Made by a program: the position numbers and the translations under genes | Source: an uncultured Opitutaceae bacterium | GTDB lineage: Bacteria; Verrucomicrobiota; Verrucomicrobiia; Opitutales; Opitutaceae | Assembly (NCBI GenBank): GCA_903929355.1 | Contig: CAIYUN010000053.1 | Location: forward strand, 1-64,000 | DNA: 64,000 nt | Direction: 5' to 3' | In this document: in pieces, positions 1-64,000 of the stretch | Position numbering within the stretch: the first letter of the stretch is position 1 | How the letters are laid out: the number at the start of each line of letters is the position of its first letter | The notes under the pieces: generated by a model | What the model saw: only the letters and a program-made list of their open reading frames with translations | Told to the model about the DNA's origin: nothing | The model's database searches: none

Positions 1-20
1 CCTCACCCAGGCCCGCACTC

Positions 21-90
21 CGCATTCCGCATTCCGCATTCCGCATTCCGCATTCCGCATTCCGCATTCCGCATTCCGCATTCCGCATTC
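21..90. repeat. perfect heptamer tandem array, 10 copies
   Basis: Ten uninterrupted copies of CGCATTC occupy exactly 70 bp, preceded by one degenerate copy (CGCACTC). The array lies just beyond the stop codon of the DUF2017-like gene. It is the cleanest of several period-7 arrays in this window. Confidence 0.95.
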
Positions 91-97
91 CCACTCC

Positions 98-559
98 TCA
101 CTCCCCCCTGATCGCCGTGTCCAGGTGGCTGAGGATCAGGTCCTGCAAGGTGGCGAGAAAGACGTACGCCATGAACGCGCGGCGCACGGGCTCGGCGAGC
201 TGTGCGAGTTCCACCGCCCCGCCCTCCAGCATCTCGTCGGGCAGTTCCACCAGCGCGCGGTTGCGCAGGCGCAGCCGGAGCGCCGAGCAGGCGCGCACCA
301 TCGGCTCGGCGTTGGCCTCGTCGAGCGCCACGATGCCCGTGCTGAAAAACTCGCGGTCAAACAATGCGAGCAGCGCCCGCACGTCGGCGTTCTGCGCCTC
401 GAGCAGCTCCGCCCGCCAGGCCGCGAAAAACTCGTCGTCGAGCCCCTCGATGCGCAGCGGCGCGGCCAGCGCGGTGCCCAGCGTGTCGGCCATCGCCTTG
501 ATCACGTCGAGCAATGGCGCGACGGCGGGCAGGCTGAGCTTCACCTCAATGCGTTTCAT
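98..559 (-). CDS. DUF2017-like protein encoded with ClpS
   Basis: A 153-residue protein starting MKRIEVKLSLP. The open frame continues upstream, but the ATG at 559 is preferred because it lies 14 bases inside the end of clpS, as expected for a coupled pair. The body is helical, with a conserved-looking core (FFAAWRAELLEAQNADVRALL, then RACSALRLRLR). There is no signal peptide or membrane segment. The arrangement clpS followed by a DUF2017-family protein is known from other bacteria, and size and composition fit that family, but the family assignment here rests on recollection of the pattern and is moderate. A role in adaptor-dependent proteolysis is inferred only from position. Confidence 0.65.
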   Translation of the reverse strand: MKRIEVKLSLPAVAPLLDVIKAMADTLGTALAAPLRIEGLDDEFFAAWRAELLEAQNADVRALLALFDREFFSTGIVALDEANAEPMVRACSALRLRLRNRALVELPDEMLEGGAVELAQLAEPVRRAFMAYVFLATLQDLILSHLDTAIRGE

Positions 560-848
560 CGGACTCGAGGATGGTGGTGAGATGCCACTGCTGCAGGATG
601 AAGGCGTAGTGCTCGGCCTGCTCGCGCAGCCCGCTCCACACCACCGAGCGGCCCTGCTCGTGCACCTCGAGCATGTGCTTGCGTGCAGTGCGTTCGTCGA
701 AGCCCAGCACGCGCTGAAACACCGCCACCACATACGACATCAGGTTCACCGGGTCGTTCAGCACGACCACCCGCCACGGGCCGGTGAGGGCGACCTCGGT
801 GGTGGTCTCCGGCTGCGGAATGGTGGTGGCGGCGCGGGCGGGAATCAC
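546..848 (-). CDS. clpS: ATP-dependent Clp protease adaptor ClpS
   Basis: A 100-residue protein with the ClpS core. After a flexible N-terminal tail (about residues 1-22) comes VVVLNDPVNLMSYVV, corresponding to the ClpS NDP segment that forms the N-degron pocket, then the helix with HMLEVHEQG and the closing segment ending HLTTILE. ClpS binds the N-domain of ClpA or ClpC and delivers N-end-rule substrates to ClpAP/ClpCP in the cytoplasm. The start is a GTG at 848. The stop overlaps the start of the downstream DUF2017-like gene, indicating one transcript. No clp ATPase gene is in the window. Confidence 0.93.
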   Translation of the reverse strand: MIPARAATTIPQPETTTEVALTGPWRVVVLNDPVNLMSYVVAVFQRVLGFDERTARKHMLEVHEQGRSVVWSGLREQAEHYAFILQQWHLTTILESDETH

Positions 849-1147
849 GTTTTCAAAACCTAGACCGGTCTCGCGGCGACGCGCAACTGTTCAGAAGCGA
901 AACTGCGGACGACCGTGATGGTTTCATCACCCAGCTATCGGATGATTTGGGCCCGGACATAAGCAGTAACGCCGGCTGCTTAACAAACCCGACTCGGTGG
1001 GTTAAGTTTCTCCGACCTCGACAGTAATGCAAGTAAATTGCCGCAGGCTTGCAATGCCTATGTAATGCCCTAGGCTTCTGTTCCAATGATCAGGCTCGGT
1101 TTCAGCGCATCACCCCGCGCTCCGCGCGCCTAGCATGGGCCGACGGC
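849..1147. other. intergenic region between divergent clpS and protease genes
   Basis: No convincing gene. Two adjacent short inverted repeats lie around 962-980 (AGCAG / CTGCT) and 980-1006 (TTAAC..CCC / GGGTTAA). They could form two small hairpins in the region that must hold the divergent promoters. No strong sigma-70 boxes or Shine-Dalgarno sequence were found before the ATG at 1148. Confidence 0.5.
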
Positions 1148-4100
1148 ATGCATCCCCTCCACCACGGCCACCGAGGTGAGATCAACCGGTGGCGACAGGC
1201 CGCCGGCCGGCTGCTGCTCGGTGCGTTGCTCCTGCCATTCCTCCAGGTACGGGCCCAGACAGCCCAGACGGTTCCGCCGGACCGGGTGAGTTTTCCTTCA
1301 AGCCACAAGGAGGTGATGACCAGCGGCACCGCCGACCCGAACCGCCCGACCATGACCCGCGCCTCCCTCACCACGGCCGAGGCAGACGCCACCATCGAGA
1401 TCGAGGTCGCCCTCAAGATGCGCGATCTCGCCGGACTCCAGGCGCGGGTGCATCGCGGGGAGATGGTCACGCCCGACGAGCTGGCGGCCCGCTACCAGCC
1501 GGCTGCGGCTGATTATCAGGCCGTGACCGACTGGCTCGTCGGCGCCGGGCTGACCATCACCCGGTCGGATCCCAGCCGGGTGGCCGTGTTCGCCCGCGGC
1601 ACCGTGCGACAGCTCGCCGCCGCGTTTCAGGTGACGTTTGCCCGGGTCGCCTTTCAAGGGGAGGAGTTCACCTCTGCCCTCACCGCGCCCAGCCTGCCCG
1701 GAGCGCTGGCTGATGCCGCGCTCGGCGTCAACGGTCTGCAGCAGCATATGAGGCCCCGCAAGCATCTGCGGCCGGGCCCGGCACCGCTCTCCACGGCCTC
1801 GACCACGGCAGTGCCCTACTGGCCGCGGGACATCCTGCGCGCCTATGGTGGCGGCGGCCTGGCCCAGACCGGGGCCGGCCAGACAATTGGCATCATTATT
1901 GACACGTTTCCCGCCAACAGCGACCTCACCAGCTTCTGGACGACCGCCGGTGTGCCGCAGTCGCTCGCCAACATGGAGTTTGTCCAGGTGGTGGGAGGCG
2001 TCCTGCCGTCGCCTACTGGTGAGGAAACGCTCGATGTCGAGTGGTCCAGCGGGATCGCTTCGGCCGCCAAAATCCGGGTCTATGCCACCCTCGACCTGAG
2101 CTACGCGCATCTCGACCAGGCTTATGCCCAGGCCTACAGCGAGGTTTCCAGCGGGGTCCAGCCCACCCTGCACCAGCTCTCCATGAGCTACGGCGAGGGC
2201 GAGACCAATGTGTCGGCCAGCCAGTTGAACACGGACGAACAATATTTTGCCGAACTGGCCGCCGTGGGGGTCTCCTTGTTTGCTTCAGCCGGTGACGGCG
2301 GCTCCAACCCCAACTCCAACACCGGCGGAACCAACGGCCCGCTCCAGGTGGAATCGCCCGCCAGTTCCACCAGTGTCACGGGCGTCGGTGGCACGAGTCT
2401 CGCGCTCAATTCCTCGACGGGGGCCGTCACGAGCGAGACGGTCTGGAAGAACGGGTCCGGGGCCACCGGGGGCGGCACCAGCATCGTCTTCGCCCGTCCG
2501 GCCTGGCAGGTCGGCCCCGGGGTGGCGGCCGGTTCTTTTCGTCTTGTGCCGGATGTCGCCGCAGCGGCCGATCCCAATCAGGGCGGGTTGGTCTTCCTCA
2601 ATGGCACGGCGCAGCAATACGGCGGCACCAGCTGGAGCTCGCCGGCGTGGGCGGGCTTTTGCGCGTTGATCAACCAGGCCCGCTCGGGCACCAACCAGGG
2701 CCCGCTCGGCCTGCTCGGGCCAAATCTTTATCCTCTCCTCGGCACGCCCGCTTTTCGTGACATCACCAGCGGCGGCAATGGTGCCTATAGCGCCGGCGCC
2801 GGCTTTGATGAAACCACGGGACTGGGGGTGCCCAATCTGACCGCATTGGTTTCGGCCCTGAGCGACTCGCCCTCGATCACCGCGGGCACGCAGACCCAGA
2901 CGGCGGCCCCCGGTGCCACGGCCGTCTTCACCGTGGTGGGCGGGGGCGCGCCCCCGCTGGTCTTTCAATGGCAGCGTCTGCCGGTCGGCGCCAGCACTTG
3001 GGGCAGTCTGACCGACAATGCCACCTACAGCGGCAGCACCACGGCCACGCTCAGCGTGGCCGGCGTCACGTCCGCCATGACGGGGGATCAGTTCCGCTGC
3101 ACCCTCGGCAATCCCTTCGGCTCCGTCACCAGCGCCCCCGCCGGGTTGATCGTGGCGCTGCCCTGCCTGGTCCAAACCATCGCCGGGGTCGCCGGCGCGA
3201 AGGGCAGCACCAACGGCGCCGCCCTCAGCGCCACCTTCAATTTCCTCAACGGCATCGCGGAAGACACCAATGGCAACATCTACCTCGGTGACATGAGCAA
3301 CGACACCATCCGGAAGCTCACCGCCGCCGGGATCGTCTCCACCTTCGCCGGGGCCACGGGCGTCACGGGCCGGAACAACTCGACGATCGGCACGAGCTCC
3401 CAATTCAACGGCCCGGCCGGCGTGGCCACCGACGCAGCGGGCAACATCTACGTGGCGGATTTCTACAACAATGAGATCCGCAAAATCACTCCGGCCGGGG
3501 CCGTGTCCCTGCTGGCCGGCAGTAGTTCCGGGCGCTCGGGGAGCGGCAACAACACCGGCACCAGCGCCCGGTTCAAGGGCCCGGCCGATCTGGCGGTCGA
3601 CCCCGCCGGCAACCTCTACGTGGCCGACCAGACGAACAACCTCATCCGCAAGATCACCCCGGCCGGCGTGGTGACGACGCTCGCCGGCTCGGGCGCGGCC
3701 GGCAGCGCGGATGGCACCGGCACCAAGGCCAGCTTCAACCAGCCCGGCGGCCTCGGCCTCGACCCGGCGGGAAATCTGTTCGTCGCCGACAGCTACAACC
3801 ACACGATCCGCAAGATCACGCCGGCCGGTGCGGTGACCACTGTCGCCGGCAGTCCCGGCACGACCGGCAGTGCCGACGGCCTCACCGGCGCGGCCGCCCG
3901 CTTCAACTATCCCGGCGACGTCCAGCCCGACGCCTTCGGCAATGTCTATGTGGTCGACAGCAACAACCATACGTTGCGTGAAATCCTGGCCTCCGGCCCG
4001 GTGATCACCGTGGCCGGAGTGGCCGGCACCGCCGGCACCACCGATGGGGTCGGTCCGGCTGCGTTGTTCAACGGGCCCGGCAGCATCGTGCTGGAACCGG

Positions 4101-5101
4101 GAGGCACCCTCGCCCTCGCGGATACCAACAACAACACCCTTCGGCGTGTCACCCAGATTGCCGTGCCGCAAGTCAGGATCACCCCAGGTGTCCTGACGCT
4201 CACCGCCGCCAACAACGCCGAGTTCTCCACCACCCTCGCCGGCTTTCCGGCGCCGGCCTGCCAGTGGCAGTGGCGGCCGGCCGGCGGCTCAGCGTGGATC
4301 AATCTCACCGACGATGGAACTTACAGCGGCTCGGCCACCGGAACCCTCACCGTGGTCGGCGTCACCCTGGCGATGAGCGGGGACCAGTTTCAATGCGTGG
4401 CCACGAATGTCGCCGGCACCGCCACCAGCGCGCCCGCCACCCTCACCGTGCAGGTCGCGCCCCAGATCACGAGCACCGCCGGAGCCAACTTCCTGGTCGG
4501 CCAGCCGGGCAGCTTCACGGTGACAGCCACCGGCACACCCACCGCCACCTTCAGCGCCGGCGGCCTGCCCGCGTGGGCCAGCCTGGACCCCGCCAGCGGC
4601 CTCCTCGCCGGCACGCCACCCAACGGCGCCGGCTCGCCGTTTGCCGTCACGATTTTCGCCAGCAACGGCGCCGTGCCCAACGCCATCCAGAATTTCACGC
4701 TGGTCGTGCAGGATACCTTTGCCGCCTGGCAGGCCGCCAATTTCACCGCCGCCCAGCTGGCCAATCCTGCGGTAAGCAGCCCCACCGCCGTGCTCGGGCC
4801 GGACAACACCCCCAACTTGTTGAAATATGCCCTGGGTCTGCCCCCGACCGCAGCCGTCCTCGCCGGGAGCCAGACGGTGGCAGCCAGCGGAACCACCTAC
4901 AGCTTCATCTACAAGCGGCCCGCCGCCGTCACCGATGTCACCTATGTCGTGCAACAATCCTCGGACCTGCAATCCTGGACCAGCGCGGGTGTGACCCAGC
5001 AGCTCCTCTCCACCGACGCCGCAGGGATACAAACCTGGCAGGCCCAATCCACCACCACCGCGACTGCGGTCTTTTTCCGCCTGCTGGTGACCCAGCCGTG
5101 A
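1148..5101 (+). CDS. secreted sedolisin-family (S53) protease with Ig and NHL domains, copy 1
   Basis: A 1317-residue exported serine-carboxyl peptidase. The ATG at 1148 is chosen over an upstream TTG because it gives a proper signal peptide (arginine-rich start, LLLGALLLPFLQ core, cleavage near VRA-Q). Residues about 55-195 form the pro-kumamolisin activation domain. The S53 catalytic domain follows, with E292 and D296 in EETLDVEW, the oxyanion D383 in SAGDGGS and nucleophile S495 in GGTSWSSP; DITSG..GFDETTGLG near its end matches the calcium site. Then come an Ig-like domain, six NHL-type repeats (GNxYVADxxNxxIRKITPAG pattern), a second Ig-like domain, a putative-Ig (PITSTxG) domain and a C-terminal LLKYALG domain shared with other secreted proteins here. 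All catalytic residues are present. It probably digests extracellular protein at low pH, as known sedolisins do; substrate unknown. Confidence 0.88.
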   Translation: MHPLHHGHRGEINRWRQAAGRLLLGALLLPFLQVRAQTAQTVPPDRVSFPSSHKEVMTSGTADPNRPTMTRASLTTAEADATIEIEVALKMRDLAGLQARVHRGEMVTPDELAARYQPAAADYQAVTDWLVGAGLTITRSDPSRVAVFARGTVRQLAAAFQVTFARVAFQGEEFTSALTAPSLPGALADAALGVNGLQQHMRPRKHLRPGPAPLSTASTTAVPYWPRDILRAYGGGGLAQTGAGQTIGIIIDTFPANSDLTSFWTTAGVPQSLANMEFVQVVGGVLPSPTGEETLDVEWSSGIASAAKIRVYATLDLSYAHLDQAYAQAYSEVSSGVQPTLHQLSMSYGEGETNVSASQLNTDEQYFAELAAVGVSLFASAGDGGSNPNSNTGGTNGPLQVESPASSTSVTGVGGTSLALNSSTGAVTSETVWKNGSGATGGGTSIVFARPAWQVGPGVAAGSFRLVPDVAAAADPNQGGLVFLNGTAQQYGGTSWSSPAWAGFCALINQARSGTNQGPLGLLGPNLYPLLGTPAFRDITSGGNGAYSAGAGFDETTGLGVPNLTALVSALSDSPSITAGTQTQTAAPGATAVFTVVGGGAPPLVFQWQRLPVGASTWGSLTDNATYSGSTTATLSVAGVTSAMTGDQFRCTLGNPFGSVTSAPAGLIVALPCLVQTIAGVAGAKGSTNGAALSATFNFLNGIAEDTNGNIYLGDMSNDTIRKLTAAGIVSTFAGATGVTGRNNSTIGTSSQFNGPAGVATDAAGNIYVADFYNNEIRKITPAGAVSLLAGSSSGRSGSGNNTGTSARFKGPADLAVDPAGNLYVADQTNNLIRKITPAGVVTTLAGSGAAGSADGTGTKASFNQPGGLGLDPAGNLFVADSYNHTIRKITPAGAVTTVAGSPGTTGSADGLTGAAARFNYPGDVQPDAFGNVYVVDSNNHTLREILASGPVITVAGVAGTAGTTDGVGPAALFNGPGSIVLEPGGTLALADTNNNTLRRVTQIAVPQVRITPGVLTLTAANNAEFSTTLAGFPAPACQWQWRPAGGSAWINLTDDGTYSGSATGTLTVVGVTLAMSGDQFQCVATNVAGTATSAPATLTVQVAPQITSTAGANFLVGQPGSFTVTATGTPTATFSAGGLPAWASLDPASGLLAGTPPNGAGSPFAVTIFASNGAVPNAIQNFTLVVQDTFAAWQAANFTAAQLANPAVSSPTAVLGPDNTPNLLKYALGLPPTAAVLAGSQTVAASGTTYSFIYKRPAAVTDVTYVVQQSSDLQSWTSAGVTQQLLSTDAAGIQTWQAQSTTTATAVFFRLLVTQP

Positions 5102-5409
5102 CCCCCCCTCCCAAATTCGGTCGCCGGAATTCACCACGGATGACACGGATGAACACGGATCCTGAGTGATACGGAAATGATTTAAACGAAAACCCGTCAC
5201 CAATCGGGTGAAAGCCTGAGTTCTTACGATCTCGTAATTATCCGTGTGAATCCGGGTCCACCCGTGTTTCCAAATGGTTTGCTGAATCGTTCTTTCTGCA
5301 GAAATCAATCCCGCGCTTGCCAATCAATTGCGTTTTGGAGTGACTGGTTGGTGTTCCACCCCCAGCTTTCTGCGTTTGTAACACTCACGGCTCGACCTTC
5401 CCGCGTTTG
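5102..5409. repeat. intergenic region with inverted CACGGAT decamer repeats
   Basis: The spacer between the two protease paralogs contains a degenerate decamer array (CACGGATGAA-like) at 5134-5160 and an imperfect inverted copy around 5239-5270, so the transcript could fold into a long hairpin. Related arrays occur near 21,260, 23,620 and 26,985. No gene is seen. Confidence 0.7.
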
Positions 5410-8400
5410 ATGCACCCTTTCAAAACCCCAATTTCACCAAGGACTGCCCCGCTCGTTCTGAAGCGGGTCGGTGGTGCGCTGGCACTGTTGGCCTGCTGGC
5501 TTTCAGCCGCCCTGGCTGCGGTCCCACCGCCATCGTCGGGCCGGGTTGTGCTCTCCGGCAGTCATAAGGAGGTGGCCGCGACTGGCAGCACCAATAGCCC
5601 GATGCCCCTGCTCGCCCGGGCCGCCTTGGCGGCCACGGAGACGGACGCCACCCTCGAGGTCGAAGTGTCGCTGCGCATGCGCGATTTTCCCGGGTTGCAG
5701 TCGCGGGTGCATCGCGGGGAGAAAATTTCTCCAATGGAAATGGCGGCCCGGTACCGGCCGGGGGCGGCCAACTACCAGGCCGTGAGCAATTGGCTGGTCA
5801 GCGAAGGACTGACGATTACCCGGACCGATCCTGGACAGCTGGTGGTGTTTGCCCGGGGAACGGTGCGCCAGATGGCGGCGGCGTTTCAGGTGAGGTTTGC
5901 CCGCGTGGCGGCGCAGGGCGTGGAATACACTTCGGCCGTGACCCCGCCCAGTCTCCCCGCAGCCCTGGCCTCCGCCGTGCTGAGCATCAATGGTTTGCAA
6001 CCGCATATTCGTCCACACAAACTTTTACTGCCCGGGACGAAACCGCAGTCCACCACCTCGACGACCGCGCCGGCCTATTGGCCGCGCGACATCCTGCGCG
6101 CTTACGGCGGGGCCGGCCTGACCCAGACGGGTGCGGGCCAGACCATCGCCATCGTCATAGACTCGTTTCCCATCGACAGCGATCTCACCACCTTCTGGTC
6201 CACTGTCGGGGTCGGACAGTCGCTCGCCAACATCGTGCAGGTGCCGGTGTCGGGCGGTCCTTCCGCCGCCTCCCAGACGGCAGATTTGAACGAGGCCAGC
6301 TTGGATGTCGAGTGGTCCAGCAGCATCGCGCCCGCCGCCACCATCCGGGTCTACGGGGTGCCGGGCCTTGATACCATTTCGCTGGACGCGGCCTACGCGC
6401 AGATTTATAGCGATGTTTCGACCGGGGCGCAGCCCAATCTTCATCAGGTCTCGATCAGCGTCGGGATAGGTGAGACTCAAGTCCCGCCCGGCCAGTTGCA
6501 GACCGATGAACAGTTCTTTGCCGAGATGTCGGCCGTGGGGGTGACGGTGTTCGCCGCATCGGGCGACAATGGTTCCGAGCCCTACGGCACGCTCCAAGTG
6601 GAGGCGCCCGCCAGTTCCCCAAGCGTGACGGCCGTCGGTGGCACCAGCCTCGTGCTCGATGCCACCACGGGGGCGGTCACTTCCGAGGCCGTGTGGTACA
6701 ATCCATTCTTTAGCGAGGGGACCGGCGGCGGGGTGAGCGTGGTTTTCCCCCGGCCGGTCTGGCAGGTCGGAACGGGGGTGCCCGCCGGCACCCAACGCCT
6801 GGTGCCGGATGTCGCCGCCCCGGCCGACCCCGGTGAGGGGGCGTTGGATTTTTACAACGGCACCTCCAATACTGTCGGTGGCACCAGCTGGGCCTCGCCG
6901 ACATGGGCGGGGTTTTGCGCGCTGATCAACCAGGCTCGGGCCGACGCCGGCTTCGGCTCCCTCGGGCTGCTTGGTCCCAATCTCTATCCTCTGCTCCTTA
7001 CGCCGTCATTCCGAGACATCACGACGGGCGACATCCAGGACTATAATGCCGGGGTCGGCTTTGACCTATGCACCGGGCTAGGCGTGCCCAATCTGCCCGC
7101 TTTGCTCAATGCGCTCACCAACCCTCCGTTGATCACCGGGAGTTCACCCACCCGGTCGGTGTCACCAGGGGCCAATGCGGTCTTCTCGGTGGTCGCAAGC
7201 GGTGCGCCGCCGCTGACGCTGCAATGGCAGCGGCTGCCAGCCGGCGGCAACACCTGGGTCAATCTCAGCGACCACGCGCCTTACAGTGGCACCGCCACCA
7301 CCACCCTCACGGTCGCAGCCGTCAACAGCGGGATGAGCGGCGACCGGTTCCGTTGCATGGTCAGCAATTCCTTTGGGTCCGTCACCAGCACTCCGGTGGG
7401 GCTGATTGTGGCGCTGCCCTGCCTCATTCAAACCATCGCCGGGATCGCCAACACGGCGGGCGCGGTGGACGGCCCCGGCGCCAGCGCCACCTTCAACTTC
7501 CCCAACGGCATCGGCGCGGACAGCAGCGGCAACCTTTATGTCGGGGACATGTACAACAACCTGGTTCGGAAAATCACCCCGGCGGGGATTGTTTCCTCGA
7601 TTGCCGGGAACCCGACCACCCAGTTCAACGGCCCGGCCGGAGTCGCCTGGGACGCGACGACCGGCAACGTCTATGTGCTGGACTCCGGGCACAACAATAT
7701 TCGGGCGATCACGCCGGCCGGTGTCGTCTCCTTGCTGGCCGGCAGCAGTTCCGGCACCTCCGGTTATACCGACTCGCCCACGGGCACCGACGCGTTATTC
7801 TTCTTCCCGGCGGATCTCAGCATTGATGCCGCCGGCAATCTCTACGTGGTGGACCAGGGCAACAGTGTCATCCGCATGATCACCCCCGCCGGTGCCGTCA
7901 CCACCCTCGCCGGTTCGGGAAAGGTGGGCAGCACCGACGGCACCGGAACCGCCGCCAGCTTCAACCAGCCCGGCGGAATCGGCATCGACCCGGCAGGCAA
8001 TCTTTACATCGCCGACAATTCCAACGAGACCATCCGCAAGATCGCCATGCCCGGCGCGGTCGTGACGACCATTGCGGGCAGTCCTGGCGCGGTCGGAAGC
8101 ACCGACGGCGTCACCGGCGCGGAAGCTCGCTTCAACTCCCCTGGCGATGTCCAGCCCGACGCTTTCGGCAACATTTATGTCATCGACAGCGGCAACGACA
8201 CGCTGCGCGAGATCCTCTCCTCCGGCGCGGTGATCACCGTCGCCGGGGTGGCCGGGAAAACGGGGGCAGCTGATGGCGTCGGCCCCGCCGCGCTCTTTGA
8301 GGGTCCCGGCAGCATCATCCTGGAGCCCGGGGGCACCTTTGCCATCGCCGACACCTTCGGCAACACGATCCGCCGCGCCACCCAGCTCGTCGCCCCGTCG

Positions 8401-9336
8401 GTGCAGATCGGCCCGGGCGCCCCCACGGTCCTCAGTCCGAACAGCATTGTGTTCACCGCCCTAGTCTCCGGCACGCCCGCGCCCGCCATCCAGTGGCAGC
8501 GGCTGCCGGCCGGCGGGGCCAACTGGATCAATCTTACGAACAACGCCACCTATGGCGGCTCGACCACCACCACGCTCACCGTCCTCGCCACCACCCCGGC
8601 CATGGACGGGGATCAGTTTCGATGCGTGATCACCAACGCCGCCGGCACCGCGACCAGCCAGCCCGCCGCGCTCACGGTGCAATTTCCGCCGCAGTTCACC
8701 AGCGCCGGAACCGCCGCGTTTGTCACCGGCCAGCCCGGCGCGTTCACGTTCACGGCCACCGGCTCGCCCACCGCCAGCTTCAACGCGACCGGACTGCCCG
8801 CCTGGGCCGCCTTCGACCCCAGCAGCGGCGTGCTGAGCGGCACCCCGCCCGACACCGTGGGCTCACCCTTCACCATCACGGTCAGTGCCAGCAACGGCAT
8901 CGCGCCCCCCGCCAGCCAAAGCTTCACGCTCGTCGTGGTGCCCGGCCAGACCTTCGCCAACTGGCAGACCGTCAATTTCACCTCCAACCAAATCGCTGAT
9001 CCCACGATCAGCGGCCCCACCGTCGTGCTCGGGCCGGACAACGCGACGAATCTCCTGAAATACGCCCTGGGCGTCGCCGCCTTCTCGGCGGTGCCGGCCG
9101 GCGGGCAGACGGCGACAACGGGACCCACCGGGTTCAAGTTCACCTATGCCCGGCCGGCCGCCAACACCGACCTCACCTACACGGTGCAGGAGTCCACCGA
9201 CCTGAAGAACTGGACGAGTGTCGGGGTGACGCAGCAGGTCATCGCGACCGACGCCACCGGGATGCAGACCTGGCAGGGCCTGTTCACCAGCACTGCGCCC
9301 GCGGTCTTTTTCCGCCTGCTGGTGACGCAGCCTTGA
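5410..9336 (+). CDS. secreted sedolisin-family (S53) protease with Ig and NHL domains, copy 2
   Basis: A 1308-residue paralog of the preceding gene, colinear over its whole length. The ATG at 5410 begins a signal peptide with core LALLACWLSAALA. The prodomain is followed by the S53 domain with E295 and D299 (EASLDVEW), D386 (SGDNGSE) and nucleophile S493 (GGTSWASP), so the catalytic set is complete. Ig-like, six NHL-type repeats, Ig-like, putative-Ig and LLKYALG C-terminal domains follow in the same order. The catalytic domain lacks the Asn/Gly-rich loop seen after SAGDGG in copy 1. The pair clearly arose by tandem duplication and has since diverged, which suggests different substrates or conditions rather than dosage. 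Confidence 0.88.
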   Translation: MHPFKTPISPRTAPLVLKRVGGALALLACWLSAALAAVPPPSSGRVVLSGSHKEVAATGSTNSPMPLLARAALAATETDATLEVEVSLRMRDFPGLQSRVHRGEKISPMEMAARYRPGAANYQAVSNWLVSEGLTITRTDPGQLVVFARGTVRQMAAAFQVRFARVAAQGVEYTSAVTPPSLPAALASAVLSINGLQPHIRPHKLLLPGTKPQSTTSTTAPAYWPRDILRAYGGAGLTQTGAGQTIAIVIDSFPIDSDLTTFWSTVGVGQSLANIVQVPVSGGPSAASQTADLNEASLDVEWSSSIAPAATIRVYGVPGLDTISLDAAYAQIYSDVSTGAQPNLHQVSISVGIGETQVPPGQLQTDEQFFAEMSAVGVTVFAASGDNGSEPYGTLQVEAPASSPSVTAVGGTSLVLDATTGAVTSEAVWYNPFFSEGTGGGVSVVFPRPVWQVGTGVPAGTQRLVPDVAAPADPGEGALDFYNGTSNTVGGTSWASPTWAGFCALINQARADAGFGSLGLLGPNLYPLLLTPSFRDITTGDIQDYNAGVGFDLCTGLGVPNLPALLNALTNPPLITGSSPTRSVSPGANAVFSVVASGAPPLTLQWQRLPAGGNTWVNLSDHAPYSGTATTTLTVAAVNSGMSGDRFRCMVSNSFGSVTSTPVGLIVALPCLIQTIAGIANTAGAVDGPGASATFNFPNGIGADSSGNLYVGDMYNNLVRKITPAGIVSSIAGNPTTQFNGPAGVAWDATTGNVYVLDSGHNNIRAITPAGVVSLLAGSSSGTSGYTDSPTGTDALFFFPADLSIDAAGNLYVVDQGNSVIRMITPAGAVTTLAGSGKVGSTDGTGTAASFNQPGGIGIDPAGNLYIADNSNETIRKIAMPGAVVTTIAGSPGAVGSTDGVTGAEARFNSPGDVQPDAFGNIYVIDSGNDTLREILSSGAVITVAGVAGKTGAADGVGPAALFEGPGSIILEPGGTFAIADTFGNTIRRATQLVAPSVQIGPGAPTVLSPNSIVFTALVSGTPAPAIQWQRLPAGGANWINLTNNATYGGSTTTTLTVLATTPAMDGDQFRCVITNAAGTATSQPAALTVQFPPQFTSAGTAAFVTGQPGAFTFTATGSPTASFNATGLPAWAAFDPSSGVLSGTPPDTVGSPFTITVSASNGIAPPASQSFTLVVVPGQTFANWQTVNFTSNQIADPTISGPTVVLGPDNATNLLKYALGVAAFSAVPAGGQTATTGPTGFKFTYARPAANTDLTYTVQESTDLKNWTSVGVTQQVIATDATGMQTWQGLFTSTAPAVFFRLLVTQP

Positions 9337-9684
9337 GCCTGAAATCAGCAGTTGGTCACTGAGCACACAGAGAATCGAGCCGAGGACACGGAGGGTTCTT
9401 TATTTGGAAATCAGGAAAACTGGAACAGGCAGGGGATGAATTCAGCAACCAGGAAGCCGTGCTTTTGACCACGGATCCAGCTGCGCCGATCCGTCGCCCT
9501 AACTCCGCCAAGGCTCTGGACCGCAAGAAAGGCTTCCGCCGTCGCTGAAGCTTCCCCCCCCACGCCAAGGCGACGGAGGACATGATGGCGGACATAGTCG
9601 GAGGACACGGTCTTAGGACGCGGTCTGCGCAGATCACCGCGAATCTGAGCCGGATCCCATTTGAATTCCGTTGGCAGTGCGGTC
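9337..9684. other. intergenic region with repeat remnants
   Basis: No supported gene. A segment at about 9396-9422 (TTTATTTGGAAATCAGGAAA) recurs at about 23,751-23,775, both times just after a CACGGAGG motif, so this is a dispersed intergenic repeat. The missing N-terminal part of the downstream Fic protein is not recognisable here in any frame. Confidence 0.5.
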
Positions 9685-10329
9685 ATGGACCAGGGCGAGG
9701 CGGGCCGCTACCGCACGATTCGCGTGCAGGTGGGCGGGTATCTGCCGCCGCCACCCGAGGACGTTTCCAGGTTGATGCGCGAGCTGCTGGCCTGGTGGAA
9801 CGGGCCGGCCACGGCGCTGTCGCCGGTGCTCAGCTCGGCGGTGTTGCACCACCGCTTTGAGGCGATCCACCCCTTTGCCGACGGCAACCGGCGCACCGGC
9901 CGCGCGCTCGCGCTCTGGGAGCTCTACCGGCGCGGTTTTGACTCCCACCACATCTTCGCGGTGGACGAGTTCTACTGGGAGGATCGCCCGCGCTATTACG
10001 CCGGGCTGACGGCGGTGGAGCGCGCGGGCAGCGACCTCAGCGTCTGGCTGGAATATTCGGCGGAGGGACTGCAGGCGACCCTGGAACGGGTGTGGCTGCG
10101 GATGCAGGAACTCGCCGCCTCCACGCGCGGGCGCAAGCTGGTGCTGCGCCCGCGCCAGGAGCGGCTCCTCCAGCTTCTGCGCGAGCGCGGCCCGCTGGCC
10201 CCCGCGGTGCTCTGGCGGGCGCTGGACGTGTCCAAGCAGGGCGCGCACGATCTGCTCCGCCCGCTGCTGGCGGCCGGCATCGTCGTGCGCGAAGGCACCA
10301 AACACGCGGGCCGTTACCGGTTGAAGTGA
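9685..10329 (+). CDS. Fic-domain protein, N-terminally truncated
   Basis: A 214-residue protein from the ATG at 9685 (a TTG at 9661 is possible). It opens at GRYRTIRVQVGGYLPPPPEDV, which in complete Fic proteins is preceded by about 100 residues of N-terminal helices. The Fic loop is at residues 62-73 as HPFADGNRRTGR. The catalytic His and the DGN anion site are kept, but the glycine of the usual GNGR is Arg. A C-terminal winged helix (about residues 160-214, ending YRLK) resembles the usual DNA-binding tail. Fic enzymes transfer AMP from ATP to protein hydroxyls. The loss of the N-terminus and the altered loop suggest a decaying or repurposed copy. No antitoxin gene is adjacent. Confidence 0.75.
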   Translation: MDQGEAGRYRTIRVQVGGYLPPPPEDVSRLMRELLAWWNGPATALSPVLSSAVLHHRFEAIHPFADGNRRTGRALALWELYRRGFDSHHIFAVDEFYWEDRPRYYAGLTAVERAGSDLSVWLEYSAEGLQATLERVWLRMQELAASTRGRKLVLRPRQERLLQLLRERGPLAPAVLWRALDVSKQGAHDLLRPLLAAGIVVREGTKHAGRYRLK

Positions 10330-10394
10330 GCGGAGACGAGCCCTCACTCCGGCTTTTTCCGGCTGCTAGTGACGCGGTAGGCTGGTATTATGTG

Positions 10395-11690
10395 TCACCT
10401 ATCTCGCCTGTTCATACCCTTGGATTGCCCTTCACACTCTTCGATCCGGCGGGCGATGAAGTCGCGTTCAATGGGCAGCAAGGCGAGCTTGCCGGCTTGG
10501 CGAAAGTGGGGGATGGCCGCGGCGTTCCGGCCAAGTTCGGCGGTGAAGGTGCCGCGCATGGCGTGATAGAGGTGGTTGCCTTCGAGTACGGATCGTTGCC
10601 GGATGTGGTCGAGGGCGTCGAGCCCCGCCTGGGCGCCATGCACGCGGGCGACGGCGACGGCGCGGTTCATCGCCGTGATGGGTGAATCGGTCAAGGCATA
10701 CAGTTGATCATATAGATGCAGGATGCGCGGCCAATCAGTTGTGGCAGGATCCGGCGCCAGGCAATGCGTCGCGGCAATGCTGGCTTCAATGTGATAAACA
10801 CTGACCGCACCGCCTTGCGCAGCGTGGCAGAGGCACCGGACCCCGCGCTGGATCATGGCTTGATCCCACGCGCCGCGGTCCTGCTCATGCAGGCGAAGGA
10901 GGTTGCCGGCGACATCGGTGCGGGTGTCCAGGCGGGCCGTGTTGAGCAGCATGAGCGCGAGCAGGGCATGGGCGCGCGGCTCCGGGGTGGCGGGATGCTC
11001 CGCCACCAGGGTGGTGAGCCGGATGGCCTCATGGCAAAGTTCCTCGCGCACGAGACGGTCGCCCCCGGAGGCTTTGTAGCCTTCGTTGAAAAGCAGATAG
11101 AGCGTGTGCAGCACGCCATCGAGCCGGGGTAACAGCTCGGCGGAATCAGGAATGGCAAACGGCAGGGCGAGTTCCCGGATGCGCTGGCGAACGCGCACGA
11201 GGCGCTTGGCGATGGCCGCCTCGCTCGTTAGAAATGCCGCCGCAATTTCCGCCGGGCTGAATCCGCCCAGCGTCCGCAGGGCGAGCGCGATCTGCGATTC
11301 GACGGCGAGTTCGGGGTGAAAGCAGACAAACATCAGCCGCAGCGTGTCGTCGGCCAAGGTTTCCTGCGGCCTGTCATCAACGGGCTCGGCCAGCCACCGC
11401 GCGTGTTCGGCGCCGATGCTGTCCGATTTTTGGTTCCAGCGCTGGTCGCGTTGCAGCTGGTTGAGCGCGAGATTCTTGGCGACTTGCGTCAGCCATGCGG
11501 CGGGGTTGTCCGGCACGCCGCGATATGACCACGTTTGCATCGCGCGCAGCAAGGCCTCCTGCACCACGTCCTCGGCCAGTTGCAACTGGCGCGTGCCCAG
11601 ATACGCGGTGAGCGTGGCGACCACTTTCGCGCCTTCATGGCGAAAAAAGTGGTCGGCCACCTCACCTGCGCTGGCTCCGGGTCCGCTCAT
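10395..11690 (-). CDS. ECF RNA polymerase sigma factor, ECF42 type
   Basis: A 431-residue protein. The N-terminal third carries sigma-70 region 2 (AEDVVQEALLRAMQTWSYRGVPDNPAAWLTQVAKNLALNQLQRD) and region 4 (LRTLGGFSPAEIAAAFLTSEAAIAKRLVRVRQRIRE). The rest is a long helical TPR-like extension (LLFNEGYKASGGDRLVREELCHEAIRLT; TDSPITAMNRAVAVA; HYDAMRG-like HLYHAMRG), diagnostic of the ECF42 group. It starts 6 bp after the stop of a DGPF/YciI gene, the known genomic partner of ECF42 factors. Known ECF42 members act without an anti-sigma factor through the C-terminal extension; their targets usually include the DGPF genes. Expression of this operon under its own control is therefore plausible. Confidence 0.9.
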   Translation of the reverse strand: MSGPGASAGEVADHFFRHEGAKVVATLTAYLGTRQLQLAEDVVQEALLRAMQTWSYRGVPDNPAAWLTQVAKNLALNQLQRDQRWNQKSDSIGAEHARWLAEPVDDRPQETLADDTLRLMFVCFHPELAVESQIALALRTLGGFSPAEIAAAFLTSEAAIAKRLVRVRQRIRELALPFAIPDSAELLPRLDGVLHTLYLLFNEGYKASGGDRLVREELCHEAIRLTTLVAEHPATPEPRAHALLALMLLNTARLDTRTDVAGNLLRLHEQDRGAWDQAMIQRGVRCLCHAAQGGAVSVYHIEASIAATHCLAPDPATTDWPRILHLYDQLYALTDSPITAMNRAVAVARVHGAQAGLDALDHIRQRSVLEGNHLYHAMRGTFTAELGRNAAAIPHFRQAGKLALLPIERDFIARRIEECEGQSKGMNRRDR

Positions 11691-11696
11691 GCGCCC

Positions 11697-12065
11697 TTAA
11701 TCGAAATCCAGCCTGGCGATCTGGCGCACCTCCAGCATCGCGCCATGCTTGAACGACGGGCAGGTGCGGGCGATTTGCACGGCCTCCTCCATGGAGGCGG
11801 CGTTGATCATGAAGAATCCACCGATGGCTTCCTTCGCCTCCGCCGCGATGCCGTCTGTCACGATGCCGCCGTTTTTGCCGGACACTATTTTCCGTTCGGG
11901 CGTCAACGGCTGGGCCGCAGTCATGACCCCTTGCTTGGTCAGGCGGTCAATCCAAGCGTAAACCTCCTGCATTTGCGCCTGCATTTCTTTGGGCGAGAGT
12001 CCGCCGTTGTCACAAGAGGCGCCTCGCGCGAGAAACATATACTGGTTGGTAAGGGTCTTTTTCAT
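11697..12065 (-). CDS. YciI/DGPF-domain protein
   Basis: A 122-residue cytoplasmic protein of the YCII-related (DGPF) family. It has the MKKTLTNQYMFLARG start, a central PLTPERKIVSGKNGGIVTDG strand region and IGGFFMINAASMEEAVQIARTCPSFKHGAMLEVRQI, where the aligned sheet and the conserved A..CP..K/H segment of the family are visible. DGPF proteins are small ferredoxin-like-fold proteins of uncertain chemistry encoded next to ECF42 sigma factors, as here. It sits third in a four-gene minus-strand operon. Confidence 0.88.
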   Translation of the reverse strand: MKKTLTNQYMFLARGASCDNGGLSPKEMQAQMQEVYAWIDRLTKQGVMTAAQPLTPERKIVSGKNGGIVTDGIAAEAKEAIGGFFMINAASMEEAVQIARTCPSFKHGAMLEVRQIARLDFD

Positions 12066-12082
12066 GGGTGGGTTGGAATGGT

Positions 12083-12391
12083 TTAAGGGTTATGGGTTGG
12101 TCTTTTCCGACCGTATCCTCGAAGGTGCTGGAGCCCACCCCAGGCTAGGGTGCCGATGCCCAAGGTCGTGAGCATGCAGAGGAGAAGGTGCGCTGACGAA
12201 CACGAAATCGTGAGTCCGGTTCCCATCGCGACATAAGCGGCAAGGCACAGCGGGCACTTCGGCATGAGGGCGAGCAGCGTGCCGGGGATGATCCACCCGG
12301 CGAATTCCCGGGTGCGATGCAGCCACGCATTTTGCCCGCCGACCCGCTCACCGCCATTCTGCGGGCGTTCGCAGCATCCGGTCGGGTTCAT
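12083..12391 (-). CDS. small membrane protein with KCPLC motif
   Basis: A 102-residue protein. The start is set at the ATG at 12391, which overlaps the stop of the DUF899 gene in an ATGA. Residues about 34-52 and 60-82 form two membrane helices (GWIIPGTLLALMPKCPLCLAAYVAMGTG and SSAHLLLCMLTTLGIGTLAW). A CxxC pair (KCPLC) sits in the first helix and a cysteine pair (GCC) near the N-terminus. It is reminiscent of small MerC-like proteins, but the family is not recognised. Neighbours suggest a thiol or metal-related function, which is inference only. Confidence 0.7.
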   Translation of the reverse strand: MNPTGCCERPQNGGERVGGQNAWLHRTREFAGWIIPGTLLALMPKCPLCLAAYVAMGTGLTISCSSAHLLLCMLTTLGIGTLAWGGLQHLRGYGRKRPTHNP

Positions 12392-13143
12392 GCGGTTGCC
12401 TCCTGCACCTGGCTGGCGTCCTTCGCTGCGGCGTCGTAGCGGTCGTGGTGCCGCACCCATTGCTGGGGCCAGTCCAGCCCGTCCTCGTTGCGGCCGTTGG
12501 GCGTAAGATCAAGGATGCGGTAGGTGTGCATCATCAGCTCGACGCCACGACCGTAAACCGAATAGGTGTGGAAGACGTTTCCCTCCGCGTCCCTGTAGAA
12601 CACACTGATGCCCGGTGCTTCCGTCTTGGGAAAATCCTGGTTCGTATAATTGTAATTGATTTTTCCCGTCGCGATTTCGTCTTCGGTGAAGGACACATGG
12701 AAATCGCGGTTGAAGCTGCTGCCCTCGGACGACACCCAATCAAAGCGCCAGGCCAGGCGTTGCTTGAACGCCTCAATCTCCGCCAGCGGCGCACTTGAGA
12801 CCGCCAGCATGGTCACATCTCGTGCGGCCAGATGCGGGAGCATGCCGTCCGTGTGATCGGCCATGAACGAGCAGCTTTTGCAGCCTTCGCCCCAGCCTGC
12901 CCCCAGCATGAAATGCTGGATGACCAGCTGGCTGTTCCCGCCGAAGAGCGCGGCGAGGGGGACCCGCCCCTTCCGGCTGTTGAACTGGTAATCCTTTTGG
13001 ATTTTAACCCAGGGCAGCGCGCGGCGCCTGGCGTTGATCGCGTCCATCTGCCGGGTGAGGCGTTTTTCTTCCGTGAGCAGCTCCTTCCGGGCGGCGAGCC
13101 ACTCTGACCGGCTGACAATCTGGTGCGTTGCTTGGGTGTTCAT
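12388..13143 (-). CDS. DUF899 thioredoxin-like family protein
   Basis: A 251-residue protein of the DUF899 family. The start at 13143 (MNTQATHQIVSRSEWLAARKELL) is the normal start for the family; the longer open frame has no sequence conservation. Motifs seen are LLTEEKRLTRQMDAINARRRALPWVKIQKDY, FGGNSQLVIQHFMLG and GWGEGCKSCSFMADHTDG with a CxxC pair, then the C-terminal segment NVFHTYSVYGRGVE and a WPQQWVRHHDRY end. The fold is thioredoxin-like, and the CxxC pair suggests dithiol-disulphide chemistry, although no substrate is established. It is the first gene of the ECF42 operon, so its upstream region probably carries the operon promoter. Confidence 0.88.
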   Translation of the reverse strand: MNTQATHQIVSRSEWLAARKELLTEEKRLTRQMDAINARRRALPWVKIQKDYQFNSRKGRVPLAALFGGNSQLVIQHFMLGAGWGEGCKSCSFMADHTDGMLPHLAARDVTMLAVSSAPLAEIEAFKQRLAWRFDWVSSEGSSFNRDFHVSFTEDEIATGKINYNYTNQDFPKTEAPGISVFYRDAEGNVFHTYSVYGRGVELMMHTYRILDLTPNGRNEDGLDWPQQWVRHHDRYDAAAKDASQVQEATA

Positions 13144-13487
13144 ATCTTTTGTCTTTGGGTGGTTTGGTTGGTTTTGCGGACTGCGACAGCAGCCCATTAC
13201 ATAGAGACGACAAACCAACTTTCCCGCCGAGGACATGGCGGACAAAATCTTTAAAAGATTTCTTGCAGGACAAGACGGAGCCCACGTCGTTCCAGCCACG
13301 CGCGGCTGAGGCTGTCCCCCTCAACCGCGACGAGGGCGTCGCGGCTCCAGTTCAAAGCGGACCCGCCCTGCCTTCGGACCGGGTCAGCGACCCCGGCTAC
13401 AGTCGGAGTCCAGAGCGGCGCGCCGATCCGCCTTCGCCAAGCCTCCGGCGCGACAAGGCGGTCACGCCTTACCTTCAGACTGGGAAA
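13144..13487. other. intergenic region upstream of DUF899 operon
   Basis: No gene found. It must hold the promoter of the DUF899-ECF42 operon on its left side and the 3' end of the large repeat protein on its right. Around 13,354-13,372 is a fragment related to the GGACCCGCCCT palindrome family also found inside cysE. Confidence 0.45.
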
Positions 13488-16400
13488 CTACGGCTGCGTC
13501 ACCCGCAGGCGGATAAAGCGGCGGGCGGTGCCGGAGACCGGTGTGAGGTCCCGGATCACGATCTGGACTTGTTGTTGGTTCAGATTGGTGCTGGAGACCG
13601 TCGCCGTGGCGCTGGGGCCCGAACTCCAGTTCACCAAGTCGCTCGAGACTTCGACAATGTAGGTGATGTCGGTGAGACCGGGCGGGGTGATGTAGGTGAT
13701 GGTCAGATTCCCGCCGCCCGACTTGCCCACCACCGGCGCGCCCATGGCGGCATCCACCTTCGTGGGATCAAGACCCAGGGCGTACTTCATCAAATTCGGC
13801 ATGCCATCGCCAGCGGGATTGGCGTTCGGGCCGGTGATCAAGGGATTGCTCGCCTGACCGGGGAAGAATTGCGCGAGGTACGAGGCGAAGTTGGACAGAA
13901 CTGTCAGGCTCGCGGGATTCGAGGGCTGCGACACCGGGCTGCTGTTGACCGTGAAACTGGCCACACAGCGATAGAGCGCGCCGTTCAACGCCGTCGGCGC
14001 GTTGCTGACCGTGAGCCCGTTGGTCAACGAGCCCGTGTAGGTGGTGTTGTCGCTGAGGTTGGTCCAGTTGTTGCCGCCGTTCGTCGAGACCTGCCATTGC
14101 AGATTGGCGGTGCCGGGGGTGTTGGGGCCGACGAAGAAGCTGGTGTTCTGCCCCGCGGTGATTGTCTGGTTCTGGGGCTGCGTGTTGAACGCGCTGGCGA
14201 CGAAGTTCAGGGTCGCCGAGCCGGACACGGTCGCGGTTTGCCCGTTGAAATTCAACCCGCCCCCGCCGGCACTCACGTTCCAGGTGCCGTTGACCACCGG
14301 CAGGGAATAAGTGCCCCCGTTGGTGGTCGAGACGTCGGTCACATACCCCACCCCGCTGATGGTGGCGGTGCCATTGAGATTGACGAAATTGCCGTTCACC
14401 AGATTGCCGCTGTAATCGCTGACGCTGCCGGTGATGGTGCCCGTGGCAGTGAGGACCTGCAACTGGAGCCCGGAAAGGGTCTGGCTGGTCGCGATATTTT
14501 GGTTGCTGAGGTTGGAGGCGATCAGGTTCTGCTGGGTCAGCGCATTGTTGTCCAAGAAGATGTTCCAAGAGCCGGTGGTGACCCCCAGGTTGAAATTGCC
14601 GCCGCTGTCTGTCGTCGCCTGGAATTGGGTGTTGTTGCCGGGGTTGCCCTGCAGCGAGGCAAAAACCGTGATGCCTGACACTGGAACGACGCCATTCTTC
14701 ACGGTGCCGGTGAAATGGGCCGTCGCCGCCGGGGGCGCGAGATTGACCGTCTGGTTCTGGTTGTTCGAGACCGTGACCGTGGTTGACTGGAAATTGGCCG
14801 CCGGACCACCTGGGCCATAGACGTTGAACTGCCAGACGCCGCCGACCAGCGGCAGGCTGTAGCCGCCGTCGCCATTGTTGTCCAGGTTCACGTCCTCGTT
14901 GTATTGCACGCCACTGATCGTGGCGGTGGCGGCCACGTTGAAGGCGGACGACAGCGGGGCGCCGTTGGCGTCCCGGACCGTACCGCTGACCGTCGCGGTG
15001 GCGGTGAGCACCGGGATGGCGCCCAATGGAATCGTCTGGCTGGTGGTGATGGTCTCGTTCAACGATCCGGGGACGACCAGATTGAGCTGGGTCGCGATGG
15101 GGCCGTCCACCGAGACATTCCAAGTGCCGGCCTGCACCCCGAGGGTGAAGCTGCCGTTGACGCTGGTCGTGGTCTGGAGAAAGAGGCTGCCGTTCTGCTG
15201 CTGGGCATCGACGGTGATTCCAGACACCGGACTTCCGTTGTTGGTCACCGATCCGGAGAACGTGGCGGTCGCCACCAAGGGGGCGAGATTGACCGTCTGG
15301 TTCTGGTTGTTGCTGACGGTCACCGTCGTGTTTTGGAAACCGGGCGGCGTGCCATTGGGCCCGCCAACACTCAGGCTCCAGACTCCGTTGACCAAGGGCA
15401 GACTGTAGGTGCCACCACCGCTCACATTCGAATTGGCCTGGTATTGCAGATTGCTGATCGTGGCGGTGGCAAACACGTTGTCGGACGTGGGCAGCGAGGT
15501 GCCATTGGCGTCCTTGACCGTGCCGCTGACATTGGCGGTGGCCGTGAGCACCGGGTAGGTCCCCACCGGAAGCGTCTGGCCGGTGGAGATCGTTTCGGTC
15601 AACTGCGGCACCACGAGGTTGTTCACACTGTTGCTGTCGAGGTAGAGGTTCCACGAGCCGGAGGTCACTCCGAGGCTGAAGTGTCCGTTGCTGTCGGTGG
15701 TGGCCTGGAAGAGAGGGCTGTTGCCACCGCCGTTGTTGTTCTGGGGCTGGGCGTCGATGATGGCTCCGATCAGCGGGGTGCTGCCATTCAGCACCGTGCC
15801 CGAGAAGGTCGCTGACGCCGCCGCCGGCGCGAGATTGACCGTCTGACTCTGGTTATTGCTGACTGTCACGGTCACCGGCAGAAAGCCAGCGAGCGAGCCG
15901 TTTTGCCCCGAGACCCCAAATGTCCAGACGCCATTCAACAGGGGCACGCTGTAGTTCCCATTGTTGTCCAAATTAACGTAGAGGTTGTACTGCACGCTGC
16001 TGACGGTGCCGGTAACACTGACGTTGTCGTTGTTGGACAGCGGATTGCCATTGCCATCCTTGGCGGTGCCACTGACCACCGCGTTGGCGTTCAACACCGT
16101 GTAGGTGAGGCCTGAAATCGTCTGGTTGCTGGAAACGGTCTCCGTCAGCTGGGCGCCGATGAGGTTGTTCTGGGTGGCGCTGTCCCCGTCCAAAAAGATG
16201 TTCCAGACGCCGGGCGTCACCCCGAGGGAGAAGTTCCCGTTGCTGTCGGTGGTGGCCGAAATATTATTCCCGCCGTTTTGCGGCTGGACGTCGATGACGA
16301 CGCCGGCGACCGGGCTGTTGCCATTTGACCCGTTGCGCACGGTGCCGGTGAAGTAGGACGTGGCCAGCGAAGCGGTGAGGGTCTCGGCGTAGGCGGTGTT

Positions 16401-17720
16401 GGCGGCGACCGTCAGATTGACGTTCGACGGGGCGAGATAACTGCCCAAAGCCGCCAGGCTGTGGTTGTCCACCTGCAACTGCCAACCCGCCGGGGGGCTC
16501 GCGGCCAAGAGGAAAAACTGGCCACTGGAATTGGTGATGAAATCGTCGTTGAAGGTGGTGGTGGTGGTATCGCTGTCATTGACATCAACACCGGCCAGGG
16601 GATTGCCGCTGCCATCTTTAAGGGTGCCGTAGATCAAGGCGTTCGCGGGGGTGAACTGCCCGAAATTCGCCGACGAGAAGGTCAGGCTGCCGGCCGTGGT
16701 GTCGGCAGGGCCGCTGCCGTTCTGCAGTGGCAGGTAGCCGATGGAGTCCAGACTGTTCTCATCCACCTGATAACTCCAGTCGGTGGCCACCGTCGCCGGG
16801 ATGACCACGTTGCCGCTGGTGTCGGAATAGGCGAAGGAGAACAAATTGGCGTTGTTGGACATCACATAAAACTGCACCCCCGGGACGATGGTCGTGCCGT
16901 CGGTGGCCTTGACCTGGGAGGTGATCGTGCGCGTAGCCGCCGTCAGGCTGATGTTCTGACCCGTCAGGCTTGCGCCAGCTCCCAGCGCCGGGAGCGGAAA
17001 AGGCGACGGCCCGACGAACCCAGGCGCGCCCGCATAAATCCCGTAGGAACCGGCCGGAGCCTGGATCGTGTAGTGGCCGGTGGCGTCGGCGACGACACCG
17101 CAGATGAATCCGGGGCCGTGGCTGTTGGTGTCGAGGAGCATCATGGCCGCATGTGGCACCGGGTTGCCTCCGCTGGTGATCTGGCCGCTGATGGACTGCG
17201 TGGTGACCGGCTGGGTGATCGTGAGGCTGGCCGTCGCGGTGCCGGACGAGATCGTGGAACTGACAACATCCAGCACATAAGACCCGGCGAACTGGCCCGG
17301 CCAGGCCTGGCTGGGAATACTGAACTTTGTCGTGATATTTCCGTCCACCACACCGTCGGTGTCGCCCGGGATCCGCGGGTCGGTGACGCCGCCGTACTTG
17401 GTGACCTGCCCGTCGGTCACAAGGATGCTCTGCACCAGCGGCTGGGTCGTGTCGAGGGTGCCGGTGCCGGTGGGATCGCGGTAGCGGTTGACCCGCACGG
17501 TCGCGCCAACGCTCAATCCGGCAATTTGGAGCTCAAATTTGGTGCAGCTGGGGGCGTTGCTGGGGAGACTGTTGGTGGCGGTCGTGCTGAGGCTCGTGGT
17601 GACCGAAACCGAGACCGAGGGCGTCGCCCCCGCCAGCGAGGGAAAGGCGGTAAGCAGCGCAGCGGCGGCAAACAGCGGAAGAACCAAACCTCGGCGGAGG
17701 GAGGGGTTGAAAGTGCGCAT
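13488..17720 (-). CDS. large secreted repeat protein with carboxypeptidase-regulatory-like domains
   Basis: A 1410-residue exported protein. The signal peptide is MRTFNPSLRRGLVLPLFAAAALLTAFPSLAGA. The middle consists of repeated beta-sandwich units of the carboxypeptidase-regulatory (CarbopepD_reg) type. They alternate an ATFSGTVxNG..PVSGITVDAQxQNG..xATTDSNGNFSLGVTxGxWNIFLD half with an ATVSGTVKDANGxPL..ATISxVQYNxxVNxDNGGTYSLPLVNGVW..NNQNQTVNLAP half. An Ig-like domain (about residues 1160-1260) and a PNLMKYALGLDPTKV C-terminal domain follow, related to the tails of the two S53 proteases. Asn, Thr and Gly are abundant. It is likely a surface or matrix stalk protein; no catalytic motif or cell-wall anchor is visible. 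Confidence 0.8.
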   Translation of the reverse strand: MRTFNPSLRRGLVLPLFAAAALLTAFPSLAGATPSVSVSVTTSLSTTATNSLPSNAPSCTKFELQIAGLSVGATVRVNRYRDPTGTGTLDTTQPLVQSILVTDGQVTKYGGVTDPRIPGDTDGVVDGNITTKFSIPSQAWPGQFAGSYVLDVVSSTISSGTATASLTITQPVTTQSISGQITSGGNPVPHAAMMLLDTNSHGPGFICGVVADATGHYTIQAPAGSYGIYAGAPGFVGPSPFPLPALGAGASLTGQNISLTAATRTITSQVKATDGTTIVPGVQFYVMSNNANLFSFAYSDTSGNVVIPATVATDWSYQVDENSLDSIGYLPLQNGSGPADTTAGSLTFSSANFGQFTPANALIYGTLKDGSGNPLAGVDVNDSDTTTTTFNDDFITNSSGQFFLLAASPPAGWQLQVDNHSLAALGSYLAPSNVNLTVAANTAYAETLTASLATSYFTGTVRNGSNGNSPVAGVVIDVQPQNGGNNISATTDSNGNFSLGVTPGVWNIFLDGDSATQNNLIGAQLTETVSSNQTISGLTYTVLNANAVVSGTAKDGNGNPLSNNDNVSVTGTVSSVQYNLYVNLDNNGNYSVPLLNGVWTFGVSGQNGSLAGFLPVTVTVSNNQSQTVNLAPAAASATFSGTVLNGSTPLIGAIIDAQPQNNNGGGNSPLFQATTDSNGHFSLGVTSGSWNLYLDSNSVNNLVVPQLTETISTGQTLPVGTYPVLTATANVSGTVKDANGTSLPTSDNVFATATISNLQYQANSNVSGGGTYSLPLVNGVWSLSVGGPNGTPPGFQNTTVTVSNNQNQTVNLAPLVATATFSGSVTNNGSPVSGITVDAQQQNGSLFLQTTTSVNGSFTLGVQAGTWNVSVDGPIATQLNLVVPGSLNETITTSQTIPLGAIPVLTATATVSGTVRDANGAPLSSAFNVAATATISGVQYNEDVNLDNNGDGGYSLPLVGGVWQFNVYGPGGPAANFQSTTVTVSNNQNQTVNLAPPAATAHFTGTVKNGVVPVSGITVFASLQGNPGNNTQFQATTDSGGNFNLGVTTGSWNIFLDNNALTQQNLIASNLSNQNIATSQTLSGLQLQVLTATGTITGSVSDYSGNLVNGNFVNLNGTATISGVGYVTDVSTTNGGTYSLPVVNGTWNVSAGGGGLNFNGQTATVSGSATLNFVASAFNTQPQNQTITAGQNTSFFVGPNTPGTANLQWQVSTNGGNNWTNLSDNTTYTGSLTNGLTVSNAPTALNGALYRCVASFTVNSSPVSQPSNPASLTVLSNFASYLAQFFPGQASNPLITGPNANPAGDGMPNLMKYALGLDPTKVDAAMGAPVVGKSGGGNLTITYITPPGLTDITYIVEVSSDLVNWSSGPSATATVSSTNLNQQQVQIVIRDLTPVSGTARRFIRLRVTQP

Positions 17721-17756
17721 GGAAAATTAGACGCCCGCGCTCAGGCCGGACCCGAT

Positions 17757-18395
17757 TCAGGCCCGCGCCTGAAAACGCCGCCGAAAGGCAACCAAACCCA
17801 AGGTCGCGAGCCCGCCCAGCAGAGCATAGGTGGACGGCTCGGGGATGGCGCTGACGCCACCGGGAATTTGGAGCGTGGCCAAGCCGGCATTATTTGGCAA
17901 ACTCCCGCCTAGTGAAGTGGTCAAAAAAGTTGGATCAACTGTCACACCATCTCCGGGGATCATCCAATCAGCCGCAGTCGAATCTGTGTTGGCAATGGTA
18001 TAGGTATATTGGCCATAACTAGTTCCTGCTCCTGGCGTGGTAGCTGCCGTGGTCAAAGTCGGAAACCAACGAACCATAATCTGTTGACCAGTGGCCAACC
18101 CATTTGAAAGCGGAGGTGTCGGATTCGCAATCAGACCGGCTGCAAGATCCAAATGGTTAATTGCAAAGGATCCGAGCGAAATGTCGCTTGGGTCCACAAA
18201 CGCCGTCGCGGTCGGGGGAGCGAACGAACCGTCAACGCCAGTCGCCAACAAGATAATGAGGCCGCCATCAGTCATTGGATTTCCGCCGCTGTCCAAAAAT
18301 TCTCCACCCGCAAAATTTATAGTGACATTGGCCTGACTGATCGCAGTCAGGGCCAAGGCAGCAAAAATAGCAGCTAAGTGATTTATGTTTTTCAT
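17757..18395 (-). CDS. PEP-CTERM sorting domain protein
   Basis: A 212-residue exported protein. The ATG at 18395 overlaps the upstream stop in an ATGA, which explains the lack of a Shine-Dalgarno sequence. It has a signal peptide (KNINHLAAIFAALALTAISQA), a beta-rich body and the C-terminal tripartite sorting signal: IPEPSTYALLGG, a hydrophobic stretch, and the basic tail FRRRFQARA. PEP-CTERM proteins are processed by an exosortase and delivered to the outer surface, often with exopolysaccharide. No exosortase gene is present in the window. The coupling to a TIGR02597 gene suggests the two products function together at the surface. Confidence 0.9.
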   Translation of the reverse strand: MKNINHLAAIFAALALTAISQANVTINFAGGEFLDSGGNPMTDGGLIILLATGVDGSFAPPTATAFVDPSDISLGSFAINHLDLAAGLIANPTPPLSNGLATGQQIMVRWFPTLTTAATTPGAGTSYGQYTYTIANTDSTAADWMIPGDGVTVDPTFLTTSLGGSLPNNAGLATLQIPGGVSAIPEPSTYALLGGLATLGLVAFRRRFQARA

Positions 18396-19495
18396 GGTAA
18401 AATATTTGGAGGAGTGAAGGTCCAGTTTACACTTCTCGGGCCAGAAGCGTCCAAGCCACGCCGAATAATAACCCCTGATCCCGGTTGAAATATGATGTCG
18501 TTTCCGGAATCCACCACGCTGCCACCGGTCACAAACTTGCGCCAAGCACCATTTAAGTAATAGTATGTGGTCGATGGCTTGTTGATTCCCGGAACCGTAT
18601 TGTCGTAGACATAGACCTCATCAATTCTAAGTGCGGCATTGGCGGAGCTGCGAACAATATTTGTGCTGCTCGCGGCACTGGTGAACAATCCGGAGTTGTT
18701 TAGACTGACTGGAACAGGGTAGGACAAAGCTATAAAATTATCCTGCTTATTCGAGGCATATGAATTCACTGGCGTGGTTTGCGGAGTCGTCACCACCCCA
18801 CCCATGACCGTAATGACACCGGTGAAACCCTTGTTGCGAATAATCACGTATGAATCTGGGGGCAAAACTGTGTCATCAAGGACAAGCCCGCTTTGCCCGC
18901 TGACAAAAATACGCCAGTGGAGGTTAGAAAAATAGTAAGTATTGGCTACCGCCGGATTGATTCCAACCGCATTGACGTTCGGCAAAAGTATTTCGGTTTG
19001 GCGCACAGCGGCATTCGTTGAGTTTTGAAATGCTGTGCCAACCGCACTGGCCGGGAAAACCGTCCCGAGTGTCCAGTAGGGGATGACCGCAAATTGATCC
19101 CCCGCCGCCGCACCCGTGAGCAAATCGCCCGCGAGGTTGATCGTCAGGGTGTTTGCCGTGTTGGCCGTCACGGTGTAAAAACAACCCGCCTTGGTTCCCG
19201 TGCGGAAGCGCACGTAGTAGGTGTTGCTCTGCGAACCGGCGGCGTAGACGAACCCGCCTGGGGTCCAGCCAGGCGTGCCGCTGGCGGTGAGCGTCGTGCT
19301 GCTGAGGGTGCTGATCGAGCCGCGGAAAACCTCAGGCTGGGCCAGCGGGGTCGCAAAAATCGTATCCGAGTTCGACAGGGTGGTGATCGTCACGAAGCCC
19401 ACCGGATCCGTGGTGGCCGAGGCCTGTGCCACCGCAGCCAGCGGCAACACCGCCAGCGCGCCGAGGGCGGCGAAAAGTTTGGTCGTGCGTTTCAT
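18392..19495 (-). CDS. TIGR02597 family secreted protein
   Basis: A 367-residue protein starting MKRTTKLFAALGALAVLPLAAVAQA, a clear signal peptide; the start at 19495 is chosen for it. The mature protein opens TTDPVGFVTITTLSNSDTIFATPLAQPEVFRGSI and contains repeated DxVLPPDSYVIIRNKG / DIIFQPGSGVIIRRG segments, which I recognise as the TIGR02597 family restricted mainly to Verrucomicrobiota. Function is unknown; members are typically encoded next to PEP-CTERM proteins, and here the overlap with the downstream PEP-CTERM gene is 4 bases. Localisation is expected at the cell envelope or outside. Confidence 0.85.
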   Translation of the reverse strand: MKRTTKLFAALGALAVLPLAAVAQASATTDPVGFVTITTLSNSDTIFATPLAQPEVFRGSISTLSSTTLTASGTPGWTPGGFVYAAGSQSNTYYVRFRTGTKAGCFYTVTANTANTLTINLAGDLLTGAAAGDQFAVIPYWTLGTVFPASAVGTAFQNSTNAAVRQTEILLPNVNAVGINPAVANTYYFSNLHWRIFVSGQSGLVLDDTVLPPDSYVIIRNKGFTGVITVMGGVVTTPQTTPVNSYASNKQDNFIALSYPVPVSLNNSGLFTSAASSTNIVRSSANAALRIDEVYVYDNTVPGINKPSTTYYYLNGAWRKFVTGGSVVDSGNDIIFQPGSGVIIRRGLDASGPRSVNWTFTPPNILP

Positions 19496-19945
19496 GGGGA
19501 TGTGGTCGGCGAAAGCGTGGGTCGGTTGTCCGCAGACTGGAAGCAGAAAAGGAGAAAAATATTCTATTGCAAGCAATTTGTTTCACGAAGGAAGCCAGTG
19601 AACCGGAAAGCATTGGCAGTGCCAAGATTGGGCAAGGGGTTGATTTGGCGGAAACCGGCGGCGAGATTCGGGATATAGGCGGCTGAGTGGGCGTGTCGCC
19701 CGCAGTGACGCAGATTGCCGTCTTAGGGTGGGGACATCACTCCATCGTGTCCGCGGTCGGCTCGGAGAGCCGCCCCTACCACGGGCTGCAGATCAAAATG
19801 CAGCACAACCGGCACCCTCACGCCCGACCGTTACAGGTTTGACCACCCACCCACCCCCGAGGCATTCTCGGACCTTGTCGCGCGTCCCGAAGACGCATCG
19901 CCCTCATTCCAAAATCCGAATTCCAAAATCCAAATTCGCCCTCCC
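19496..19945. other. divergent intergenic region with repeats
   Basis: Spacer between the TIGR02597 gene and cysE. It contains one REP-like hairpin at 19,751-19,780, and a degenerate 14-bp (two heptamers) duplication, ATTCCAAAATCCGA-like, at about 19,907-19,936. The duplication lies immediately before the cysE ATG where a ribosome-binding site would normally be. No other gene is seen. Confidence 0.55.
19751..19780. repeat. REP-like hairpin, copy A
   Basis: The stem CGGCTC/GAGCCG closes on loop GGA, is preceded by CCGCGGT and followed by CCCCTACC. It matches the second half of the element at 22,501-22,546, with stem bases changed in a compensating way. Confidence 0.8.
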
Positions 19946-20890
19946 ATGACCCCCGACGACATCACCCGCGCGCTGCTCGCCTCCTACGAGCAGGAGGGCG
20001 GCATCAACCACTTCGACGGCAGTAACCTGCCTTCGGAGGCGTCGATCAACGGGCTCGCGGTCGAGTTCATGCACCTGCTGTTTCCCGGTTTCTTCGAGCA
20101 GCGGCCCGTCACCCGCAAGCAGATCCCCGCCCTCACCGCGCGACGGCTCGCCGGCATCCAGCGCCGCCTCACGGGCGATGTGGAGAAGGCGCTGCGCTTC
20201 GCGAAGGCGCAGAACGGCGGACCAGGCGGGTCCGCCCTACCCGCGCGGGCGCAGGCCGCGGAGATCACGCTGGAGCTGCTCAGCCGCCTGCCCGCGCTGC
20301 GGCAGGTCGTGCAGACGGACGTGCAGGCCGCCTACGCCGGCGACCCGGCGGCGCGGAGCGTGGACGAGATCATCCTCGCCTACCCGTGCGTGCTCGTGAT
20401 CTCGCTCCAGCGCATCGCCCACGAGCTTTACGCGCTCGGCGTGCCGCTGCTCCCGCGCATGCTCACCGAATTCGCGCACGAGCGCACCGGCGCGGACATC
20501 CATCCCGGCGCGACCATCGGCCGCCACTTCTTCATCGACCACTGCACCGGCGTCGTCATCGGAGAAACCGCCGTGATCGGCGACCATGTGAAGCTCTACC
20601 AGGGCGTCACCCTCGGCGCAAAATCCTTCGAGGTGGACCAGGCGGGCAACCCGGTGAAGGGCGTGAAACGCCACCCCGACATCGGCGACCATGTCACCAT
20701 CTACGCCCACGCCACCATCCTCGGCGGCGACACCCGCATCGGCGCGCACTCCGTGATCGGCGGCAACGTCTGGCTGCTCGGCTCCGTCCCCGACCACAGC
20801 ATCGCCTATTACAAGGGCGACGACCTGGTGATCCGCGCCCGCCAGAAAAAGGAGGCCCTCGTGGCCGAGGCCGGGGACTGGAGCATCTGA
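19946..20890 (+). CDS. cysE: serine O-acetyltransferase
   Basis: A 314-residue enzyme that makes O-acetylserine from serine and acetyl-CoA, the first step of cysteine synthesis. The N-terminal helical region (about residues 1-185) includes DVQAAYAGDPAARSVDEIILAYP and ends in the helix LTEFAHERTG. The left-handed beta-helix follows: ADIHPGATIG..FFIDHCTGVVIGETAVIGDHVKLYQGVTLGA..KRHPDIGDHVTIYAHATILGG, with the conserved catalytic histidines in DIHPG and DHCTG. A short linker at about residues 91-97 (GGPGGSA) is encoded by a REP-like palindrome and looks like an in-frame repeat insertion. The C-terminal tail is not the canonical cysteine-sensing I-terminus of E. coli. A strong hairpin follows the stop codon. 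Confidence 0.92.
   Translation: MTPDDITRALLASYEQEGGINHFDGSNLPSEASINGLAVEFMHLLFPGFFEQRPVTRKQIPALTARRLAGIQRRLTGDVEKALRFAKAQNGGPGGSALPARAQAAEITLELLSRLPALRQVVQTDVQAAYAGDPAARSVDEIILAYPCVLVISLQRIAHELYALGVPLLPRMLTEFAHERTGADIHPGATIGRHFFIDHCTGVVIGETAVIGDHVKLYQGVTLGAKSFEVDQAGNPVKGVKRHPDIGDHVTIYAHATILGGDTRIGAHSVIGGNVWLLGSVPDHSIAYYKGDDLVIRARQKKEALVAEAGDWSI
20216..20241. repeat. REP-like palindrome inside cysE
   Basis: The perfect 8-bp inverted repeat GGCGGACC/GGTCCGCC with a 5-nt spacer is followed by CTACC, the same trailing motif as the intergenic hairpins at 19,751 and 22,501. It is in frame and encodes a Gly/Pro-rich linker. Confidence 0.8.
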
Positions 20891-20913
20891 CGCCCGCGCC
20901 TGCGGCGCGGGCG
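20891..20913 (+). terminator. hairpin after cysE
   Basis: A perfect 10-bp stem CGCCCGCGCC/GGCGCGGGCG with loop TGC begins at the base after the cysE stop. It is followed by ATTGGTTATT rather than a pure T-run, so it is terminator-like but could also stabilise the 3' end. Confidence 0.65.
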
Positions 20914-21360
20914 ATTGGTTATTGCTTATTGGTTATTGCTTATTGGGTCATGGCCGGAAGTCATCCGCGACGAGGATGACGGCGGTTTTCATTTTTAACG
21001 CAGAGGCGCGAAGGCGCGGAGCCGCAAAGGTCGAAATTGGAGAGGGGATTGGGCGGACGGGTGGAGCAATTTTGAACGCAAGTGCGGCGGGTAGTTCTGG
21101 AGAAATTTGCTTAGGCTTTGCGGCTTTGCGCCTTTGCGTTGAAACCCAGTTTCCCATCACTGCGAGAATTGGGCCGGCGCGCCCGCGTGATCGGTGGCAA
21201 GGGGCGTTGCTTGCCGACGCTCACGGGACCGGAAACTCAGCCACATTTTCAAATACTTGGTATCCGTGTTGATCTGTGTTCATCCGTGGTTTCAATCGCC
21301 GTTTCCGGTCTGAAAATAGCCCAATAAGCGATAACCAATAACCAATAAGAAATCCCTCCC
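20914..21360. repeat. intergenic block bounded by inverted heptamer arrays
   Basis: Between convergent cysE and pyrD. A TTATTGG/TTATTGC heptamer array lies at about 20,914-20,947 and its reverse complement (AATAACC units) at about 21,325-21,353. Inside is a second inverted pair: octamers ACGCAGAG/GCGCGAAG/GCGCGGAG/CCGCAAAG at about 20,998-21,029 and CTTTGCGGCTTTGCGCC-like units at about 21,116-21,140. A CCGTGTT..TGTTCATCCGTGG copy is at about 21,267-21,291. The nested inverted arrangement resembles a small non-coding mobile or structured element. No gene was found. Confidence 0.75.
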
Positions 21361-22425
21361 TCATTTCCTCTGCCGGTCCGCCAGCGCCCAGGCGAGGTCG
21401 CGGGCGAAAAAGGGGCCGCGGAAAATCATCCCGCTGTAGACCTGCACCAGCACCGCGCCCGCATCGAGTTTCTCCGCCGCAGATGCCGGGTCGGTGATGC
21501 CGCCCACGCCGATGATCGGCAGCCGCCCGCCGGTGACCCGGGCGATGTAGGCGATGATCTCCGTCGAGCGGTGGCGCAGCGGCGCGCCGCTCAGGCCGCC
21601 GGCCTCGCCGACCGTCGCAAAAAATCCCGGGCGCGCGAGCGTGGTGTTCGTCGCGATGAGGCCGTCGAGCGCAAACTCCGCGATCACGCCGAGCACCGTG
21701 TCGATCTGCGGCCAGGTGAGGTCGGGGGCGATCTTGAGCAGCAGGGGCACGCGGCGTCCGCCCGGCGCGGCCGCGCGCGCCCGGTTGGCCTGCGTCACCG
21801 CGCCGAGGAGCTCACGGAGGGGCTGCTCGTCCTGCAGCGCGCGCAGACCCGGCGTGTTGGGGCTGGAGACATTGAGCACGACGTAATCGGCGTGGTCGGC
21901 CAGTTGCGCAAAGCTCTCCAGGTAGTCCGCCACGGCCTGCTCCGGCGGGGCGACCTTCGACTTGCCGAGGTTGAGGCCGAGCGGAATGCGCCGGCGGCCC
22001 GGGCCCGGGAGCCGGTCCAGGCGCACGCCCACGGCGGCGGCGCCCTCGTTGTTGAAGCCCATCCGGTTGATCACGGCCTCCTGCGCCGGGTAGCGAAACA
22101 TCCGCGGCCGGGGGTTGCCCGGCTGGGCCAGCGCGGTGACCGTGCCGGCCTCGACGTGGCCGAAGCCCAGGGCGGCGGCCGCCGGCCACGCCGTGGCGTT
22201 CTTGTCAAAGCCGGCCGCGAGCCCCACGGCGTTGGGGAACTTGAGCCCAAACGCCTCGACCGGCCGGAAACGCGCGGCGGGCAGCTGCGCCCAGTTCTCC
22301 AGCAGCCGGCACAGCGGCCCGAGGCGGCCCAGCCGCGCCAGCGCCCGCACCGCCCCCTCGTGGGCGTGCTCCGCGTCCTGCCGGAACAGCCGTGGCCGCA
22401 CCACCCGTTCATAGAATAGACCCAT
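21361..22425 (-). CDS. pyrD: quinone-dependent dihydroorotate dehydrogenase
   Basis: A 354-residue class 2 enzyme oxidising dihydroorotate to orotate with electrons passed to quinone, in pyrimidine synthesis. The ATG at 22425 gives the normal start MGLFYERVVRPRLFRQDAEHAHE, the amphipathic membrane-associating N-terminus of class 2. Motifs seen include NAVGLAAGFDKNA, HVEAGTVTALAQPGNPRPRMFR, NRMGFNNEG, LGLNLGKSK, VVLNVSSPNTPGLR with the catalytic serine, LLKIAPDL, GLIATNTT, GGLSGAPL and the FMN phosphate-binding IIGVGGITDPASA..QVYSGMIFRG. Length and order are typical. Confidence 0.95.
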   Translation of the reverse strand: MGLFYERVVRPRLFRQDAEHAHEGAVRALARLGRLGPLCRLLENWAQLPAARFRPVEAFGLKFPNAVGLAAGFDKNATAWPAAAALGFGHVEAGTVTALAQPGNPRPRMFRYPAQEAVINRMGFNNEGAAAVGVRLDRLPGPGRRRIPLGLNLGKSKVAPPEQAVADYLESFAQLADHADYVVLNVSSPNTPGLRALQDEQPLRELLGAVTQANRARAAAPGGRRVPLLLKIAPDLTWPQIDTVLGVIAEFALDGLIATNTTLARPGFFATVGEAGGLSGAPLRHRSTEIIAYIARVTGGRLPIIGVGGITDPASAAEKLDAGAVLVQVYSGMIFRGPFFARDLAWALADRQRK

Positions 22426-22500
22426 GCCGACGACACTGCGGCCGGCCCGCGGAAAAATCAACCGCCGTCGGCACCGGCCGGAAGGTCAATCGGGCAGGGA

Positions 22501-22546
22501 TGGCTCTCCGAGCCATCCGCGGACGCCTCGGAGAGGCGCCCCTACC
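22501..22546. repeat. REP-like double hairpin, copy B
   Basis: The first palindrome is TGGCTC-TCC-GAGCCA (22,501-22,515). After CCGCGGA comes a second palindrome, CGCCTC-GGA-GAGGCG (22,524-22,538), followed by CCCCTACC. Copy A at 19,751 has the same flanks with a compensating stem change. Confidence 0.85.
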
Positions 22547-22756
22547 TGCAGAGGCCCAAATAAAACTGGCCCACGAACCGGCGCCGGTCGGATGGGGTGA
22601 ATCCGGCAGTCGCGAAAGTTGGTTTTTTGTGCTTGTTTTTGCCCCGACCGCTCGCACGCTGCGCGCAAATTTGCCGCCAGAAATTCGCGGCTTGACCCGG
22701 GCCGCGCCCGGTTCTCCAACTCTGTCCAACTCGTCCGCCACCCAATCTTACCAACC

Positions 22757-23593
22757 ATGGCCAAATCCTCTGTCATCCTCGACTGGTGCATCGTCCGCCT
22801 CGGCTCCGACCACAACTGGTGGGTGGACGAGGTCAGTGATCCGGTGCGCTGGGATGTGGACGGCCTCAGCATCATCGACCCGCGCCAGATGGCCCACCTG
22901 ATCGAGCTCGTCGAGCCGCTGCGCGACTACGGCTTCGACCAGGAGATCATGGAGGCCGCGTTCATCCCCTTCCGCATCGAGAAGGAGGCGGCGAAGAAAA
23001 AGGTGCGGCTGCGGCGGGTGAAGGACTCGTTTTTTGAGTCGGAGGAGAAGCTGTTCGCCCTGCCCGACATCCTGGACGAGGAAAACGGCCCCTACGCCGA
23101 CCTGCTCGACCATCTGACGCGCTGCCGCGTGAAGATGCTCAACGACCTGTTCGCGTTTGTCTCCAAGCTCACGGTGGACGAGGTGGAGGACGAGATCCGG
23201 GAGGACCAGAACGCCGAGTTTGCCGAGGGCAAATCCCTCCATGCGTTCAACGAGTTGAGCGCCATCCTCGACTTCATGCCCGCCGGCTGGGAAAACGAGG
23301 ATGGGGAGGACGCCGCGCGCAAGTCCAAGCCCGAGGCCGACCTCGACGGTGAGGACCTGCCCGAGCTCGACGAGAAGGAGGAGGAGGCGCTCAAGGGCGA
23401 CCAGTCGCTCACCTGGGACGAGGAGGACAAGGACAAGGAGGAGGATCCCGCCGCCGTAAACCTGCCCGACGGCGAGGACGACGACGACGAGGAGGAAGAG
23501 GAAGAGTCGGATGACGACGACGACGACGAGTCGGAGGACGGCGAAAAAAGCGCCAAATCCGCCAAGCCGCGCCCCAAGTCCCGCCGGCGCTGA
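22757..23593 (+). CDS. conserved-looking acidic-tailed protein of unknown function
   Basis: A 278-residue cytoplasmic protein not recognised. The ATG at 22757 (MAKSSVILDWCIVRLGSDHNWWVDE) is used because the upstream open frame has no coding character. Residues 1-175 are ordered and mixed, with a charged helical middle (EAAKKKVRLRRVKDSFFESEEKL) and KMLNDLFAFVSKLTVDEVEDEIRED. From about residue 190 the chain becomes strongly acidic and low-complexity, with runs of Asp and Glu between about 235 and 262, then a short basic end (KSAKPRPKSRRR). An acidic tail followed by a basic patch suggests interaction with nucleic acid or a basic partner. That is inference. No signal peptide. Confidence 0.7.
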   Translation: MAKSSVILDWCIVRLGSDHNWWVDEVSDPVRWDVDGLSIIDPRQMAHLIELVEPLRDYGFDQEIMEAAFIPFRIEKEAAKKKVRLRRVKDSFFESEEKLFALPDILDEENGPYADLLDHLTRCRVKMLNDLFAFVSKLTVDEVEDEIREDQNAEFAEGKSLHAFNELSAILDFMPAGWENEDGEDAARKSKPEADLDGEDLPELDEKEEEALKGDQSLTWDEEDKDKEEDPAAVNLPDGEDDDDEEEEEESDDDDDDESEDGEKSAKSAKPRPKSRRR

Positions 23594-24023
23594 ACGTTCA
23601 GCCTAAACTCGGCTGTCGGATTTTACCACGGATATACACGGATGGGACGAAGCGGAGAAGAGGTTGTAACACGGAGGACGCAGAGCACACGGAGGTGGGG
23701 AGGGAGAGAGGACCAAGGCCCGGAGATTGGTCCGGCCTGAACTCCAGGTTTGATTTATTTGGAAATCAGGAAATCAGGAACGGAGGGGCGGAATCGGAAG
23801 GGGGACAAGGAGCGCACAGAAGGCGGACCCAGAGTTTTAAGGGGGAAACCAGGAAGCCAGGAACCGATCAGGAATTCGGTTTTCTCTTTTCCCGGCTTCA
23901 TGGCTTCCTCCTACAATCTCATGCTCTCAAGGAAGCTGAACCCGGGTTTATCTCTGTGGGCTCCGTGACCCACGGCTGCATTCAGCATCAAACCTCGCCC
24001 AAGGCCGGCTCACCAAAGTGGGC
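23594..24023. other. intergenic region with repeat remnants
   Basis: Spacer between convergent genes. It contains a CCACGGATATACACGGATGG copy (about 23,622), an ACACGGAGGACGCAGAGCACACGG stretch (about 23,670) and a TTTATTTGGAAATCAGGAAAT repeat (about 23,753) shared with 9,396. No gene seen. Confidence 0.55.
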
Positions 24024-25790
24024 TCACTCCGCCTGCACGCGCTCGCGGTAAAAGGCCTCGCAGCGCGCGTGGATCGCCTTGGCCGAGGACATCTCGAGGA
24101 TCTCCTTGGCGAGCTTGCGGGCGTCGGAGAGCTTCATCGCACGCACGGCAAACTTCACCGCCGGCAACTGCGGCGGCGCCATGCTCAGCTCGTCCACCCC
24201 CAGCCCGAGCAGCAGAGCCGCATAGACCGGGTTGCCCGCCATCTCACCGCACACGGACACCTTCCGCTTCCAGCGGTGCGCCTGCTTGACGATGTTCTCC
24301 AGCGTGCGCACCACCGCCGGGTGGGTGGACTCGTAGAGGTGCGCGACGCGGTCGTTCACCCGGTCCACGGCGATCAGGTATTGGATGAGGTCGTTGGTGC
24401 CGATGCTGAAGAAATCGCAGTCCTGCGCCAGCAGGTCGGCGGTGATCGCGGCGCTGGGGATCTCGATCATGGTGCCCACCTGCATCGCCGGGTCGAACGG
24501 CACCTCCTTGGCCTTGAGCTCGGCGCGGCACTCGGCGAGCACGGCGTTGGCCCGCGCGAGCTCCTCCCGCCCGCTGATCATCGGGTACATCAGCCGCACG
24601 TTGCCGTGTGCGCTCGCCCGCAGGATCGCGCGGAGCTGGTCCTTGAAAATCGGGACCTGGTCGAGGCAGAAGCGGATGGCGCGATAGCCGAGGAAGGGGT
24701 TGTTCTCGCGTGGGAAGAGGTGCGCCGCGCCCGCCATCGGCTTGTCGCCGCCGAGGTCGAGCGTGCGGATGACGACCGGCGCGGGCGCGATCGCCTCGGC
24801 CGCCGCCTGGTAGGCCAGGTATTGCTCCTCCTCCGTCGGCACGTGGGGCGAGTCGAGAAAGAGAAACTCCGTGCGGAACAGCCCCACGCCCTCGCCGCCG
24901 CACTCCCGCGCGGGCGCGGCCTCCGCCGCCCGTTCGATGTTGGCCCGCAACGCCACCGCCACGCCGTCGCGCGTCACCGCCGGGCGCCGGCTGGCCTCGA
25001 GCAACCGCTGCTCCTGGCCTTTTTTTCGCAGCTGGATCTGCCCGTAGCGGAACAGGGTCTGCTCCGTCGGGTGGAGGATCACCACGCCCGCGTAGCCGTC
25101 CACCAGGATCATGTCGCCGTTGCCCGCCCGCGTGGTGAGGTCGCGCAGCCCGACGACCGCCGGCACCCGCATCGAGCGTGCGACGATGGCGGCGTGGCTG
25201 GTGGTGCTGCCCGCGTCGGTCAGGAGGCCGAGCGCCTGCGAGCGGTCGAGGCCCGCCACGGTGGACGGCGAGAGGTCGTTGGCGACCACCACATGGCCCC
25301 GGGCCAGGTCGCTGAAGCTCTGGGCCGACTGCCCGAGCAGGTTCTGGAGGAGCCGCTGCGCGACGTCGCGGATGTCCCCGGCGCGCTCACGCAGATACTC
25401 GTCGTCGATGTTGTCAAACGCCTGGATGTAGCGCTGGGCCACCTGCTGGAAGCAGCGCTCGATGTTGCGCCCGCTCGCCTCCAGCTCGCGCAGCGTCTCG
25501 CCGATCAGCGCCTGATCCTCGAGGACGAGCAGGTGCGCGTCGAAGATGCGCGCCTCCTCGCTGCCGAGATTTTTTTCCACCTCGGCCTTGATCTTCTGGA
25601 CCTGCTGGCGCGTGACCACCAGCGCCCGCTCCAACCGGGCCACCTCCTCGCCGCGCCGCGCCGGCGCGATGTCGTAGGACGGCAGCTCCACGTCGCTTTG
25701 CAGATGCAGAAACACCGGCCCGTGCGCGATCCCCGGCGAGGCGGCGATGCCTTGCAGCGTGGTTTCGGTTTTATCCCGTTCGGTGGGCAT
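24024..25790 (-). CDS. ptsI: phosphoenolpyruvate-protein phosphotransferase (PTS enzyme I)
   Basis: A 588-residue enzyme I that transfers phosphate from PEP to HPr. The N-terminal domain (about 1-225) begins LQGIAASPGIAHGPVF and holds the phosphorylated H199 in TDAGSTTSHAAIVARS. The C-terminal TIM-barrel PEP-binding domain carries GVGLFRTEFLFLD, RTLDLGGDKP, NPFLGYRAIRFCLD, GTMIEIPSAA, DFFSIGTNDLIQYL and the acid/base cysteine in VSVCGEMAGNP. Length is standard. No ptsH, EIIA or sugar permease lies nearby, so the role may be regulatory or served by dispersed genes. Confidence 0.94.
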   Translation of the reverse strand: MPTERDKTETTLQGIAASPGIAHGPVFLHLQSDVELPSYDIAPARRGEEVARLERALVVTRQQVQKIKAEVEKNLGSEEARIFDAHLLVLEDQALIGETLRELEASGRNIERCFQQVAQRYIQAFDNIDDEYLRERAGDIRDVAQRLLQNLLGQSAQSFSDLARGHVVVANDLSPSTVAGLDRSQALGLLTDAGSTTSHAAIVARSMRVPAVVGLRDLTTRAGNGDMILVDGYAGVVILHPTEQTLFRYGQIQLRKKGQEQRLLEASRRPAVTRDGVAVALRANIERAAEAAPARECGGEGVGLFRTEFLFLDSPHVPTEEEQYLAYQAAAEAIAPAPVVIRTLDLGGDKPMAGAAHLFPRENNPFLGYRAIRFCLDQVPIFKDQLRAILRASAHGNVRLMYPMISGREELARANAVLAECRAELKAKEVPFDPAMQVGTMIEIPSAAITADLLAQDCDFFSIGTNDLIQYLIAVDRVNDRVAHLYESTHPAVVRTLENIVKQAHRWKRKVSVCGEMAGNPVYAALLLGLGVDELSMAPPQLPAVKFAVRAMKLSDARKLAKEILEMSSAKAIHARCEAFYRERVQAE

Positions 25791-25893
25791 GGTGGAGGGG
25801 CACCGCGGCGGCAGGGGTATCGCGCGGTGCGCCCCAGCATAACGCCGCGGTGCTGCCCGCGGTCAACTTGTTTTGCGTCCGCCTCGCGGGTTT

Positions 25894-26778
25894 TTACGAA
25901 ATTTTCGCTTCCGTCACAAATGCCGCCGCGCCCCAAACCTCCCGGATCCGCGCGGTGACGGCCCCGGTGGGCGTGTCCGCCCGCAACAACGCAAAGCCGG
26001 CGCTCCCGCTGCCGCTCATCCGCGAGGCCAGGTCGAATTCCTCCCGCAAGACGTCCCGCAGCATCGGCAGCGCGAGATACTTGGCGTCGACGACCGCCTC
26101 CATGCCATTGAACAACAGGTCCTCGGCCGGGGCGTCGCCGTCCAGCCACGCCGCCAGCCGCGCCTCGGCCTCGGTGGCGGCCAGGTAGTGGCGCGGGGCC
26201 GCCGCCACCATGCGGCCATAGGCCCATGGCGTGCTGATGCCAAAGCCCGGCTTGAACAGCAGGATCCGCCGCCCGCGCAGCCGCGCGGCCGCGGGCGCCG
26301 GCAACGCCTCCACCCGCTCGCCCCGCCCCCGCATCACCACCGGCCCGTCGTGCAAAAACAGCGGGCAGTCCGAGCCGAGCGACGCGGCCAGCGCCGCCAG
26401 CCGTCCCGCCGCGAGCGGCCGGCCCGCGCGATCGTTCAGCGCGCGCAGCGCCGCCACCGCGTTGCTGCTCCCACCGCCCAAACCCGCCCCCACCGGGATC
26501 CGTTTCTCCAGCCGAAAATGCGCCCCGCCGCGCCCGCCCGTGGCCGCCGCAAACGCGGTCGCCGCGCGCAACACCAGGTTGCTCTCATCCGTCGGCACCG
26601 CCGGATCATCGCACTCCATGGTGAACCGGCCCTCGGGACTCGGTTCCACCTGCAAAGTGTCGCCGAAACCCAACGGGGCGACGACCGAGACGAGGTCATG
26701 ATAACCGTCCACCCGCCGCCCGGTGATGGCGAGGAACAGGTTGATTTTGGCCGGGGAGAAAATCGGGGTCGCGGTCAC
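25894..26778 (-). CDS. ispE: 4-diphosphocytidyl-2-C-methyl-D-erythritol kinase
   Basis: A 294-residue GHMP kinase phosphorylating CDP-methylerythritol in the MEP isoprenoid pathway. The GTG at 26778 (TATPIFSPAKINLFLAITGRRVDGYHDL) is preferred. A TTG at 26826 would add 16 residues encoded by a dispersed repeat with no family counterpart. Motifs: SPAKINLFL with the catalytic Lys region, DGYHDLVSVV, the ATP-binding VGAGLGGGSSNAVAAL, SLGSDCPLFL and C-terminal SRMSGSGSAGFAL. ispD and ispF lie downstream on the opposite strand beyond pyrF. Confidence 0.93.
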   Translation of the reverse strand: MTATPIFSPAKINLFLAITGRRVDGYHDLVSVVAPLGFGDTLQVEPSPEGRFTMECDDPAVPTDESNLVLRAATAFAAATGGRGGAHFRLEKRIPVGAGLGGGSSNAVAALRALNDRAGRPLAAGRLAALAASLGSDCPLFLHDGPVVMRGRGERVEALPAPAAARLRGRRILLFKPGFGISTPWAYGRMVAAAPRHYLAATEAEARLAAWLDGDAPAEDLLFNGMEAVVDAKYLALPMLRDVLREEFDLASRMSGSGSAGFALLRADTPTGAVTARIREVWGAAAFVTEAKIS

Positions 26779-27153
26779 GGAGATTGGAACCACTAAGGCA
26801 CACTCATATCCACTAATCACGGACAAATCTCCGGCGCTCCAACAGGAGGGACACGGTCGACCGATCCAAGCCCCTACCCCGTTGCAGCGCTGATTTATGA
26901 ATGGTCATAAACCAATGATGATGAAAGATAGAACAACTCTTGGAAAACCATGAAGAAAAACATTTTCGAACGGTCAGATTTGAACCACTGATGGACACTG
27001 ATGAACACTGATGCTGAGGATTGGATCAGTGTAGATGAGTGTGCATAAGTGGTTAAAAGTCTCGAAATTCATTCCTTCGTGAATCAGCAGTGGCCCCGTT
27101 GGTTTTGGTTTTAATTAGTGTCCATTAGTGTCCATTAGTGGTTTCACCTCCCC
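26779..27153. repeat. ispE-pyrF divergent spacer filled with decamer repeats
   Basis: The spacer contains CACTGATGGA/CACTGATGAA decamers at 26,985-27,012, a related inverted-looking stretch at about 27,024-27,051, and TTAGTGTCCA decamers at 27,113-27,141 ending 12 bases before the pyrF ATG. A TTAGTGGTT copy also abuts the ispE start (about 26,787-26,796). Both divergent genes thus begin directly after a member of the same repeat family. No Shine-Dalgarno sequence is obvious for either. Confidence 0.7.
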
Positions 27154-27879
27154 ATGCCCTGCGATCTCATCCTCGCCCTCGATGTGCCCACGCGCGCCGC
27201 CGCCGCGCCCATTCTCCACCAACTGCGCGGCTCGCTGCGCTGGGTGAAAATCGGCCTGCAAATGTTCACCGCCCACGGCCCCGACTACGTCCGCGAGGTC
27301 GCCGGGCTGGGTTTCAACGTGTTTCTCGACCTCAAGCTCCACGACATTCCCAACACCGTCGCCAAATCCGTGGAGTCCCTCGCCCCGCTCCCGATCGGCA
27401 TGCTCACGCTCCACACCGCCGGCGGGCGCGAGATGCTCGCCGCCGCCCGCGCCGCGCAACAGCAGACGCGCCCGGATCTCCTGCTGCTCGGGGTCACCGT
27501 GCTCACTTCGATGGACGCCGGCGGCCTCGCCGAGATCGGCGTCGCCGCCGCCCCGGACGCCCAGGTGGCGCGGCTCGCCGACCTTGCCGCCGCCGCCGGT
27601 CTGCGCGGCCTGGTCTGCTCGCCCTTGGAGGTCGCGGCGCTCCGGGCCCGGCTGCCTGCGGACATGCAGCTGGTGACTCCCGGCATCCGCCCCGCCGGCG
27701 AGGCGGGCGGCGATGACCAGAAGCGCGTCATGTCACCCGGCGAGGCCGCCCGCGCCGGTTCAAGCTACATCGTCGTCGGCCGCCCGATTCTGAAGGCGAA
27801 GGACCCCGCGGCCGCCGCCCGCGCGATTATCGCGGAGCTCAATCAGAGGTCAGAGGTCAGCCGTCAGAGGTCAGAATGA
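27154..27879 (+). CDS. pyrF: orotidine 5'-phosphate decarboxylase
   Basis: A 241-residue type 1 OMP decarboxylase, the last step of UMP synthesis. Motifs: LILALDVPT at the N-terminus, WVKIGLQMFTAHGP, the catalytic DLKLHDIPNTV (D59, K61, D64), MLTLHTAGG, LLGVTVLTS, GLVCSPLEV, VTPGIRPAG and the phosphate-binding YIVVGRPILKAKDP. The last 11 residues (QRSEVSRQRSE) are encoded by a TCAGAGG heptamer array and are not part of the family fold. The true domain ends near ARAIIAELN. Confidence 0.94.
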   Translation: MPCDLILALDVPTRAAAAPILHQLRGSLRWVKIGLQMFTAHGPDYVREVAGLGFNVFLDLKLHDIPNTVAKSVESLAPLPIGMLTLHTAGGREMLAAARAAQQQTRPDLLLLGVTVLTSMDAGGLAEIGVAAAPDAQVARLADLAAAAGLRGLVCSPLEVAALRARLPADMQLVTPGIRPAGEAGGDDQKRVMSPGEAARAGSSYIVVGRPILKAKDPAAAARAIIAELNQRSEVSRQRSE

Positions 27880-27980
27880 AAACCAACCGATCATCCCTCC
27901 CTCTCCGCTCTCCCCCTGGATGTCCGGCCGTCAGTTTCTAGCTTCCGGCATCTGACCTCTGACATCTGACTTCTGACCTC
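27843..27980. repeat. inverted heptamer arrays around the pyrF 3' end
   Basis: A TCAGAGG/TCAGCCG heptamer array (27,843-27,875) ends inside pyrF. A TCTGACC/TCTGACA/TCTGACT array of opposite orientation (about 27,951-27,979) lies just before ispD. At least 12 contiguous bases are complementary, so the pyrF-ispD junction can form a long stem. Confidence 0.85.
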
Positions 27981-27985
27981 TTCCA

Positions 27986-28711
27986 ATGATCCGCACCGCC
28001 GTCATCCTCCTCGCCGCCGGCCGCGGCACGCGCATGGGTGGCACCGTCGCCGACAAAATCCTCGCGCCGCTCGCGGGCCGGCCGGTCTTTGCGCACTCGG
28101 CCGCCGCGTTTGTGGCGAGCGGCGTCGCCGACCTTTTTGTCATCGTCCACCGCGACCCCCGCCAGCTGCTCACGCTCGCGGCCCACGCGCCCACGCCCGC
28201 GCTTTTCGTGCGTGGCGGACGCCAGCGGCAGGACTCGGTCACCGCCGCGCTCGCCGCGCTGCCGCCCGACATCACCCACGTTTTCATCCACGACTGCGCC
28301 CGCCCGCTCGTGCGGCCCGCACAGCTCCGCGCCCTCCTCAAGCTGGCCCGGCGCACCCATGCCGCCGTCCTCGCGCACCGGGTGACCGACACGATCAAGG
28401 AAAAGCTGACCGGCAGCCGGGTGCGCACGGTGCCCCGCGACCACCTTTGGGCGATGGAGACGCCCCAGGTGTTCGCCCGCGACCTCATTGCCCGCGCCTA
28501 TGCCCGGGTCGGAGCGAAGGGGCTTCGCGTGACCGACGACGCTCAGGCGGTCGAGTCACTCCCCCACCCCGTCGCGCTCCTGGAGAATCCCCACCCCAAC
28601 CCCAAGCTCACCACCCCGGCCGACCTGGCGTGGTGCGAGTTCCTGCTGGCGCGAGCCAGCCCCCAAGCCGCTCCGGATTCAACGCCAAGTCGCAAAGCCG
28701 CCAAGAAATAG
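27986..28711 (+). CDS. ispD: 2-C-methyl-D-erythritol 4-phosphate cytidylyltransferase
   Basis: A 241-residue nucleotidyltransferase making CDP-methylerythritol. Motifs: VILLAAGRGTRMGGTVADKILAPLAGRPV (CTP-binding loop and lysine), RGGRQRQDSVTAAL, VFIHDCARPLV, VTDTIKE, AMETPQVFARDLI and VTDDAQAVE. The domain proper ends around TTPADLAWCEFLL. The C-terminal 20 residues, finishing DSTPSRKAAKK, come from an intergenic-type CGCCAAGTCGCAAAGCCGCC repeat that has been read into the frame. It is transcribed with ispF 118 bp downstream. Confidence 0.93.
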   Translation: MIRTAVILLAAGRGTRMGGTVADKILAPLAGRPVFAHSAAAFVASGVADLFVIVHRDPRQLLTLAAHAPTPALFVRGGRQRQDSVTAALAALPPDITHVFIHDCARPLVRPAQLRALLKLARRTHAAVLAHRVTDTIKEKLTGSRVRTVPRDHLWAMETPQVFARDLIARAYARVGAKGLRVTDDAQAVESLPHPVALLENPHPNPKLTTPADLAWCEFLLARASPQAAPDSTPSRKAAKK

Positions 28712-28829
28712 AAAAGCTCAGGCCGTTGTTCGGTTTCTCCGCGCCTTCGCCTCTCCGCGCCTTCGCGCTTAATCCGAAAATTTTTCCGTGTCTTCCGTCG
28801 GTTCCACGGCCAAAATTCCACTCTCAAAC

Positions 28830-29306
28830 ATGATCCGCATCGGCCACGGCTATGACATCCATCGCACCGTCCCCGGACGCCCCCTTGTACTCGGCGGCGT
28901 GCGGTTCGACTGCGACTTTGGCCTCGAGGGGCACTCCGACGCCGACTGCCTCACCCACGCGATCTGCGACGCGCTCCTCGGCGCCGCGGGCCTGCCCGAC
29001 ATCGGCCACTTCTTCCCCAACACCGACCCGGCGTGGAAGAACGCCGACTCGCAAATCCTCCTGCAACGCGTCGTGGCCGAGCTGAAAAAGCAGGGCTTTT
29101 CCCCTGTGAATTTCGACGCCACCCTCATCGCCGAGCGGCCAAAAATCGCCCCGCACCTCGCCGCGATGAAGGCGGCCCTTGCCGCATCCACCGGCCTGCC
29201 GGTGTCCGCCATCGGGATCAAGGCCACGACCAACGAGGGGGCCGACGACATCGGTCGCGGCCTCGCCCTCGCCGCCCACGCCGTGGCGCTCATCCAGAGC
29301 ACATGA
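28830..29306 (+). CDS. ispF: 2-C-methyl-D-erythritol 2,4-cyclodiphosphate synthase
   Basis: A 158-residue enzyme, the family's normal length, from the ATG at 28830 (MIRIGHGYDIH). Metal ligands are visible: D8 and H10 in GHGYDIH, and H42 in LEGHSDADCLTHAICDALLGA, followed by LPDIGHFFP, VNFDATLIAERPKI and the C-terminal IGIKATTNEGADDIGRGLAL. It cyclises CDP-methylerythritol phosphate in the MEP pathway. Its stop overlaps the start of the downstream binding-protein gene in an ATGA. Confidence 0.95.
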   Translation: MIRIGHGYDIHRTVPGRPLVLGGVRFDCDFGLEGHSDADCLTHAICDALLGAAGLPDIGHFFPNTDPAWKNADSQILLQRVVAELKKQGFSPVNFDATLIAERPKIAPHLAAMKAALAASTGLPVSAIGIKATTNEGADDIGRGLALAAHAVALIQST

Positions 29307-30964
29307 TTTTCCCCCTGCGCCGTTTCCTCCGGGCTCCCGGCATTCGGCTTCCGGCCTCCGGCCTCTGGCTTCTGACCTCCGGCCTCTGGCTTCTGGCCAG
29401 CTTCCCCGCCTGCAGCCGCGAGACGGCGGTGCAGCGCGGGAACCGCGAACAAGTCCTCCATCGCAGCCTTGGCAGCGCCGAGCCGGCCACCCTGGATCCG
29501 CAACTCGCCACCCAGGCGGGCGAGTTCAATGTCCTCGCCGCGCTGTTCGAGGGCCTCGTGGTCGAGGATCCGGCCGACCTCCATCCCGTGCCCGGCGTCG
29601 CGGAATCCTGGGACCTCTCGCCCGACCAGCTCACCTACACCTTTCACCTGCGCGCCGGCGCCCGGTGGTCCAATGGCGACGCGGTGACCGCGCGGGATTT
29701 TTTTGCGTCGTTCCGCCGGGCGCTCAGCCCCGGGCTCGCCGCGCCCAACGCCCCGCTGCTCGACCTGATCCAAGGGGCGGAGGCGTTCCGCCGCGGCAGC
29801 ACCCGTGATTTCGCCGAGGTCGGGCTGACGGTGCCGGACGACCGCACTCTCCGCATCGTCCTGGACCATCCATCCCCGACTTTTCTGGCCATCCTCACGC
29901 ATCCGGTGGCTTTTCCCGTGCACCTGCCCAGCATCGCGCCGACCGGGCCACCCGACTCGCGCCACACCGACTGGGCGCGGCCCGGAAAACTGGTCGGCAA
30001 CGGCCCCTTCAACCTCACCGCCTGGCAACCGGACCAGGAGATCACCGTCGAAAAATCCGCGACCTACTGGGACGCCGCCACCGTGCGGCTGAAGGCGATC
30101 CATTTTTACCCGTTGGATCCTGCGGCGGAGGAGAGGGCCTTCCGCGCCGGCCAGCTCCATGTCACCGACGCGCTCCCGCCCGCCAAGGTGGACGCCTGGC
30201 GGAAGGATCCGTCCGGCGCCCTGCGAATCGATCCGTTGCTCGGCACCTATTTTTACCGGCTCAACACCCTGCGCCCCTATCTCGACGACGCCAAGGTGCG
30301 CCGGGCGCTCGCCCTCGCGGTGGACCGCCGCGCGATCGTGGAAAAGCTGCTGCGCGGCGGGCAGCTCCCCGCGTCGACCTTCATCCCGCCGACGCTCGCC
30401 GGATACACGCCGCCCGCCGGTCTGACGACTGATTTTCCCGCGGCCCGGAAGCTCCTCGCCGACGCGGGCTTCCCCGGCGGCTCGGGCCTGCCGCCCTTCG
30501 AACTGCTTTACAACACCTCCGACACCCACCGGGTCATCGCCGAAGCCGTGCAGGAGATGTGGCGGCGGGAGCTCGGGGTGGAGGTGCGCCTGGTGAATGA
30601 GGAAAACGCCAGCACGCTCGCCGCGCGCGGCACCGGCAGCTACCAAATCCTCCGCTCCTCCTGGACGGCGGACTTTGCCGACCCGGCTTCATTTCTGGAG
30701 ATCTGGACCCGGGCAAGCGGGAACAACTTCACCGGCTGGTCGAATGTCGCCTACGACTCGCTCGTGCATCAGGCCGCGCTTACCCCCGCGCCCCGGGCCC
30801 GGGCCGACCTCTACCGCCAGGCCGAGGCGCTGCTCCTCACCGGCGCACCAATCATACCGATCTACCATTACACCCACGTCTACCTGCTGGCCCCCGCCGT
30901 GCAGGGCTGGTACCCCACCCTGCTCGACCACCACCCCTACAAACATGTCTGGCTGAAGGAGTGA
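29303..30964 (+). CDS. peptide ABC transporter substrate-binding lipoprotein (OppA/SBP_bac_5)
   Basis: A 553-residue family-5 binding protein. The ATG at 29303 overlaps the ispF stop, which suggests coupling. The signal peptide runs to a lipobox, LASFPAC-S, so the mature protein should be a lipoprotein. The hydrophobic core GLWLLTSGLWLLAS is encoded by a heptamer repeat array. Family features: SLGSAEPATLDPQLATQAGEFNVLAALFEGL, PGVAESWDLSPDQLTYTFHLRAGARWSNGDAVTARDF, LVGNGPFNLTAWQPDQEI, KVRRALALAVDRRAIVEKLL and a C-terminal TGAPIIPIYHYTHVYL. It resembles OppA-type oligopeptide binders. No permease or ATPase genes follow; the adjoining DNA is a genomic island, so the rest of the operon may be elsewhere. 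Confidence 0.9.
   Translation: MIFPLRRFLRAPGIRLPASGLWLLTSGLWLLASFPACSRETAVQRGNREQVLHRSLGSAEPATLDPQLATQAGEFNVLAALFEGLVVEDPADLHPVPGVAESWDLSPDQLTYTFHLRAGARWSNGDAVTARDFFASFRRALSPGLAAPNAPLLDLIQGAEAFRRGSTRDFAEVGLTVPDDRTLRIVLDHPSPTFLAILTHPVAFPVHLPSIAPTGPPDSRHTDWARPGKLVGNGPFNLTAWQPDQEITVEKSATYWDAATVRLKAIHFYPLDPAAEERAFRAGQLHVTDALPPAKVDAWRKDPSGALRIDPLLGTYFYRLNTLRPYLDDAKVRRALALAVDRRAIVEKLLRGGQLPASTFIPPTLAGYTPPAGLTTDFPAARKLLADAGFPGGSGLPPFELLYNTSDTHRVIAEAVQEMWRRELGVEVRLVNEENASTLAARGTGSYQILRSSWTADFADPASFLEIWTRASGNNFTGWSNVAYDSLVHQAALTPAPRARADLYRQAEALLLTGAPIIPIYHYTHVYLLAPAVQGWYPTLLDHHPYKHVWLKE
29337..29400 (+). repeat. degenerate heptamer array within signal peptide
   Basis: About nine consecutive 7-bp units of the CTGGCTT/CGGCCTC/CTGACCT family lie wholly inside the coding sequence of the binding lipoprotein. 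They encode its hydrophobic signal core. Confidence 0.8.
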
Positions 30965-30972
30965 TCGGATTG

Positions 30973-31000
30973 TTCTTGGTTCTTGGTTCTTGGTTCTTGG
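30973..31000. repeat. TTCTTGG heptamer array, 4 copies
   Basis: Four perfect tandem copies of TTCTTGG, followed by a partial copy, lie between the binding-protein gene and the left att site of the island. Confidence 0.9.
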
Positions 31001-31039
31001 TTGGACCGGAGGGGGGTCGATAAAAACCAATGGCTTGGA

Positions 31040-31073
31040 CACTGGCGGAGAGGGGGGGATTCGAACCCCCGAT
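31040..31073. repeat. left attachment site (duplicated tRNA-Ser 3' end)
   Basis: 34 bp identical to 38,110-38,143. It corresponds to the last part of tRNA-Ser including the T-arm, acceptor strand and CCA on the minus strand. The sequence departs from tRNA immediately to the right, so this is the displaced att copy rather than a tRNA gene. Confidence 0.92.
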
Positions 31074-31141
31074 TCGAATTAAGGGGGTATGGCTCAGTAA
31101 CTTATGTTGATTATGAAGGAGATATAATTTCGCCGTTTTGC

Positions 31142-31171
31142 TTGACGCTCGCCGTTATTGTCACCTACATT
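31142..31171 (+). promoter_or_regulatory. candidate promoter of the integrase stub
   Basis: TTGACG (31,142-31,147) and TACATT (31,166-31,171) are separated by 18 bp. The ATG follows 6 bases after the -10 box, so a transcript from here would be leaderless or nearly so. Confidence 0.45.
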
Positions 31172-31177
31172 GACCCC

Positions 31178-32122
31178 ATGGCCAGCCTCAGAAGGAAACC
31201 CAACTCCAAATTCTGGATCGCCTGCTACACCGATGAGCACGGGGTCCAGCGCCAGCGCAGCTCCGGCACCACGGAGCGGCCTGCGGCCCTCAAGATCGCC
31301 ATCAAGTACGAGGATGCCCACCGCAAGCAAATGACCGAGGATCAGGTCCGGCGGGCCATGAATGACATCTGCGAGGAGATCAATGGCCGGCGGCTCAACA
31401 CTTCCACCGTGACCGCGTTCTTTGCCCGTTGGCTGGCCGGCAAGGCCGCAAACGCCACCGAGGGCAGCTTCGACGATGCACGCGAGGAGCTGGAGCGTCT
31501 CATCGCCGAGACAAACGCCGGTAAAGTGGCGATCTCGAAGACGATGTCCGTCTTGCGCCAGGTGGTCTTTCTGCCGACCCCAGAGTGCAGGCTTTTTTCC
31601 GAGCAAGGCATGGAGTTGTTCCGACGACGGGGTGCGGCGGTGGCCCTGCCGGTGATCTGGGGGCTTTCGATTTCAGGCTACTCGTTTTTTGGCAGTTGCG
31701 CGGACACGGTCGGGCGACTGTTAAGGTTGCATGGTGAGTTCACCGCGGCGGAGATGCAGCGTCGGCTCACCGAGCGCGAAGGGGATCGCGCCTTTGTGAT
31801 CCGCATCGCCCGATACAACCTCAGCAGCATGCTTGACTGGGGCCTGCTCGACTACGACGCAGGATCGAAGCGCTACCGGAGAGGGAAGCCCACCGTGGCC
31901 CACGATGCCGAAATCCTGGGTTGGTTGGCCGAGGGAATCTTGTTGGCGTCAGGTAGGAGCTCGATGCCGCAAACGCAGTTGTTCGCAAGCAATTTGCTTT
32001 TCCCGTTCGACATCAAGCCCATCGCTCTGGCTCAACTGGCCGGGGCCAACCCACGACTCCAAGTCATCCGCCAGAGCCTCAACGAGGAGATTGTCGGGTT
32101 GCGCGGCAGTATGTCGGACTGA
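31178..32122 (+). CDS. chimeric protein: tyrosine-integrase N-terminus fused to unidentified domain
   Basis: A 314-residue open frame from the ATG at 31178. Residues 1-90 (MASLRRKPNSKFWIACYTDEHG, then RQRSSGTTERPAALKIAIKYEDAHRKQ and EEINGRRLNTSTVTAFFARWLAGKA) match the N-terminal arm-binding and start of the SAM-like domain of phage-type integrases. The core-binding remainder and the catalytic R-H-R-Y domain are absent. From about residue 93 (SFDDAREELERLIAET) an unrelated protein begins. Its segment RLLRLHGEFTAAEMQRRLTEREGDR..LSSMLDWGLLDYD (about 188-232) looks like a winged helix. The second part is not recognised; a cargo (possibly defence-type) origin is only a guess. The frame is preserved through the join, so a hybrid protein may be made. 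Confidence 0.6.
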   Translation: MASLRRKPNSKFWIACYTDEHGVQRQRSSGTTERPAALKIAIKYEDAHRKQMTEDQVRRAMNDICEEINGRRLNTSTVTAFFARWLAGKAANATEGSFDDAREELERLIAETNAGKVAISKTMSVLRQVVFLPTPECRLFSEQGMELFRRRGAAVALPVIWGLSISGYSFFGSCADTVGRLLRLHGEFTAAEMQRRLTEREGDRAFVIRIARYNLSSMLDWGLLDYDAGSKRYRRGKPTVAHDAEILGWLAEGILLASGRSSMPQTQLFASNLLFPFDIKPIALAQLAGANPRLQVIRQSLNEEIVGLRGSMSD

Positions 32123-32130
32123 ACCGCTGC

Positions 32131-32661
32131 TCAAGGCATTGGCTTAGGAGGGTTGCCTGGCAAGGTATCGGCAATTTCAGGAGCGTTAGCACCGGAACTG
32201 ACTGCTGGAGTACCAGTAGCTGTGGGGATGGAGGTGCCCAGTGTGGCGTTGTCCCGGAAGACATCGCCTTTACGTTGCCGCGCGACAACCGTAGTGATGA
32301 TGAAGTTCACAAGTCGGTCATTGGACTTCCATTTTAGCGCAAGGCGGGATGTGTCCATGCCATGTTCGGCGACTATGTCCTTTAGCTGTTCGAGGTTTAG
32401 CCGTGCCAGTTCGGTACGAAGATGGTTTTCGCCGCCGGTCAAGAGTGCGAATGGGTCCACCAAGCCTTTAGCCCGGCGATTGGGTCGTCGGGATTGGGAT
32501 TGGTTCGGGGCGGCGGTTGGAAGCCGTTCCGCCAACCTTGATTTACTCGGCGATTCATCGCCAAGGGCCAGTTCCAATCTGTCTGCGAAATCCCGGTTGT
32601 GCATAGCCTCGTCGAGGATCGTGGCGAAGATTGCCGAGAGCCGTTTTTTAGCGGAGTTCAT
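32131..32661 (-). CDS. hypothetical protein downstream of ParA
   Basis: A 176-residue cytoplasmic protein starting MNSAKKRLSAIFATILDEAMHNRDFADRLELALG, with the ATG 8 bp beyond the ParA remnant's stop. The middle is basic and proline-containing (SRRPNRRAKGLVDPFALL). A second helical domain follows (HLRTELARLNLEQLKDIVAEHGMDTSRLALKWKSNDRLVNFIITTVVARQRKGDVFR), which has the look of a SAP- or Rho-N-like helix-extension-helix DNA-binding fold. The C-terminus is low-complexity. The position after parA suggests a partition accessory role in the parent element; this is inferred from context only. Confidence 0.6.
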   Translation of the reverse strand: MNSAKKRLSAIFATILDEAMHNRDFADRLELALGDESPSKSRLAERLPTAAPNQSQSRRPNRRAKGLVDPFALLTGGENHLRTELARLNLEQLKDIVAEHGMDTSRLALKWKSNDRLVNFIITTVVARQRKGDVFRDNATLGTSIPTATGTPAVSSGANAPEIADTLPGNPPKPMP

Positions 32662-32668
32662 AGTTAGG

Positions 32669-33050
32669 TTACGCCAGGACGGCGGCCGCGACGAGCTCGG
32701 TCGCCAACGCGAGATAAGTGTTGTATTGACCTTGGTACCCGTATTTTTGGCGCAGGGTCGAAATCTCCTTGAATTCTGCCGATCCCGCAATTTGGTCGTT
32801 TTCCCTAATCACCGCATCGAAAACGTGCGGGCTGGATGCTGCCCGGAGCCGTGCCAGAGTATTTCGGTGAACGGTAGATTGCTCGCGGTATTTGCTTACG
32901 ACAATGCCAAATGGCGTAATGGATTCGGATATTGAGTTGGCAAACTTCGCCACTCGCGTGACGATCTGCGGAATCCCGTAGGTCGAAAGGACGTCGGGTA
33001 TTGTGGGTATGATGTACCCGTCCGATATGCGCAAGCCGTTGAGGGTTACC
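32669..33050 (-). pseudogene. ParA-family ATPase, C-terminal remnant
   Basis: Reading on the minus strand from about 33,050, the frame gives VTLNGLRISDGYIIPTIPD, then VLSTYGIPQIVTRVAKF, ITPFGIVVSKYREQS and YLALATELV. This is the C-terminal third of a plasmid/island-type ParA, including the TLNGLxxSDxxIIPxxPD segment after the Walker B region. The Walker A half is missing. The upstream side joins directly, in another frame, to the ParB-like gene, with a shared GGTAAC at the join, which indicates an internal deletion. Confidence 0.75.
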
Positions 33051-33608
33051 GCTGACCATGAGATGGGCCATGTCGATCTGGCGGACCGCCTTGACCTTTT
33101 TCAACAGCCGGAGCGCGGCGGATGAGATGGGCTTGTCCTTCAGGAGCTCGATGGCCTCTTGGTGGATGCCTTCCAGCAGGTTCAGCCCCGCCTTCACTTT
33201 GGCGGTCTCAGCGCCGAGCGCACGGGCGATCTGCTCGGGCGTCACGCCCTGGGCAATGGCCCGCTTGATCATCGCGTGCTCTTGGATGGCGTTGAGGTAG
33301 TTGGTCTTGTCGTTGTAGGTGAAAGCATCCTCCTCTGTGGCCACGAGGCAGAGCACCTCCTTTGCGCCGGCTTCGCGCAGGACCACTAATCGCAGGTGGC
33401 CATCGAGCAGGATGAACTTATCCGCCACCCCGCGCTGGGGATAGACCACCAAGGGTTCGACGAGGCCGACCTCCTTGATCGAGGTTCGGATCTTGTTCAG
33501 CTTGCCGAAGGCATTGTCGGCCGCCGTCGGCTGCCGGATGGGCAGGATGGACGCCAACGGAAGCAACCGGGGCACGGGTTCGAAAGCGCTGCGAATTTTG
33601 GAGCTCAT
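32805..33608 (-). pseudogene. second ParB/RepB-like protein, C-terminally truncated
   Basis: The ATG at 33608 overlaps the stop of the preceding RepB/ParB-like gene (ATGA). The ParB N-terminal nuclease-like fold is present (IKEVGLVEPLVVYPQ, FILLDGHLRLVVLREAGAKEVLCLV, NAIQEHAMIKRAIAQGVTPEQIARAL with its helix-turn-helix). Homology stops at MAHLMVSGN, about residue 188. The remaining 79 codons run out of frame through the ParA remnant to 32805 and are rich in His and Arg, as expected of a non-native frame. In intact systems this protein pairs with the RepB-like product encoded upstream. Confidence 0.75.
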
Positions 33609-34492
33609 GCGGATTTCCTCGCTCTTTCCGCCAGAAACTTCGGCATGGTTTGCAGCCCCTCGGCCCGGAGCAGGTTGACGAAATCCTCGTCGGCGATGAG
33701 CAGATTGAACGCGGCGGCGAGCGAGAGGAGCTTGGCCTCGCAGAGTTTGGCCTTCCGGACCATGAGCTTCTGGCGCTGGGTTTCCTGCTTGTAGGCGTAG
33801 ATCACGCTTTCCGCCACGGTGCGGGTTTGTGCGCTGCGCCGATGAGGGTCGAGGTTCTTGCCGAAGTGCTTCCTCTGCTCAACGACACGTTTGAACGCCG
33901 TCAGGGTCCGTTGCTTGAGCTCCTTCTTTTCATATGCGTCCATCAGGATGCGCTGGGACTCGTCATCATTGAGTCCGGAAAGCTGGGCCGCGATGTTCAC
34001 AGGCAGCCGGCCATTGAGGACGGCTTGCAACAGGCGCTCCTCCCCGGTTTTCAGCAGGGTGAGGATGGTTCGGACGTAGGCCTCGGTCAGGCCGGTCGTG
34101 CGGGCGATCTCGGCCCGGTCCTGACCCTGGTCCTTCATCCATTGGATGGTTTTGATATGGTCGAGGGCGCGCACCCGGCGCCGGGCGATGTTTTCGATCA
34201 GACTGGCCAGCAAGCCGTCGGTCGCGGACAGGCCGCGCACGAACGCGGGGATTTCCTTCTCGCCCAGCCGCTGGAAGGCTTCCAGGCGGCCTTGCCCGCA
34301 GACCAGGTCGAACATCTCCCCGCCGTCGGGGCCGGGCTTGCCGATGGTGACGGTGATGGGCTTTTTGAGCCCGGCATTTTTGATGCTGTCCACGATGAGC
34401 CCGTGCTTCTTTTTCTCCCGCACCCGTGGGTTCACGATGCGAATGCGATCCACGGGGATCAGGCGGATTTGGTGTTCGTCGGATGTTTTCAT
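33605..34492 (-). CDS. ParB/RepB-like partition protein
   Basis: A 295-residue protein with a ParB N-terminal domain (IRLIPVDRIRIVNPRVREKKKH, IKNAGLKKPITVTIG, FDLVCGQGRLEAFQRLGEKEIPAFVRGL, SLIENIARR), a helix-turn-helix region (QDRAEIARTTGLTEAYVRTILTLL) and a RepB-type C-terminal domain ending TMPKFLAERARKSA. ATGA overlaps join it to the serine recombinase gene before it and the second ParB-like gene after it. Tandem ParB/RepB-like genes behind a large serine recombinase are a recurring module of plasmids and islands. Here they may regulate recombination or segregation of the element rather than the chromosome. Confidence 0.85.
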   Translation of the reverse strand: MKTSDEHQIRLIPVDRIRIVNPRVREKKKHGLIVDSIKNAGLKKPITVTIGKPGPDGGEMFDLVCGQGRLEAFQRLGEKEIPAFVRGLSATDGLLASLIENIARRRVRALDHIKTIQWMKDQGQDRAEIARTTGLTEAYVRTILTLLKTGEERLLQAVLNGRLPVNIAAQLSGLNDDESQRILMDAYEKKELKQRTLTAFKRVVEQRKHFGKNLDPHRRSAQTRTVAESVIYAYKQETQRQKLMVRKAKLCEAKLLSLAAAFNLLIADEDFVNLLRAEGLQTMPKFLAERARKSA

Positions 34493-36141
34493 GCGGCTTC
34501 CTCCACGGCGATGCGTTCGGCCATCTGGAAGAAAAACTCCAGGTCCTCGAAGCGATATGAGTCCAACAAGGCATGGTTGTTCTCGAAAAGGCGGACGCGC
34601 GGCTGAATGCGGTCGAGCGCCGGCAACAGGTAGTAGTCTTTGATCGCCTCGTTGGTCTCGTCCATGCGGACCGCGATGGTGAGGTCGGGACGGAGGCCCT
34701 CGTCAAATCGGAGGAGCCACCGGCGGTTGCCGGCTTCGCCGCGGAGGCAGCGGGAGAGCACCAGTGAGACGGTGAGCTCATGGTCGAGGATGAGCAGCTC
34801 GGTGTCAGGATCGCGATCCACCTTGACCCCCATACCCGACAGCCGGGTGATGACGTCCTGCACGATGGCGGGGTGCCGCTCGCGGAGGTAACTATTGACC
34901 GCGAGGAAGGAGTAGTCGGTCCGCGGGGTGTAGCCGATGAGCCGGTAGGCTTGCACTAGGCTGCCAAAGCGGTGGCGGAACACCGCGCTCGATGGCATCT
35001 CCTCCTGCTCGTCAATCAGGACGCCGGAAACCCGGCCGTGGTTCGACCACAGTTCCTTCAGCCGCTGGAGCATCTCCTCGTTGGTGAAGCGCCGCGCATT
35101 GGCCAGAATCAGCTCCTGCGCGCGCGCAAAGAGAGCGGGGTCCACGATGGGGGGAAATGCCCCGTCGTTGCGAATCCACATTTCCGGGGGATTCTCGACG
35201 TGCTTGCGCTTCAATTTGAACGAGGTCCGGTGGTAGATGTTGTTGCCGATGTATTTCTCGTTGCCGAGGATTTGTTGGACCGTGCTGCGCGTCCAGGGGC
35301 GGCCGAAGTCGGTGAGGATCTGGCGGGTGTTGAGGATGTCGGCGATCTCGCGCTCGGACTTCCCTTGGTCGAGGAAGAAACTGTAAATCTCCCGGACCAC
35401 GACCTGCTCCTCCTCCGGGCCGGGCACGAGGACCACCCGGTCGGTCTGGAGGCTCTTGTGCTCGCCGACCTTGAGCGTGCCCTTGGCCTGGCCGGCCTGG
35501 TCAATCAGCATGCGCCGCAACCCGTAGCCGGCCGACCCGCCCTGTTTGAATCCGAGCTGGATCAGGCGGCAGGCACCCTGGAAGACCTTGGACGAAAGCT
35601 CCCGGCTGTATTCGCCCGCCATGGACCGCTTGACGCTCTTGATGATGTTGGAAGTCGGGCTGCCGTCGTTCTCGAACTGCTCCGCGCAGTAGTGGACGTT
35701 GATCCCGGCGCGCTTGCAGATGTATTCGTAGTAGCCGCTTTCATCGGCGTCCTGGAACCTGCCCCACCGGCTGACATCGTAGGCGAGGATGCACTTGAAC
35801 GCGGCCTTGCCGGACTCGACGGTGGCGATCATCCGCTGGAGGCTTTCCCGGCCCTTGACGTTCAGACCGCTTTTGCCCGCGTCGGTGAAGACCTCAATGA
35901 TCTCCATGTTCCGCTTGGCGGCGTATTCCTTGATGCGGTCGAGCTGGTTCTCGGTGGAATACTGCTGGTGCTCGGTGGACATCCGGACGTAGGCCGCCGC
36001 CGGGGTGAGGGAGTCCGGGGCGGTGGCGACGGAGGTTGATGATGTCGGCGGCTTCATGGGCACGCCCATGGTCGCCGCGACCGCACCGCGGGGCGCGGGA
36101 TCAGCGGAAAGTGTCTTCGGTGGTGATGCGTAGGAATTCAC
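34489..36141 (-). CDS. large serine recombinase
   Basis: A 550-residue site-specific recombinase. It is drawn from the GTG at 36141; ATGs at 36069 and 36057 are also possible because the first 45 residues are low-complexity. The resolvase catalytic domain (about 48-190) starts AAAYVRMSTEHQQYSTENQ, with the nucleophilic serine in RMSTEHQ and the helper arginines in DVSRWGRFQD. The Recombinase domain (about 215-330) includes GYGLRRMLI, EIYSFFLDQGKSEREIADILN and GRPWTRSTVQQILGNEKYIGNN. The long C-terminal region (GKVxR-like NHGRVSGVLID, then FRHRFGSL) is specific to this island recombinase family. It is the only intact recombinase in the island. Confidence 0.88.
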   Translation of the reverse strand: MNSYASPPKTLSADPAPRGAVAATMGVPMKPPTSSTSVATAPDSLTPAAAYVRMSTEHQQYSTENQLDRIKEYAAKRNMEIIEVFTDAGKSGLNVKGRESLQRMIATVESGKAAFKCILAYDVSRWGRFQDADESGYYEYICKRAGINVHYCAEQFENDGSPTSNIIKSVKRSMAGEYSRELSSKVFQGACRLIQLGFKQGGSAGYGLRRMLIDQAGQAKGTLKVGEHKSLQTDRVVLVPGPEEEQVVVREIYSFFLDQGKSEREIADILNTRQILTDFGRPWTRSTVQQILGNEKYIGNNIYHRTSFKLKRKHVENPPEMWIRNDGAFPPIVDPALFARAQELILANARRFTNEEMLQRLKELWSNHGRVSGVLIDEQEEMPSSAVFRHRFGSLVQAYRLIGYTPRTDYSFLAVNSYLRERHPAIVQDVITRLSGMGVKVDRDPDTELLILDHELTVSLVLSRCLRGEAGNRRWLLRFDEGLRPDLTIAVRMDETNEAIKDYYLLPALDRIQPRVRLFENNHALLDSYRFEDLEFFFQMAERIAVEEAA

Positions 36142-36176
36142 GTCCGCGCAGCATGGCCCGGCGCGGCTTTTTTCCT

Positions 36177-36261
36177 ATCGAATCTTGTAACGCAAAGAAA
36201 TGAGGTCCGAACCAACCCGCGTCCTAGAGTGAAAAACGTGTCAATCGAATCTTGTAACGCA
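36177..36261. repeat. 18-bp direct repeat pair upstream of recombinase
   Basis: ATCGAATCTTGTAACGCA occurs at 36,177-36,194 and again at 36,244-36,261, 67 bp apart, in the region upstream of the serine recombinase. Nothing similar was noticed elsewhere in the window. Candidate crossover or operator sites. Confidence 0.8.
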
Positions 36262-36433
36262 TCTTTTCTCCCCACCGACGACGATCTGGCGCGAGGTCGA
36301 AATACCGGACTTGGCGGCCGGCGGAGGGTTTGAGCCGGTGCCATGAACAAGGGTTTCTCTCGCCGCCGGAGGTGGAGTCTGGTTGGCAGCGGACACTTGC
36401 CGCACGGCCTCTGCCTCGCCAAGTTTCCTCGCC

Positions 36434-37030
36434 ATGCCCTCACCGCCACTGCCCCAGTCGCTGGATGACCTGTTTGACCATGCGAAAAGCTTTGCAGAGC
36501 ACTCGATGCGCACGCAGGGCAAGGTGCCGCAGGCGTTATTCGCCCTCAGCCCGGCGGGTCCGCTCTACCACATCTGGCCCTCGATGGCTTGGCTGCCCGT
36601 GACGGACCCGACGGCCAGCGAGAGGGAGCAGGACAGTTTCGCCTACAATGCCCGGCTGATCTGCACCGTCCATAAAGCGACGGCCGTTGTCGTGGTCCTT
36701 GAGGCGTCCATGCCCTCCACCACCCCCGGACTGCCCCTAAACATTCTGGCTCCGCCGGGAGAGTCGCCCAAGCCGCAGGAGATCGTCGTCCTCGCCGGCG
36801 AGAGCCGCAAGACCTCTGAACTGAGGATCTTTTCGCTCCTCCACATGGGCAGTGTTTTTTCGACTTTTGGGGAATATTTCGGCCCAGCCGAAATCGGACT
36901 TCTCGTCCGCTTCGCACATATGCTTCCACCCTCGTCCGTCACCCCGGCCATGCTCGCGACGGCGCGCGCCCATCTGAAAATGCTCGGAATCACGCCCGCG
37001 ACCATGCGCCGGGACTGGTCGGCGAATTGA
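36434..37030 (+). CDS. hypothetical island protein
   Basis: A 198-residue protein divergent from the recombinase, started at MPSPPLPQSLDDLFDHAKSFAEHSMRTQGKVPQ. It has a helical N-terminus, then an alpha/beta body (ALFALSPAGPLYHIWPSMAWLP, YNARLICTVHKATAVVVVLEASM, EIVVLAGESRKTSELRIFSLLH), and a helical end (ATARAHLKMLGITPATMRRDWSAN). No signal peptide, metal site or nucleotide-binding motif was recognised. Composition matches neighbours, so it looks coding. It shares the upstream region containing the 18-bp repeats with the recombinase and may be co-regulated with it. Confidence 0.6.
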   Translation: MPSPPLPQSLDDLFDHAKSFAEHSMRTQGKVPQALFALSPAGPLYHIWPSMAWLPVTDPTASEREQDSFAYNARLICTVHKATAVVVVLEASMPSTTPGLPLNILAPPGESPKPQEIVVLAGESRKTSELRIFSLLHMGSVFSTFGEYFGPAEIGLLVRFAHMLPPSSVTPAMLATARAHLKMLGITPATMRRDWSAN

Positions 37031-38109
37031 CGCGGGCGGGCGTCATGGAACGCTTGGACGGACGCTTCCGGCGGTGTTTTTCCGCCATGAACCTCCTGAT
37101 GCTCTCGAACATGTCGGAGACCGTGATGCCGTTGTTCTTGGGCCGCTCCGCACAGTAATCTGGGCTGAAATTGCCACCCGGAAGCAGCGCTCCTCGCCGG
37201 ACAAGCGAAAGCAGATCGACGCCGCGAACAGCGCCGCGCTTTACGCCAAGCTGCACCCACCGGCGATCCAGACCCTGCCAGGATTTTTTCCGGCCGGGAA
37301 GCGGTTGTCCTGACCGGACACCGCCGGGCAGGTAACGAACAGGCGAACGACAGGTGCTGGACAGAGGCCGAGCAGCACGGCGGACAGCCGGCAAAGCAGG
37401 AGGGCGCGCACGCAAGGCGAACACCTTCTCCGGACACGTTAATAGAAACAGGGGGATAGAAACCCGGATAGAATCTCCGGAAAGAAACAAACAGATAGAA
37501 GATCGAGAAGCGGGGGGGGCAATAAGGCCCCCACCCGCCCAGATTTCTTTCTGGAGGTAAAAAGACAAATCGGTGACATCAGGTAGGTGGACGATTCCAA
37601 CCCACGCGACGACGGTAACTGTCCTGCCACATCACCTCCAACAGGCTTGGAATCCCTCTGGCTACCGAAGGAAAGTTCTCGCTCACTCTCACCCTGACCA
37701 CCGACGCCGCGCTTCTGCGACTGCGGGACTTCAAGGGCCAGGTACGCGCAATGGATCTTCGCCTGCGTCGCCACCAGTCCGGGCAACGGTAAAGCCGAGG
37801 CCAAGCCCGAAGCCGAAGAAGATCCTGAGCCCGGCGCGTGATCGAGGTCGCGGTCGGGATGCTGGCCGGGCGAGCGCTGGAACTAGACGAGGTGAAAGAA
37901 AGGAATGAGCCGGCGGGCGAGCCCCTGAAGACCGGTTGAAGGGCGGGAAGCGGCGGCGCAAAAGGCGGCGACCGTGGGCGGGGCACTCTGATCGACGTGG
38001 ATCGCCGTTGCTCGCCGTGCTCCCAGATCGTATTGTCACCAGCATTGTCACTAGGCCTTTTTTCGGACACTCGAAAATCGTAGAACCACTGGGAATCAGT
38101 CACTTAACT
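37031..38109. other. decayed right end of the island
   Basis: About 1.1 kb with no intact gene I can support. Short stretches look coding in conflicting frames: for example, around 37,650-37,790 one plus frame reads KFSLTLTLTTDAALLRLRDFKG while a neighbouring frame reads AQWIFACVATSPGNGKAEA and stops at 37,841. This fits a frameshifted remnant. At 38,031-38,051 lies TATTGTCACC..CATTGTCAC, similar to 31,156-31,172 near the other end. Confidence 0.5.
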
Positions 38110-38143
38110 CACTGGCGGAGAGGGGGGGATTCGAACCCCCGAT
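38110..38143. repeat. right attachment site
   Basis: 34 bp identical to 31,040-31,073, overlapping the 3' end of the intact tRNA-Ser. Together the two define the island boundaries. Confidence 0.92.
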
Positions 38144-38202
38144 AGGCTTTCACCTATACGCGCTTTCCAAGCGCGCGCATTCGACCACTCTGCCACCTCT
38201 CC
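38113..38202 (-). tRNA. tRNA-Ser (anticodon GGA)
   Basis: The 90-nt minus-strand gene has the encoded CCA at 38,113-38,115. The acceptor stem GGAGAGG pairs with CCTCTCC. The D-arm (GCAGAGTGGTCGAATGCG), the anticodon stem-loop with CTTGGAAA (anticodon at 38,166-38,168) and the T-arm GGGGGTTCGAATCCCCC are all clear. The long variable arm (about TATAGGTGAAAGCCTATC) is typical of type II serine tRNAs. The island's insertion regenerates the gene's 3' end. Confidence 0.97.
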
Positions 38203-38323
38203 GGCTCGTGGGAAGGGGTCCGTTAAGCCCGACGCCCCCCCTGCGGTCAACGGAAATCACCGGGGGGCGGACGGTCAGTTTCCGGGATTGCACGCGGCGC
38301 GGCCGGCCGCGATAAGTGGTGGC

Positions 38324-38812
38324 ATGAGCAACTGTCCCTGTGGTTCCGGCCTGGCCTTTGATGCCTGCTGCGGTCCGATCATCGCCGGTGCCCCGGCCGT
38401 GACGGCCGAGGCCCTGATGCGTTCGCGCTACTCCGCCTACGTGGTGCGCGCCTTCGATCACCTGGGCACCTCCCTCTCCGCCGAACAGCGGAAGGATTTC
38501 TCCGCCGACGAGGCCAAACGCTGGGCCGAAAGCTCCGAGTGGCTCGGCCTCACCGTGCATCGGACCGACCAGGGCGGACAGGGAGACACCGCCGGCGCGG
38601 TCGAATTCACCGCCCGGTTCAAGACCGAGGGGAAGGAGCACGAGCACCACGAGATCGCACTCTTCAGCCGGGAGGACGGGCGCTGGGTCTATGCCGGCCA
38701 TGCCGGGGGGCCCGGCAAGACGATCCGCCGTGAAACACCCAAGACCGGGCGGAATGATCCCTGTCCCTGCGGCAGCGGGAAGAAATTCAAGAAGTGCTGC
38801 GGAGCGGGCTGA
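38324..38812 (+). CDS. ychJ: YchJ-family protein with two SEC-C motifs
   Basis: A 162-residue protein. An N-terminal SEC-C zinc motif ([16 protein letters not shown]) is followed by [24 protein letters not shown], the YchJ NTF2-like domain (about 30-130: [44 protein letters not shown]) and a C-terminal SEC-C motif ([16 protein letters not shown]). The SEC-C motif is the zinc-binding signature of the SecA C-terminus. YchJ proteins are cytoplasmic and of unestablished function. The start at 38324 (MSNCPCGSG) is the normal one. It lies immediately beyond tRNA-Ser. Confidence 0.92.
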
Positions 38813-38821
38813 GGCGGCAGA

Positions 38822-38910
38822 AGCCCGGAAGCCAGATGCCAGATGCCGAATGTCAGAGGGCAGAGGGCGGGGGGCGGGGGGGCAGAAGCCTGAAACCGGA
38901 AGCCGGATGC
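38822..38910. repeat. degenerate heptamer array between ychJ and lemA-like gene
   Basis: Units such as GGAAGCC, AGATGCC, AGATGCC, GAATGTC, AGAGGGC, AGAGGGC run in period 7. They are the reverse complement of the CTGRCNT family seen at 27,950 and 29,340. A G-rich tract follows. Confidence 0.75.
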
Positions 38911-39002
38911 GTTTATTATTCCGCAGGGGAGTGGAAAGACTTCGCCTTTTTCCAACAGGGTGGTGCTTGCGCCGGGGATGAGGCCGGACAAAAAATCATC
39001 GG

Positions 39003-40322
39003 ATGAACCACGCGGATATGCCCTGGCCGCTGCTGATTGGCGGTCTCGCCGTGCTCGGCTGCCTCCTGGCCAGTCTGCGACTGCGTCGGCAGCAACGCCT
39101 GTTGCGCGACCTGCCCACCTCGAAGGCCGCCGGGGTGTTCATCGGCTTGGTCGAGCTGAAGGGCACCGCCGAGTCGCCCGCACCCCTCACCAGCTTTCTC
39201 GCGGAGACGGCGACCGTCCATTTCGACTGGCGCATTGAGGAGCACTGGTCGCGCATGGTCGTGGAAACCTACACCGACGACAAGGGCCACCCGCAGACCC
39301 GGCTCCGGGAAGAGAGTGGTTGGACCACTGTGGCCCAAGGCGGCGAGTCCCAGGCCTTCTACGCCAAGGACGACACCGGCGCCGTCCTGGTGCGGCCCAC
39401 CGGGGCCAAGCTCGAGCTGCTTCCGCTCTTCGACGAGACCGTCGAGCGCGGGTCGGCGCTGTATTATGCCAAGGGACCGCCGCAGGCTGTCGCCGACTCC
39501 ACCCACCGCCGGCGTTTTTCCGAGACCGGCCTGCCGCTGCACACCCCCGTCTTCATCGTCGGCCAGGCCCGCGAGCGCGACGACCTGGTCGCACCGGAAA
39601 TCGCCGCGAGCAGGGAGGCGGCGATGTTTCTCATCTCCACGCGCAGCGAGGAGCGGGTCGAGGCGGGCTTCGCCGGCTGGTCGTGGTTTTGGTGGGCCGC
39701 CGGACTGCTCCTCGCCGGCGCACCCCTCCTCCTGGTGCTGGCCGCCCCAAACAACCGTGACCAGGCGCCGGTCGCACTGCTCGCCGCCCCACCCTTCGTC
39801 TATCTGTTGCTCTGGGCGGTCGGGTGGGTCGGGATGGCCTTCAACAGCCTCGTTGGCCTGCGCAACCGCTCCCGGCAGGGCTGGTCGCTCATCGAGGTGC
39901 AGCTCAAGCGCCGGCACGACTTCATCCCCAATCTGGTTGCGGCGGTGTCCGGCCTGACCGCGCACGAGGCGTCCACGCAAACTGCGCTCGCCGCGCTCCG
40001 CGCCCAGGCGCAGGCCACGGCGCCAGGCGTGAGCGGCCCCGACTATGGCGGCCTGGCGGGGGTGCTGCGGGCGGTGGTCGAAAAATATCCCCAGCTGACC
40101 GCCCAGGAAAGTTTCGCCCGTCTGCACCACGCCCTGATCGAGACGGAGCAGCGCATCGCGCTGGCCCGAACCTATTACAACGACATCGCCACCCACTACA
40201 ACACCCGGCTCGAACAGGTGCCGGACGGCTGGATCGCGCGCCTGGGGGGCATGCGCCCTGATCCGCTGCTCGCGGCCGCGGATTTTGAGCGCGCGCCGGT
40301 GACCGTGACGTTTGTGAAGTGA
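39003..40322 (+). CDS. GIDE-domain / LemA-like fusion membrane protein
   Basis: A 439-residue membrane protein. The first transmembrane helix is at about 8-25 (LLIGGLAVLGCLLASLRL). Residues about 30-215 form a GIDE-type domain (SKAAGVFIGLVELKGTAES..TATVHFDWRIEEHWSR, then LHTPVFIVGQARERDDLVAPEI). Two further helices follow at about 223-245 and 254-278. Residues 285-439 are a LemA domain: FNSLVGLRNRSRQGWSLIEVQLKRRHDFIPNLVAAVSG, ESFARLHHALIETEQRIALARTYYNDIATHYNTRLEQVP. GIDE domains are known from mitochondrial MULAN and from bacterial membrane proteins, and LemA proteins have an extracytoplasmic-terminus topology. Function is unknown. The MFS gene follows directly on the same strand. Confidence 0.87.
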   Translation: MNHADMPWPLLIGGLAVLGCLLASLRLRRQQRLLRDLPTSKAAGVFIGLVELKGTAESPAPLTSFLAETATVHFDWRIEEHWSRMVVETYTDDKGHPQTRLREESGWTTVAQGGESQAFYAKDDTGAVLVRPTGAKLELLPLFDETVERGSALYYAKGPPQAVADSTHRRRFSETGLPLHTPVFIVGQARERDDLVAPEIAASREAAMFLISTRSEERVEAGFAGWSWFWWAAGLLLAGAPLLLVLAAPNNRDQAPVALLAAPPFVYLLLWAVGWVGMAFNSLVGLRNRSRQGWSLIEVQLKRRHDFIPNLVAAVSGLTAHEASTQTALAALRAQAQATAPGVSGPDYGGLAGVLRAVVEKYPQLTAQESFARLHHALIETEQRIALARTYYNDIATHYNTRLEQVPDGWIARLGGMRPDPLLAAADFERAPVTVTFVK

Positions 40323-40507
40323 GTGGGACGCGAAGCACACGAGATAACACGAAAGGACGGGGGCATCCTGATTTTAACAGGAGGAAACGGAGGGAACGGA
40401 GAGCAGCAGGAGACGGAGGGCGGACCAGCCTTCGCCCGCCGGGCATCGGCGCGGCAGGGGGGGGGGGTTGGCTTGCGTCTTGCCGGATGGCGGGTAACGG
40501 AAGGGGG

Positions 40508-41959
40508 ATGGCAAATGGCAGCATCTCCATGGCGGGCGCGCAAACGAAGCGGTTCATGCCGTGGCTCGTGGCGGTCGCGCTGTTCATGGAAAACCTCGAC
40601 TCGACCATCGTGAACACGGCGGTGCCGACCATGGCCCGCAATCTTGCGGTGCAGCCGCTCTCCCTCAAGGCGGTGCTCACCAGCTACACGATCTGCCTGG
40701 CGGTCTTCATCCCCATCAGCGGCTGGATGGCCGACCGCTTTGGCACCAAACGGGTGTTCACCTGGGCGGTCGGCCTGTTCACGATCGGCTCGCTGTTCTG
40801 CGGCCTGGCCCAGAACATCCCGATGCTGGTCGCCGCCCGGGTGGTGCAGGGCATCGGCGGCGCGATGATGACCCCCGTGGGCCGGCTCGCGCTGGTGCGC
40901 ACGTTTCCCCGGTCCGAGATGCTCAACGCGATGAACTTCGTCGTCATCCCCGCGCTCATCGGCCCGCTGCTGGGGCCGTTTGTCGGGGGGCTCATCATCC
41001 GGTTCCTGGTGTGGCGCATGATTTTCTTCGTCAACCTCCCGATCGGGCTCCTCGGCCTGTGGCTGATCAAGCACCACATGCCCGACTACCGCGACGATGC
41101 CGTGAAACCGCTGGACTGGATCGGCTTTCTGCTCTTCGGCGCCGGGATCGCGCTGCTGGCCCATGTGCTCGAGGTCTTTGGCGAGCACAAGATGGGGACC
41201 GTGGCCATGCTGGAGATGCTCGGCGTCTCGGCCATCCTGCTGGCCGCCTACTATTGGCACGGCCGCCATGTCCCCAACCCGGTCATGCGGCTGGCCCTGT
41301 TCGATGTGCGCACCTTCAAGGTGTCGGTGCTCGGCGGCATCATCACCCGCCTGGGCATCGGCGGGATGCCCTTTTTGCTGCCACTCCTCTACCAGATCGG
41401 GATGGGGTTCGCCCCCTGGCAGGCGGGCCTCCTCACCATGCCCCAGGCGATCGCGGCCATCATGATGAAGATGCTCAGCCGGTCCATCCTGGCCCGGTTC
41501 GGCCACCGGCAGGTGCTGGTCGCCAACACCATCCTCCTGGGCGCCAGCATGCTGACCTTCTCCCGCATCGGGCCCGGCACCCCGATCTTGGGCATCCTGC
41601 TCCTGAGCTTCTCCCAGGGGTTTTTCTCCGCCCTCCAGTTCACGAGCCTGAACACCCTGGTCTATGCGGACATCAACGACCAGGACGCCAGCATGGCCAA
41701 CAGCATCGCCAGCACGGCGCAAATGATGGCACTGAGCTTTGGCGTGGCCTTCGCCTCGCTGGTGGCGGCTTGGTTCATCGGCGGCACGGCCCAGGCCGCG
41801 ACCCCCACCTTCATCAACGCGCTCCATCATTCCTACCTGGCCCTGGGAACGGTGACGATCATCTCCGCCCTGATGTTCTGGCGGCTCCAGCCCAACGACG
41901 GCAACAACGTAAGCAACCGCCCCAGCCCGCCCGAGGAGGAACGCGTGGAGGCGGCGTGA
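40508..41959 (+). CDS. MFS transporter, DHA2 (EmrB/QacA) type
   Basis: A 483-residue integral membrane exporter from the ATG at 40508, which has GGAAGG about 5 bases upstream; the ATG at 40529 is a possible alternative. Family motifs: MENLDSTIVNTAVPTMARNL in helix 1 (the DHA2 LDxTIVNVALP signature), TSYTICLAVFIPISGWMADRFGTKRVF (motif A) and RVVQGIGGAMMTPVGRLALVR (motif C-like). About 12-14 hydrophobic helices follow. It is expected to export drugs or other hydrophobic compounds using the proton gradient. The tail after helix 14 is hydrophilic and short. Convergent with the giant repeat gene, 19 bp away. Confidence 0.9.
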   Translation: MANGSISMAGAQTKRFMPWLVAVALFMENLDSTIVNTAVPTMARNLAVQPLSLKAVLTSYTICLAVFIPISGWMADRFGTKRVFTWAVGLFTIGSLFCGLAQNIPMLVAARVVQGIGGAMMTPVGRLALVRTFPRSEMLNAMNFVVIPALIGPLLGPFVGGLIIRFLVWRMIFFVNLPIGLLGLWLIKHHMPDYRDDAVKPLDWIGFLLFGAGIALLAHVLEVFGEHKMGTVAMLEMLGVSAILLAAYYWHGRHVPNPVMRLALFDVRTFKVSVLGGIITRLGIGGMPFLLPLLYQIGMGFAPWQAGLLTMPQAIAAIMMKMLSRSILARFGHRQVLVANTILLGASMLTFSRIGPGTPILGILLLSFSQGFFSALQFTSLNTLVYADINDQDASMANSIASTAQMMALSFGVAFASLVAAWFIGGTAQAATPTFINALHHSYLALGTVTIISALMFWRLQPNDGNNVSNRPSPPEEERVEAA

Positions 41960-41978
41960 GGCCCGCCCCTCCCACCGC

Positions 41979-44900
41979 CTACGGCGGGTTGGGGACGACC
42001 TCGACGGCGGTCTGGGCGGCGCTGGCACCCCCGGTGGTGATGGCCCGGATGCGGTAGATGTAGCTGCCCGAGACCGTCAGCGTCTCGCTGAAGAAGTTGG
42101 TCGTGGACTGGCCAACGACCACGAAATTGTTCGGCGTCACCGAGGACGCGCGTTCGATCACATAGGCCCCCGCCGGGATGAGGTTGCCGGGGCCGGAGAA
42201 GGGATCCTGGATCGTCGGCAGCGCGCCGGTCCAGGAAAGATCCGACTTCTCGGTGGTGATGTCAAAAACCGCCTGGAAGCTGCCGGGGGCCGCCGGCGCC
42301 GCCGCCAGCGGCCGGATGTTGAGCCGCATAAAGCGACTGCCGGAGGTCGGGGCCGGCACGCTGTCGCGCACCGTCACCCGGGCGAGGTAGTCCTGGGCGA
42401 CGCTGGTGCTGTTGCCGGTCACCGAAAGCACAAACGGGTTGTCCAGCAGGCCGCCGACCCCGGTCAGGCTTTGCGCGCCGGCCGTGCCGAAATACGGCGG
42501 GCTCAACGTGACCAGGGTGCTCCAGGTGACCAGGTCGGGCGAGGACTGGACATCAATGGCGATGTCGTTGGCGCGGACGTTGAAATCAAAGGTCTGGGTC
42601 AGGTATTTGCCCGTCAGCCCGGGCGGGATGGTGAGTGAGGGGTAGCCGTTTTGATTCGTCGTCTGGAACAGCGTCTGGGGCGAACCGGTCAGCGACTGGC
42701 CGGTCGCGTAGGCGGTGATCAGGGAGGTGAACTGGCCGTCGGCCGAGGCCGGGGAGGCGGCCGCATTGTAGCTCGTGCCACTGAGGGCGGCGGACTCGGT
42801 GCTCACATAGGAGCCAAAGGCCGCCTGCCCGAAGTACTGGCCGACGTTCAGCTCGGTCGGAACCGAAGTCAGGGTGAAGGGATTGAAGAAGGTCCAGACA
42901 TTGGCGGTGCTGGATTGCACGATGGCGTTGGTCGGATCCACCACCACCGACCAGTAAAACTGGTAGCCACTGAGGGCGGCGGCATTGGCATACACCGGCC
43001 CGCTGTCTTCCGGCGTGCCCTTGGGGATGATGCCGAGCGCGACCAACGTGTCGCGGATGGTCGGCAGATTGAGGTAGTTGGTGATGGGCGTGGTGCCGCC
43101 ATTGGGGAATTCGCCGCTCACCTGCGGCAGGAAGACGCTGAGGTTCACCGGCGTGTAGGCCTTGATCACCGTGCCATTGTTGGTGGACGGGAAAGTGCCG
43201 GCCGCCACGGCCATGAGACTGACCTGCACCTCAAAGGGCATGGAGGGAGTCACATCCGCCAGGCCGATGTTGCCGAGGTTGAAGGTGAGATAAACGCCAT
43301 CCTGGGGGTGGTAGGGATAGTTGGACGCGAGTCCGGAGAAATTGGTGATCACGAGGCGGGGCGCGCGGGTGATGTTGAAGCCGGGGCCGACCACGGCGGT
43401 GTTGTTGGCCAGGGTGAACTCGGACTGGCTGGAGGAGCCGCCGTACTCCACCAGCAGGTAATAGTTGCCGGCGGGAACGTTGAAGGGCAGGTCAATGTCG
43501 CCCTGAAACACCACCTGGTCGCCCTCGTTCACCGTGTCCAGATTGGCGAAGCTGCCCAGATCAATGTCGTCGGAGTTGCCAAAGACCGTGTCGGTGGAAA
43601 GGTGGATCTCGAGATCGGCCGCATCCCAGGACGGGACCGCCGAGAAGTCTGAGCCGACGTTGGTCACGGTGATGCTGACCGGGAGGACGCCCGTGCCGGC
43701 GGCATCATCGAGCAGGTAGGTGCCGGTGGCGGCGGTCACGTTGGTGACGGCCAGGTCAATGTTCGAGGGCGGCACCGCCCCGTATTGCACCGCGTTGGTG
43801 CCGGAGTTGGGGGTGTTCGTGGCCGGAATGGGCGACAGCACCTGGAGCCCAGCCACAAAACCGGCCGAGGTGGAGGTCTGACTGTTCTGCGAATAGACCC
43901 ACTTGAGCGTGTGGGTGCCCGGTCCCACCAGAAAGGCGACATTCGCCCATGCGGTGTTGCCCGAAATCGTGGCCGGAGACGCGGCGGCGAAGAAAGTGGT
44001 CGTCGGCAGCGAGGCCAGCTGGCCGTCAATGAAGAAGCTAAGCGTGTCCTGGGAGGCCACGCTGGCCGTGCGCCACCAGAAGCTGGCCAGGGCCGGGCCC
44101 GAGATGCCGACCTGCAGGGCGGCCTGCTGGCCAGACTGCAGGGTGGGCGACTGGGCATAGGTGTTGTTGACCGGCGAGGTCGGATCAGAAACCCCGAACC
44201 AGGAGCCGTCCCCACTGGCGATGAAGCTGGGGAGCTGGAGGTTGAGCCGGGCGTAGGCGGTGGTCGTCGCGCTGTTCTGGGTGTAGGTCCAGACAATGAC
44301 GTGGTTACCGGCGGGCACTGCGACGACCGACGGCTGATAAGGCGGAATAAAGCCCGTGAGCGTGCTCACCGGCTGCACGCTGCTGCCATGGGTCCAGACC
44401 GCCGGAGTGGTGCCGGTGGCCACAAACGTGACCCCGGTGGCATTCGAGGCCGCCCCCACGTTGGTGAAACTGTCGCCCGCCGTGTAATTCGTGATCTGGT
44501 ACTGCTCCCCGATCGTCAGGGTGCCCGAGGTCAGCGCCGCCGGGGGCGATCCGTCCACCGTGTACCCAACCGTGTCCGTCCCGCCGCCCACGATCAGCCA
44601 GGGCGCGTTCACGGTCGTGGGACCGGTGACATTGAGGGTGATGGTCGCCGACTGGCCCTGGGCCAGCACCGGGCTCTGGAAGGCCTGGCCGGTCGAGGTG
44701 CGGGTGTCGGTCACCGAGAACCACTGGCCCGCCCCGCCGAAGCTGAACGTGCCGTAGCCGAGCGCGAGACCCGGGGCGTTGGTCTTCTGCAGGAAGACCT
44801 GGCGGGTGCCGGTGGCGACCACGGAGCTGCTCTCGTTGACATTGCGGTCGCGGTTGGCCACGAAAATGAGATAATAACTGCCGCCCACCGTGCCGGCGGG

Positions 44901-47900
44901 GACCGGAATGTTAAAGGCCGGGATGTTGGCGGCCGAAACCCCGCTCAAACCGCCGACATAAGAGGTCGAGTAAAGCAGCGTCTGGTTGCTGGGATTGAGC
45001 GTGGGGGTGGTCGCGAGATAAACCTCAAGCAGGACGGCGGTGCCGGCCGGGACCGCGCCCAGCGAAGTGTCGCCCAGGGTGAACGTGACCCCGGAGAACT
45101 GCGGGCTGGGCAGATTGAGGTTGATGGTGTTGGCCACCGCGATGTTGGAGATCTGCATCGAAGGCCGCTGCAAGGTGACCGGCGTGGCGGCCACGTTGCC
45201 CGCCGGGTTCAGGTCAATGAGACCGGGGGGCAGGACAATCTGGGAGACGAGGTTGAACGGCCCCTGGCCGGCGTCGGGCACGGTGATGCCCGTAAACGTG
45301 ACCGAGCGTCCCGTACCGCCGGGGATCTGCGAGGAAATGGTCTGGGAGCCGAGCAACGGATTGCCGAGGTTCACCGTGGTGTTGGGCGAGAGATAGAGGT
45401 TGACCACGGTGCCGGGCGGGATGGAGAAGCCGCCGAGATTGTTCACGGTCACGCTGGTGCTGGGCAGGATCGTGTTGACCCCCAAGTTTAAATTCGCGAG
45501 GGCGGGAGCGGTCACACTGGCGTTGATCGCACCCACCGCGACCTGCTGGGCGGTGACGCTCACCGGCGCGCCCGCGACCGCCCCGTCGTTGTTGACGACA
45601 AACAGCATCTGATACACCCCGTTGGCGATGTTGGCCGGCAGATTGATGCCATGCGCCGGGCTGGGCAGAAGCACGCTGCCGCCCGCACCGAGGCCGCCCG
45701 TATAGACATACTGGTCGAGCAGAACGTCGGCGGCGGCACTGAAGGTCGTGGTCGTCGACAGATAAACTTGAATGGTGATATTGTGATTGGCGGGCACCGC
45801 GCCCGCGCCCGTGTCGGTCAGGGTGTAGGTCACGTTGCCGAAACTGCCACCGGCACCGATGCTGGTGGTGTTCGGGAAGTTAAAGCCACCCACCGTGAAG
45901 GCCGGGGCGACCACGGTGATGGGGGTGGCGGCGACGTTGTTGGCCGGATTGCCGTCCGTCTGACCGGCGGCGAGCACCACCTGGCTCAGCAGGAAATAGC
46001 CGCCCGGCGCGACATTGGGGATCGAGACGTTGGACCAGTTGAACGCCGCGCTGCCGAGCGCCGCAAGGGACCCGGCCTGCGGGCTGCTCTGCAACAGGAT
46101 GGCCGTGCCGTCCAGCGTGGCGGAGGCCGACAGATAGAGGTTGAGCGTGTAGCCGGCGGAGTAAGGCAGGGTGCCGATGTTCTCCACAAAGGTCGAGACG
46201 GTGCCGACCGTGCCATTGACCCCGACGCTGGTGGTGGCGGTCGTCGGCACGGTCACGGCGAGGTCCACGGCCCCGATGGTAACCGGCACCGCCAGGACAT
46301 TGCTGATGGTGCCGGTCCCGAGCGCACTCTGCGCCACCGCATTGTTGCCGTTGACCACAAAGAACAGGTTGTAGGCGCCACCCGCCGTGCCCGCGGGAAC
46401 CGTGATCGTCCGCGGCGCGGTCGGCAGCGCGACCGTCGCCGGCCCGGCCGCGATCCCGCCGGAATAGGTGTAGCTGTCCAGCAGGATGCTGGTGGTAGCG
46501 TTAAAGGTCGAGGCAGTGGAGAGGAAGGTCTGCACCAACAACGGCGTACCCGCCGGAATCACCCCGGCGTTCAGGTTGTTCAGCTGGTAGGTCACGCCGG
46601 TGAAGCTCCCGCCGGGGTTGGTGGTGGTGCCGCCGGCCAGCACCGGGTTGCTCAGCGTGAGGTCCGAACCCACCACCGTGACGGCCGTCGAAGCCACGTT
46701 GTTGGCCGGATTGCCATCGGTCTGGCCGGCGGCGGGCACGATCTGGCTCAGCAGGAAATAACTGCCCGGCGCGACATTGGGTACCGTCACATTGGTCCAA
46801 GTGAACGACGCGCTCGAGTTCGGCGCCAGCGACCCCGCAGGGGTGGCGGTTTGCAGCAGCGTCGCCGTGCCGTCCAAGGTGGAGGATGCCGACAAATAGA
46901 GGTTCAGCGTATAGCCTGCGGAATAGGTCGACGCGCCCACGTTCTCCGCAAAGGTCGTGACACTGGCCAGTTTCGAGCTGACGCCGAGACTGGTGGCTGA
47001 AGTCGCCGGAGCCGTGATCGCAAGGTCCACCGAGCTGATCGTCACCGGCACCGTCAGCACATTGTTGATCGTGCCCGCCCCCAGGGCGCTCTCCGCCACC
47101 GCATTGTTGGCGTTGACCACAAAGAACAGGTTGTAGGCCCCGCCGGGGGTGCCCGCCGGCACGCCGATCGTCCGCGGGGCGGTCGGCAGCGCAACCGACG
47201 CCGGCCCGGCGGCGATCCCGCCCGAATAGGTGTAGCTGTCCACCAGCGTGCTGGTCGCAAGGTTGAAGGTCGCCGCCGTCGACAGATAGGTCTGCACCAG
47301 CAGCGGCCTGCCCGCCGGGATCACCCCGGCGTTGAGATTGTTCAGCTGGTAACTCACCCCGGTGAAACTTCCGCCCGGGAGCGCGAGGTTGCCCCCGGCC
47401 ATGACCGGGTTGGTGAGGGTGAGGTCGGAGCCCACGATCGTGACCGGCGTGCTGGCGACGTTGTTCGCCGAGTTGCCGTCCACCTGGCCGCCGACGAGCA
47501 CCACCTGGCTCAGCAGGAAGTAACTGCCCGGCGCGACATTTGGGACCGTCACGTTGGTCCAACTGATCGCCGTGCTGAAATTGGGAGCCAGCGACCCGGC
47601 CTGCACACTGCTCTGCAGCAGGGTCGCCGTGCCGTCCAGCGTGGCGGAAGCTGACAGATAGAGGTTCAGCGTGTAGCCACCCGAGTAGGTCACGGACCTG
47701 ACGTTTTGCGCAAAGGTTGAGACACTGGCCAAGGTCGCGTTGACCCCGAGGCTGGTGGTCGCCGTGGCTGGCGCCGACACCGCCAGATCCGGGGCGCTGA
47801 TGTCCACCGGCACCGTCAGCACATTGTTGATCGTGCCCGCCCCGAGGGCGCTCTCCGCCACCGCATTGTTGGCGTTGACCACCAAGAACAGGTTGTAGGC

Positions 47901-50900
47901 CCCGCCAGGGGTGCCCGCCGGCACCGTAATCGTCCGCGGGGCGGTCGGCAGCGTGACCGACGCCGGCCCGGCCGCGATCCCGCCGGAATAGGTGTAGCTG
48001 TCGACCAGCGTGCTCGTCGCGAGGTTGAAGGTCGCCGCCGTGGACAGATACGTCTGCACCAGCAGCGGCGTGCCCGCCGGGATCACCCCGGCGTTCAGGT
48101 TGTTCAACTGGTAGGTCACCCCGGTGAAGCTGCCGCCGGGCCCCGTCGTGTTGCCCCCGGTCAGGACCGGGTTGGTCAGCGTCAAATCCGAACCGACGAT
48201 CGTGACCGGCGTGCTGGCGACGTTGTTGGCCGAGTTGCCGTCCACCTGGCCGCCGGCAAGCACGACCTGGCTCAATAGGAAGTAGCCGCCCGGCGCGACA
48301 TTGGGCACCGTCACATTGGTCCAACTGAACGCCGCGCTGGAGCTGGGGGCCAGCGCCCCGGCCTGCACGCTGCTCTGCAGCAGGGTCGCAGTGCCGTCCA
48401 GAACGGAGGAGGCCGACAGGTACAGATTGAGCGTGTAGCCGCCCGAGTAGGTCGCCGACTTGACGTTTTGGGCGAAGGTCGAGACCGAGGCCAGCGTCGC
48501 ATTGATCCCAAGGCTGGTGGTCGCCGTGGTCGGCGATGTCACCGCGAGGTCCGGGGCGCTGATCGTCACCGGCACCGCCAGCACATTATTGATCGTACCC
48601 GCCCCGAGGGCGCTCTCCGCCACCGCGCTGTTCCCGTTGACCACAAAGAACAGATTGTAGGCCCCGACCGGCGTGCCCGCCGGCACACCGATGGTCCGCG
48701 GCGCGGTCGGCAACGCGACCAAAGCCGGCGCGGCCGCGATTCCGCCCGAATAGGTGTAGCTGTCCACCAACGTGCTCGTCGCGGCGTTGAAGGTCGCCGC
48801 CGTCGACAGGAAGGTCTGCACCAGCAGGCCGGTGCCCGCCGGGATCACCCCGAGGTTCAGGTTGTTCAACTGGTACGTCACCCCGGTAAAGCTGCCGCCG
48901 GGTCCCGTCGTGCTGCCGCCGGCCAGCACCGGGTTGGTCAGCGTCAGGTCCGAAGCCACAATGGTGACCGGCGCACTGGCGACATTGTTCGCCAGGTTGC
49001 CATCCACCTGGCCGGAGGCGAGCACCACCTGGCCCAGCAGGAAGTAGCTGCCCGGCGCGACATTCGGCACCGTCACATTGGTCCAGCTGAACGCCGCGCT
49101 CGAATTGGGGGCCAGCGCCCCAGCCTGCACGCTGCTCTGCTGCAGCAGCGTCGCCGTGCCGTCCAGAACGGAGGAGGTCGACAGGTACAGATTGAGCGTG
49201 TAGCCGCCCGCGTAGGCCACGGACTTCACGTTTGCCGCCAAGCTCGAGACCGAGGCCAGCGTCGCGTTGATGCCGAGGCTGGTGGTCGAAGTGGTCGGCG
49301 CGGACACCGAGAGGTCGGCGGTGCTGATCGTCACCGGCACGGTGAGCACATGGTTGATCGTGCCCGCCCCCAGGGCGCTCTCCGCCACCGCATTGTTGGC
49401 GTTGACCACGAAGAACAGATTGTAGGCCCCACCCGGCGTGCCCACCGGCACGCCGATGGTCCGCGGCGCGGTCGGCAGCGCGACCGACGCCGGCCCGGCC
49501 GCGATCCCGCCCGAGTAGGTGTAGCTGTCCAGCAGCGTGCTCGTCGCGAGGTTGAAAGTCGCCGCCGTCGACAGGTAGGTCTGCACCAACAGGCCGGTGC
49601 CCGCCGGGATCACCCCGAGGTTCAGGTTGTTCAACTGGTACGTCACCCCGGTGAAACTGCCGCCCGGTCCCGTCGTGTTGCCCCCGGTCAGCACCGGGTT
49701 GGTCAGAGTCAGATCCGAACCCACGATCGTGATCGGGGCCGCGGCGACGTTGTTCGCGGAGTTGCCGTCCACCTGGCCGCCAGCCAGCACCACCTGGCTC
49801 AGCAGGAAATAGCTGCCCGGCGCGACATTCGGTACCGTCACATTGGTCCAGCTGAACGCCGCACTTGAGCTCGGTGCGAGCGCCCCGGCCTGCACGCTGC
49901 TCTGCTGCAGCAGCGTCGCCGTGCCGTCCAGCGTGGACGAAGCCGACAGGTACAGATTGAGCGTGTAGCCGCCCGAGTAGGTCACGGACCTGACGTTTTG
50001 CGCAAAGGTCGAGACACTGGCCAGCGTCGCGCTGACCCCGAGGCTGGTGCTCGACGTGGCCGGCGCCGTCACCGCCAGATCCGGTGCGCTGATCGTTACC
50101 GGCACCGTGAGCACATTGTTGATCGTGCCCGCCGCGAGGGCACTCTCCGCCACCGCGCTGTTCCCGTTGACCACGAAGAACAGATTGTAGGCCCCACCCG
50201 GCGTGCCCGCCGGCACCCCGATCGTCCGCGGGGCCGTCGGCAGTGCGACCGAAGCCGGACCGGCGGCGATCCCGCCGGAATAGGTGTAGCTGTCCAGCAG
50301 CGTGCTCGTCGCGAGGTTGAAGGTCGCCGCCGTCGACAGATACGTCTGCACCAGCAGCGGCGTGCCCGCCGGGATCACCCCGGCGTTGAGATTGTTCAGC
50401 TGATAGGTCACCCCGGTGAAGCTGCCGCCGGCTCCCGTCGTGTTGCCCCCGGCCAGGACCGGGTTGGTCAGCGTCAAATCCGAACCGACGATCGTGATCG
50501 GCGTGCTCGCCACGTTGTTCGCGGAGTTGCCATCGGTCTGGCCGGCGGCGAGCACCACCTGGCTCAGGAGGAAGTAGCCACCCGGCGTGACATTGGGCAC
50601 CGTCACATTGGTCCAACTAAACGCCGCACTGGAGCTGGGCGCCAGCGACCCGGCCTGCACACTGCTCTGCTGCAACAGCGTCGCGGTGCCGTCCAGGGTG
50701 GAGGATGCTGACAGATACAGATTGAGCGTGTAACCGCCCGAATAGGTCACCGCCGCCACGTTTTGCGCGAAGCTCGAGACGCTGGCCAGCGAGGCGTTGA
50801 CTCCCAGGGTGCTGGTCGACGTGGTTGGCGCGGTCACCGCCAGGTCCGCGGCCGTGATCGTCACCGGCACCGCCAGCACATTATTGATCGTGCCCGCCCC

Positions 50901-53900
50901 CAGGGCGCTCTCGGCCACCGCATTGTTGCTGTTGACCACGAAGAACAGGTTGTAGGAACCACCGGCCGTGCCTGCGGGAACGGTGATCGACCGCGGCGCG
51001 GTGGGGAGCACAACTGTCGCGGGCACGGCGCCGATCCCGCCGGAATAGGTGTAACTGTCCAGCAGAGTGCTCGTCGCCGCGTTGAAGGTCGCCGCGGTGG
51101 ACAAATACGTCTGCACCAGCAACGCCGTGCCCGCCGGAATCACCCCAAGGTTCAGGTTGTTCAGCCGGTAAGTCACGCCGGTGAAGCTGGCGCCGGAGAC
51201 CACGGTGGTGCCGCCGGCCAGGACCGGGTTGGTCAGCGTCAAGTCCGAGCCCACCACCGTGACGGGGGACGCGGCGACATTGTTCCCAAGGTTGGCGTCC
51301 ACCTGGCCGGTGGCGAGCACCACCTGGCTCAGCAGGAAATAGCTGCCCGGCGCGACATTGGGCACCGTCACGTTGGTCCAACTGAACGCCGTGCTGGAGC
51401 TGGGCGCCAGCGAGCCGGCCGGCACACTGGTCTTAAGCAGGGTGGCCGTGCCGTCCAGGGTGGAGGACGCCGACAGATACAGATTAAGCGTGTAGCCGCC
51501 CGAGTAGGTCGCGGACTGAAGGTTGGCCACGAAGGTCGAAACCGTGCTCAGCGTGGCGTTAATGCCGAGACTGGTGGTGGCGGTCGTCGGCGAAGTCACG
51601 GCAAGATCGGCGGTGCTGATCGTCACCGGCACAGCCAGGACATTGCTGATGGTGCCGGTCCCGAGCGCGCTCTCCGCCACCGCATTGTTGCCGTTGACCA
51701 CAAAAAACAGGTTGTAGGCCCCGCCCGGCGTGCCCACCGGCACGTTGATGGTGCGAGGGGCCGTCGGCAACGCGACCGAAGCCGGCGCGGCCGCGATTCC
51801 GCCGGAATAGGTGTAGCTGTCCAGCAGCGTGCTCGTCGCCGTGTTGAAGGTCGCCGCCGTCGACAGGAAGGTCTGCACCAGCAAACCGGTGCCCGCCGGG
51901 ATCACGCCCAGGTTCAGGTTGTTCAACTGATAGGTCACCCCGGTGAAGCTGCCCCCGGAACCCGTGGTGGTCCCGCCGGTCAGGACCGGGTTGGTCAGCG
52001 TCAGATCCGAACCCACGATCGTGACCGGGGTGCTGCCGACGTTGTTCGCGGCGCTGCCGTCCACCAGGCCGCCGGCGAGCACCACCTGGCTCAACAGGAA
52101 ATAGCTGCCCGGCGCGACATTGGGCACCGTCACGTTGGTCCAGCTGAACGCCGCGCTGGAGCTGGGCGCCAGCGACCCGGCCTGCACGCTGCTCTGTTGC
52201 AGCAGCGTCGCCGTGCCGTCCAGGGTGGAGGAGGCCGACAGGTACAGATTGAGCGTGTAGCCGCCCGAGTAGGTCAGCGCCGTCACATTTTGCGCGAAGG
52301 TCGAGATCGTGGCCAGCGTCGCATTGACGCCGAGGCTGGTGGTCGACGTGGTCGGGGCCGTCACCGCGAGGTCCGGGGCGCTGATCGTCACCGGCACGGC
52401 GAGCACATTGTTGATGACACCGACCCCCAAGGCGCTCTCCGCCACCGCATTGTTGCCGTTGACCACAAAGAACAGATTGTAGGCCCCGCCCGGCGTGCCC
52501 GCCGGCACGCTGATCGTCCGCGGTGCGGTCGGCAGCGCGACCGAAGCCGGCCCGGCTGCGATCCCGCCCGTGTAGGTGTAGCTGTCCACCAGCGTGCTGG
52601 TCGCAAGGTTGAAGGTCGCCGCGGTCGACAGGTAGGTCTGCACCAACAGGCCGGTGCCCGCGGGGATCACCCCGGCGTTCAGGTTGTTCAACTGGTAGGT
52701 GGCCCCGGTGAAGCTGCCGCCGGGGGCCGTGGTCGTGCCTCCGGTCAGGACCGGGTTGGTCAGCGTCAGGTCCGTGCCGACAATCGTGACCGGCGTGCTG
52801 GCGACGTTGTTCGCGGCGTTGCCGTCCACCAAGCCGCCGGCGAGCACCACCTGGCTCAGCAGGAAATAACTGCCCGGCGCAACATTGGGCACCGTCACAT
52901 TGGTCCAACTAAACGCCGCGCTGGAGCTGGGCGCCAGCGATCCGGCCTGCACGCTGCTCTGCTGCAGCAGGGTCGCCGTACCGTCCAGGGTCGAGGAGGC
53001 TGACAGGTAGAGATTGAGCGTGTAGCCGCCCGAGTAGGTCAACGCCACGACATTTTGCGCGAAGGTCGAGACACTGGCCACCTTGGCATTAACCCCCAGG
53101 CTGGTGGTGGCGGTGGTCGGCGCCGTCACCGCGAGGTCCGCGGCGCTGATGGTCACCGGCACGGTGAGCACATTGTTGATGACACCGGCCCCCAGCGCGC
53201 TCTCCGCCACCGCATTGTTGCCGTTGACCACAAAGAACAGGTTGTAGGCCCCGCCCGGCGTGCCCGCCGGCACGCTGATCGTCCGCGGTGCGGTCGGCAG
53301 CGCGACCGAAGCCGGCCCGGCCGCGATCCCGCCCGAGTAAGTGTAGCTGTCCAACAGCGTGCTCGTCGAAGTGTTGAAACTCGCCGCCGTCGACAAATAA
53401 GTCTGCACCAGCAGCCCGGTGCCCGCGGGAACCACCCCGGCGTTCAGGTTGTTCAACTGGTAGCTGGCCCCGGTGAAACTGCCGCCGGGAGCCGTCGTGG
53501 TGCCGCCGGTCAGCACCGGGTTGGTCAGCGTCAGGTCCGTGCCGACGATCGTGACCGGCGTGGCGGCGACGTTGTTCGTGGGGTTGCCATCGGTCTGGCC
53601 GGCCGCCTGCACCACCTGGCTCAGCAGGAAGTAGCTGCCCGGCGTGACATTGGGCACGGTCACATTGGTCCAGCTGAACGCCGCGCTCGAGTTCGGCGCC
53701 AAGGCGCCCGCCTGCACACTGCTCTGCTGCAGCAGCGTCGCCGTGCCGTCCAGCGTCGAGGACGCCGACAAATACAGGTTGAGCGTATAGCCGCTGGAGT
53801 AGGTCGCCGACTTGACGTTTTGCGCAAAGGTCGAGACGTTCGCCAGCGTCGCGTTGACCCCGAGGCTGGTGGTGGTGGTCGTCGGCGCGGTCACCGCCAG

Positions 53901-55865
53901 GTCCACGGTGCTGATGAACACGGTGGTCGACGCGAAATCAGGCAGGAGGCCGGTCTCAGCCACGGCATTGTCGTCGTTGACAGTGTAAAACAACTGGTAG
54001 GCGCCGCCGACCACCGACAAAGGGACGGTGAAACTCTGCGCCGGCAGAACCACCGAAGAACTGGCCGCAAGGCCGCCGCTATAGGTGAACGAGCCGATTT
54101 TCAGATCGGCGGCGGTGTGGCTGGACTGGGTGCCCAGCCAGACATTGATCACCAACGGCGTGCCCCCGGCGGAAACCGCCGGCAGGACCCCCAGGTTGCC
54201 ATTGCTCAGTGTGGCGGTCACGCCGGTGAAGGTTCCACCGCCGGCGACGGTGGTCGAACCCCCCACCGTCAGATTCTGCAAAGTCAGATCCGGCCCGACC
54301 AACGTGACGGCCGTCGGTGCACCCGCCACCGGGTTGCCGCCCACCGGGGTGACCTGGGAGATCAACTGATAGGCCCCCGGGGGCACCCCGGGAATCGCCA
54401 GATTGGGCGCCGAGAAGGTGACCGTGGTCGAACCCAGGCCGGCCAGCGGCGTGCTCTGGGTGGACGAGGCGAGCAGCAGGGAGCCGGAGTCCAGCGACCC
54501 ATCGCTGGAAAGATAGACACTCACCACATAGCTGGCTGTCTCCGTCGCCGAACCGCTGTTTTGCACAGTGACCGTGACGGGCTGCGCGATGGCATTGACG
54601 CCGAGCGTGACGGACGGCACCGCCGGGGCGCCGGCCGCAAGACTAACCCCGCTGACCAAGGCCAGGCCAAACGCCGGCGTAAAATTGAGGGTGGAGCTGA
54701 TGGCGCCATTGCCGAGCTCGCCAAAAGTGTTGTCGCCGACCGCGTAGACCCCGCCGGCGGCGTTGCGGGCGACGGTAAAATAATTTCCTCCCGTGATGGC
54801 CGCCCATGGCGCCAGCCCGGCCTCCAGGCCCGTGGCCTGGGGCGTCGTGAAGACATTTGCCGTCTGCTGGGACACGGGCAGATCCAACTCGCCGTTGATG
54901 TTCAACCCCCAGCTCCAGAGCGCGCCGGTCGAATCAACCGCCAGGCTGTGATACTGGCCCGCCCCGATGGCAGCCCAAGTCTGGCCGGAGGCAATCTGCG
55001 TCGGGGACATCACACTTTGCCCCGAGACACCATTGCCCACCTGGCCCTCGTTGTTGAAGCCCCAGACCCAAAGCTTCGAGCCCTGCAAGGCGAGCACATG
55101 GCCATAGCCGCCCTTGACCTGAGTCCATCCGACCGCCGTGCCCACCTGGATCGGGGTGGTGTAGGTGAAGGAGAAAGAAGGGGCGCCAAAGGCGATGCCC
55201 TGGCCAATTTCACCGAAGCCATTGTCACCCCAGGCCCACAGGGAGCCATCGGTGGCGATGGCGACCACCGCAAAGGCGGTGGCCGTGACCGCCGTGAAGC
55301 GGCGGCTACCGGTGTTCACGAACACGGGCGTGCTGGACGAGGAAGAGTTGCCCTGGCCAAGCTGACCGGAGGTGCCGCTGCCCCAAGCATAGATGCGCCC
55401 ATGGTCCGTCCCAATATTCACCAAGGCCACGCTGAAGGCCTGGCCGGCCGCCACCGCCTGGACAAGTGAGCCAACGGGCAGGGCAACCTTGACCGGGGAG
55501 GAAGAAGCTGTCGTCCCGCCAATGCCCAGCTGGCCGGAGGCGTTGCTGCCCCAGGCCCACAAGTTGGGAGTGGAGGCGGTGGAGGTGTCAATCGCGAGCG
55601 TGAAATCCTGCCCCATGGCCACCGAACTCCAATGGTGGGAACCGGCCACAGGTGCCGGCTGCGACACCGAAGTCGTGGTCGCCGTGCCCTGGCCAAGCTG
55701 GCCCAGCGCATTGTCACCCCAGGTGCGCAGGACGCCGGTGGAATCAATCGAGCCGGCGAAGTCATACCCCGCCGCGAGCGTATCACCCATCGCCATCGGA
55801 GCGAGCAAGACAACGCCCGCGACGAGGCCGAGGCCACGGAGAATCGTGGTGAGCGTGGTTTTCAT
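41979..55865 (-). CDS. giant secreted protein: RCC1 propeller plus tandem CARDB-like repeats
   Basis: A 4628-residue exported protein. The signal peptide is MKTTLTTILRGLGLVAGVVLLAPMAMG. Residues about 30-400 hold seven RCC1-type repeats (WGDNALGQLGQG, WGSNASGQLGIG and so on), enough to close one seven-bladed propeller. Residues about 400-3710 are about 13 double units, each with a DLAVTAP..LGVNATLASVSTFAQNV..YTLNLYLSASSTLDGTATLLQ..NVAPGSYFLLSQVV half and a DLTLTNPVLTGG..GVTYQLNNLNAGVIPAG..LLVQTYLST..AYNLFFVVNGNNAVAESALG half. Both resemble CARDB/Ig-like adhesin domains. The central ten units are nearly identical at DNA level. The C-terminal 920 residues hold further beta-sandwich domains and a final fibronectin-like domain. 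No PEP-CTERM or cell-wall anchor is visible. It begins 48 bp after the secretin gene on the same strand, so co-transcription and export through that secretin are plausible but unproven. Confidence 0.85.
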   Translation of the reverse strand: MKTTLTTILRGLGLVAGVVLLAPMAMGDTLAAGYDFAGSIDSTGVLRTWGDNALGQLGQGTATTTSVSQPAPVAGSHHWSSVAMGQDFTLAIDTSTASTPNLWAWGSNASGQLGIGGTTASSSPVKVALPVGSLVQAVAAGQAFSVALVNIGTDHGRIYAWGSGTSGQLGQGNSSSSSTPVFVNTGSRRFTAVTATAFAVVAIATDGSLWAWGDNGFGEIGQGIAFGAPSFSFTYTTPIQVGTAVGWTQVKGGYGHVLALQGSKLWVWGFNNEGQVGNGVSGQSVMSPTQIASGQTWAAIGAGQYHSLAVDSTGALWSWGLNINGELDLPVSQQTANVFTTPQATGLEAGLAPWAAITGGNYFTVARNAAGGVYAVGDNTFGELGNGAISSTLNFTPAFGLALVSGVSLAAGAPAVPSVTLGVNAIAQPVTVTVQNSGSATETASYVVSVYLSSDGSLDSGSLLLASSTQSTPLAGLGSTTVTFSAPNLAIPGVPPGAYQLISQVTPVGGNPVAGAPTAVTLVGPDLTLQNLTVGGSTTVAGGGTFTGVTATLSNGNLGVLPAVSAGGTPLVINVWLGTQSSHTAADLKIGSFTYSGGLAASSSVVLPAQSFTVPLSVVGGAYQLFYTVNDDNAVAETGLLPDFASTTVFISTVDLAVTAPTTTTTSLGVNATLANVSTFAQNVKSATYSSGYTLNLYLSASSTLDGTATLLQQSSVQAGALAPNSSAAFSWTNVTVPNVTPGSYFLLSQVVQAAGQTDGNPTNNVAATPVTIVGTDLTLTNPVLTGGTTTAPGGSFTGASYQLNNLNAGVVPAGTGLLVQTYLSTAASFNTSTSTLLDSYTYSGGIAAGPASVALPTAPRTISVPAGTPGGAYNLFFVVNGNNAVAESALGAGVINNVLTVPVTISAADLAVTAPTTATTSLGVNAKVASVSTFAQNVVALTYSGGYTLNLYLSASSTLDGTATLLQQSSVQAGSLAPSSSAAFSWTNVTVPNVAPGSYFLLSQVVLAGGLVDGNAANNVASTPVTIVGTDLTLTNPVLTGGTTTAPGGSFTGATYQLNNLNAGVIPAGTGLLVQTYLSTAATFNLATSTLVDSYTYTGGIAAGPASVALPTAPRTISVPAGTPGGAYNLFFVVNGNNAVAESALGVGVINNVLAVPVTISAPDLAVTAPTTSTTSLGVNATLATISTFAQNVTALTYSGGYTLNLYLSASSTLDGTATLLQQSSVQAGSLAPSSSAAFSWTNVTVPNVAPGSYFLLSQVVLAGGLVDGSAANNVGSTPVTIVGSDLTLTNPVLTGGTTTGSGGSFTGVTYQLNNLNLGVIPAGTGLLVQTFLSTAATFNTATSTLLDSYTYSGGIAAAPASVALPTAPRTINVPVGTPGGAYNLFFVVNGNNAVAESALGTGTISNVLAVPVTISTADLAVTSPTTATTSLGINATLSTVSTFVANLQSATYSGGYTLNLYLSASSTLDGTATLLKTSVPAGSLAPSSSTAFSWTNVTVPNVAPGSYFLLSQVVLATGQVDANLGNNVAASPVTVVGSDLTLTNPVLAGGTTVVSGASFTGVTYRLNNLNLGVIPAGTALLVQTYLSTAATFNAATSTLLDSYTYSGGIGAVPATVVLPTAPRSITVPAGTAGGSYNLFFVVNSNNAVAESALGAGTINNVLAVPVTITAADLAVTAPTTSTSTLGVNASLASVSSFAQNVAAVTYSGGYTLNLYLSASSTLDGTATLLQQSSVQAGSLAPSSSAAFSWTNVTVPNVTPGGYFLLSQVVLAAGQTDGNSANNVASTPITIVGSDLTLTNPVLAGGNTTGAGGSFTGVTYQLNNLNAGVIPAGTPLLVQTYLSTAATFNLATSTLLDSYTYSGGIAAGPASVALPTAPRTIGVPAGTPGGAYNLFFVVNGNSAVAESALAAGTINNVLTVPVTISAPDLAVTAPATSSTSLGVSATLASVSTFAQNVRSVTYSGGYTLNLYLSASSTLDGTATLLQQSSVQAGALAPSSSAAFSWTNVTVPNVAPGSYFLLSQVVLAGGQVDGNSANNVAAAPITIVGSDLTLTNPVLTGGNTTGPGGSFTGVTYQLNNLNLGVIPAGTGLLVQTYLSTAATFNLATSTLLDSYTYSGGIAAGPASVALPTAPRTIGVPVGTPGGAYNLFFVVNANNAVAESALGAGTINHVLTVPVTISTADLSVSAPTTSTTSLGINATLASVSSLAANVKSVAYAGGYTLNLYLSTSSVLDGTATLLQQSSVQAGALAPNSSAAFSWTNVTVPNVAPGSYFLLGQVVLASGQVDGNLANNVASAPVTIVASDLTLTNPVLAGGSTTGPGGSFTGVTYQLNNLNLGVIPAGTGLLVQTFLSTAATFNAATSTLVDSYTYSGGIAAAPALVALPTAPRTIGVPAGTPVGAYNLFFVVNGNSAVAESALGAGTINNVLAVPVTISAPDLAVTSPTTATTSLGINATLASVSTFAQNVKSATYSGGYTLNLYLSASSVLDGTATLLQSSVQAGALAPSSSAAFSWTNVTVPNVAPGGYFLLSQVVLAGGQVDGNSANNVASTPVTIVGSDLTLTNPVLTGGNTTGPGGSFTGVTYQLNNLNAGVIPAGTPLLVQTYLSTAATFNLATSTLVDSYTYSGGIAAGPASVTLPTAPRTITVPAGTPGGAYNLFLVVNANNAVAESALGAGTINNVLTVPVDISAPDLAVSAPATATTSLGVNATLASVSTFAQNVRSVTYSGGYTLNLYLSASATLDGTATLLQSSVQAGSLAPNFSTAISWTNVTVPNVAPGSYFLLSQVVLVGGQVDGNSANNVASTPVTIVGSDLTLTNPVMAGGNLALPGGSFTGVSYQLNNLNAGVIPAGRPLLVQTYLSTAATFNLATSTLVDSYTYSGGIAAGPASVALPTAPRTIGVPAGTPGGAYNLFFVVNANNAVAESALGAGTINNVLTVPVTISSVDLAITAPATSATSLGVSSKLASVTTFAENVGASTYSAGYTLNLYLSASSTLDGTATLLQTATPAGSLAPNSSASFTWTNVTVPNVAPGSYFLLSQIVPAAGQTDGNPANNVASTAVTVVGSDLTLSNPVLAGGTTTNPGGSFTGVTYQLNNLNAGVIPAGTPLLVQTFLSTASTFNATTSILLDSYTYSGGIAAGPATVALPTAPRTITVPAGTAGGAYNLFFVVNGNNAVAQSALGTGTISNVLAVPVTIGAVDLAVTVPTTATTSVGVNGTVGTVSTFVENIGTLPYSAGYTLNLYLSASATLDGTAILLQSSPQAGSLAALGSAAFNWSNVSIPNVAPGGYFLLSQVVLAAGQTDGNPANNVAATPITVVAPAFTVGGFNFPNTTSIGAGGSFGNVTYTLTDTGAGAVPANHNITIQVYLSTTTTFSAAADVLLDQYVYTGGLGAGGSVLLPSPAHGINLPANIANGVYQMLFVVNNDGAVAGAPVSVTAQQVAVGAINASVTAPALANLNLGVNTILPSTSVTVNNLGGFSIPPGTVVNLYLSPNTTVNLGNPLLGSQTISSQIPGGTGRSVTFTGITVPDAGQGPFNLVSQIVLPPGLIDLNPAGNVAATPVTLQRPSMQISNIAVANTINLNLPSPQFSGVTFTLGDTSLGAVPAGTAVLLEVYLATTPTLNPSNQTLLYSTSYVGGLSGVSAANIPAFNIPVPAGTVGGSYYLIFVANRDRNVNESSSVVATGTRQVFLQKTNAPGLALGYGTFSFGGAGQWFSVTDTRTSTGQAFQSPVLAQGQSATITLNVTGPTTVNAPWLIVGGGTDTVGYTVDGSPPAALTSGTLTIGEQYQITNYTAGDSFTNVGAASNATGVTFVATGTTPAVWTHGSSVQPVSTLTGFIPPYQPSVVAVPAGNHVIVWTYTQNSATTTAYARLNLQLPSFIASGDGSWFGVSDPTSPVNNTYAQSPTLQSGQQAALQVGISGPALASFWWRTASVASQDTLSFFIDGQLASLPTTTFFAAASPATISGNTAWANVAFLVGPGTHTLKWVYSQNSQTSTSAGFVAGLQVLSPIPATNTPNSGTNAVQYGAVPPSNIDLAVTNVTAATGTYLLDDAAGTGVLPVSITVTNVGSDFSAVPSWDAADLEIHLSTDTVFGNSDDIDLGSFANLDTVNEGDQVVFQGDIDLPFNVPAGNYYLLVEYGGSSSQSEFTLANNTAVVGPGFNITRAPRLVITNFSGLASNYPYHPQDGVYLTFNLGNIGLADVTPSMPFEVQVSLMAVAAGTFPSTNNGTVIKAYTPVNLSVFLPQVSGEFPNGGTTPITNYLNLPTIRDTLVALGIIPKGTPEDSGPVYANAAALSGYQFYWSVVVDPTNAIVQSSTANVWTFFNPFTLTSVPTELNVGQYFGQAAFGSYVSTESAALSGTSYNAAASPASADGQFTSLITAYATGQSLTGSPQTLFQTTNQNGYPSLTIPPGLTGKYLTQTFDFNVRANDIAIDVQSSPDLVTWSTLVTLSPPYFGTAGAQSLTGVGGLLDNPFVLSVTGNSTSVAQDYLARVTVRDSVPAPTSGSRFMRLNIRPLAAAPAAPGSFQAVFDITTEKSDLSWTGALPTIQDPFSGPGNLIPAGAYVIERASSVTPNNFVVVGQSTTNFFSETLTVSGSYIYRIRAITTGGASAAQTAVEVVPNPP
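46252..53890 (-). repeat. tandem array of ten 762/765-bp coding units
   Basis: Taking the codons for DLAVT as marker, unit boundaries fall at 53890, 53125, 52360, 51595, 50833, 50068, 49303, 48538, 47776, 47014 and 46252. Every spacing is 765 or 762 bp, so units differ by at most one codon. Divergent units lie on both sides (next spacing 741 bp). Confidence 0.92.
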
Positions 55866-55913
55866 TGGGACCGGAGGATACGAAGCACAGTCAGAAACGC
55901 AATCAATTAGCGA

Positions 55914-57674
55914 TTAGTGCGAATGAACCGCGCCGGAGGAATTTTTGGAGGTGGTGGGAGCCGTCGCGGCCACCGGCGGAACCACGGGCTTGGGCAGCGG
56001 CACGAAGGGATCGGTGCCGTCGCGGTAGCCGGGCAGATCCTCGCGCTTGATCTCCATCGCGCGCACGTCGTCGGAGTTGAAAACCTGCTCGATCGGCGCG
56101 CCCTCGGCGCTGAGCGTTTTCGCGGTGATAAAGATCAGCAAGTCGGTGGTCAGGGCCGTCGTCCCCTCCGACTTGAACAAATTGCCCAGCACCGGGATGT
56201 CGCCGAGGAGCGGGACCTTGGTCGTGCTTTTGTTGCTGTTTTTGCTCATCAACCCGCCAATGCCCATCGTGTAGCCGTCCTTGAGGGAGACATTGGTGAC
56301 GGCCTTCCGGGTGCCGATGATGGGAATGTCCGTCCCGCTGAAAGAAATCGACCCGTTCTTCTGGCTGACCTCGGGAGCGAGGGTGAGATGAATGAAGCCG
56401 CGCGCGTTGACCTGCGGCGTGACCTTGAGAATGACGCCGATGGGCTTAAAGTCAAAACCGCTGACCACATAGGCGCCGGTCTGCTGGTTGTAGGTGTATT
56501 GGGGGATCGGATCCTCCTCGCCCACGTTGATGATCGCCTCCTGGTTGTTCAGGGTCACGACGGTCGGGTTGGACACGATCTTGGTGCTGTTGAGCGACTG
56601 GAGTGCGCTCAGGACCACGTTGAACTGGGCGGCCGAGAAGACCGCGGTGGTCACCCGCGACACCGCCAGGTTGTCGGTGATCGAGGCGAGGTTGCCCAAG
56701 ACCTGCGACACGGTGCCGGTGGTGAGGGTGCCGCTGGTGGTGGTCGTGGTGGAGGTGTTGCCGCTCGTCAGCGTGTTCGTCGGGGGCCCGCTGCCGGCGC
56801 TGAAGGCCGAGGACGAGTTGCTGGTGTTGGTCGTGTTGTTGCCGCTGGTGGGACTGGTGTTGGTGCCGTTGGTGCCCGTGTTGGTGGTGCCGTTGCTGCC
56901 GGTGGTCCCGCTCGTCCGGCTGTAGTTGATGCCGGCCGGGCCGGCCGAGAGTCCGTATCCGCTCAGTGAAGACCAGTTGACCCCGAGGTTCCTGACGTTG
57001 TTGCCGTCCACCTCGATGAACTTGGACTCGATCATCACCTGGTCCGTGGCCTTGTCGAGCTGGTCGATGAGGCCGCCGATCTTCTTCATCTCCGAGGTGT
57101 GGGCGGTGACAACCAGTGAGTTGGTGCGGGCGTCGATGATCGGCTTGGGGTCCTTGGCATCCAGCAACTGGCTGACCGTCGGCAGGAGCACCTTCGCCTC
57201 GGCGTAGTTGAGCACAAAGATCTGCGTGGTCAGCGGCTCCTGCGCGAGCGTGTCCTGGCTCACGATCTTGATGATGTTGCCGTCCTCCACAAACGTGTAG
57301 CCGACCGGGGAGAGCACGACCTGGAAAATCTGCCGCCAGGTGACATCGCTCAGCTTGATGGACGCCTTGCCCTGAAGGGTGTCGGGAATGACAATGTTGA
57401 GCTCGAAGAGATCGGCGACGTTGCGGAGGATGGTGCGGATGTCCTCGTCGGCCCAGTCCACCTTGAGGGTGTCCTTGTCCTTGGTGGCGGGCGTGGCCGG
57501 GGCGGCGTCGGGCGCGATGACCACATCGGGCTTCGGCGCGGCGGGCGCGGGGACCGGAGTGACGGCGGCCGCCGGGGCGGGCGCGGTGGACGCCGGCGTG
57601 ACGGCGGTTGGGGCCGGCTGGGCGAGCAGCGGGCCGGCGGCGAGGAGAAGGAAGGGCAGAAGGCGCGTGCTCAT
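55914..57674 (-). CDS. pilQ: secretin, PilQ/GspD-like
   Basis: A 586-residue outer-membrane secretin. A signal peptide (MSTRLLPFLLLAAGPLLA) and an Ala/Pro linker to about residue 65 lead to a secretin/TonB short N-terminal domain (VDWADEDIRTILRNVADLFELNIVIPDTLQGKASIKLSDVTWRQIFQVVL). An N1-type domain follows (LNYAEAKVLLPTVSQLL..DARTNSLVVTAHTSEMKKIGGLIDQLDKATDQVMIESKFIEV), then the secretin core (STKIVSNPTVVTLNNQEAIINVGEEDPIPQYTY, LLGDIPVLGNLFKS, DLLIFITAKTL). A Thr/Ser/Asn/Gly-rich insert of about 70 residues (251-320) interrupts the start of the core. It is last of five overlapping pilM-N-O-P-Q-like genes. Whether it serves type IV pili or type II-like secretion cannot be decided here. Confidence 0.88.
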   Translation of the reverse strand: MSTRLLPFLLLAAGPLLAQPAPTAVTPASTAPAPAAAVTPVPAPAAPKPDVVIAPDAAPATPATKDKDTLKVDWADEDIRTILRNVADLFELNIVIPDTLQGKASIKLSDVTWRQIFQVVLSPVGYTFVEDGNIIKIVSQDTLAQEPLTTQIFVLNYAEAKVLLPTVSQLLDAKDPKPIIDARTNSLVVTAHTSEMKKIGGLIDQLDKATDQVMIESKFIEVDGNNVRNLGVNWSSLSGYGLSAGPAGINYSRTSGTTGSNGTTNTGTNGTNTSPTSGNNTTNTSNSSSAFSAGSGPPTNTLTSGNTSTTTTTSGTLTTGTVSQVLGNLASITDNLAVSRVTTAVFSAAQFNVVLSALQSLNSTKIVSNPTVVTLNNQEAIINVGEEDPIPQYTYNQQTGAYVVSGFDFKPIGVILKVTPQVNARGFIHLTLAPEVSQKNGSISFSGTDIPIIGTRKAVTNVSLKDGYTMGIGGLMSKNSNKSTTKVPLLGDIPVLGNLFKSEGTTALTTDLLIFITAKTLSAEGAPIEQVFNSDDVRAMEIKREDLPGYRDGTDPFVPLPKPVVPPVAATAPTTSKNSSGAVHSH

Positions 57675-58198
57675 GGCTTGCTTGGATTTGAGGGTCCGGC
57701 TTTGATGGTCCGGGTGATTTCCTCGGCCCGAAGGCGGAGGGTGAAAGTGCCGTCCTGGATGGCGGTGATCGTCAGCTCATAGGGCTTGTCCTTGTAGATG
57801 ATCGGGAGGGTGTCCCCCACCTTGAGCCTTTTCGAGCCAAAGAGCAGCAGGGTCTGGCCCCCGAACACGGCGGTGCCGCTGGGCGTGATCAGTGGCGCAA
57901 TGGCCTCGAGGTACTGCCGGTCCAGCGGCTCGGGCGGCGGCGGCGGGGCCGGCGGCGGCGCCGCCGGGTCGGGCTGGTCGGGGGCGGCCTGGTCCGGCGC
58001 CATGGTCGCCGGCAGGGCGAAGGGATCCCGGAGCACCGCCCCCAGCGGCGGCGCGACCTTGGGCTGGAGCAGCTGTTGGGCGAGGCTCACAAACGCATCC
58101 CGTTGCTTGATCGGCTCGAGATCCGACGTCGCGGCCCGCGCCACGCCTCCGGCCAGGAGGGCCAGCAGCAGCAGGAGGAGGCTGGGGGCGCGTTTCAT
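57671..58198 (-). CDS. PilP-like assembly protein
   Basis: A 175-residue exported protein. The signal peptide is MKRAPSLLLLLLALLAGGVARA. A proline-rich linker (about residues 75-92) leads to a small C-terminal beta domain (ITPSGTAVFGGQTLLLFGSKRLKVGDTLPIIYKDKPYELTITAIQDGTFTLRLRAEEITRTI). The domain resembles PilP/GspC homology-region folds that dock the inner-membrane complex to the secretin. Sequence similarity is weak; the call rests on size, topology and position between pilO- and pilQ-like genes, joined to both by ATGA overlaps. Confidence 0.7.
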   Translation of the reverse strand: MKRAPSLLLLLLALLAGGVARAATSDLEPIKQRDAFVSLAQQLLQPKVAPPLGAVLRDPFALPATMAPDQAAPDQPDPAAPPPAPPPPPEPLDRQYLEAIAPLITPSGTAVFGGQTLLLFGSKRLKVGDTLPIIYKDKPYELTITAIQDGTFTLRLRAEEITRTIKAGPSNPSKP

Positions 58199-58779
58199 GG
58201 GGCGGGGAGGGCGAGAAGCTCGAGGTTGAGGACGAGGGTGAGCTTGGTCGAGGTCCTATCCTCCTTGCTGGCGGGCGCGATCACCGCGCTGAGCTCGCGG
58301 CTGAAATGCGCCCCCTGCTCAATGTGGCGCAACAGGTCTACCAGCTGCCGGAAGTCCCCCTGAACCGTGATCGCGTAGGCATCCGGCAGATAGACCGTCT
58401 TGGGCGCCCCCTTGGCCAGGGGCTTGACCACCCCGCCATGATGCAGCCCACCCTGATCCTTCACGCCGGTCTCGGATTCAATCCGGTAAAAATACTGGAG
58501 ATTGAGCGAGAGCTCGCGCGGACGCACGGCCCGGACCTGCGCCTCCTTGTTGGCGGCCTGGAGCGCCAGCAGCTGCGCCGGGAGCTTGCTGGCGTACTCG
58601 ACATTCTTCCGCAGGCGCTCGTCCTCGTCCTTTTTGTCAGTGTGGGCCTGCGTTTGCTGGTCGAGCGCGTCCGAGCGCAGATACAGCACCGCCCCCAGCG
58701 CGAGGCTGATGCCCACACAGACCACCAGCACCGGCTGCTTCTTGATAAAACTGACGACGTGTCGGGTCTCCAGGCTCAT
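58195..58779 (-). CDS. PilO-like inner-membrane assembly protein
   Basis: A 194-residue bitopic protein. A short cytoplasmic N-terminus is followed by a transmembrane helix at about 16-34 (PVLVVCVGISLALGAVLYL), a coiled-coil stretch (about 40-80) and a periplasmic ferredoxin-like domain containing YAITVQGDFRQLVDLLRHIEQGAHFSRELSAVI..KLTLVLNLELLAL, the typical PilO/GspM closing strand pattern. ATGA overlaps join it to genes on both sides. Forms heterodimers with PilN in known systems. Confidence 0.75.
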   Translation of the reverse strand: MSLETRHVVSFIKKQPVLVVCVGISLALGAVLYLRSDALDQQTQAHTDKKDEDERLRKNVEYASKLPAQLLALQAANKEAQVRAVRPRELSLNLQYFYRIESETGVKDQGGLHHGGVVKPLAKGAPKTVYLPDAYAITVQGDFRQLVDLLRHIEQGAHFSRELSAVIAPASKEDRTSTKLTLVLNLELLALPAP

Positions 58780-59459
58780 TTCGGGGCGGCCTCCTTGTCT
58801 TTTTCCTTGTCCTTGTCCCCCTTGGGTGCGGGCGGCTTGAAGTTCATCACGATCTCAAAGGTGTACCGGCCGGTGGCCACCTCCGGGTTCTCGTTGTTGG
58901 CCTCCACCGTTTCGAACAGCGGCCCGTAGGCCTGGTCGTCACGCAACTGCTGCACATAGGCGTCCACCAGCCCGGCCCCCTCGTCGGGGGTGGCGAGCAC
59001 GGCGCCGTTCAGGATGACCCCGGTGGCGCGGGCATCGAAATGCGTCAGGGCGATCTTCGGCGGCAGGGTGGCGCTGAGATGGAGCAGGTAATCGGAGACC
59101 ACCAGTTTGCCGCCCCCCAGGCCGCCGGCCTGAAACTGGTCGAGCTCGCGCAGCGTTTTCTCCTCCGCCTGAAATTTCTTGAACTGCGCGACGGCGGCGG
59201 TGCTGGCGGCCTTCGCCTTCTCAATGCTGGCCGCGTAGCCGGCGGTGTCGTTCGCCAGGTTGCGCAGCTCATACTCCCCGTACACCGTGTAGAGCAGCAG
59301 GCCGAGCGTGATGGTGACGGCCGCGCCGTTGATGAAAAACGACGTGCGGACCGTCTTCGTGTCGGGCAGCCGCTCGAAGTTCCGAAAATTCGGATGCCAG
59401 GCCGGCGCGAGCGCCGCGGCGGCGGCCTTGGCCTTGGACCTTTTAGGGAGCAGTGGCAT
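58776..59459 (-). CDS. PilN-like inner-membrane assembly protein
   Basis: A 227-residue bitopic protein. The cytoplasmic N-terminus contains NFRNFERLPDTKTVRTSFF, a candidate PilM-binding peptide analogous to the INLLP motif region of PilN but without that exact motif. A transmembrane helix is at about 43-60 (FINGAAVTITLGLLLYTV). A coiled coil (about 65-110) and a periplasmic domain (LVVSDYLLHLSATLPPKIALTHFDARATGVILNGAVLATPDEGAGLVDAYVQQL) follow, then a Lys/Asp/Glu-rich tail. The start overlaps the pilM-like gene by 17 bases. Confidence 0.72.
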   Translation of the reverse strand: MPLLPKRSKAKAAAAALAPAWHPNFRNFERLPDTKTVRTSFFINGAAVTITLGLLLYTVYGEYELRNLANDTAGYAASIEKAKAASTAAVAQFKKFQAEEKTLRELDQFQAGGLGGGKLVVSDYLLHLSATLPPKIALTHFDARATGVILNGAVLATPDEGAGLVDAYVQQLRDDQAYGPLFETVEANNENPEVATGRYTFEIVMNFKPPAPKGDKDKEKDKEAAPK

Positions 59460-60477
59460 GGCGGGGATACTGGGCCATCAGCCCGAACAAGCCCAGGCGG
59501 CGCGCGTCCTGCGCGGCGGCGGGCACGGTTTCGGCCAGCGTGATCTGGCGCGATTGCAGCCAGGCCGGCAGGTCGGGTTTCAGCACGGGCACCCCCAGCT
59601 GGCCGGCGACCGCCTCCTCGAGCCACAACAGCTTCGGGGACAGCGCCGGGCACATCACCTGCCCGATCGACTGGCCCGTCTGCACCTCGTAAAAACCAAT
59701 CGAGGATTGGAGCTCCTTCAGGAGTTTCCGGACCAGCAGGGGTGCCAGCCCGGTGAAATCAAACGCATTGGAGTAAAACAGCTTTCGCGCCGACTCCTCG
59801 TCCTTGAGGTTCAGCTCTTTCTGCACCACCGGGATCATGCCCTCGAGCCCCTGCGGGATCACCCGTGTAGCCTCCAGCCCCGCCCCCGAGACAATGAACG
59901 ATTGGGTGGAGTCGCCCGCGATCTCCAGCACCAGCGTCGGCGTTTTGTTTTTGGCAAAGTTCAGGTAATCCGCCAGCCCGCCGATCACGGCCAGCGTGAC
60001 CAGCTCCAGGCGGTCGGGATAAAGGCCCGACTTCAGCAGCCGGTCCTGCAGGGTGATGACGTCCTCCGACGGCAGGCCGCAGATGATCACGTCTTTCTGT
60101 GTCGCCGACCCAGCGTCATATTCCGTCCCGTCCGTGGGGTGCAGCAACATGAGGATGTGCTGGTCGGGTTCGATCCGCAGTTGTTGCGCGGCAACCTCGT
60201 TCAGGTAACCCGGCTCCTTCACCCGCTTCAGTTCCAGCGTGACGCGACGCACCACCCGCCGCGGCGGGCAGACGCCGCAGACCGCCTGCAGATAGCCCCC
60301 GGTTTTTTTCGGCTGGAGCACCTTGAGCAACTCCACCAGCGCGGCCTCGTCGTCGATGGCGCACTCCTGAATCTCCTCGATCACCAACGGCGGCACCGCC
60401 GCCGACGTACGCGCCAGCAGCAGCGTGTGTTCGGTGCAGTCGAGGAAGAAACTCTTGGATTTCGGCGCAAGAAACAT
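59443..60477 (-). CDS. pilM: PilM-like actin-fold protein
   Basis: A 344-residue cytoplasmic protein from the ATG at 60477 (MFLAPKSKSFFLDCTEHTLLLARTS). The FtsA/PilM-type actin fold is indicated by FLDCTEHTLLLAR (phosphate-1 region), KDVIICGLPSEDVITLQDRLLKSGLYPDRLELVTLAVIGGL, TPTLVLEIAGDSTQSFIVSGAGLEATRVIPQG (phosphate-2) and KLFYSNAFDFTGLAPLLVRKLLKELQSSIGFYEVQTG. PilM recruits PilN at the inner membrane. It is the first gene of the operon, which continues through pilN, pilO, pilP and pilQ. Confidence 0.82.
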   Translation of the reverse strand: MFLAPKSKSFFLDCTEHTLLLARTSAAVPPLVIEEIQECAIDDEAALVELLKVLQPKKTGGYLQAVCGVCPPRRVVRRVTLELKRVKEPGYLNEVAAQQLRIEPDQHILMLLHPTDGTEYDAGSATQKDVIICGLPSEDVITLQDRLLKSGLYPDRLELVTLAVIGGLADYLNFAKNKTPTLVLEIAGDSTQSFIVSGAGLEATRVIPQGLEGMIPVVQKELNLKDEESARKLFYSNAFDFTGLAPLLVRKLLKELQSSIGFYEVQTGQSIGQVMCPALSPKLLWLEEAVAGQLGVPVLKPDLPAWLQSRQITLAETVPAAAQDARRLGLFGLMAQYPRHATAP

Positions 60478-60648
60478 TCGGGCGTCAGCAGGCGGCGGGA
60501 AGGTGGGTGGATGGGAGGTGGACTGACATCGGCGCAGACTGTGGCGAAGCCTCAGTGCAACCTGCTGGCAAGACAAGCCTTAATCAGCGGCTGCGCCACC
60601 CGCGGCCGGCCCGGCCGCCCGCCCCCCTGGCTGCACCATGGGTGCGCG

Positions 60649-60750
60649 TCACTTCTGCCACGTACGCTTTTTGTGGCGGTTCGCCTTGAGGCGCTTCCGC
60701 CGCTTGTGCTTGTTCATTTGCAGACGGCGCTTCTTTTTGAGGTTTCCCAT
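60649..60750 (-). CDS. AURKAIP1/COX24 (mS38)-like mini-protein
   Basis: A 33-residue open frame beginning [19 protein letters not shown] and ending KKRTWQK. Seventeen of 33 residues are Lys or Arg. The pattern [24 protein letters not shown] matches the AURKAIP1/COX24 domain, found at the C-terminus of the mitochondrial small-subunit protein mS38 and as free mini-proteins in Verrucomicrobiota and Bacteroidota. It likely binds the small ribosomal subunit. It is easily missed because of its length. It lies between the pilM-like operon and the helicase gene on the same strand. Confidence 0.85.
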
Positions 60751-60817
60751 GGGTTTGTTGAATGCTGAGTGGTTCGCCCCTTGCAAACAGGGGCGGACGC
60801 GTGCTGTCCAGCCCTAT

Positions 60818-63800
60818 TTATGTCACCTGTGCCCTGGCCGGCACCGCCGTGAACACCACTTCGACCCGAACTGCCGCCTCGGGCAGCCCGGTCAGCCTCG
60901 CCGCGGCGCGTCGGTAAAGGCCGAGCTGCCCCGCGTGCGGTGCCACCGCCGTGGCCGGTCCGGTCTTGAAATCAAACACCGTGGCCCGCCCCGGCGACCG
61001 CCCGACGACCACACGGTCAAACACCCCCGACACCCAAGCCCCGTCGAGCACCACCTCAAAGGCCCGCTCGCGCCACACCTCCGCCCAGCCGGTGGGGCGG
61101 GACCACACCTCCGCCAGCTCCGACGCCCGCAGGCAGGCCAGGGCCGCCTTGGCCGCCTCGGGTCCGACGCCGCGCTTCGCCCACGCCGCCGCCAGCTTCT
61201 CGGCGTCGCCCGGGGCGGTCCACTCCACCTCCGCGAGCAGCTCGTGCACCTCCCTCCCGAACTCCGCCGGCGTCGCGCCCCGCCCCGGTGAGCCCGGACG
61301 CGATGGGGGCCGCAGGGCAAACCAGGCCGCCCCGGCCACCATGCCCCGCCGCTCCGCTGACGGCCGGCGCGCCGCGAACCGCGCCACCCCGGTCGCGCCC
61401 GCGAGCGGCTCCAGTCCGCGGGCGTCGGCCAGCGACGCCCCTGCAACGGAGCTTGTGCCCAAGGCCTCATACCAGCGCGCGTCGCCCTCGCTCCAGGTCT
61501 CCCCAAGGGTCTCGCGGAGCAGCAGCGGATAGTTGTGCGACGTTGACCCCGCTTTCGTCGGCACCGTGATGACATATAACGCGCGTTTCGCACGCGTCAT
61601 CGCCACATACAGCTTGCACATGGCCTCGTAGGCCGCCTCAGCCTCGGCGGCCGCGATCTGCGCCGCGAGCACCGGGTCGCCCTCCGCAAAGGGCGCGGAC
61701 GGCAGGTCAAGAATCCACTCGACCGACCGGTCCGGCGCCTTGTGCACCGCCAGACCCTTGCGCCGGCGCGCCAGGGACAGCCCTTCCAGGTCGGGGAGGA
61801 TCACCAGGTCAAAACCCAGCCCTTTCGCCTTGTGGATGGTCATCACCCGCACGACGCCGGCCGCTTCGGTGTCGCGCGCCGTGTGCGTCGCCGCCAGGTC
61901 CAGGAACTCCGCCACGTCGCGCCCGCCGCCTTCGTCAAACTCCTGCGCCAGGGCCACCAGTTGCCGCCCGCGGGTGCGGCTGAACTCATCGTCCGCCCGC
62001 AGCGTGGGTTCGAGCCGGCTGAGCCAGCGCGTCAGGGTGCCGGCCAATCCGTCCGCGTGCAGCCCGGCCAGGACGTGGCTCGTCAGCGCGTCCGGCTCCG
62101 CCAGTCCCTCCGCCCCCAGCAGCCCGCCCAGCGGCGTCATCCGCAGATGCTCGCGCGCGAAAGTGTCGCCGGGATGGGCCGCGGCCCGCAGCAGCGCGAG
62201 CAGCGCGCAGGTGAGCGGGTTGTCCACCGCCACCTCGCGATCGCTCTCCGCCACGGCCGCCAGCCCGCCCTCGCGCCGCAGATAATCCGCCAGCCGCGCC
62301 GCCGTGTCGTTCTGCTGCACCAGCACGGCCGCCGCCAGCCCCCGGGCTTGCGCCCCGGTCTCGTGCAGGATTTTCAGGGTCTCCGCAAACCGGCCCTCCT
62401 CGTCCGCGGCGTGGCGCAGCTCCGCGTAACCGCCCAGGTGCGCGCGCGCGCTGGTGTGGGGGCGCCACTCCCGCGCCCAGCGCGCCGCCACGGCCGCGGG
62501 CAGCACCGCCCGCGCGGCCGCCTCGTCGCCCAGCACCCGGTTGACCATCGCGATCACCGGCGGCCCCGACCGCCACGATTCGGTCAGGTGCCGCTCCTCG
62601 ATCGCGCCGGGGGCGGCGGCGTTGTAATGGTCAAAAATCTCGCGAAACAGCCGCGCGTCCCCCTCGCGCCAGGCGAAGATCGCCTGCTTCACGTCCCCCA
62701 CGTAGAAAAAGCTGCGCCGCCGCTCCGCGTCCTGCACCGCCTCGTCGATCAGGTTGCGCAGCACACTCCATTGCGCGAAGCTGGTGTCCTGGAACTCGTC
62801 GAGCAGCCAGTGGTCGAGCTGGGCGTCGAGCCGCCAGTCGATCAGCAGCCGGCCCTCCGCGTCCGCGACGCGGGTGAGGGTGGCGGGCTGGAGCAGCCGG
62901 GTGATGTCCGCAAAGGTCAGCCGTCCGCCGCGCCGCACCATCGCGTGATAGACCGCGTCGTAACCCTGCAGCACCGCGAAGATCCCGCGGGTCATCTCCA
63001 GCCGCCGCCCCAGCTCTGCGCCGGCGAGGCCGGCCACCACCGCCAGCAGCGCCGCGGCGGCCGGCGGCCCGAGCGGGACTTTCTTCCGCTCCAGAGTCAG
63101 CTCCGCGCGGCCCGCGCGCAGCCCGGCCCACACCTTGAACGCGTTGCGGACCAGATAGTCCACCGGCTTGGGCAGTGGCGCGCCCGGTGACCACTCCGGC
63201 AGCGCCGCGAAAAAGTCCTCCAGCCGCTGCCGCTGCTGGTCATTGAGCGTCGCCCAGGGCAGCGCGGTGTGCAGCTCCCGCACCGCAGCCTCGCGCCGCC
63301 CCGCCGCCGCCAGCCAGGGGCAGCCTTCCGGCCAGATGCGCGCCGCCCCGCCCCAGCATTCGGCCTCCGGCGCGTCGAGATAGGTCTCCACGTGCTCGTC
63401 GAGAAACCGGTCGAGCTTCGCCGCCAGCCGCTTCTCCTCCGTGCCGAACGTCGCCCGTTTGAACGCCTCGATGAACTCCCGCTGGGCCGCCGTCGGGCCG
63501 CCGTCGGCGGCCATGAACAGCCGGGCCAGCGCACGCCGACGCTCCCGCCGTTCCGCCGCGCCCTCCAGCAGCGCGAACTCCCCGCCCAGCCCCAGCTCCA
63601 GCGGAAAGCTCCGCACCACCCGCGTGAAAAAACTGTCCAGCGTGCCAAGGCTGAGCCGCGGGGTCGCGTCCACCACCGCGCGCAGCAGCCGCAGAAAATC
63701 GGCCGCGGCCAGCCCCGGGGCCTCCAGTTCCCGCGCCAGCTGCTCCGCCGCGGCGGCGTCCTCCGCCGCGTACGCCAGCTTTTTCAGAATCTCGTCAAAA

Positions 63801-63952
63801 AACTCCCCGGCCGCCTTGCGGGTGAAGGTCAGCGCCACGATCCGCTCCGGCGCCGCGCCGGCCGCCAGCAGCGCGATGTAGCGGTTCGTGAGCGCGTAGG
63901 TCTTCCCCGACCCCGCCGACGCCAGGATCATCACATGCCCGGGCGTTTTCAT
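60818..63952 (-). CDS. AddA-like UvrD helicase-nuclease
   Basis: A 1044-residue protein of the UvrD/Rep superfamily 1. The Walker A motif is ASAGSGKT (residues 11-18), with motif Ia [14 protein letters not shown], Walker [29 protein letters not shown] (motif III), [22 protein letters not shown] (motif V) and [13 protein letters not shown] (motif VI). The C-terminus carries a RecB-type PD-(D/E)XK nuclease ([27 protein letters not shown]). This architecture is that of AddA, which with AddB processes double-strand breaks for recombination. ATGA overlap with a gene extending beyond the window suggests an addB-type partner. A good Shine-Dalgarno (GGGAGGAG) precedes the start. Confidence 0.88.
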
Positions 63953-64000
63953 GCGGCTCCTCCCGCGGGAGCGCGCCCCGCCCCGCGCTCGTCCTCCGGA
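63949..64000 (-). CDS. C-terminal end of upstream gene (possible AddB-like), partial
   Basis: On the minus strand the last codons before the helicase start read [16 protein letters not shown] and stop at a TGA that overlaps the ATG of the helicase gene. Only 16 residues are visible, so the identity as an AddB-like partner rests on position alone. Confidence 0.4.
   Translation of the reverse strand, partial: PEDERGAGRAPAGGAA

Follow-up and report, generated by a model that had tools for sequence, protein, structure and literature searches.

A slot for giant proteins of variable make after pilMNOPQ in an Opitutaceae genome and its relatives

In the genome of an uncultured Opitutaceae bacterium, the secretin gene of a pilMNOPQ set has directly behind it a gene whose giant product is probably exported, and many relatives carry giants of the same or other makes in this slot. 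The linkage between giant and secretin operon is well supported at the sequence level because the gap between the genes is clean, slot and spacing are common to many loci, and terminator-like hairpins follow pilQ in many of the loci that have no giant. By the same comparisons, the slot is common and the giant's content is swapped between lineages. We prefer the reading, with confidence evenly balanced for and against, that the giant gene is the last of the pilMNOPQ operon and that its product is displayed or released via the PilQ-based machine as an adhesive or matrix fiber.

The pilMNOPQ genes and the giant frame

The window, i.e., the whole stretch of 64,000 nucleotides analyzed, carries the following features, given in the direction of transcription.

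60649..60750 (-), 33-aa basic ORF upstream of pilM, a flank marker of the locus
59443..60477 (-), pilM-like gene, 344 aa; TIGR01175 pilM 6.3e-09, 35.3 bits, below the cut-off of 133
58776..59459 (-), pilN-like gene, 227 aa; 17 bp overlap with pilM
58195..58779 (-), pilO-like gene, 194 aa; 4 bp overlap with pilN
57671..58198 (-), pilP-like gene, 175 aa; 4 bp overlap with pilO; assigned by position and a DPF motif
55914..57674 (-), pilQ-type secretin gene, 586 aa; 4 bp overlap with pilP; PF00263 1e-45
55866..55913 (-), gap of 48 bp between the pilQ stop and the giant's ATG, without a terminator-like or promoter-like site
41979..55865 (-), gene for the giant, probably exported protein, 4628 aa, ATG start; 0 Cys, 57 Lys+Arg, 153 Asp+Glu
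54666..55778 (-), RCC1-type propeller of the giant, residues about 30-400; PF25390 9e-72, PF00415 1.8e-46
44886..54620 (-), CARDB array of the giant, about 13 units of 255 aa with two domains each, residues 416-3660
41979..44885 (-), genus-conserved C-terminal part of the giant, residues 3661-4628, with an fn3-like end

The minus-strand order pilM-N-O-P-Q-giant of the preliminary description, made from the letters of this DNA, holds with all its coordinates, as do its overlaps of 4 to 17 bases and its 48 bp gap (measured as 17, 4, 4, and 4 bp and as 48 bp). The secretin domain of the pilQ-type gene is certain. Among family models, TIGR02515 PilQ fits this secretin best at 242.3 bits (cut-off, 284.35), with GspD close at 231.5 bits and likewise below its cut-off; the Amuc_1098 model, at 114.6 bits against a cut-off of 750, ranks seventh of eight. 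Family models recognize PilM, PilN, and PilO weakly or not at all; the gene order is the expected one. Against the PDB, the profile of pilM-like relatives had PilM of 3jc8 as its sole match up to E 0.1 (E 0.016), and PilN and PilO of the same entry were the top matches of the pilN-like (A4; E 0.019) and pilO-like (A3; E 0.021) profiles. These matches to 3jc8, the type IVa pilus machine model from Myxococcus, are weak but concordant (E 0.016-0.021). The pilP-like protein matched no family model, and the PDB matches of its profile were unrelated; its DPF motif is typical of PilP. The 33-aa ORF resembles AURKAIP1/COX24-type small proteins. Searched by tblastn in two overlapping sets of loci, it was matched in 90 of 119, with identities of 91-100% among the 40 matches listed.

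A terminator and a separate promoter between pilQ and the giant gene, named in the preliminary description as a sign against coupling, were sought in the 48 bp gap, and neither was found: the terminator scan, a simple pattern with perfect stems, detected no terminator-like hairpin there, and the sigma-70 scan detected no promoter-like site, with the proviso that Verrucomicrobial promoters need not fit sigma-70.

The giant opens with an RCC1-like propeller, recognized by PF00415 at 156.9 bits (cut-off, 21.7) over six stretches. RCC1 is thus certain, as the preliminary description had it; of its seven repeats, six were scored and seven are plausible. All 6 RCC1 matches at E 0.001 in this genome fall within the giant. 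Elsewhere in the same genome, the frame C72:27099-29000 (L088) has a start that is RCC1-like by eye and no PF00415 score. Also judged by eye, the giant's N-terminus is signal-peptide-like and a C-terminal anchor is absent. Its C-terminus gave a Pfam PilX match (E 0.024, 15.5 bits) below the cut-off of 27, and the predicted structure of the C-terminal part (mean pLDDT, 44.8) was discarded.

The middle of the giant consists of repeats to which Pfam CARDB is only partly sensitive: it had no match in the window giant or its first unit and matched 9 of 29 aligned units from the window giant and its relatives. When the whole genome was searched with the CARDB family, no match came up, not even to the window repeats, which the Pfam model therefore overlooks. 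The predicted structure of one unit (pLDDT, 92.1) has two domains. Foldseek searches with this two-domain unit gave TM-scores below 0.4, and the CARDB match was resolved by VIA-align, in which residues 1-122 match solved CARDB 2kl6 (Z 11.8, rmsd 2.4, 104 aligned) and residues 117-255 match solved CARDB 3idu (Z 11.8, rmsd 3.1, 110 aligned). Going by this predicted model, the window repeats have the CARDB fold, and the Pfam matches in 9/29 units together with the Z scores of 11.8 uphold the earlier label "CARDB-like." The next structural matches (Z up to 10.1, rmsd 20.4) were to RbmA, which scaffolds the biofilm matrix of Vibrio cholerae. It has a tandem beta-sandwich pair like the window unit (Z 10.1); the high rmsd implies a different angle between the two domains, and RbmA is a small two-domain protein, unlike the giant.

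Neighboring and next-neighboring 255-residue units share 78-91% identity but use different codons, suggesting that the copying is not very recent. Three or four units per giant were matched in four genus mates (L042, L044, L046, and L054) and in G028 (L043), compared with about 13 in the window, where the copy number of the 765-bp repeat is open to misassembly in a draft genome of 91 contigs. The window also has short tandem repeats whose period is 7 or a multiple of it, among them CCGCATT x 11.3 at positions 13-91, and a tRNA-Ser (gga) gene at 38113-38202 (-).

The slot after pilQ in related genomes

We surveyed two overlapping sets of loci, whose counts are not summed. In the PilM-profile set, the best 80 of 190 candidate loci, 65 were assessable; a giant occupies the slot after pilQ in 37 of these and is absent from it in 28. 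The second sign against coupling named in the preliminary description, that the giant never adjoins the secretin in related genomes, was therefore not borne out either; at the level of sequence, both outcomes favor the linkage. The 15 dropped loci comprise 6 without a PilQ frame (L094, L112, L140, L143, L154, and L167), 5 in which PilQ runs off the contig (L105, L115, L128, L130, and L152), and 4 with under 300 bp after pilQ (L097, L144, L161, and L168). Counted among the 37 giants are 8 that are cut under 1000 aa at a contig end (L092, L106, L121, L135, L137, L145, L146, and L148) and 2 with broken frames that were recognized by tblastn (L108 and L113). Most of these loci come from metagenome bins, for which absence elsewhere in the bin is weak evidence; the stretch after pilQ is contiguous in the counted loci.

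A secretin match of some kind is present in 55 of 57 genomes, the window's own included. The 39 loci around the best PilQ matches form the PilQ-match set, in which a giant lies directly downstream of pilQ in 20; the 19 loci without one include L061, with only 33 bp after pilQ, and L076 and L079, which are poor PilQ matches. The pilQ-giant order recurs across many independent assemblies, two of which, G007 and G024, are single-contig genomes, and three groups of family rank within the order (f1, f9, and f21) have giants in the slot. Complete giant frames range from 1141 aa (L123) to 4628 aa. A null distribution from stop-to-stop frames of ≥1000 aa upstream of pilM (53 in 460,536 bases of 49 loci, 3 of them reaching 1300 aa) is unusable, apparently owing to a shared gene of about 1050-1100 aa there.

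The median distance from pilQ to the likely start of the giant is 46 bp, and 30 of the 33 loci measured (36 tried) fall within 20-90 bp. A terminator-like hairpin with a T-run at most 110 bp after pilQ was found in 20 of 28 PilM-profile loci without a giant versus 0 of 37 with one; the corresponding figures for the overlapping PilQ-match set are 8 of 19 versus 0 of 20, and random windows gave 67 of 4200. Hairpins of this kind are rare after the giants themselves (2/11 PilM-profile and 4/18 PilQ-match loci; none in the window), so the operon's 3' end is not fixed by the terminator pattern. Where a polyprenyl-synthetase gene was found in loci without a giant, it mostly lies 0.1-1.7 kb after pilQ and in the same orientation; nine giant loci also yielded this gene, at 3.6-8.3 kb after pilQ. 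In four distant PilQ-match loci without a giant (L064, L065, L069, and L071), it is 2.8-3.0 kb off and on the other strand.

Exchanged content, gain, and loss

Sequence comparison sorted the 37 PilM-profile giants into 5 of RCC1 type, 29 of Ig type, and 2 unclassified, with L108 (broken frame) left out. Pfam detected tandem Big_7 in the seven Ig-type giants scanned (L047, L048, L049, L050, L053, L055, and L057), RCC1 in the giants of L042, L104, and L066, and BNR-like/DUF6242 matches in the L070 giant. In G044, pilQ is followed by three giant frames in tandem (2194, about 2616, and 2929 aa; C33:49860-73300; L066, L175), all of RCC1 type or related to it. The C-terminal part of the window giant has a counterpart in the slot after pilQ in G028 and in four of the five genus mates, and in the fifth genus mate, G004, it is split over other contigs; G044 gave a weaker match (E 2e-34), and G006, G017, G038, and G039 gave matches at E 1e-8 to 1e-3. 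The linkage of giant and secretin that was first proposed stands, and no single protein is fixed in the slot, which holds RCC1/CARDB, Ig-type, and other giants.

A quick tree of 84 PilM rows requires 7 changes in giant presence, versus 27.3 for shuffled labels, and at least 3 changes are forced by starred branches; gain and loss of the slot giant cannot be told apart on this tree. All seven members of the window's clade have RCC1 giants. In its sister clade of six, one has a giant (L104) and five lack one. L099, a close sister of L104, has no giant in the slot and a terminator-like hairpin after pilQ, and a search of its genome with L104's giant gave no match. Among eight genomes searched with that giant, G058, G059, G060, and G063 had no match, and in G061, G062, and G064, which have no slot giant, the matches fall almost entirely on the RCC1 part, suggesting that they are other RCC1 proteins.

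Because 28 of 65 loci, L099 among them, have no slot giant, the pilus operon does not need it, and the giant looks accessory, outside the core of the pilus machine. Being dispensable in evolution and variable in design, it is more readily seen as an accessory effector at the cell surface than as part of the machine.

Possible export routes and function

The preliminary description noted no pilin, pilB/T, or pilC gene nearby, and this holds for the window, whereas other contigs do carry genes of these kinds. A search of the rest of the genome recovered PilT, PilB/GspE-type ATPases, T2SSF matches, and 20 prepilin N-termini. Contig C91 carries a PilB-type ATPase, PilT (443.8 bits; cut-off, 319.1), a second PilB/GspE-type ATPase, and T2SSF platform matches in broken frames; the two ATPases score just below their cut-offs. 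T2SSF matches occur on C91, C9, and C53, and the scanned piece of the broken C91 platform frame matched nothing. The prepilin N-termini (N_methyl matches) are spread over other contigs, with none on C53. These motors, platform, and prepilins may serve the window operon. PilT cannot discriminate as a co-occurrence test, since 56 of 57 genomes match, 50 of them over the cut-off.

In the reading that we prefer, the giant would be made together with the PilQ gate from one operon, would enter the periplasm by its putative Sec signal peptide, and would reach the cell surface or the surroundings by way of the PilQ-based pilus machine, with the motor genes (PilB/PilT/PilC type) and prepilins of that machine presumably being those encoded elsewhere in the genome. 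Once outside, it could act as a long adhesive or matrix fiber, with a head, here the RCC1 propeller, on a CARDB or Ig stalk, and Opitutales would keep the slot while head and stalk are exchanged between lineages. Operon and giant would then amount to a dedicated surface or release system. A more specific version, in which the end of pilMNOPQ is a cargo slot whose co-expressed, swapped giant is exported through PilQ and replaces PilY1 as an adhesive tip or secreted matrix fiber, is possible, though we would not bet on it.

Known systems offer partial parallels. TcpF is described as a secreted protein that is encoded in a type IV pilus operon and depends on that pilus for secretion; CofJ of enterotoxigenic Escherichia coli (ETEC) is similar to it. 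Like TcpF, the window giant would be encoded in a pilus operon and is probably exported; unlike TcpF, it is a giant repeat protein beside a T4aP-like PilMNOPQ, not a T4b system. PilY1/PilC is presented as a large modular non-pilin exoprotein at the T4aP tip, with different adhesion modules (PMC10191384). The window giant would likewise be a large modular non-pilin exoprotein, possibly working with a T4aP machine; it is far larger than PilY1, and its gene follows pilMNOPQ. SiiE of Salmonella is reported to be a giant adhesin with its own secretion machine (PMC6272769). It uses type I secretion, unlike the route proposed for the window giant. To our knowledge, SiiE has no Sec signal.

Two family assignments of the giant were rejected. 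It had no match up to E 0.1 to PF05567, the domain expected of PilY1; elsewhere, PilY1 was matched in 0 of 57 genomes, but 0 of 14 control genomes matched either, which leaves that absence without weight. A modular pilin was discarded since the giant has no prepilin N-terminus and none of the 20 N_methyl matches is on C53; none of 57 giant frames (from overlapping sets, some with over-extended starts) carried a prepilin motif within its first 60 residues. On these searches, the giant would belong to neither the PilY1 nor the pilin family, though by analogy it may work like PilY1 or TcpF.

The strongest competitor, which we consider possible but doubtful, treats the giant as an exported protein like any other, on the pilMNOPQ transcript merely because of its expression needs and leaving the cell by a GspD-type secretin, an Amuc_1098-like system, or outer membrane vesicles. 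The genome does have two secretins besides the window's that could serve such export. One belongs to a GspD-E-F set further along the window's contig, at about 95-100 kb, and the other to a second pilus-like cluster (C57:11749-18405; L084:1750-8406), in which the secretin is best matched by Amuc_1098 and the PilM-like protein by Amuc_1101, both below cut-off. Amuc_1098-Amuc_1102 of Akkermansia is presented as a pilus-like cluster with a verrucomicrobial secretin and a PilM-like protein (PMC5332112); its counterpart here is likely the C57 cluster, and the window secretin is further off. The 28 of 65 relatives with an empty slot would also suit a passenger, but the use of the slot in f1, f9, and f21 for giants of different make and the terminator pattern after pilQ speak against it. 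In another genome, G003, a 1538-aa open frame (C110:1545-3065) has three matches to PilQ residues 53-141, i.e., repeated secretin N-domains.

It is improbable that the giant is a structural part of the envelope, staying in the periplasm or at the outer membrane to stabilize or gate the secretin in a role akin to that of TsaP or PilW. The position of its gene right after pilQ is laid out as for a machine gene, but complete frames that vary between 1141 aa (L123) and 4628 aa in length, and between RCC1/CARDB and Ig in type, would be odd for a machine part, and many relatives have no giant. Chance adjacency or an assembly artifact in one metagenome bin, which the draft state and the doubtful repeat copy number might invite, is extremely unlikely given the recurrence of the order in separate and single-contig assemblies.

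In the titles, abstracts, and passages of the open-access papers searched, we found no description of a slot giant after pilMNOPQ. Our observations give the secretin of a verrucomicrobial type IV pilus a specific partner that recurs, and they suggest that in many members of the family a giant adhesin or secreted fiber, exchangeable between lineages, works with the pilus machine. Loci with, without, and with swapped giants form a natural series for testing the export of giant adhesins by pilus machines and how its specificity changes.
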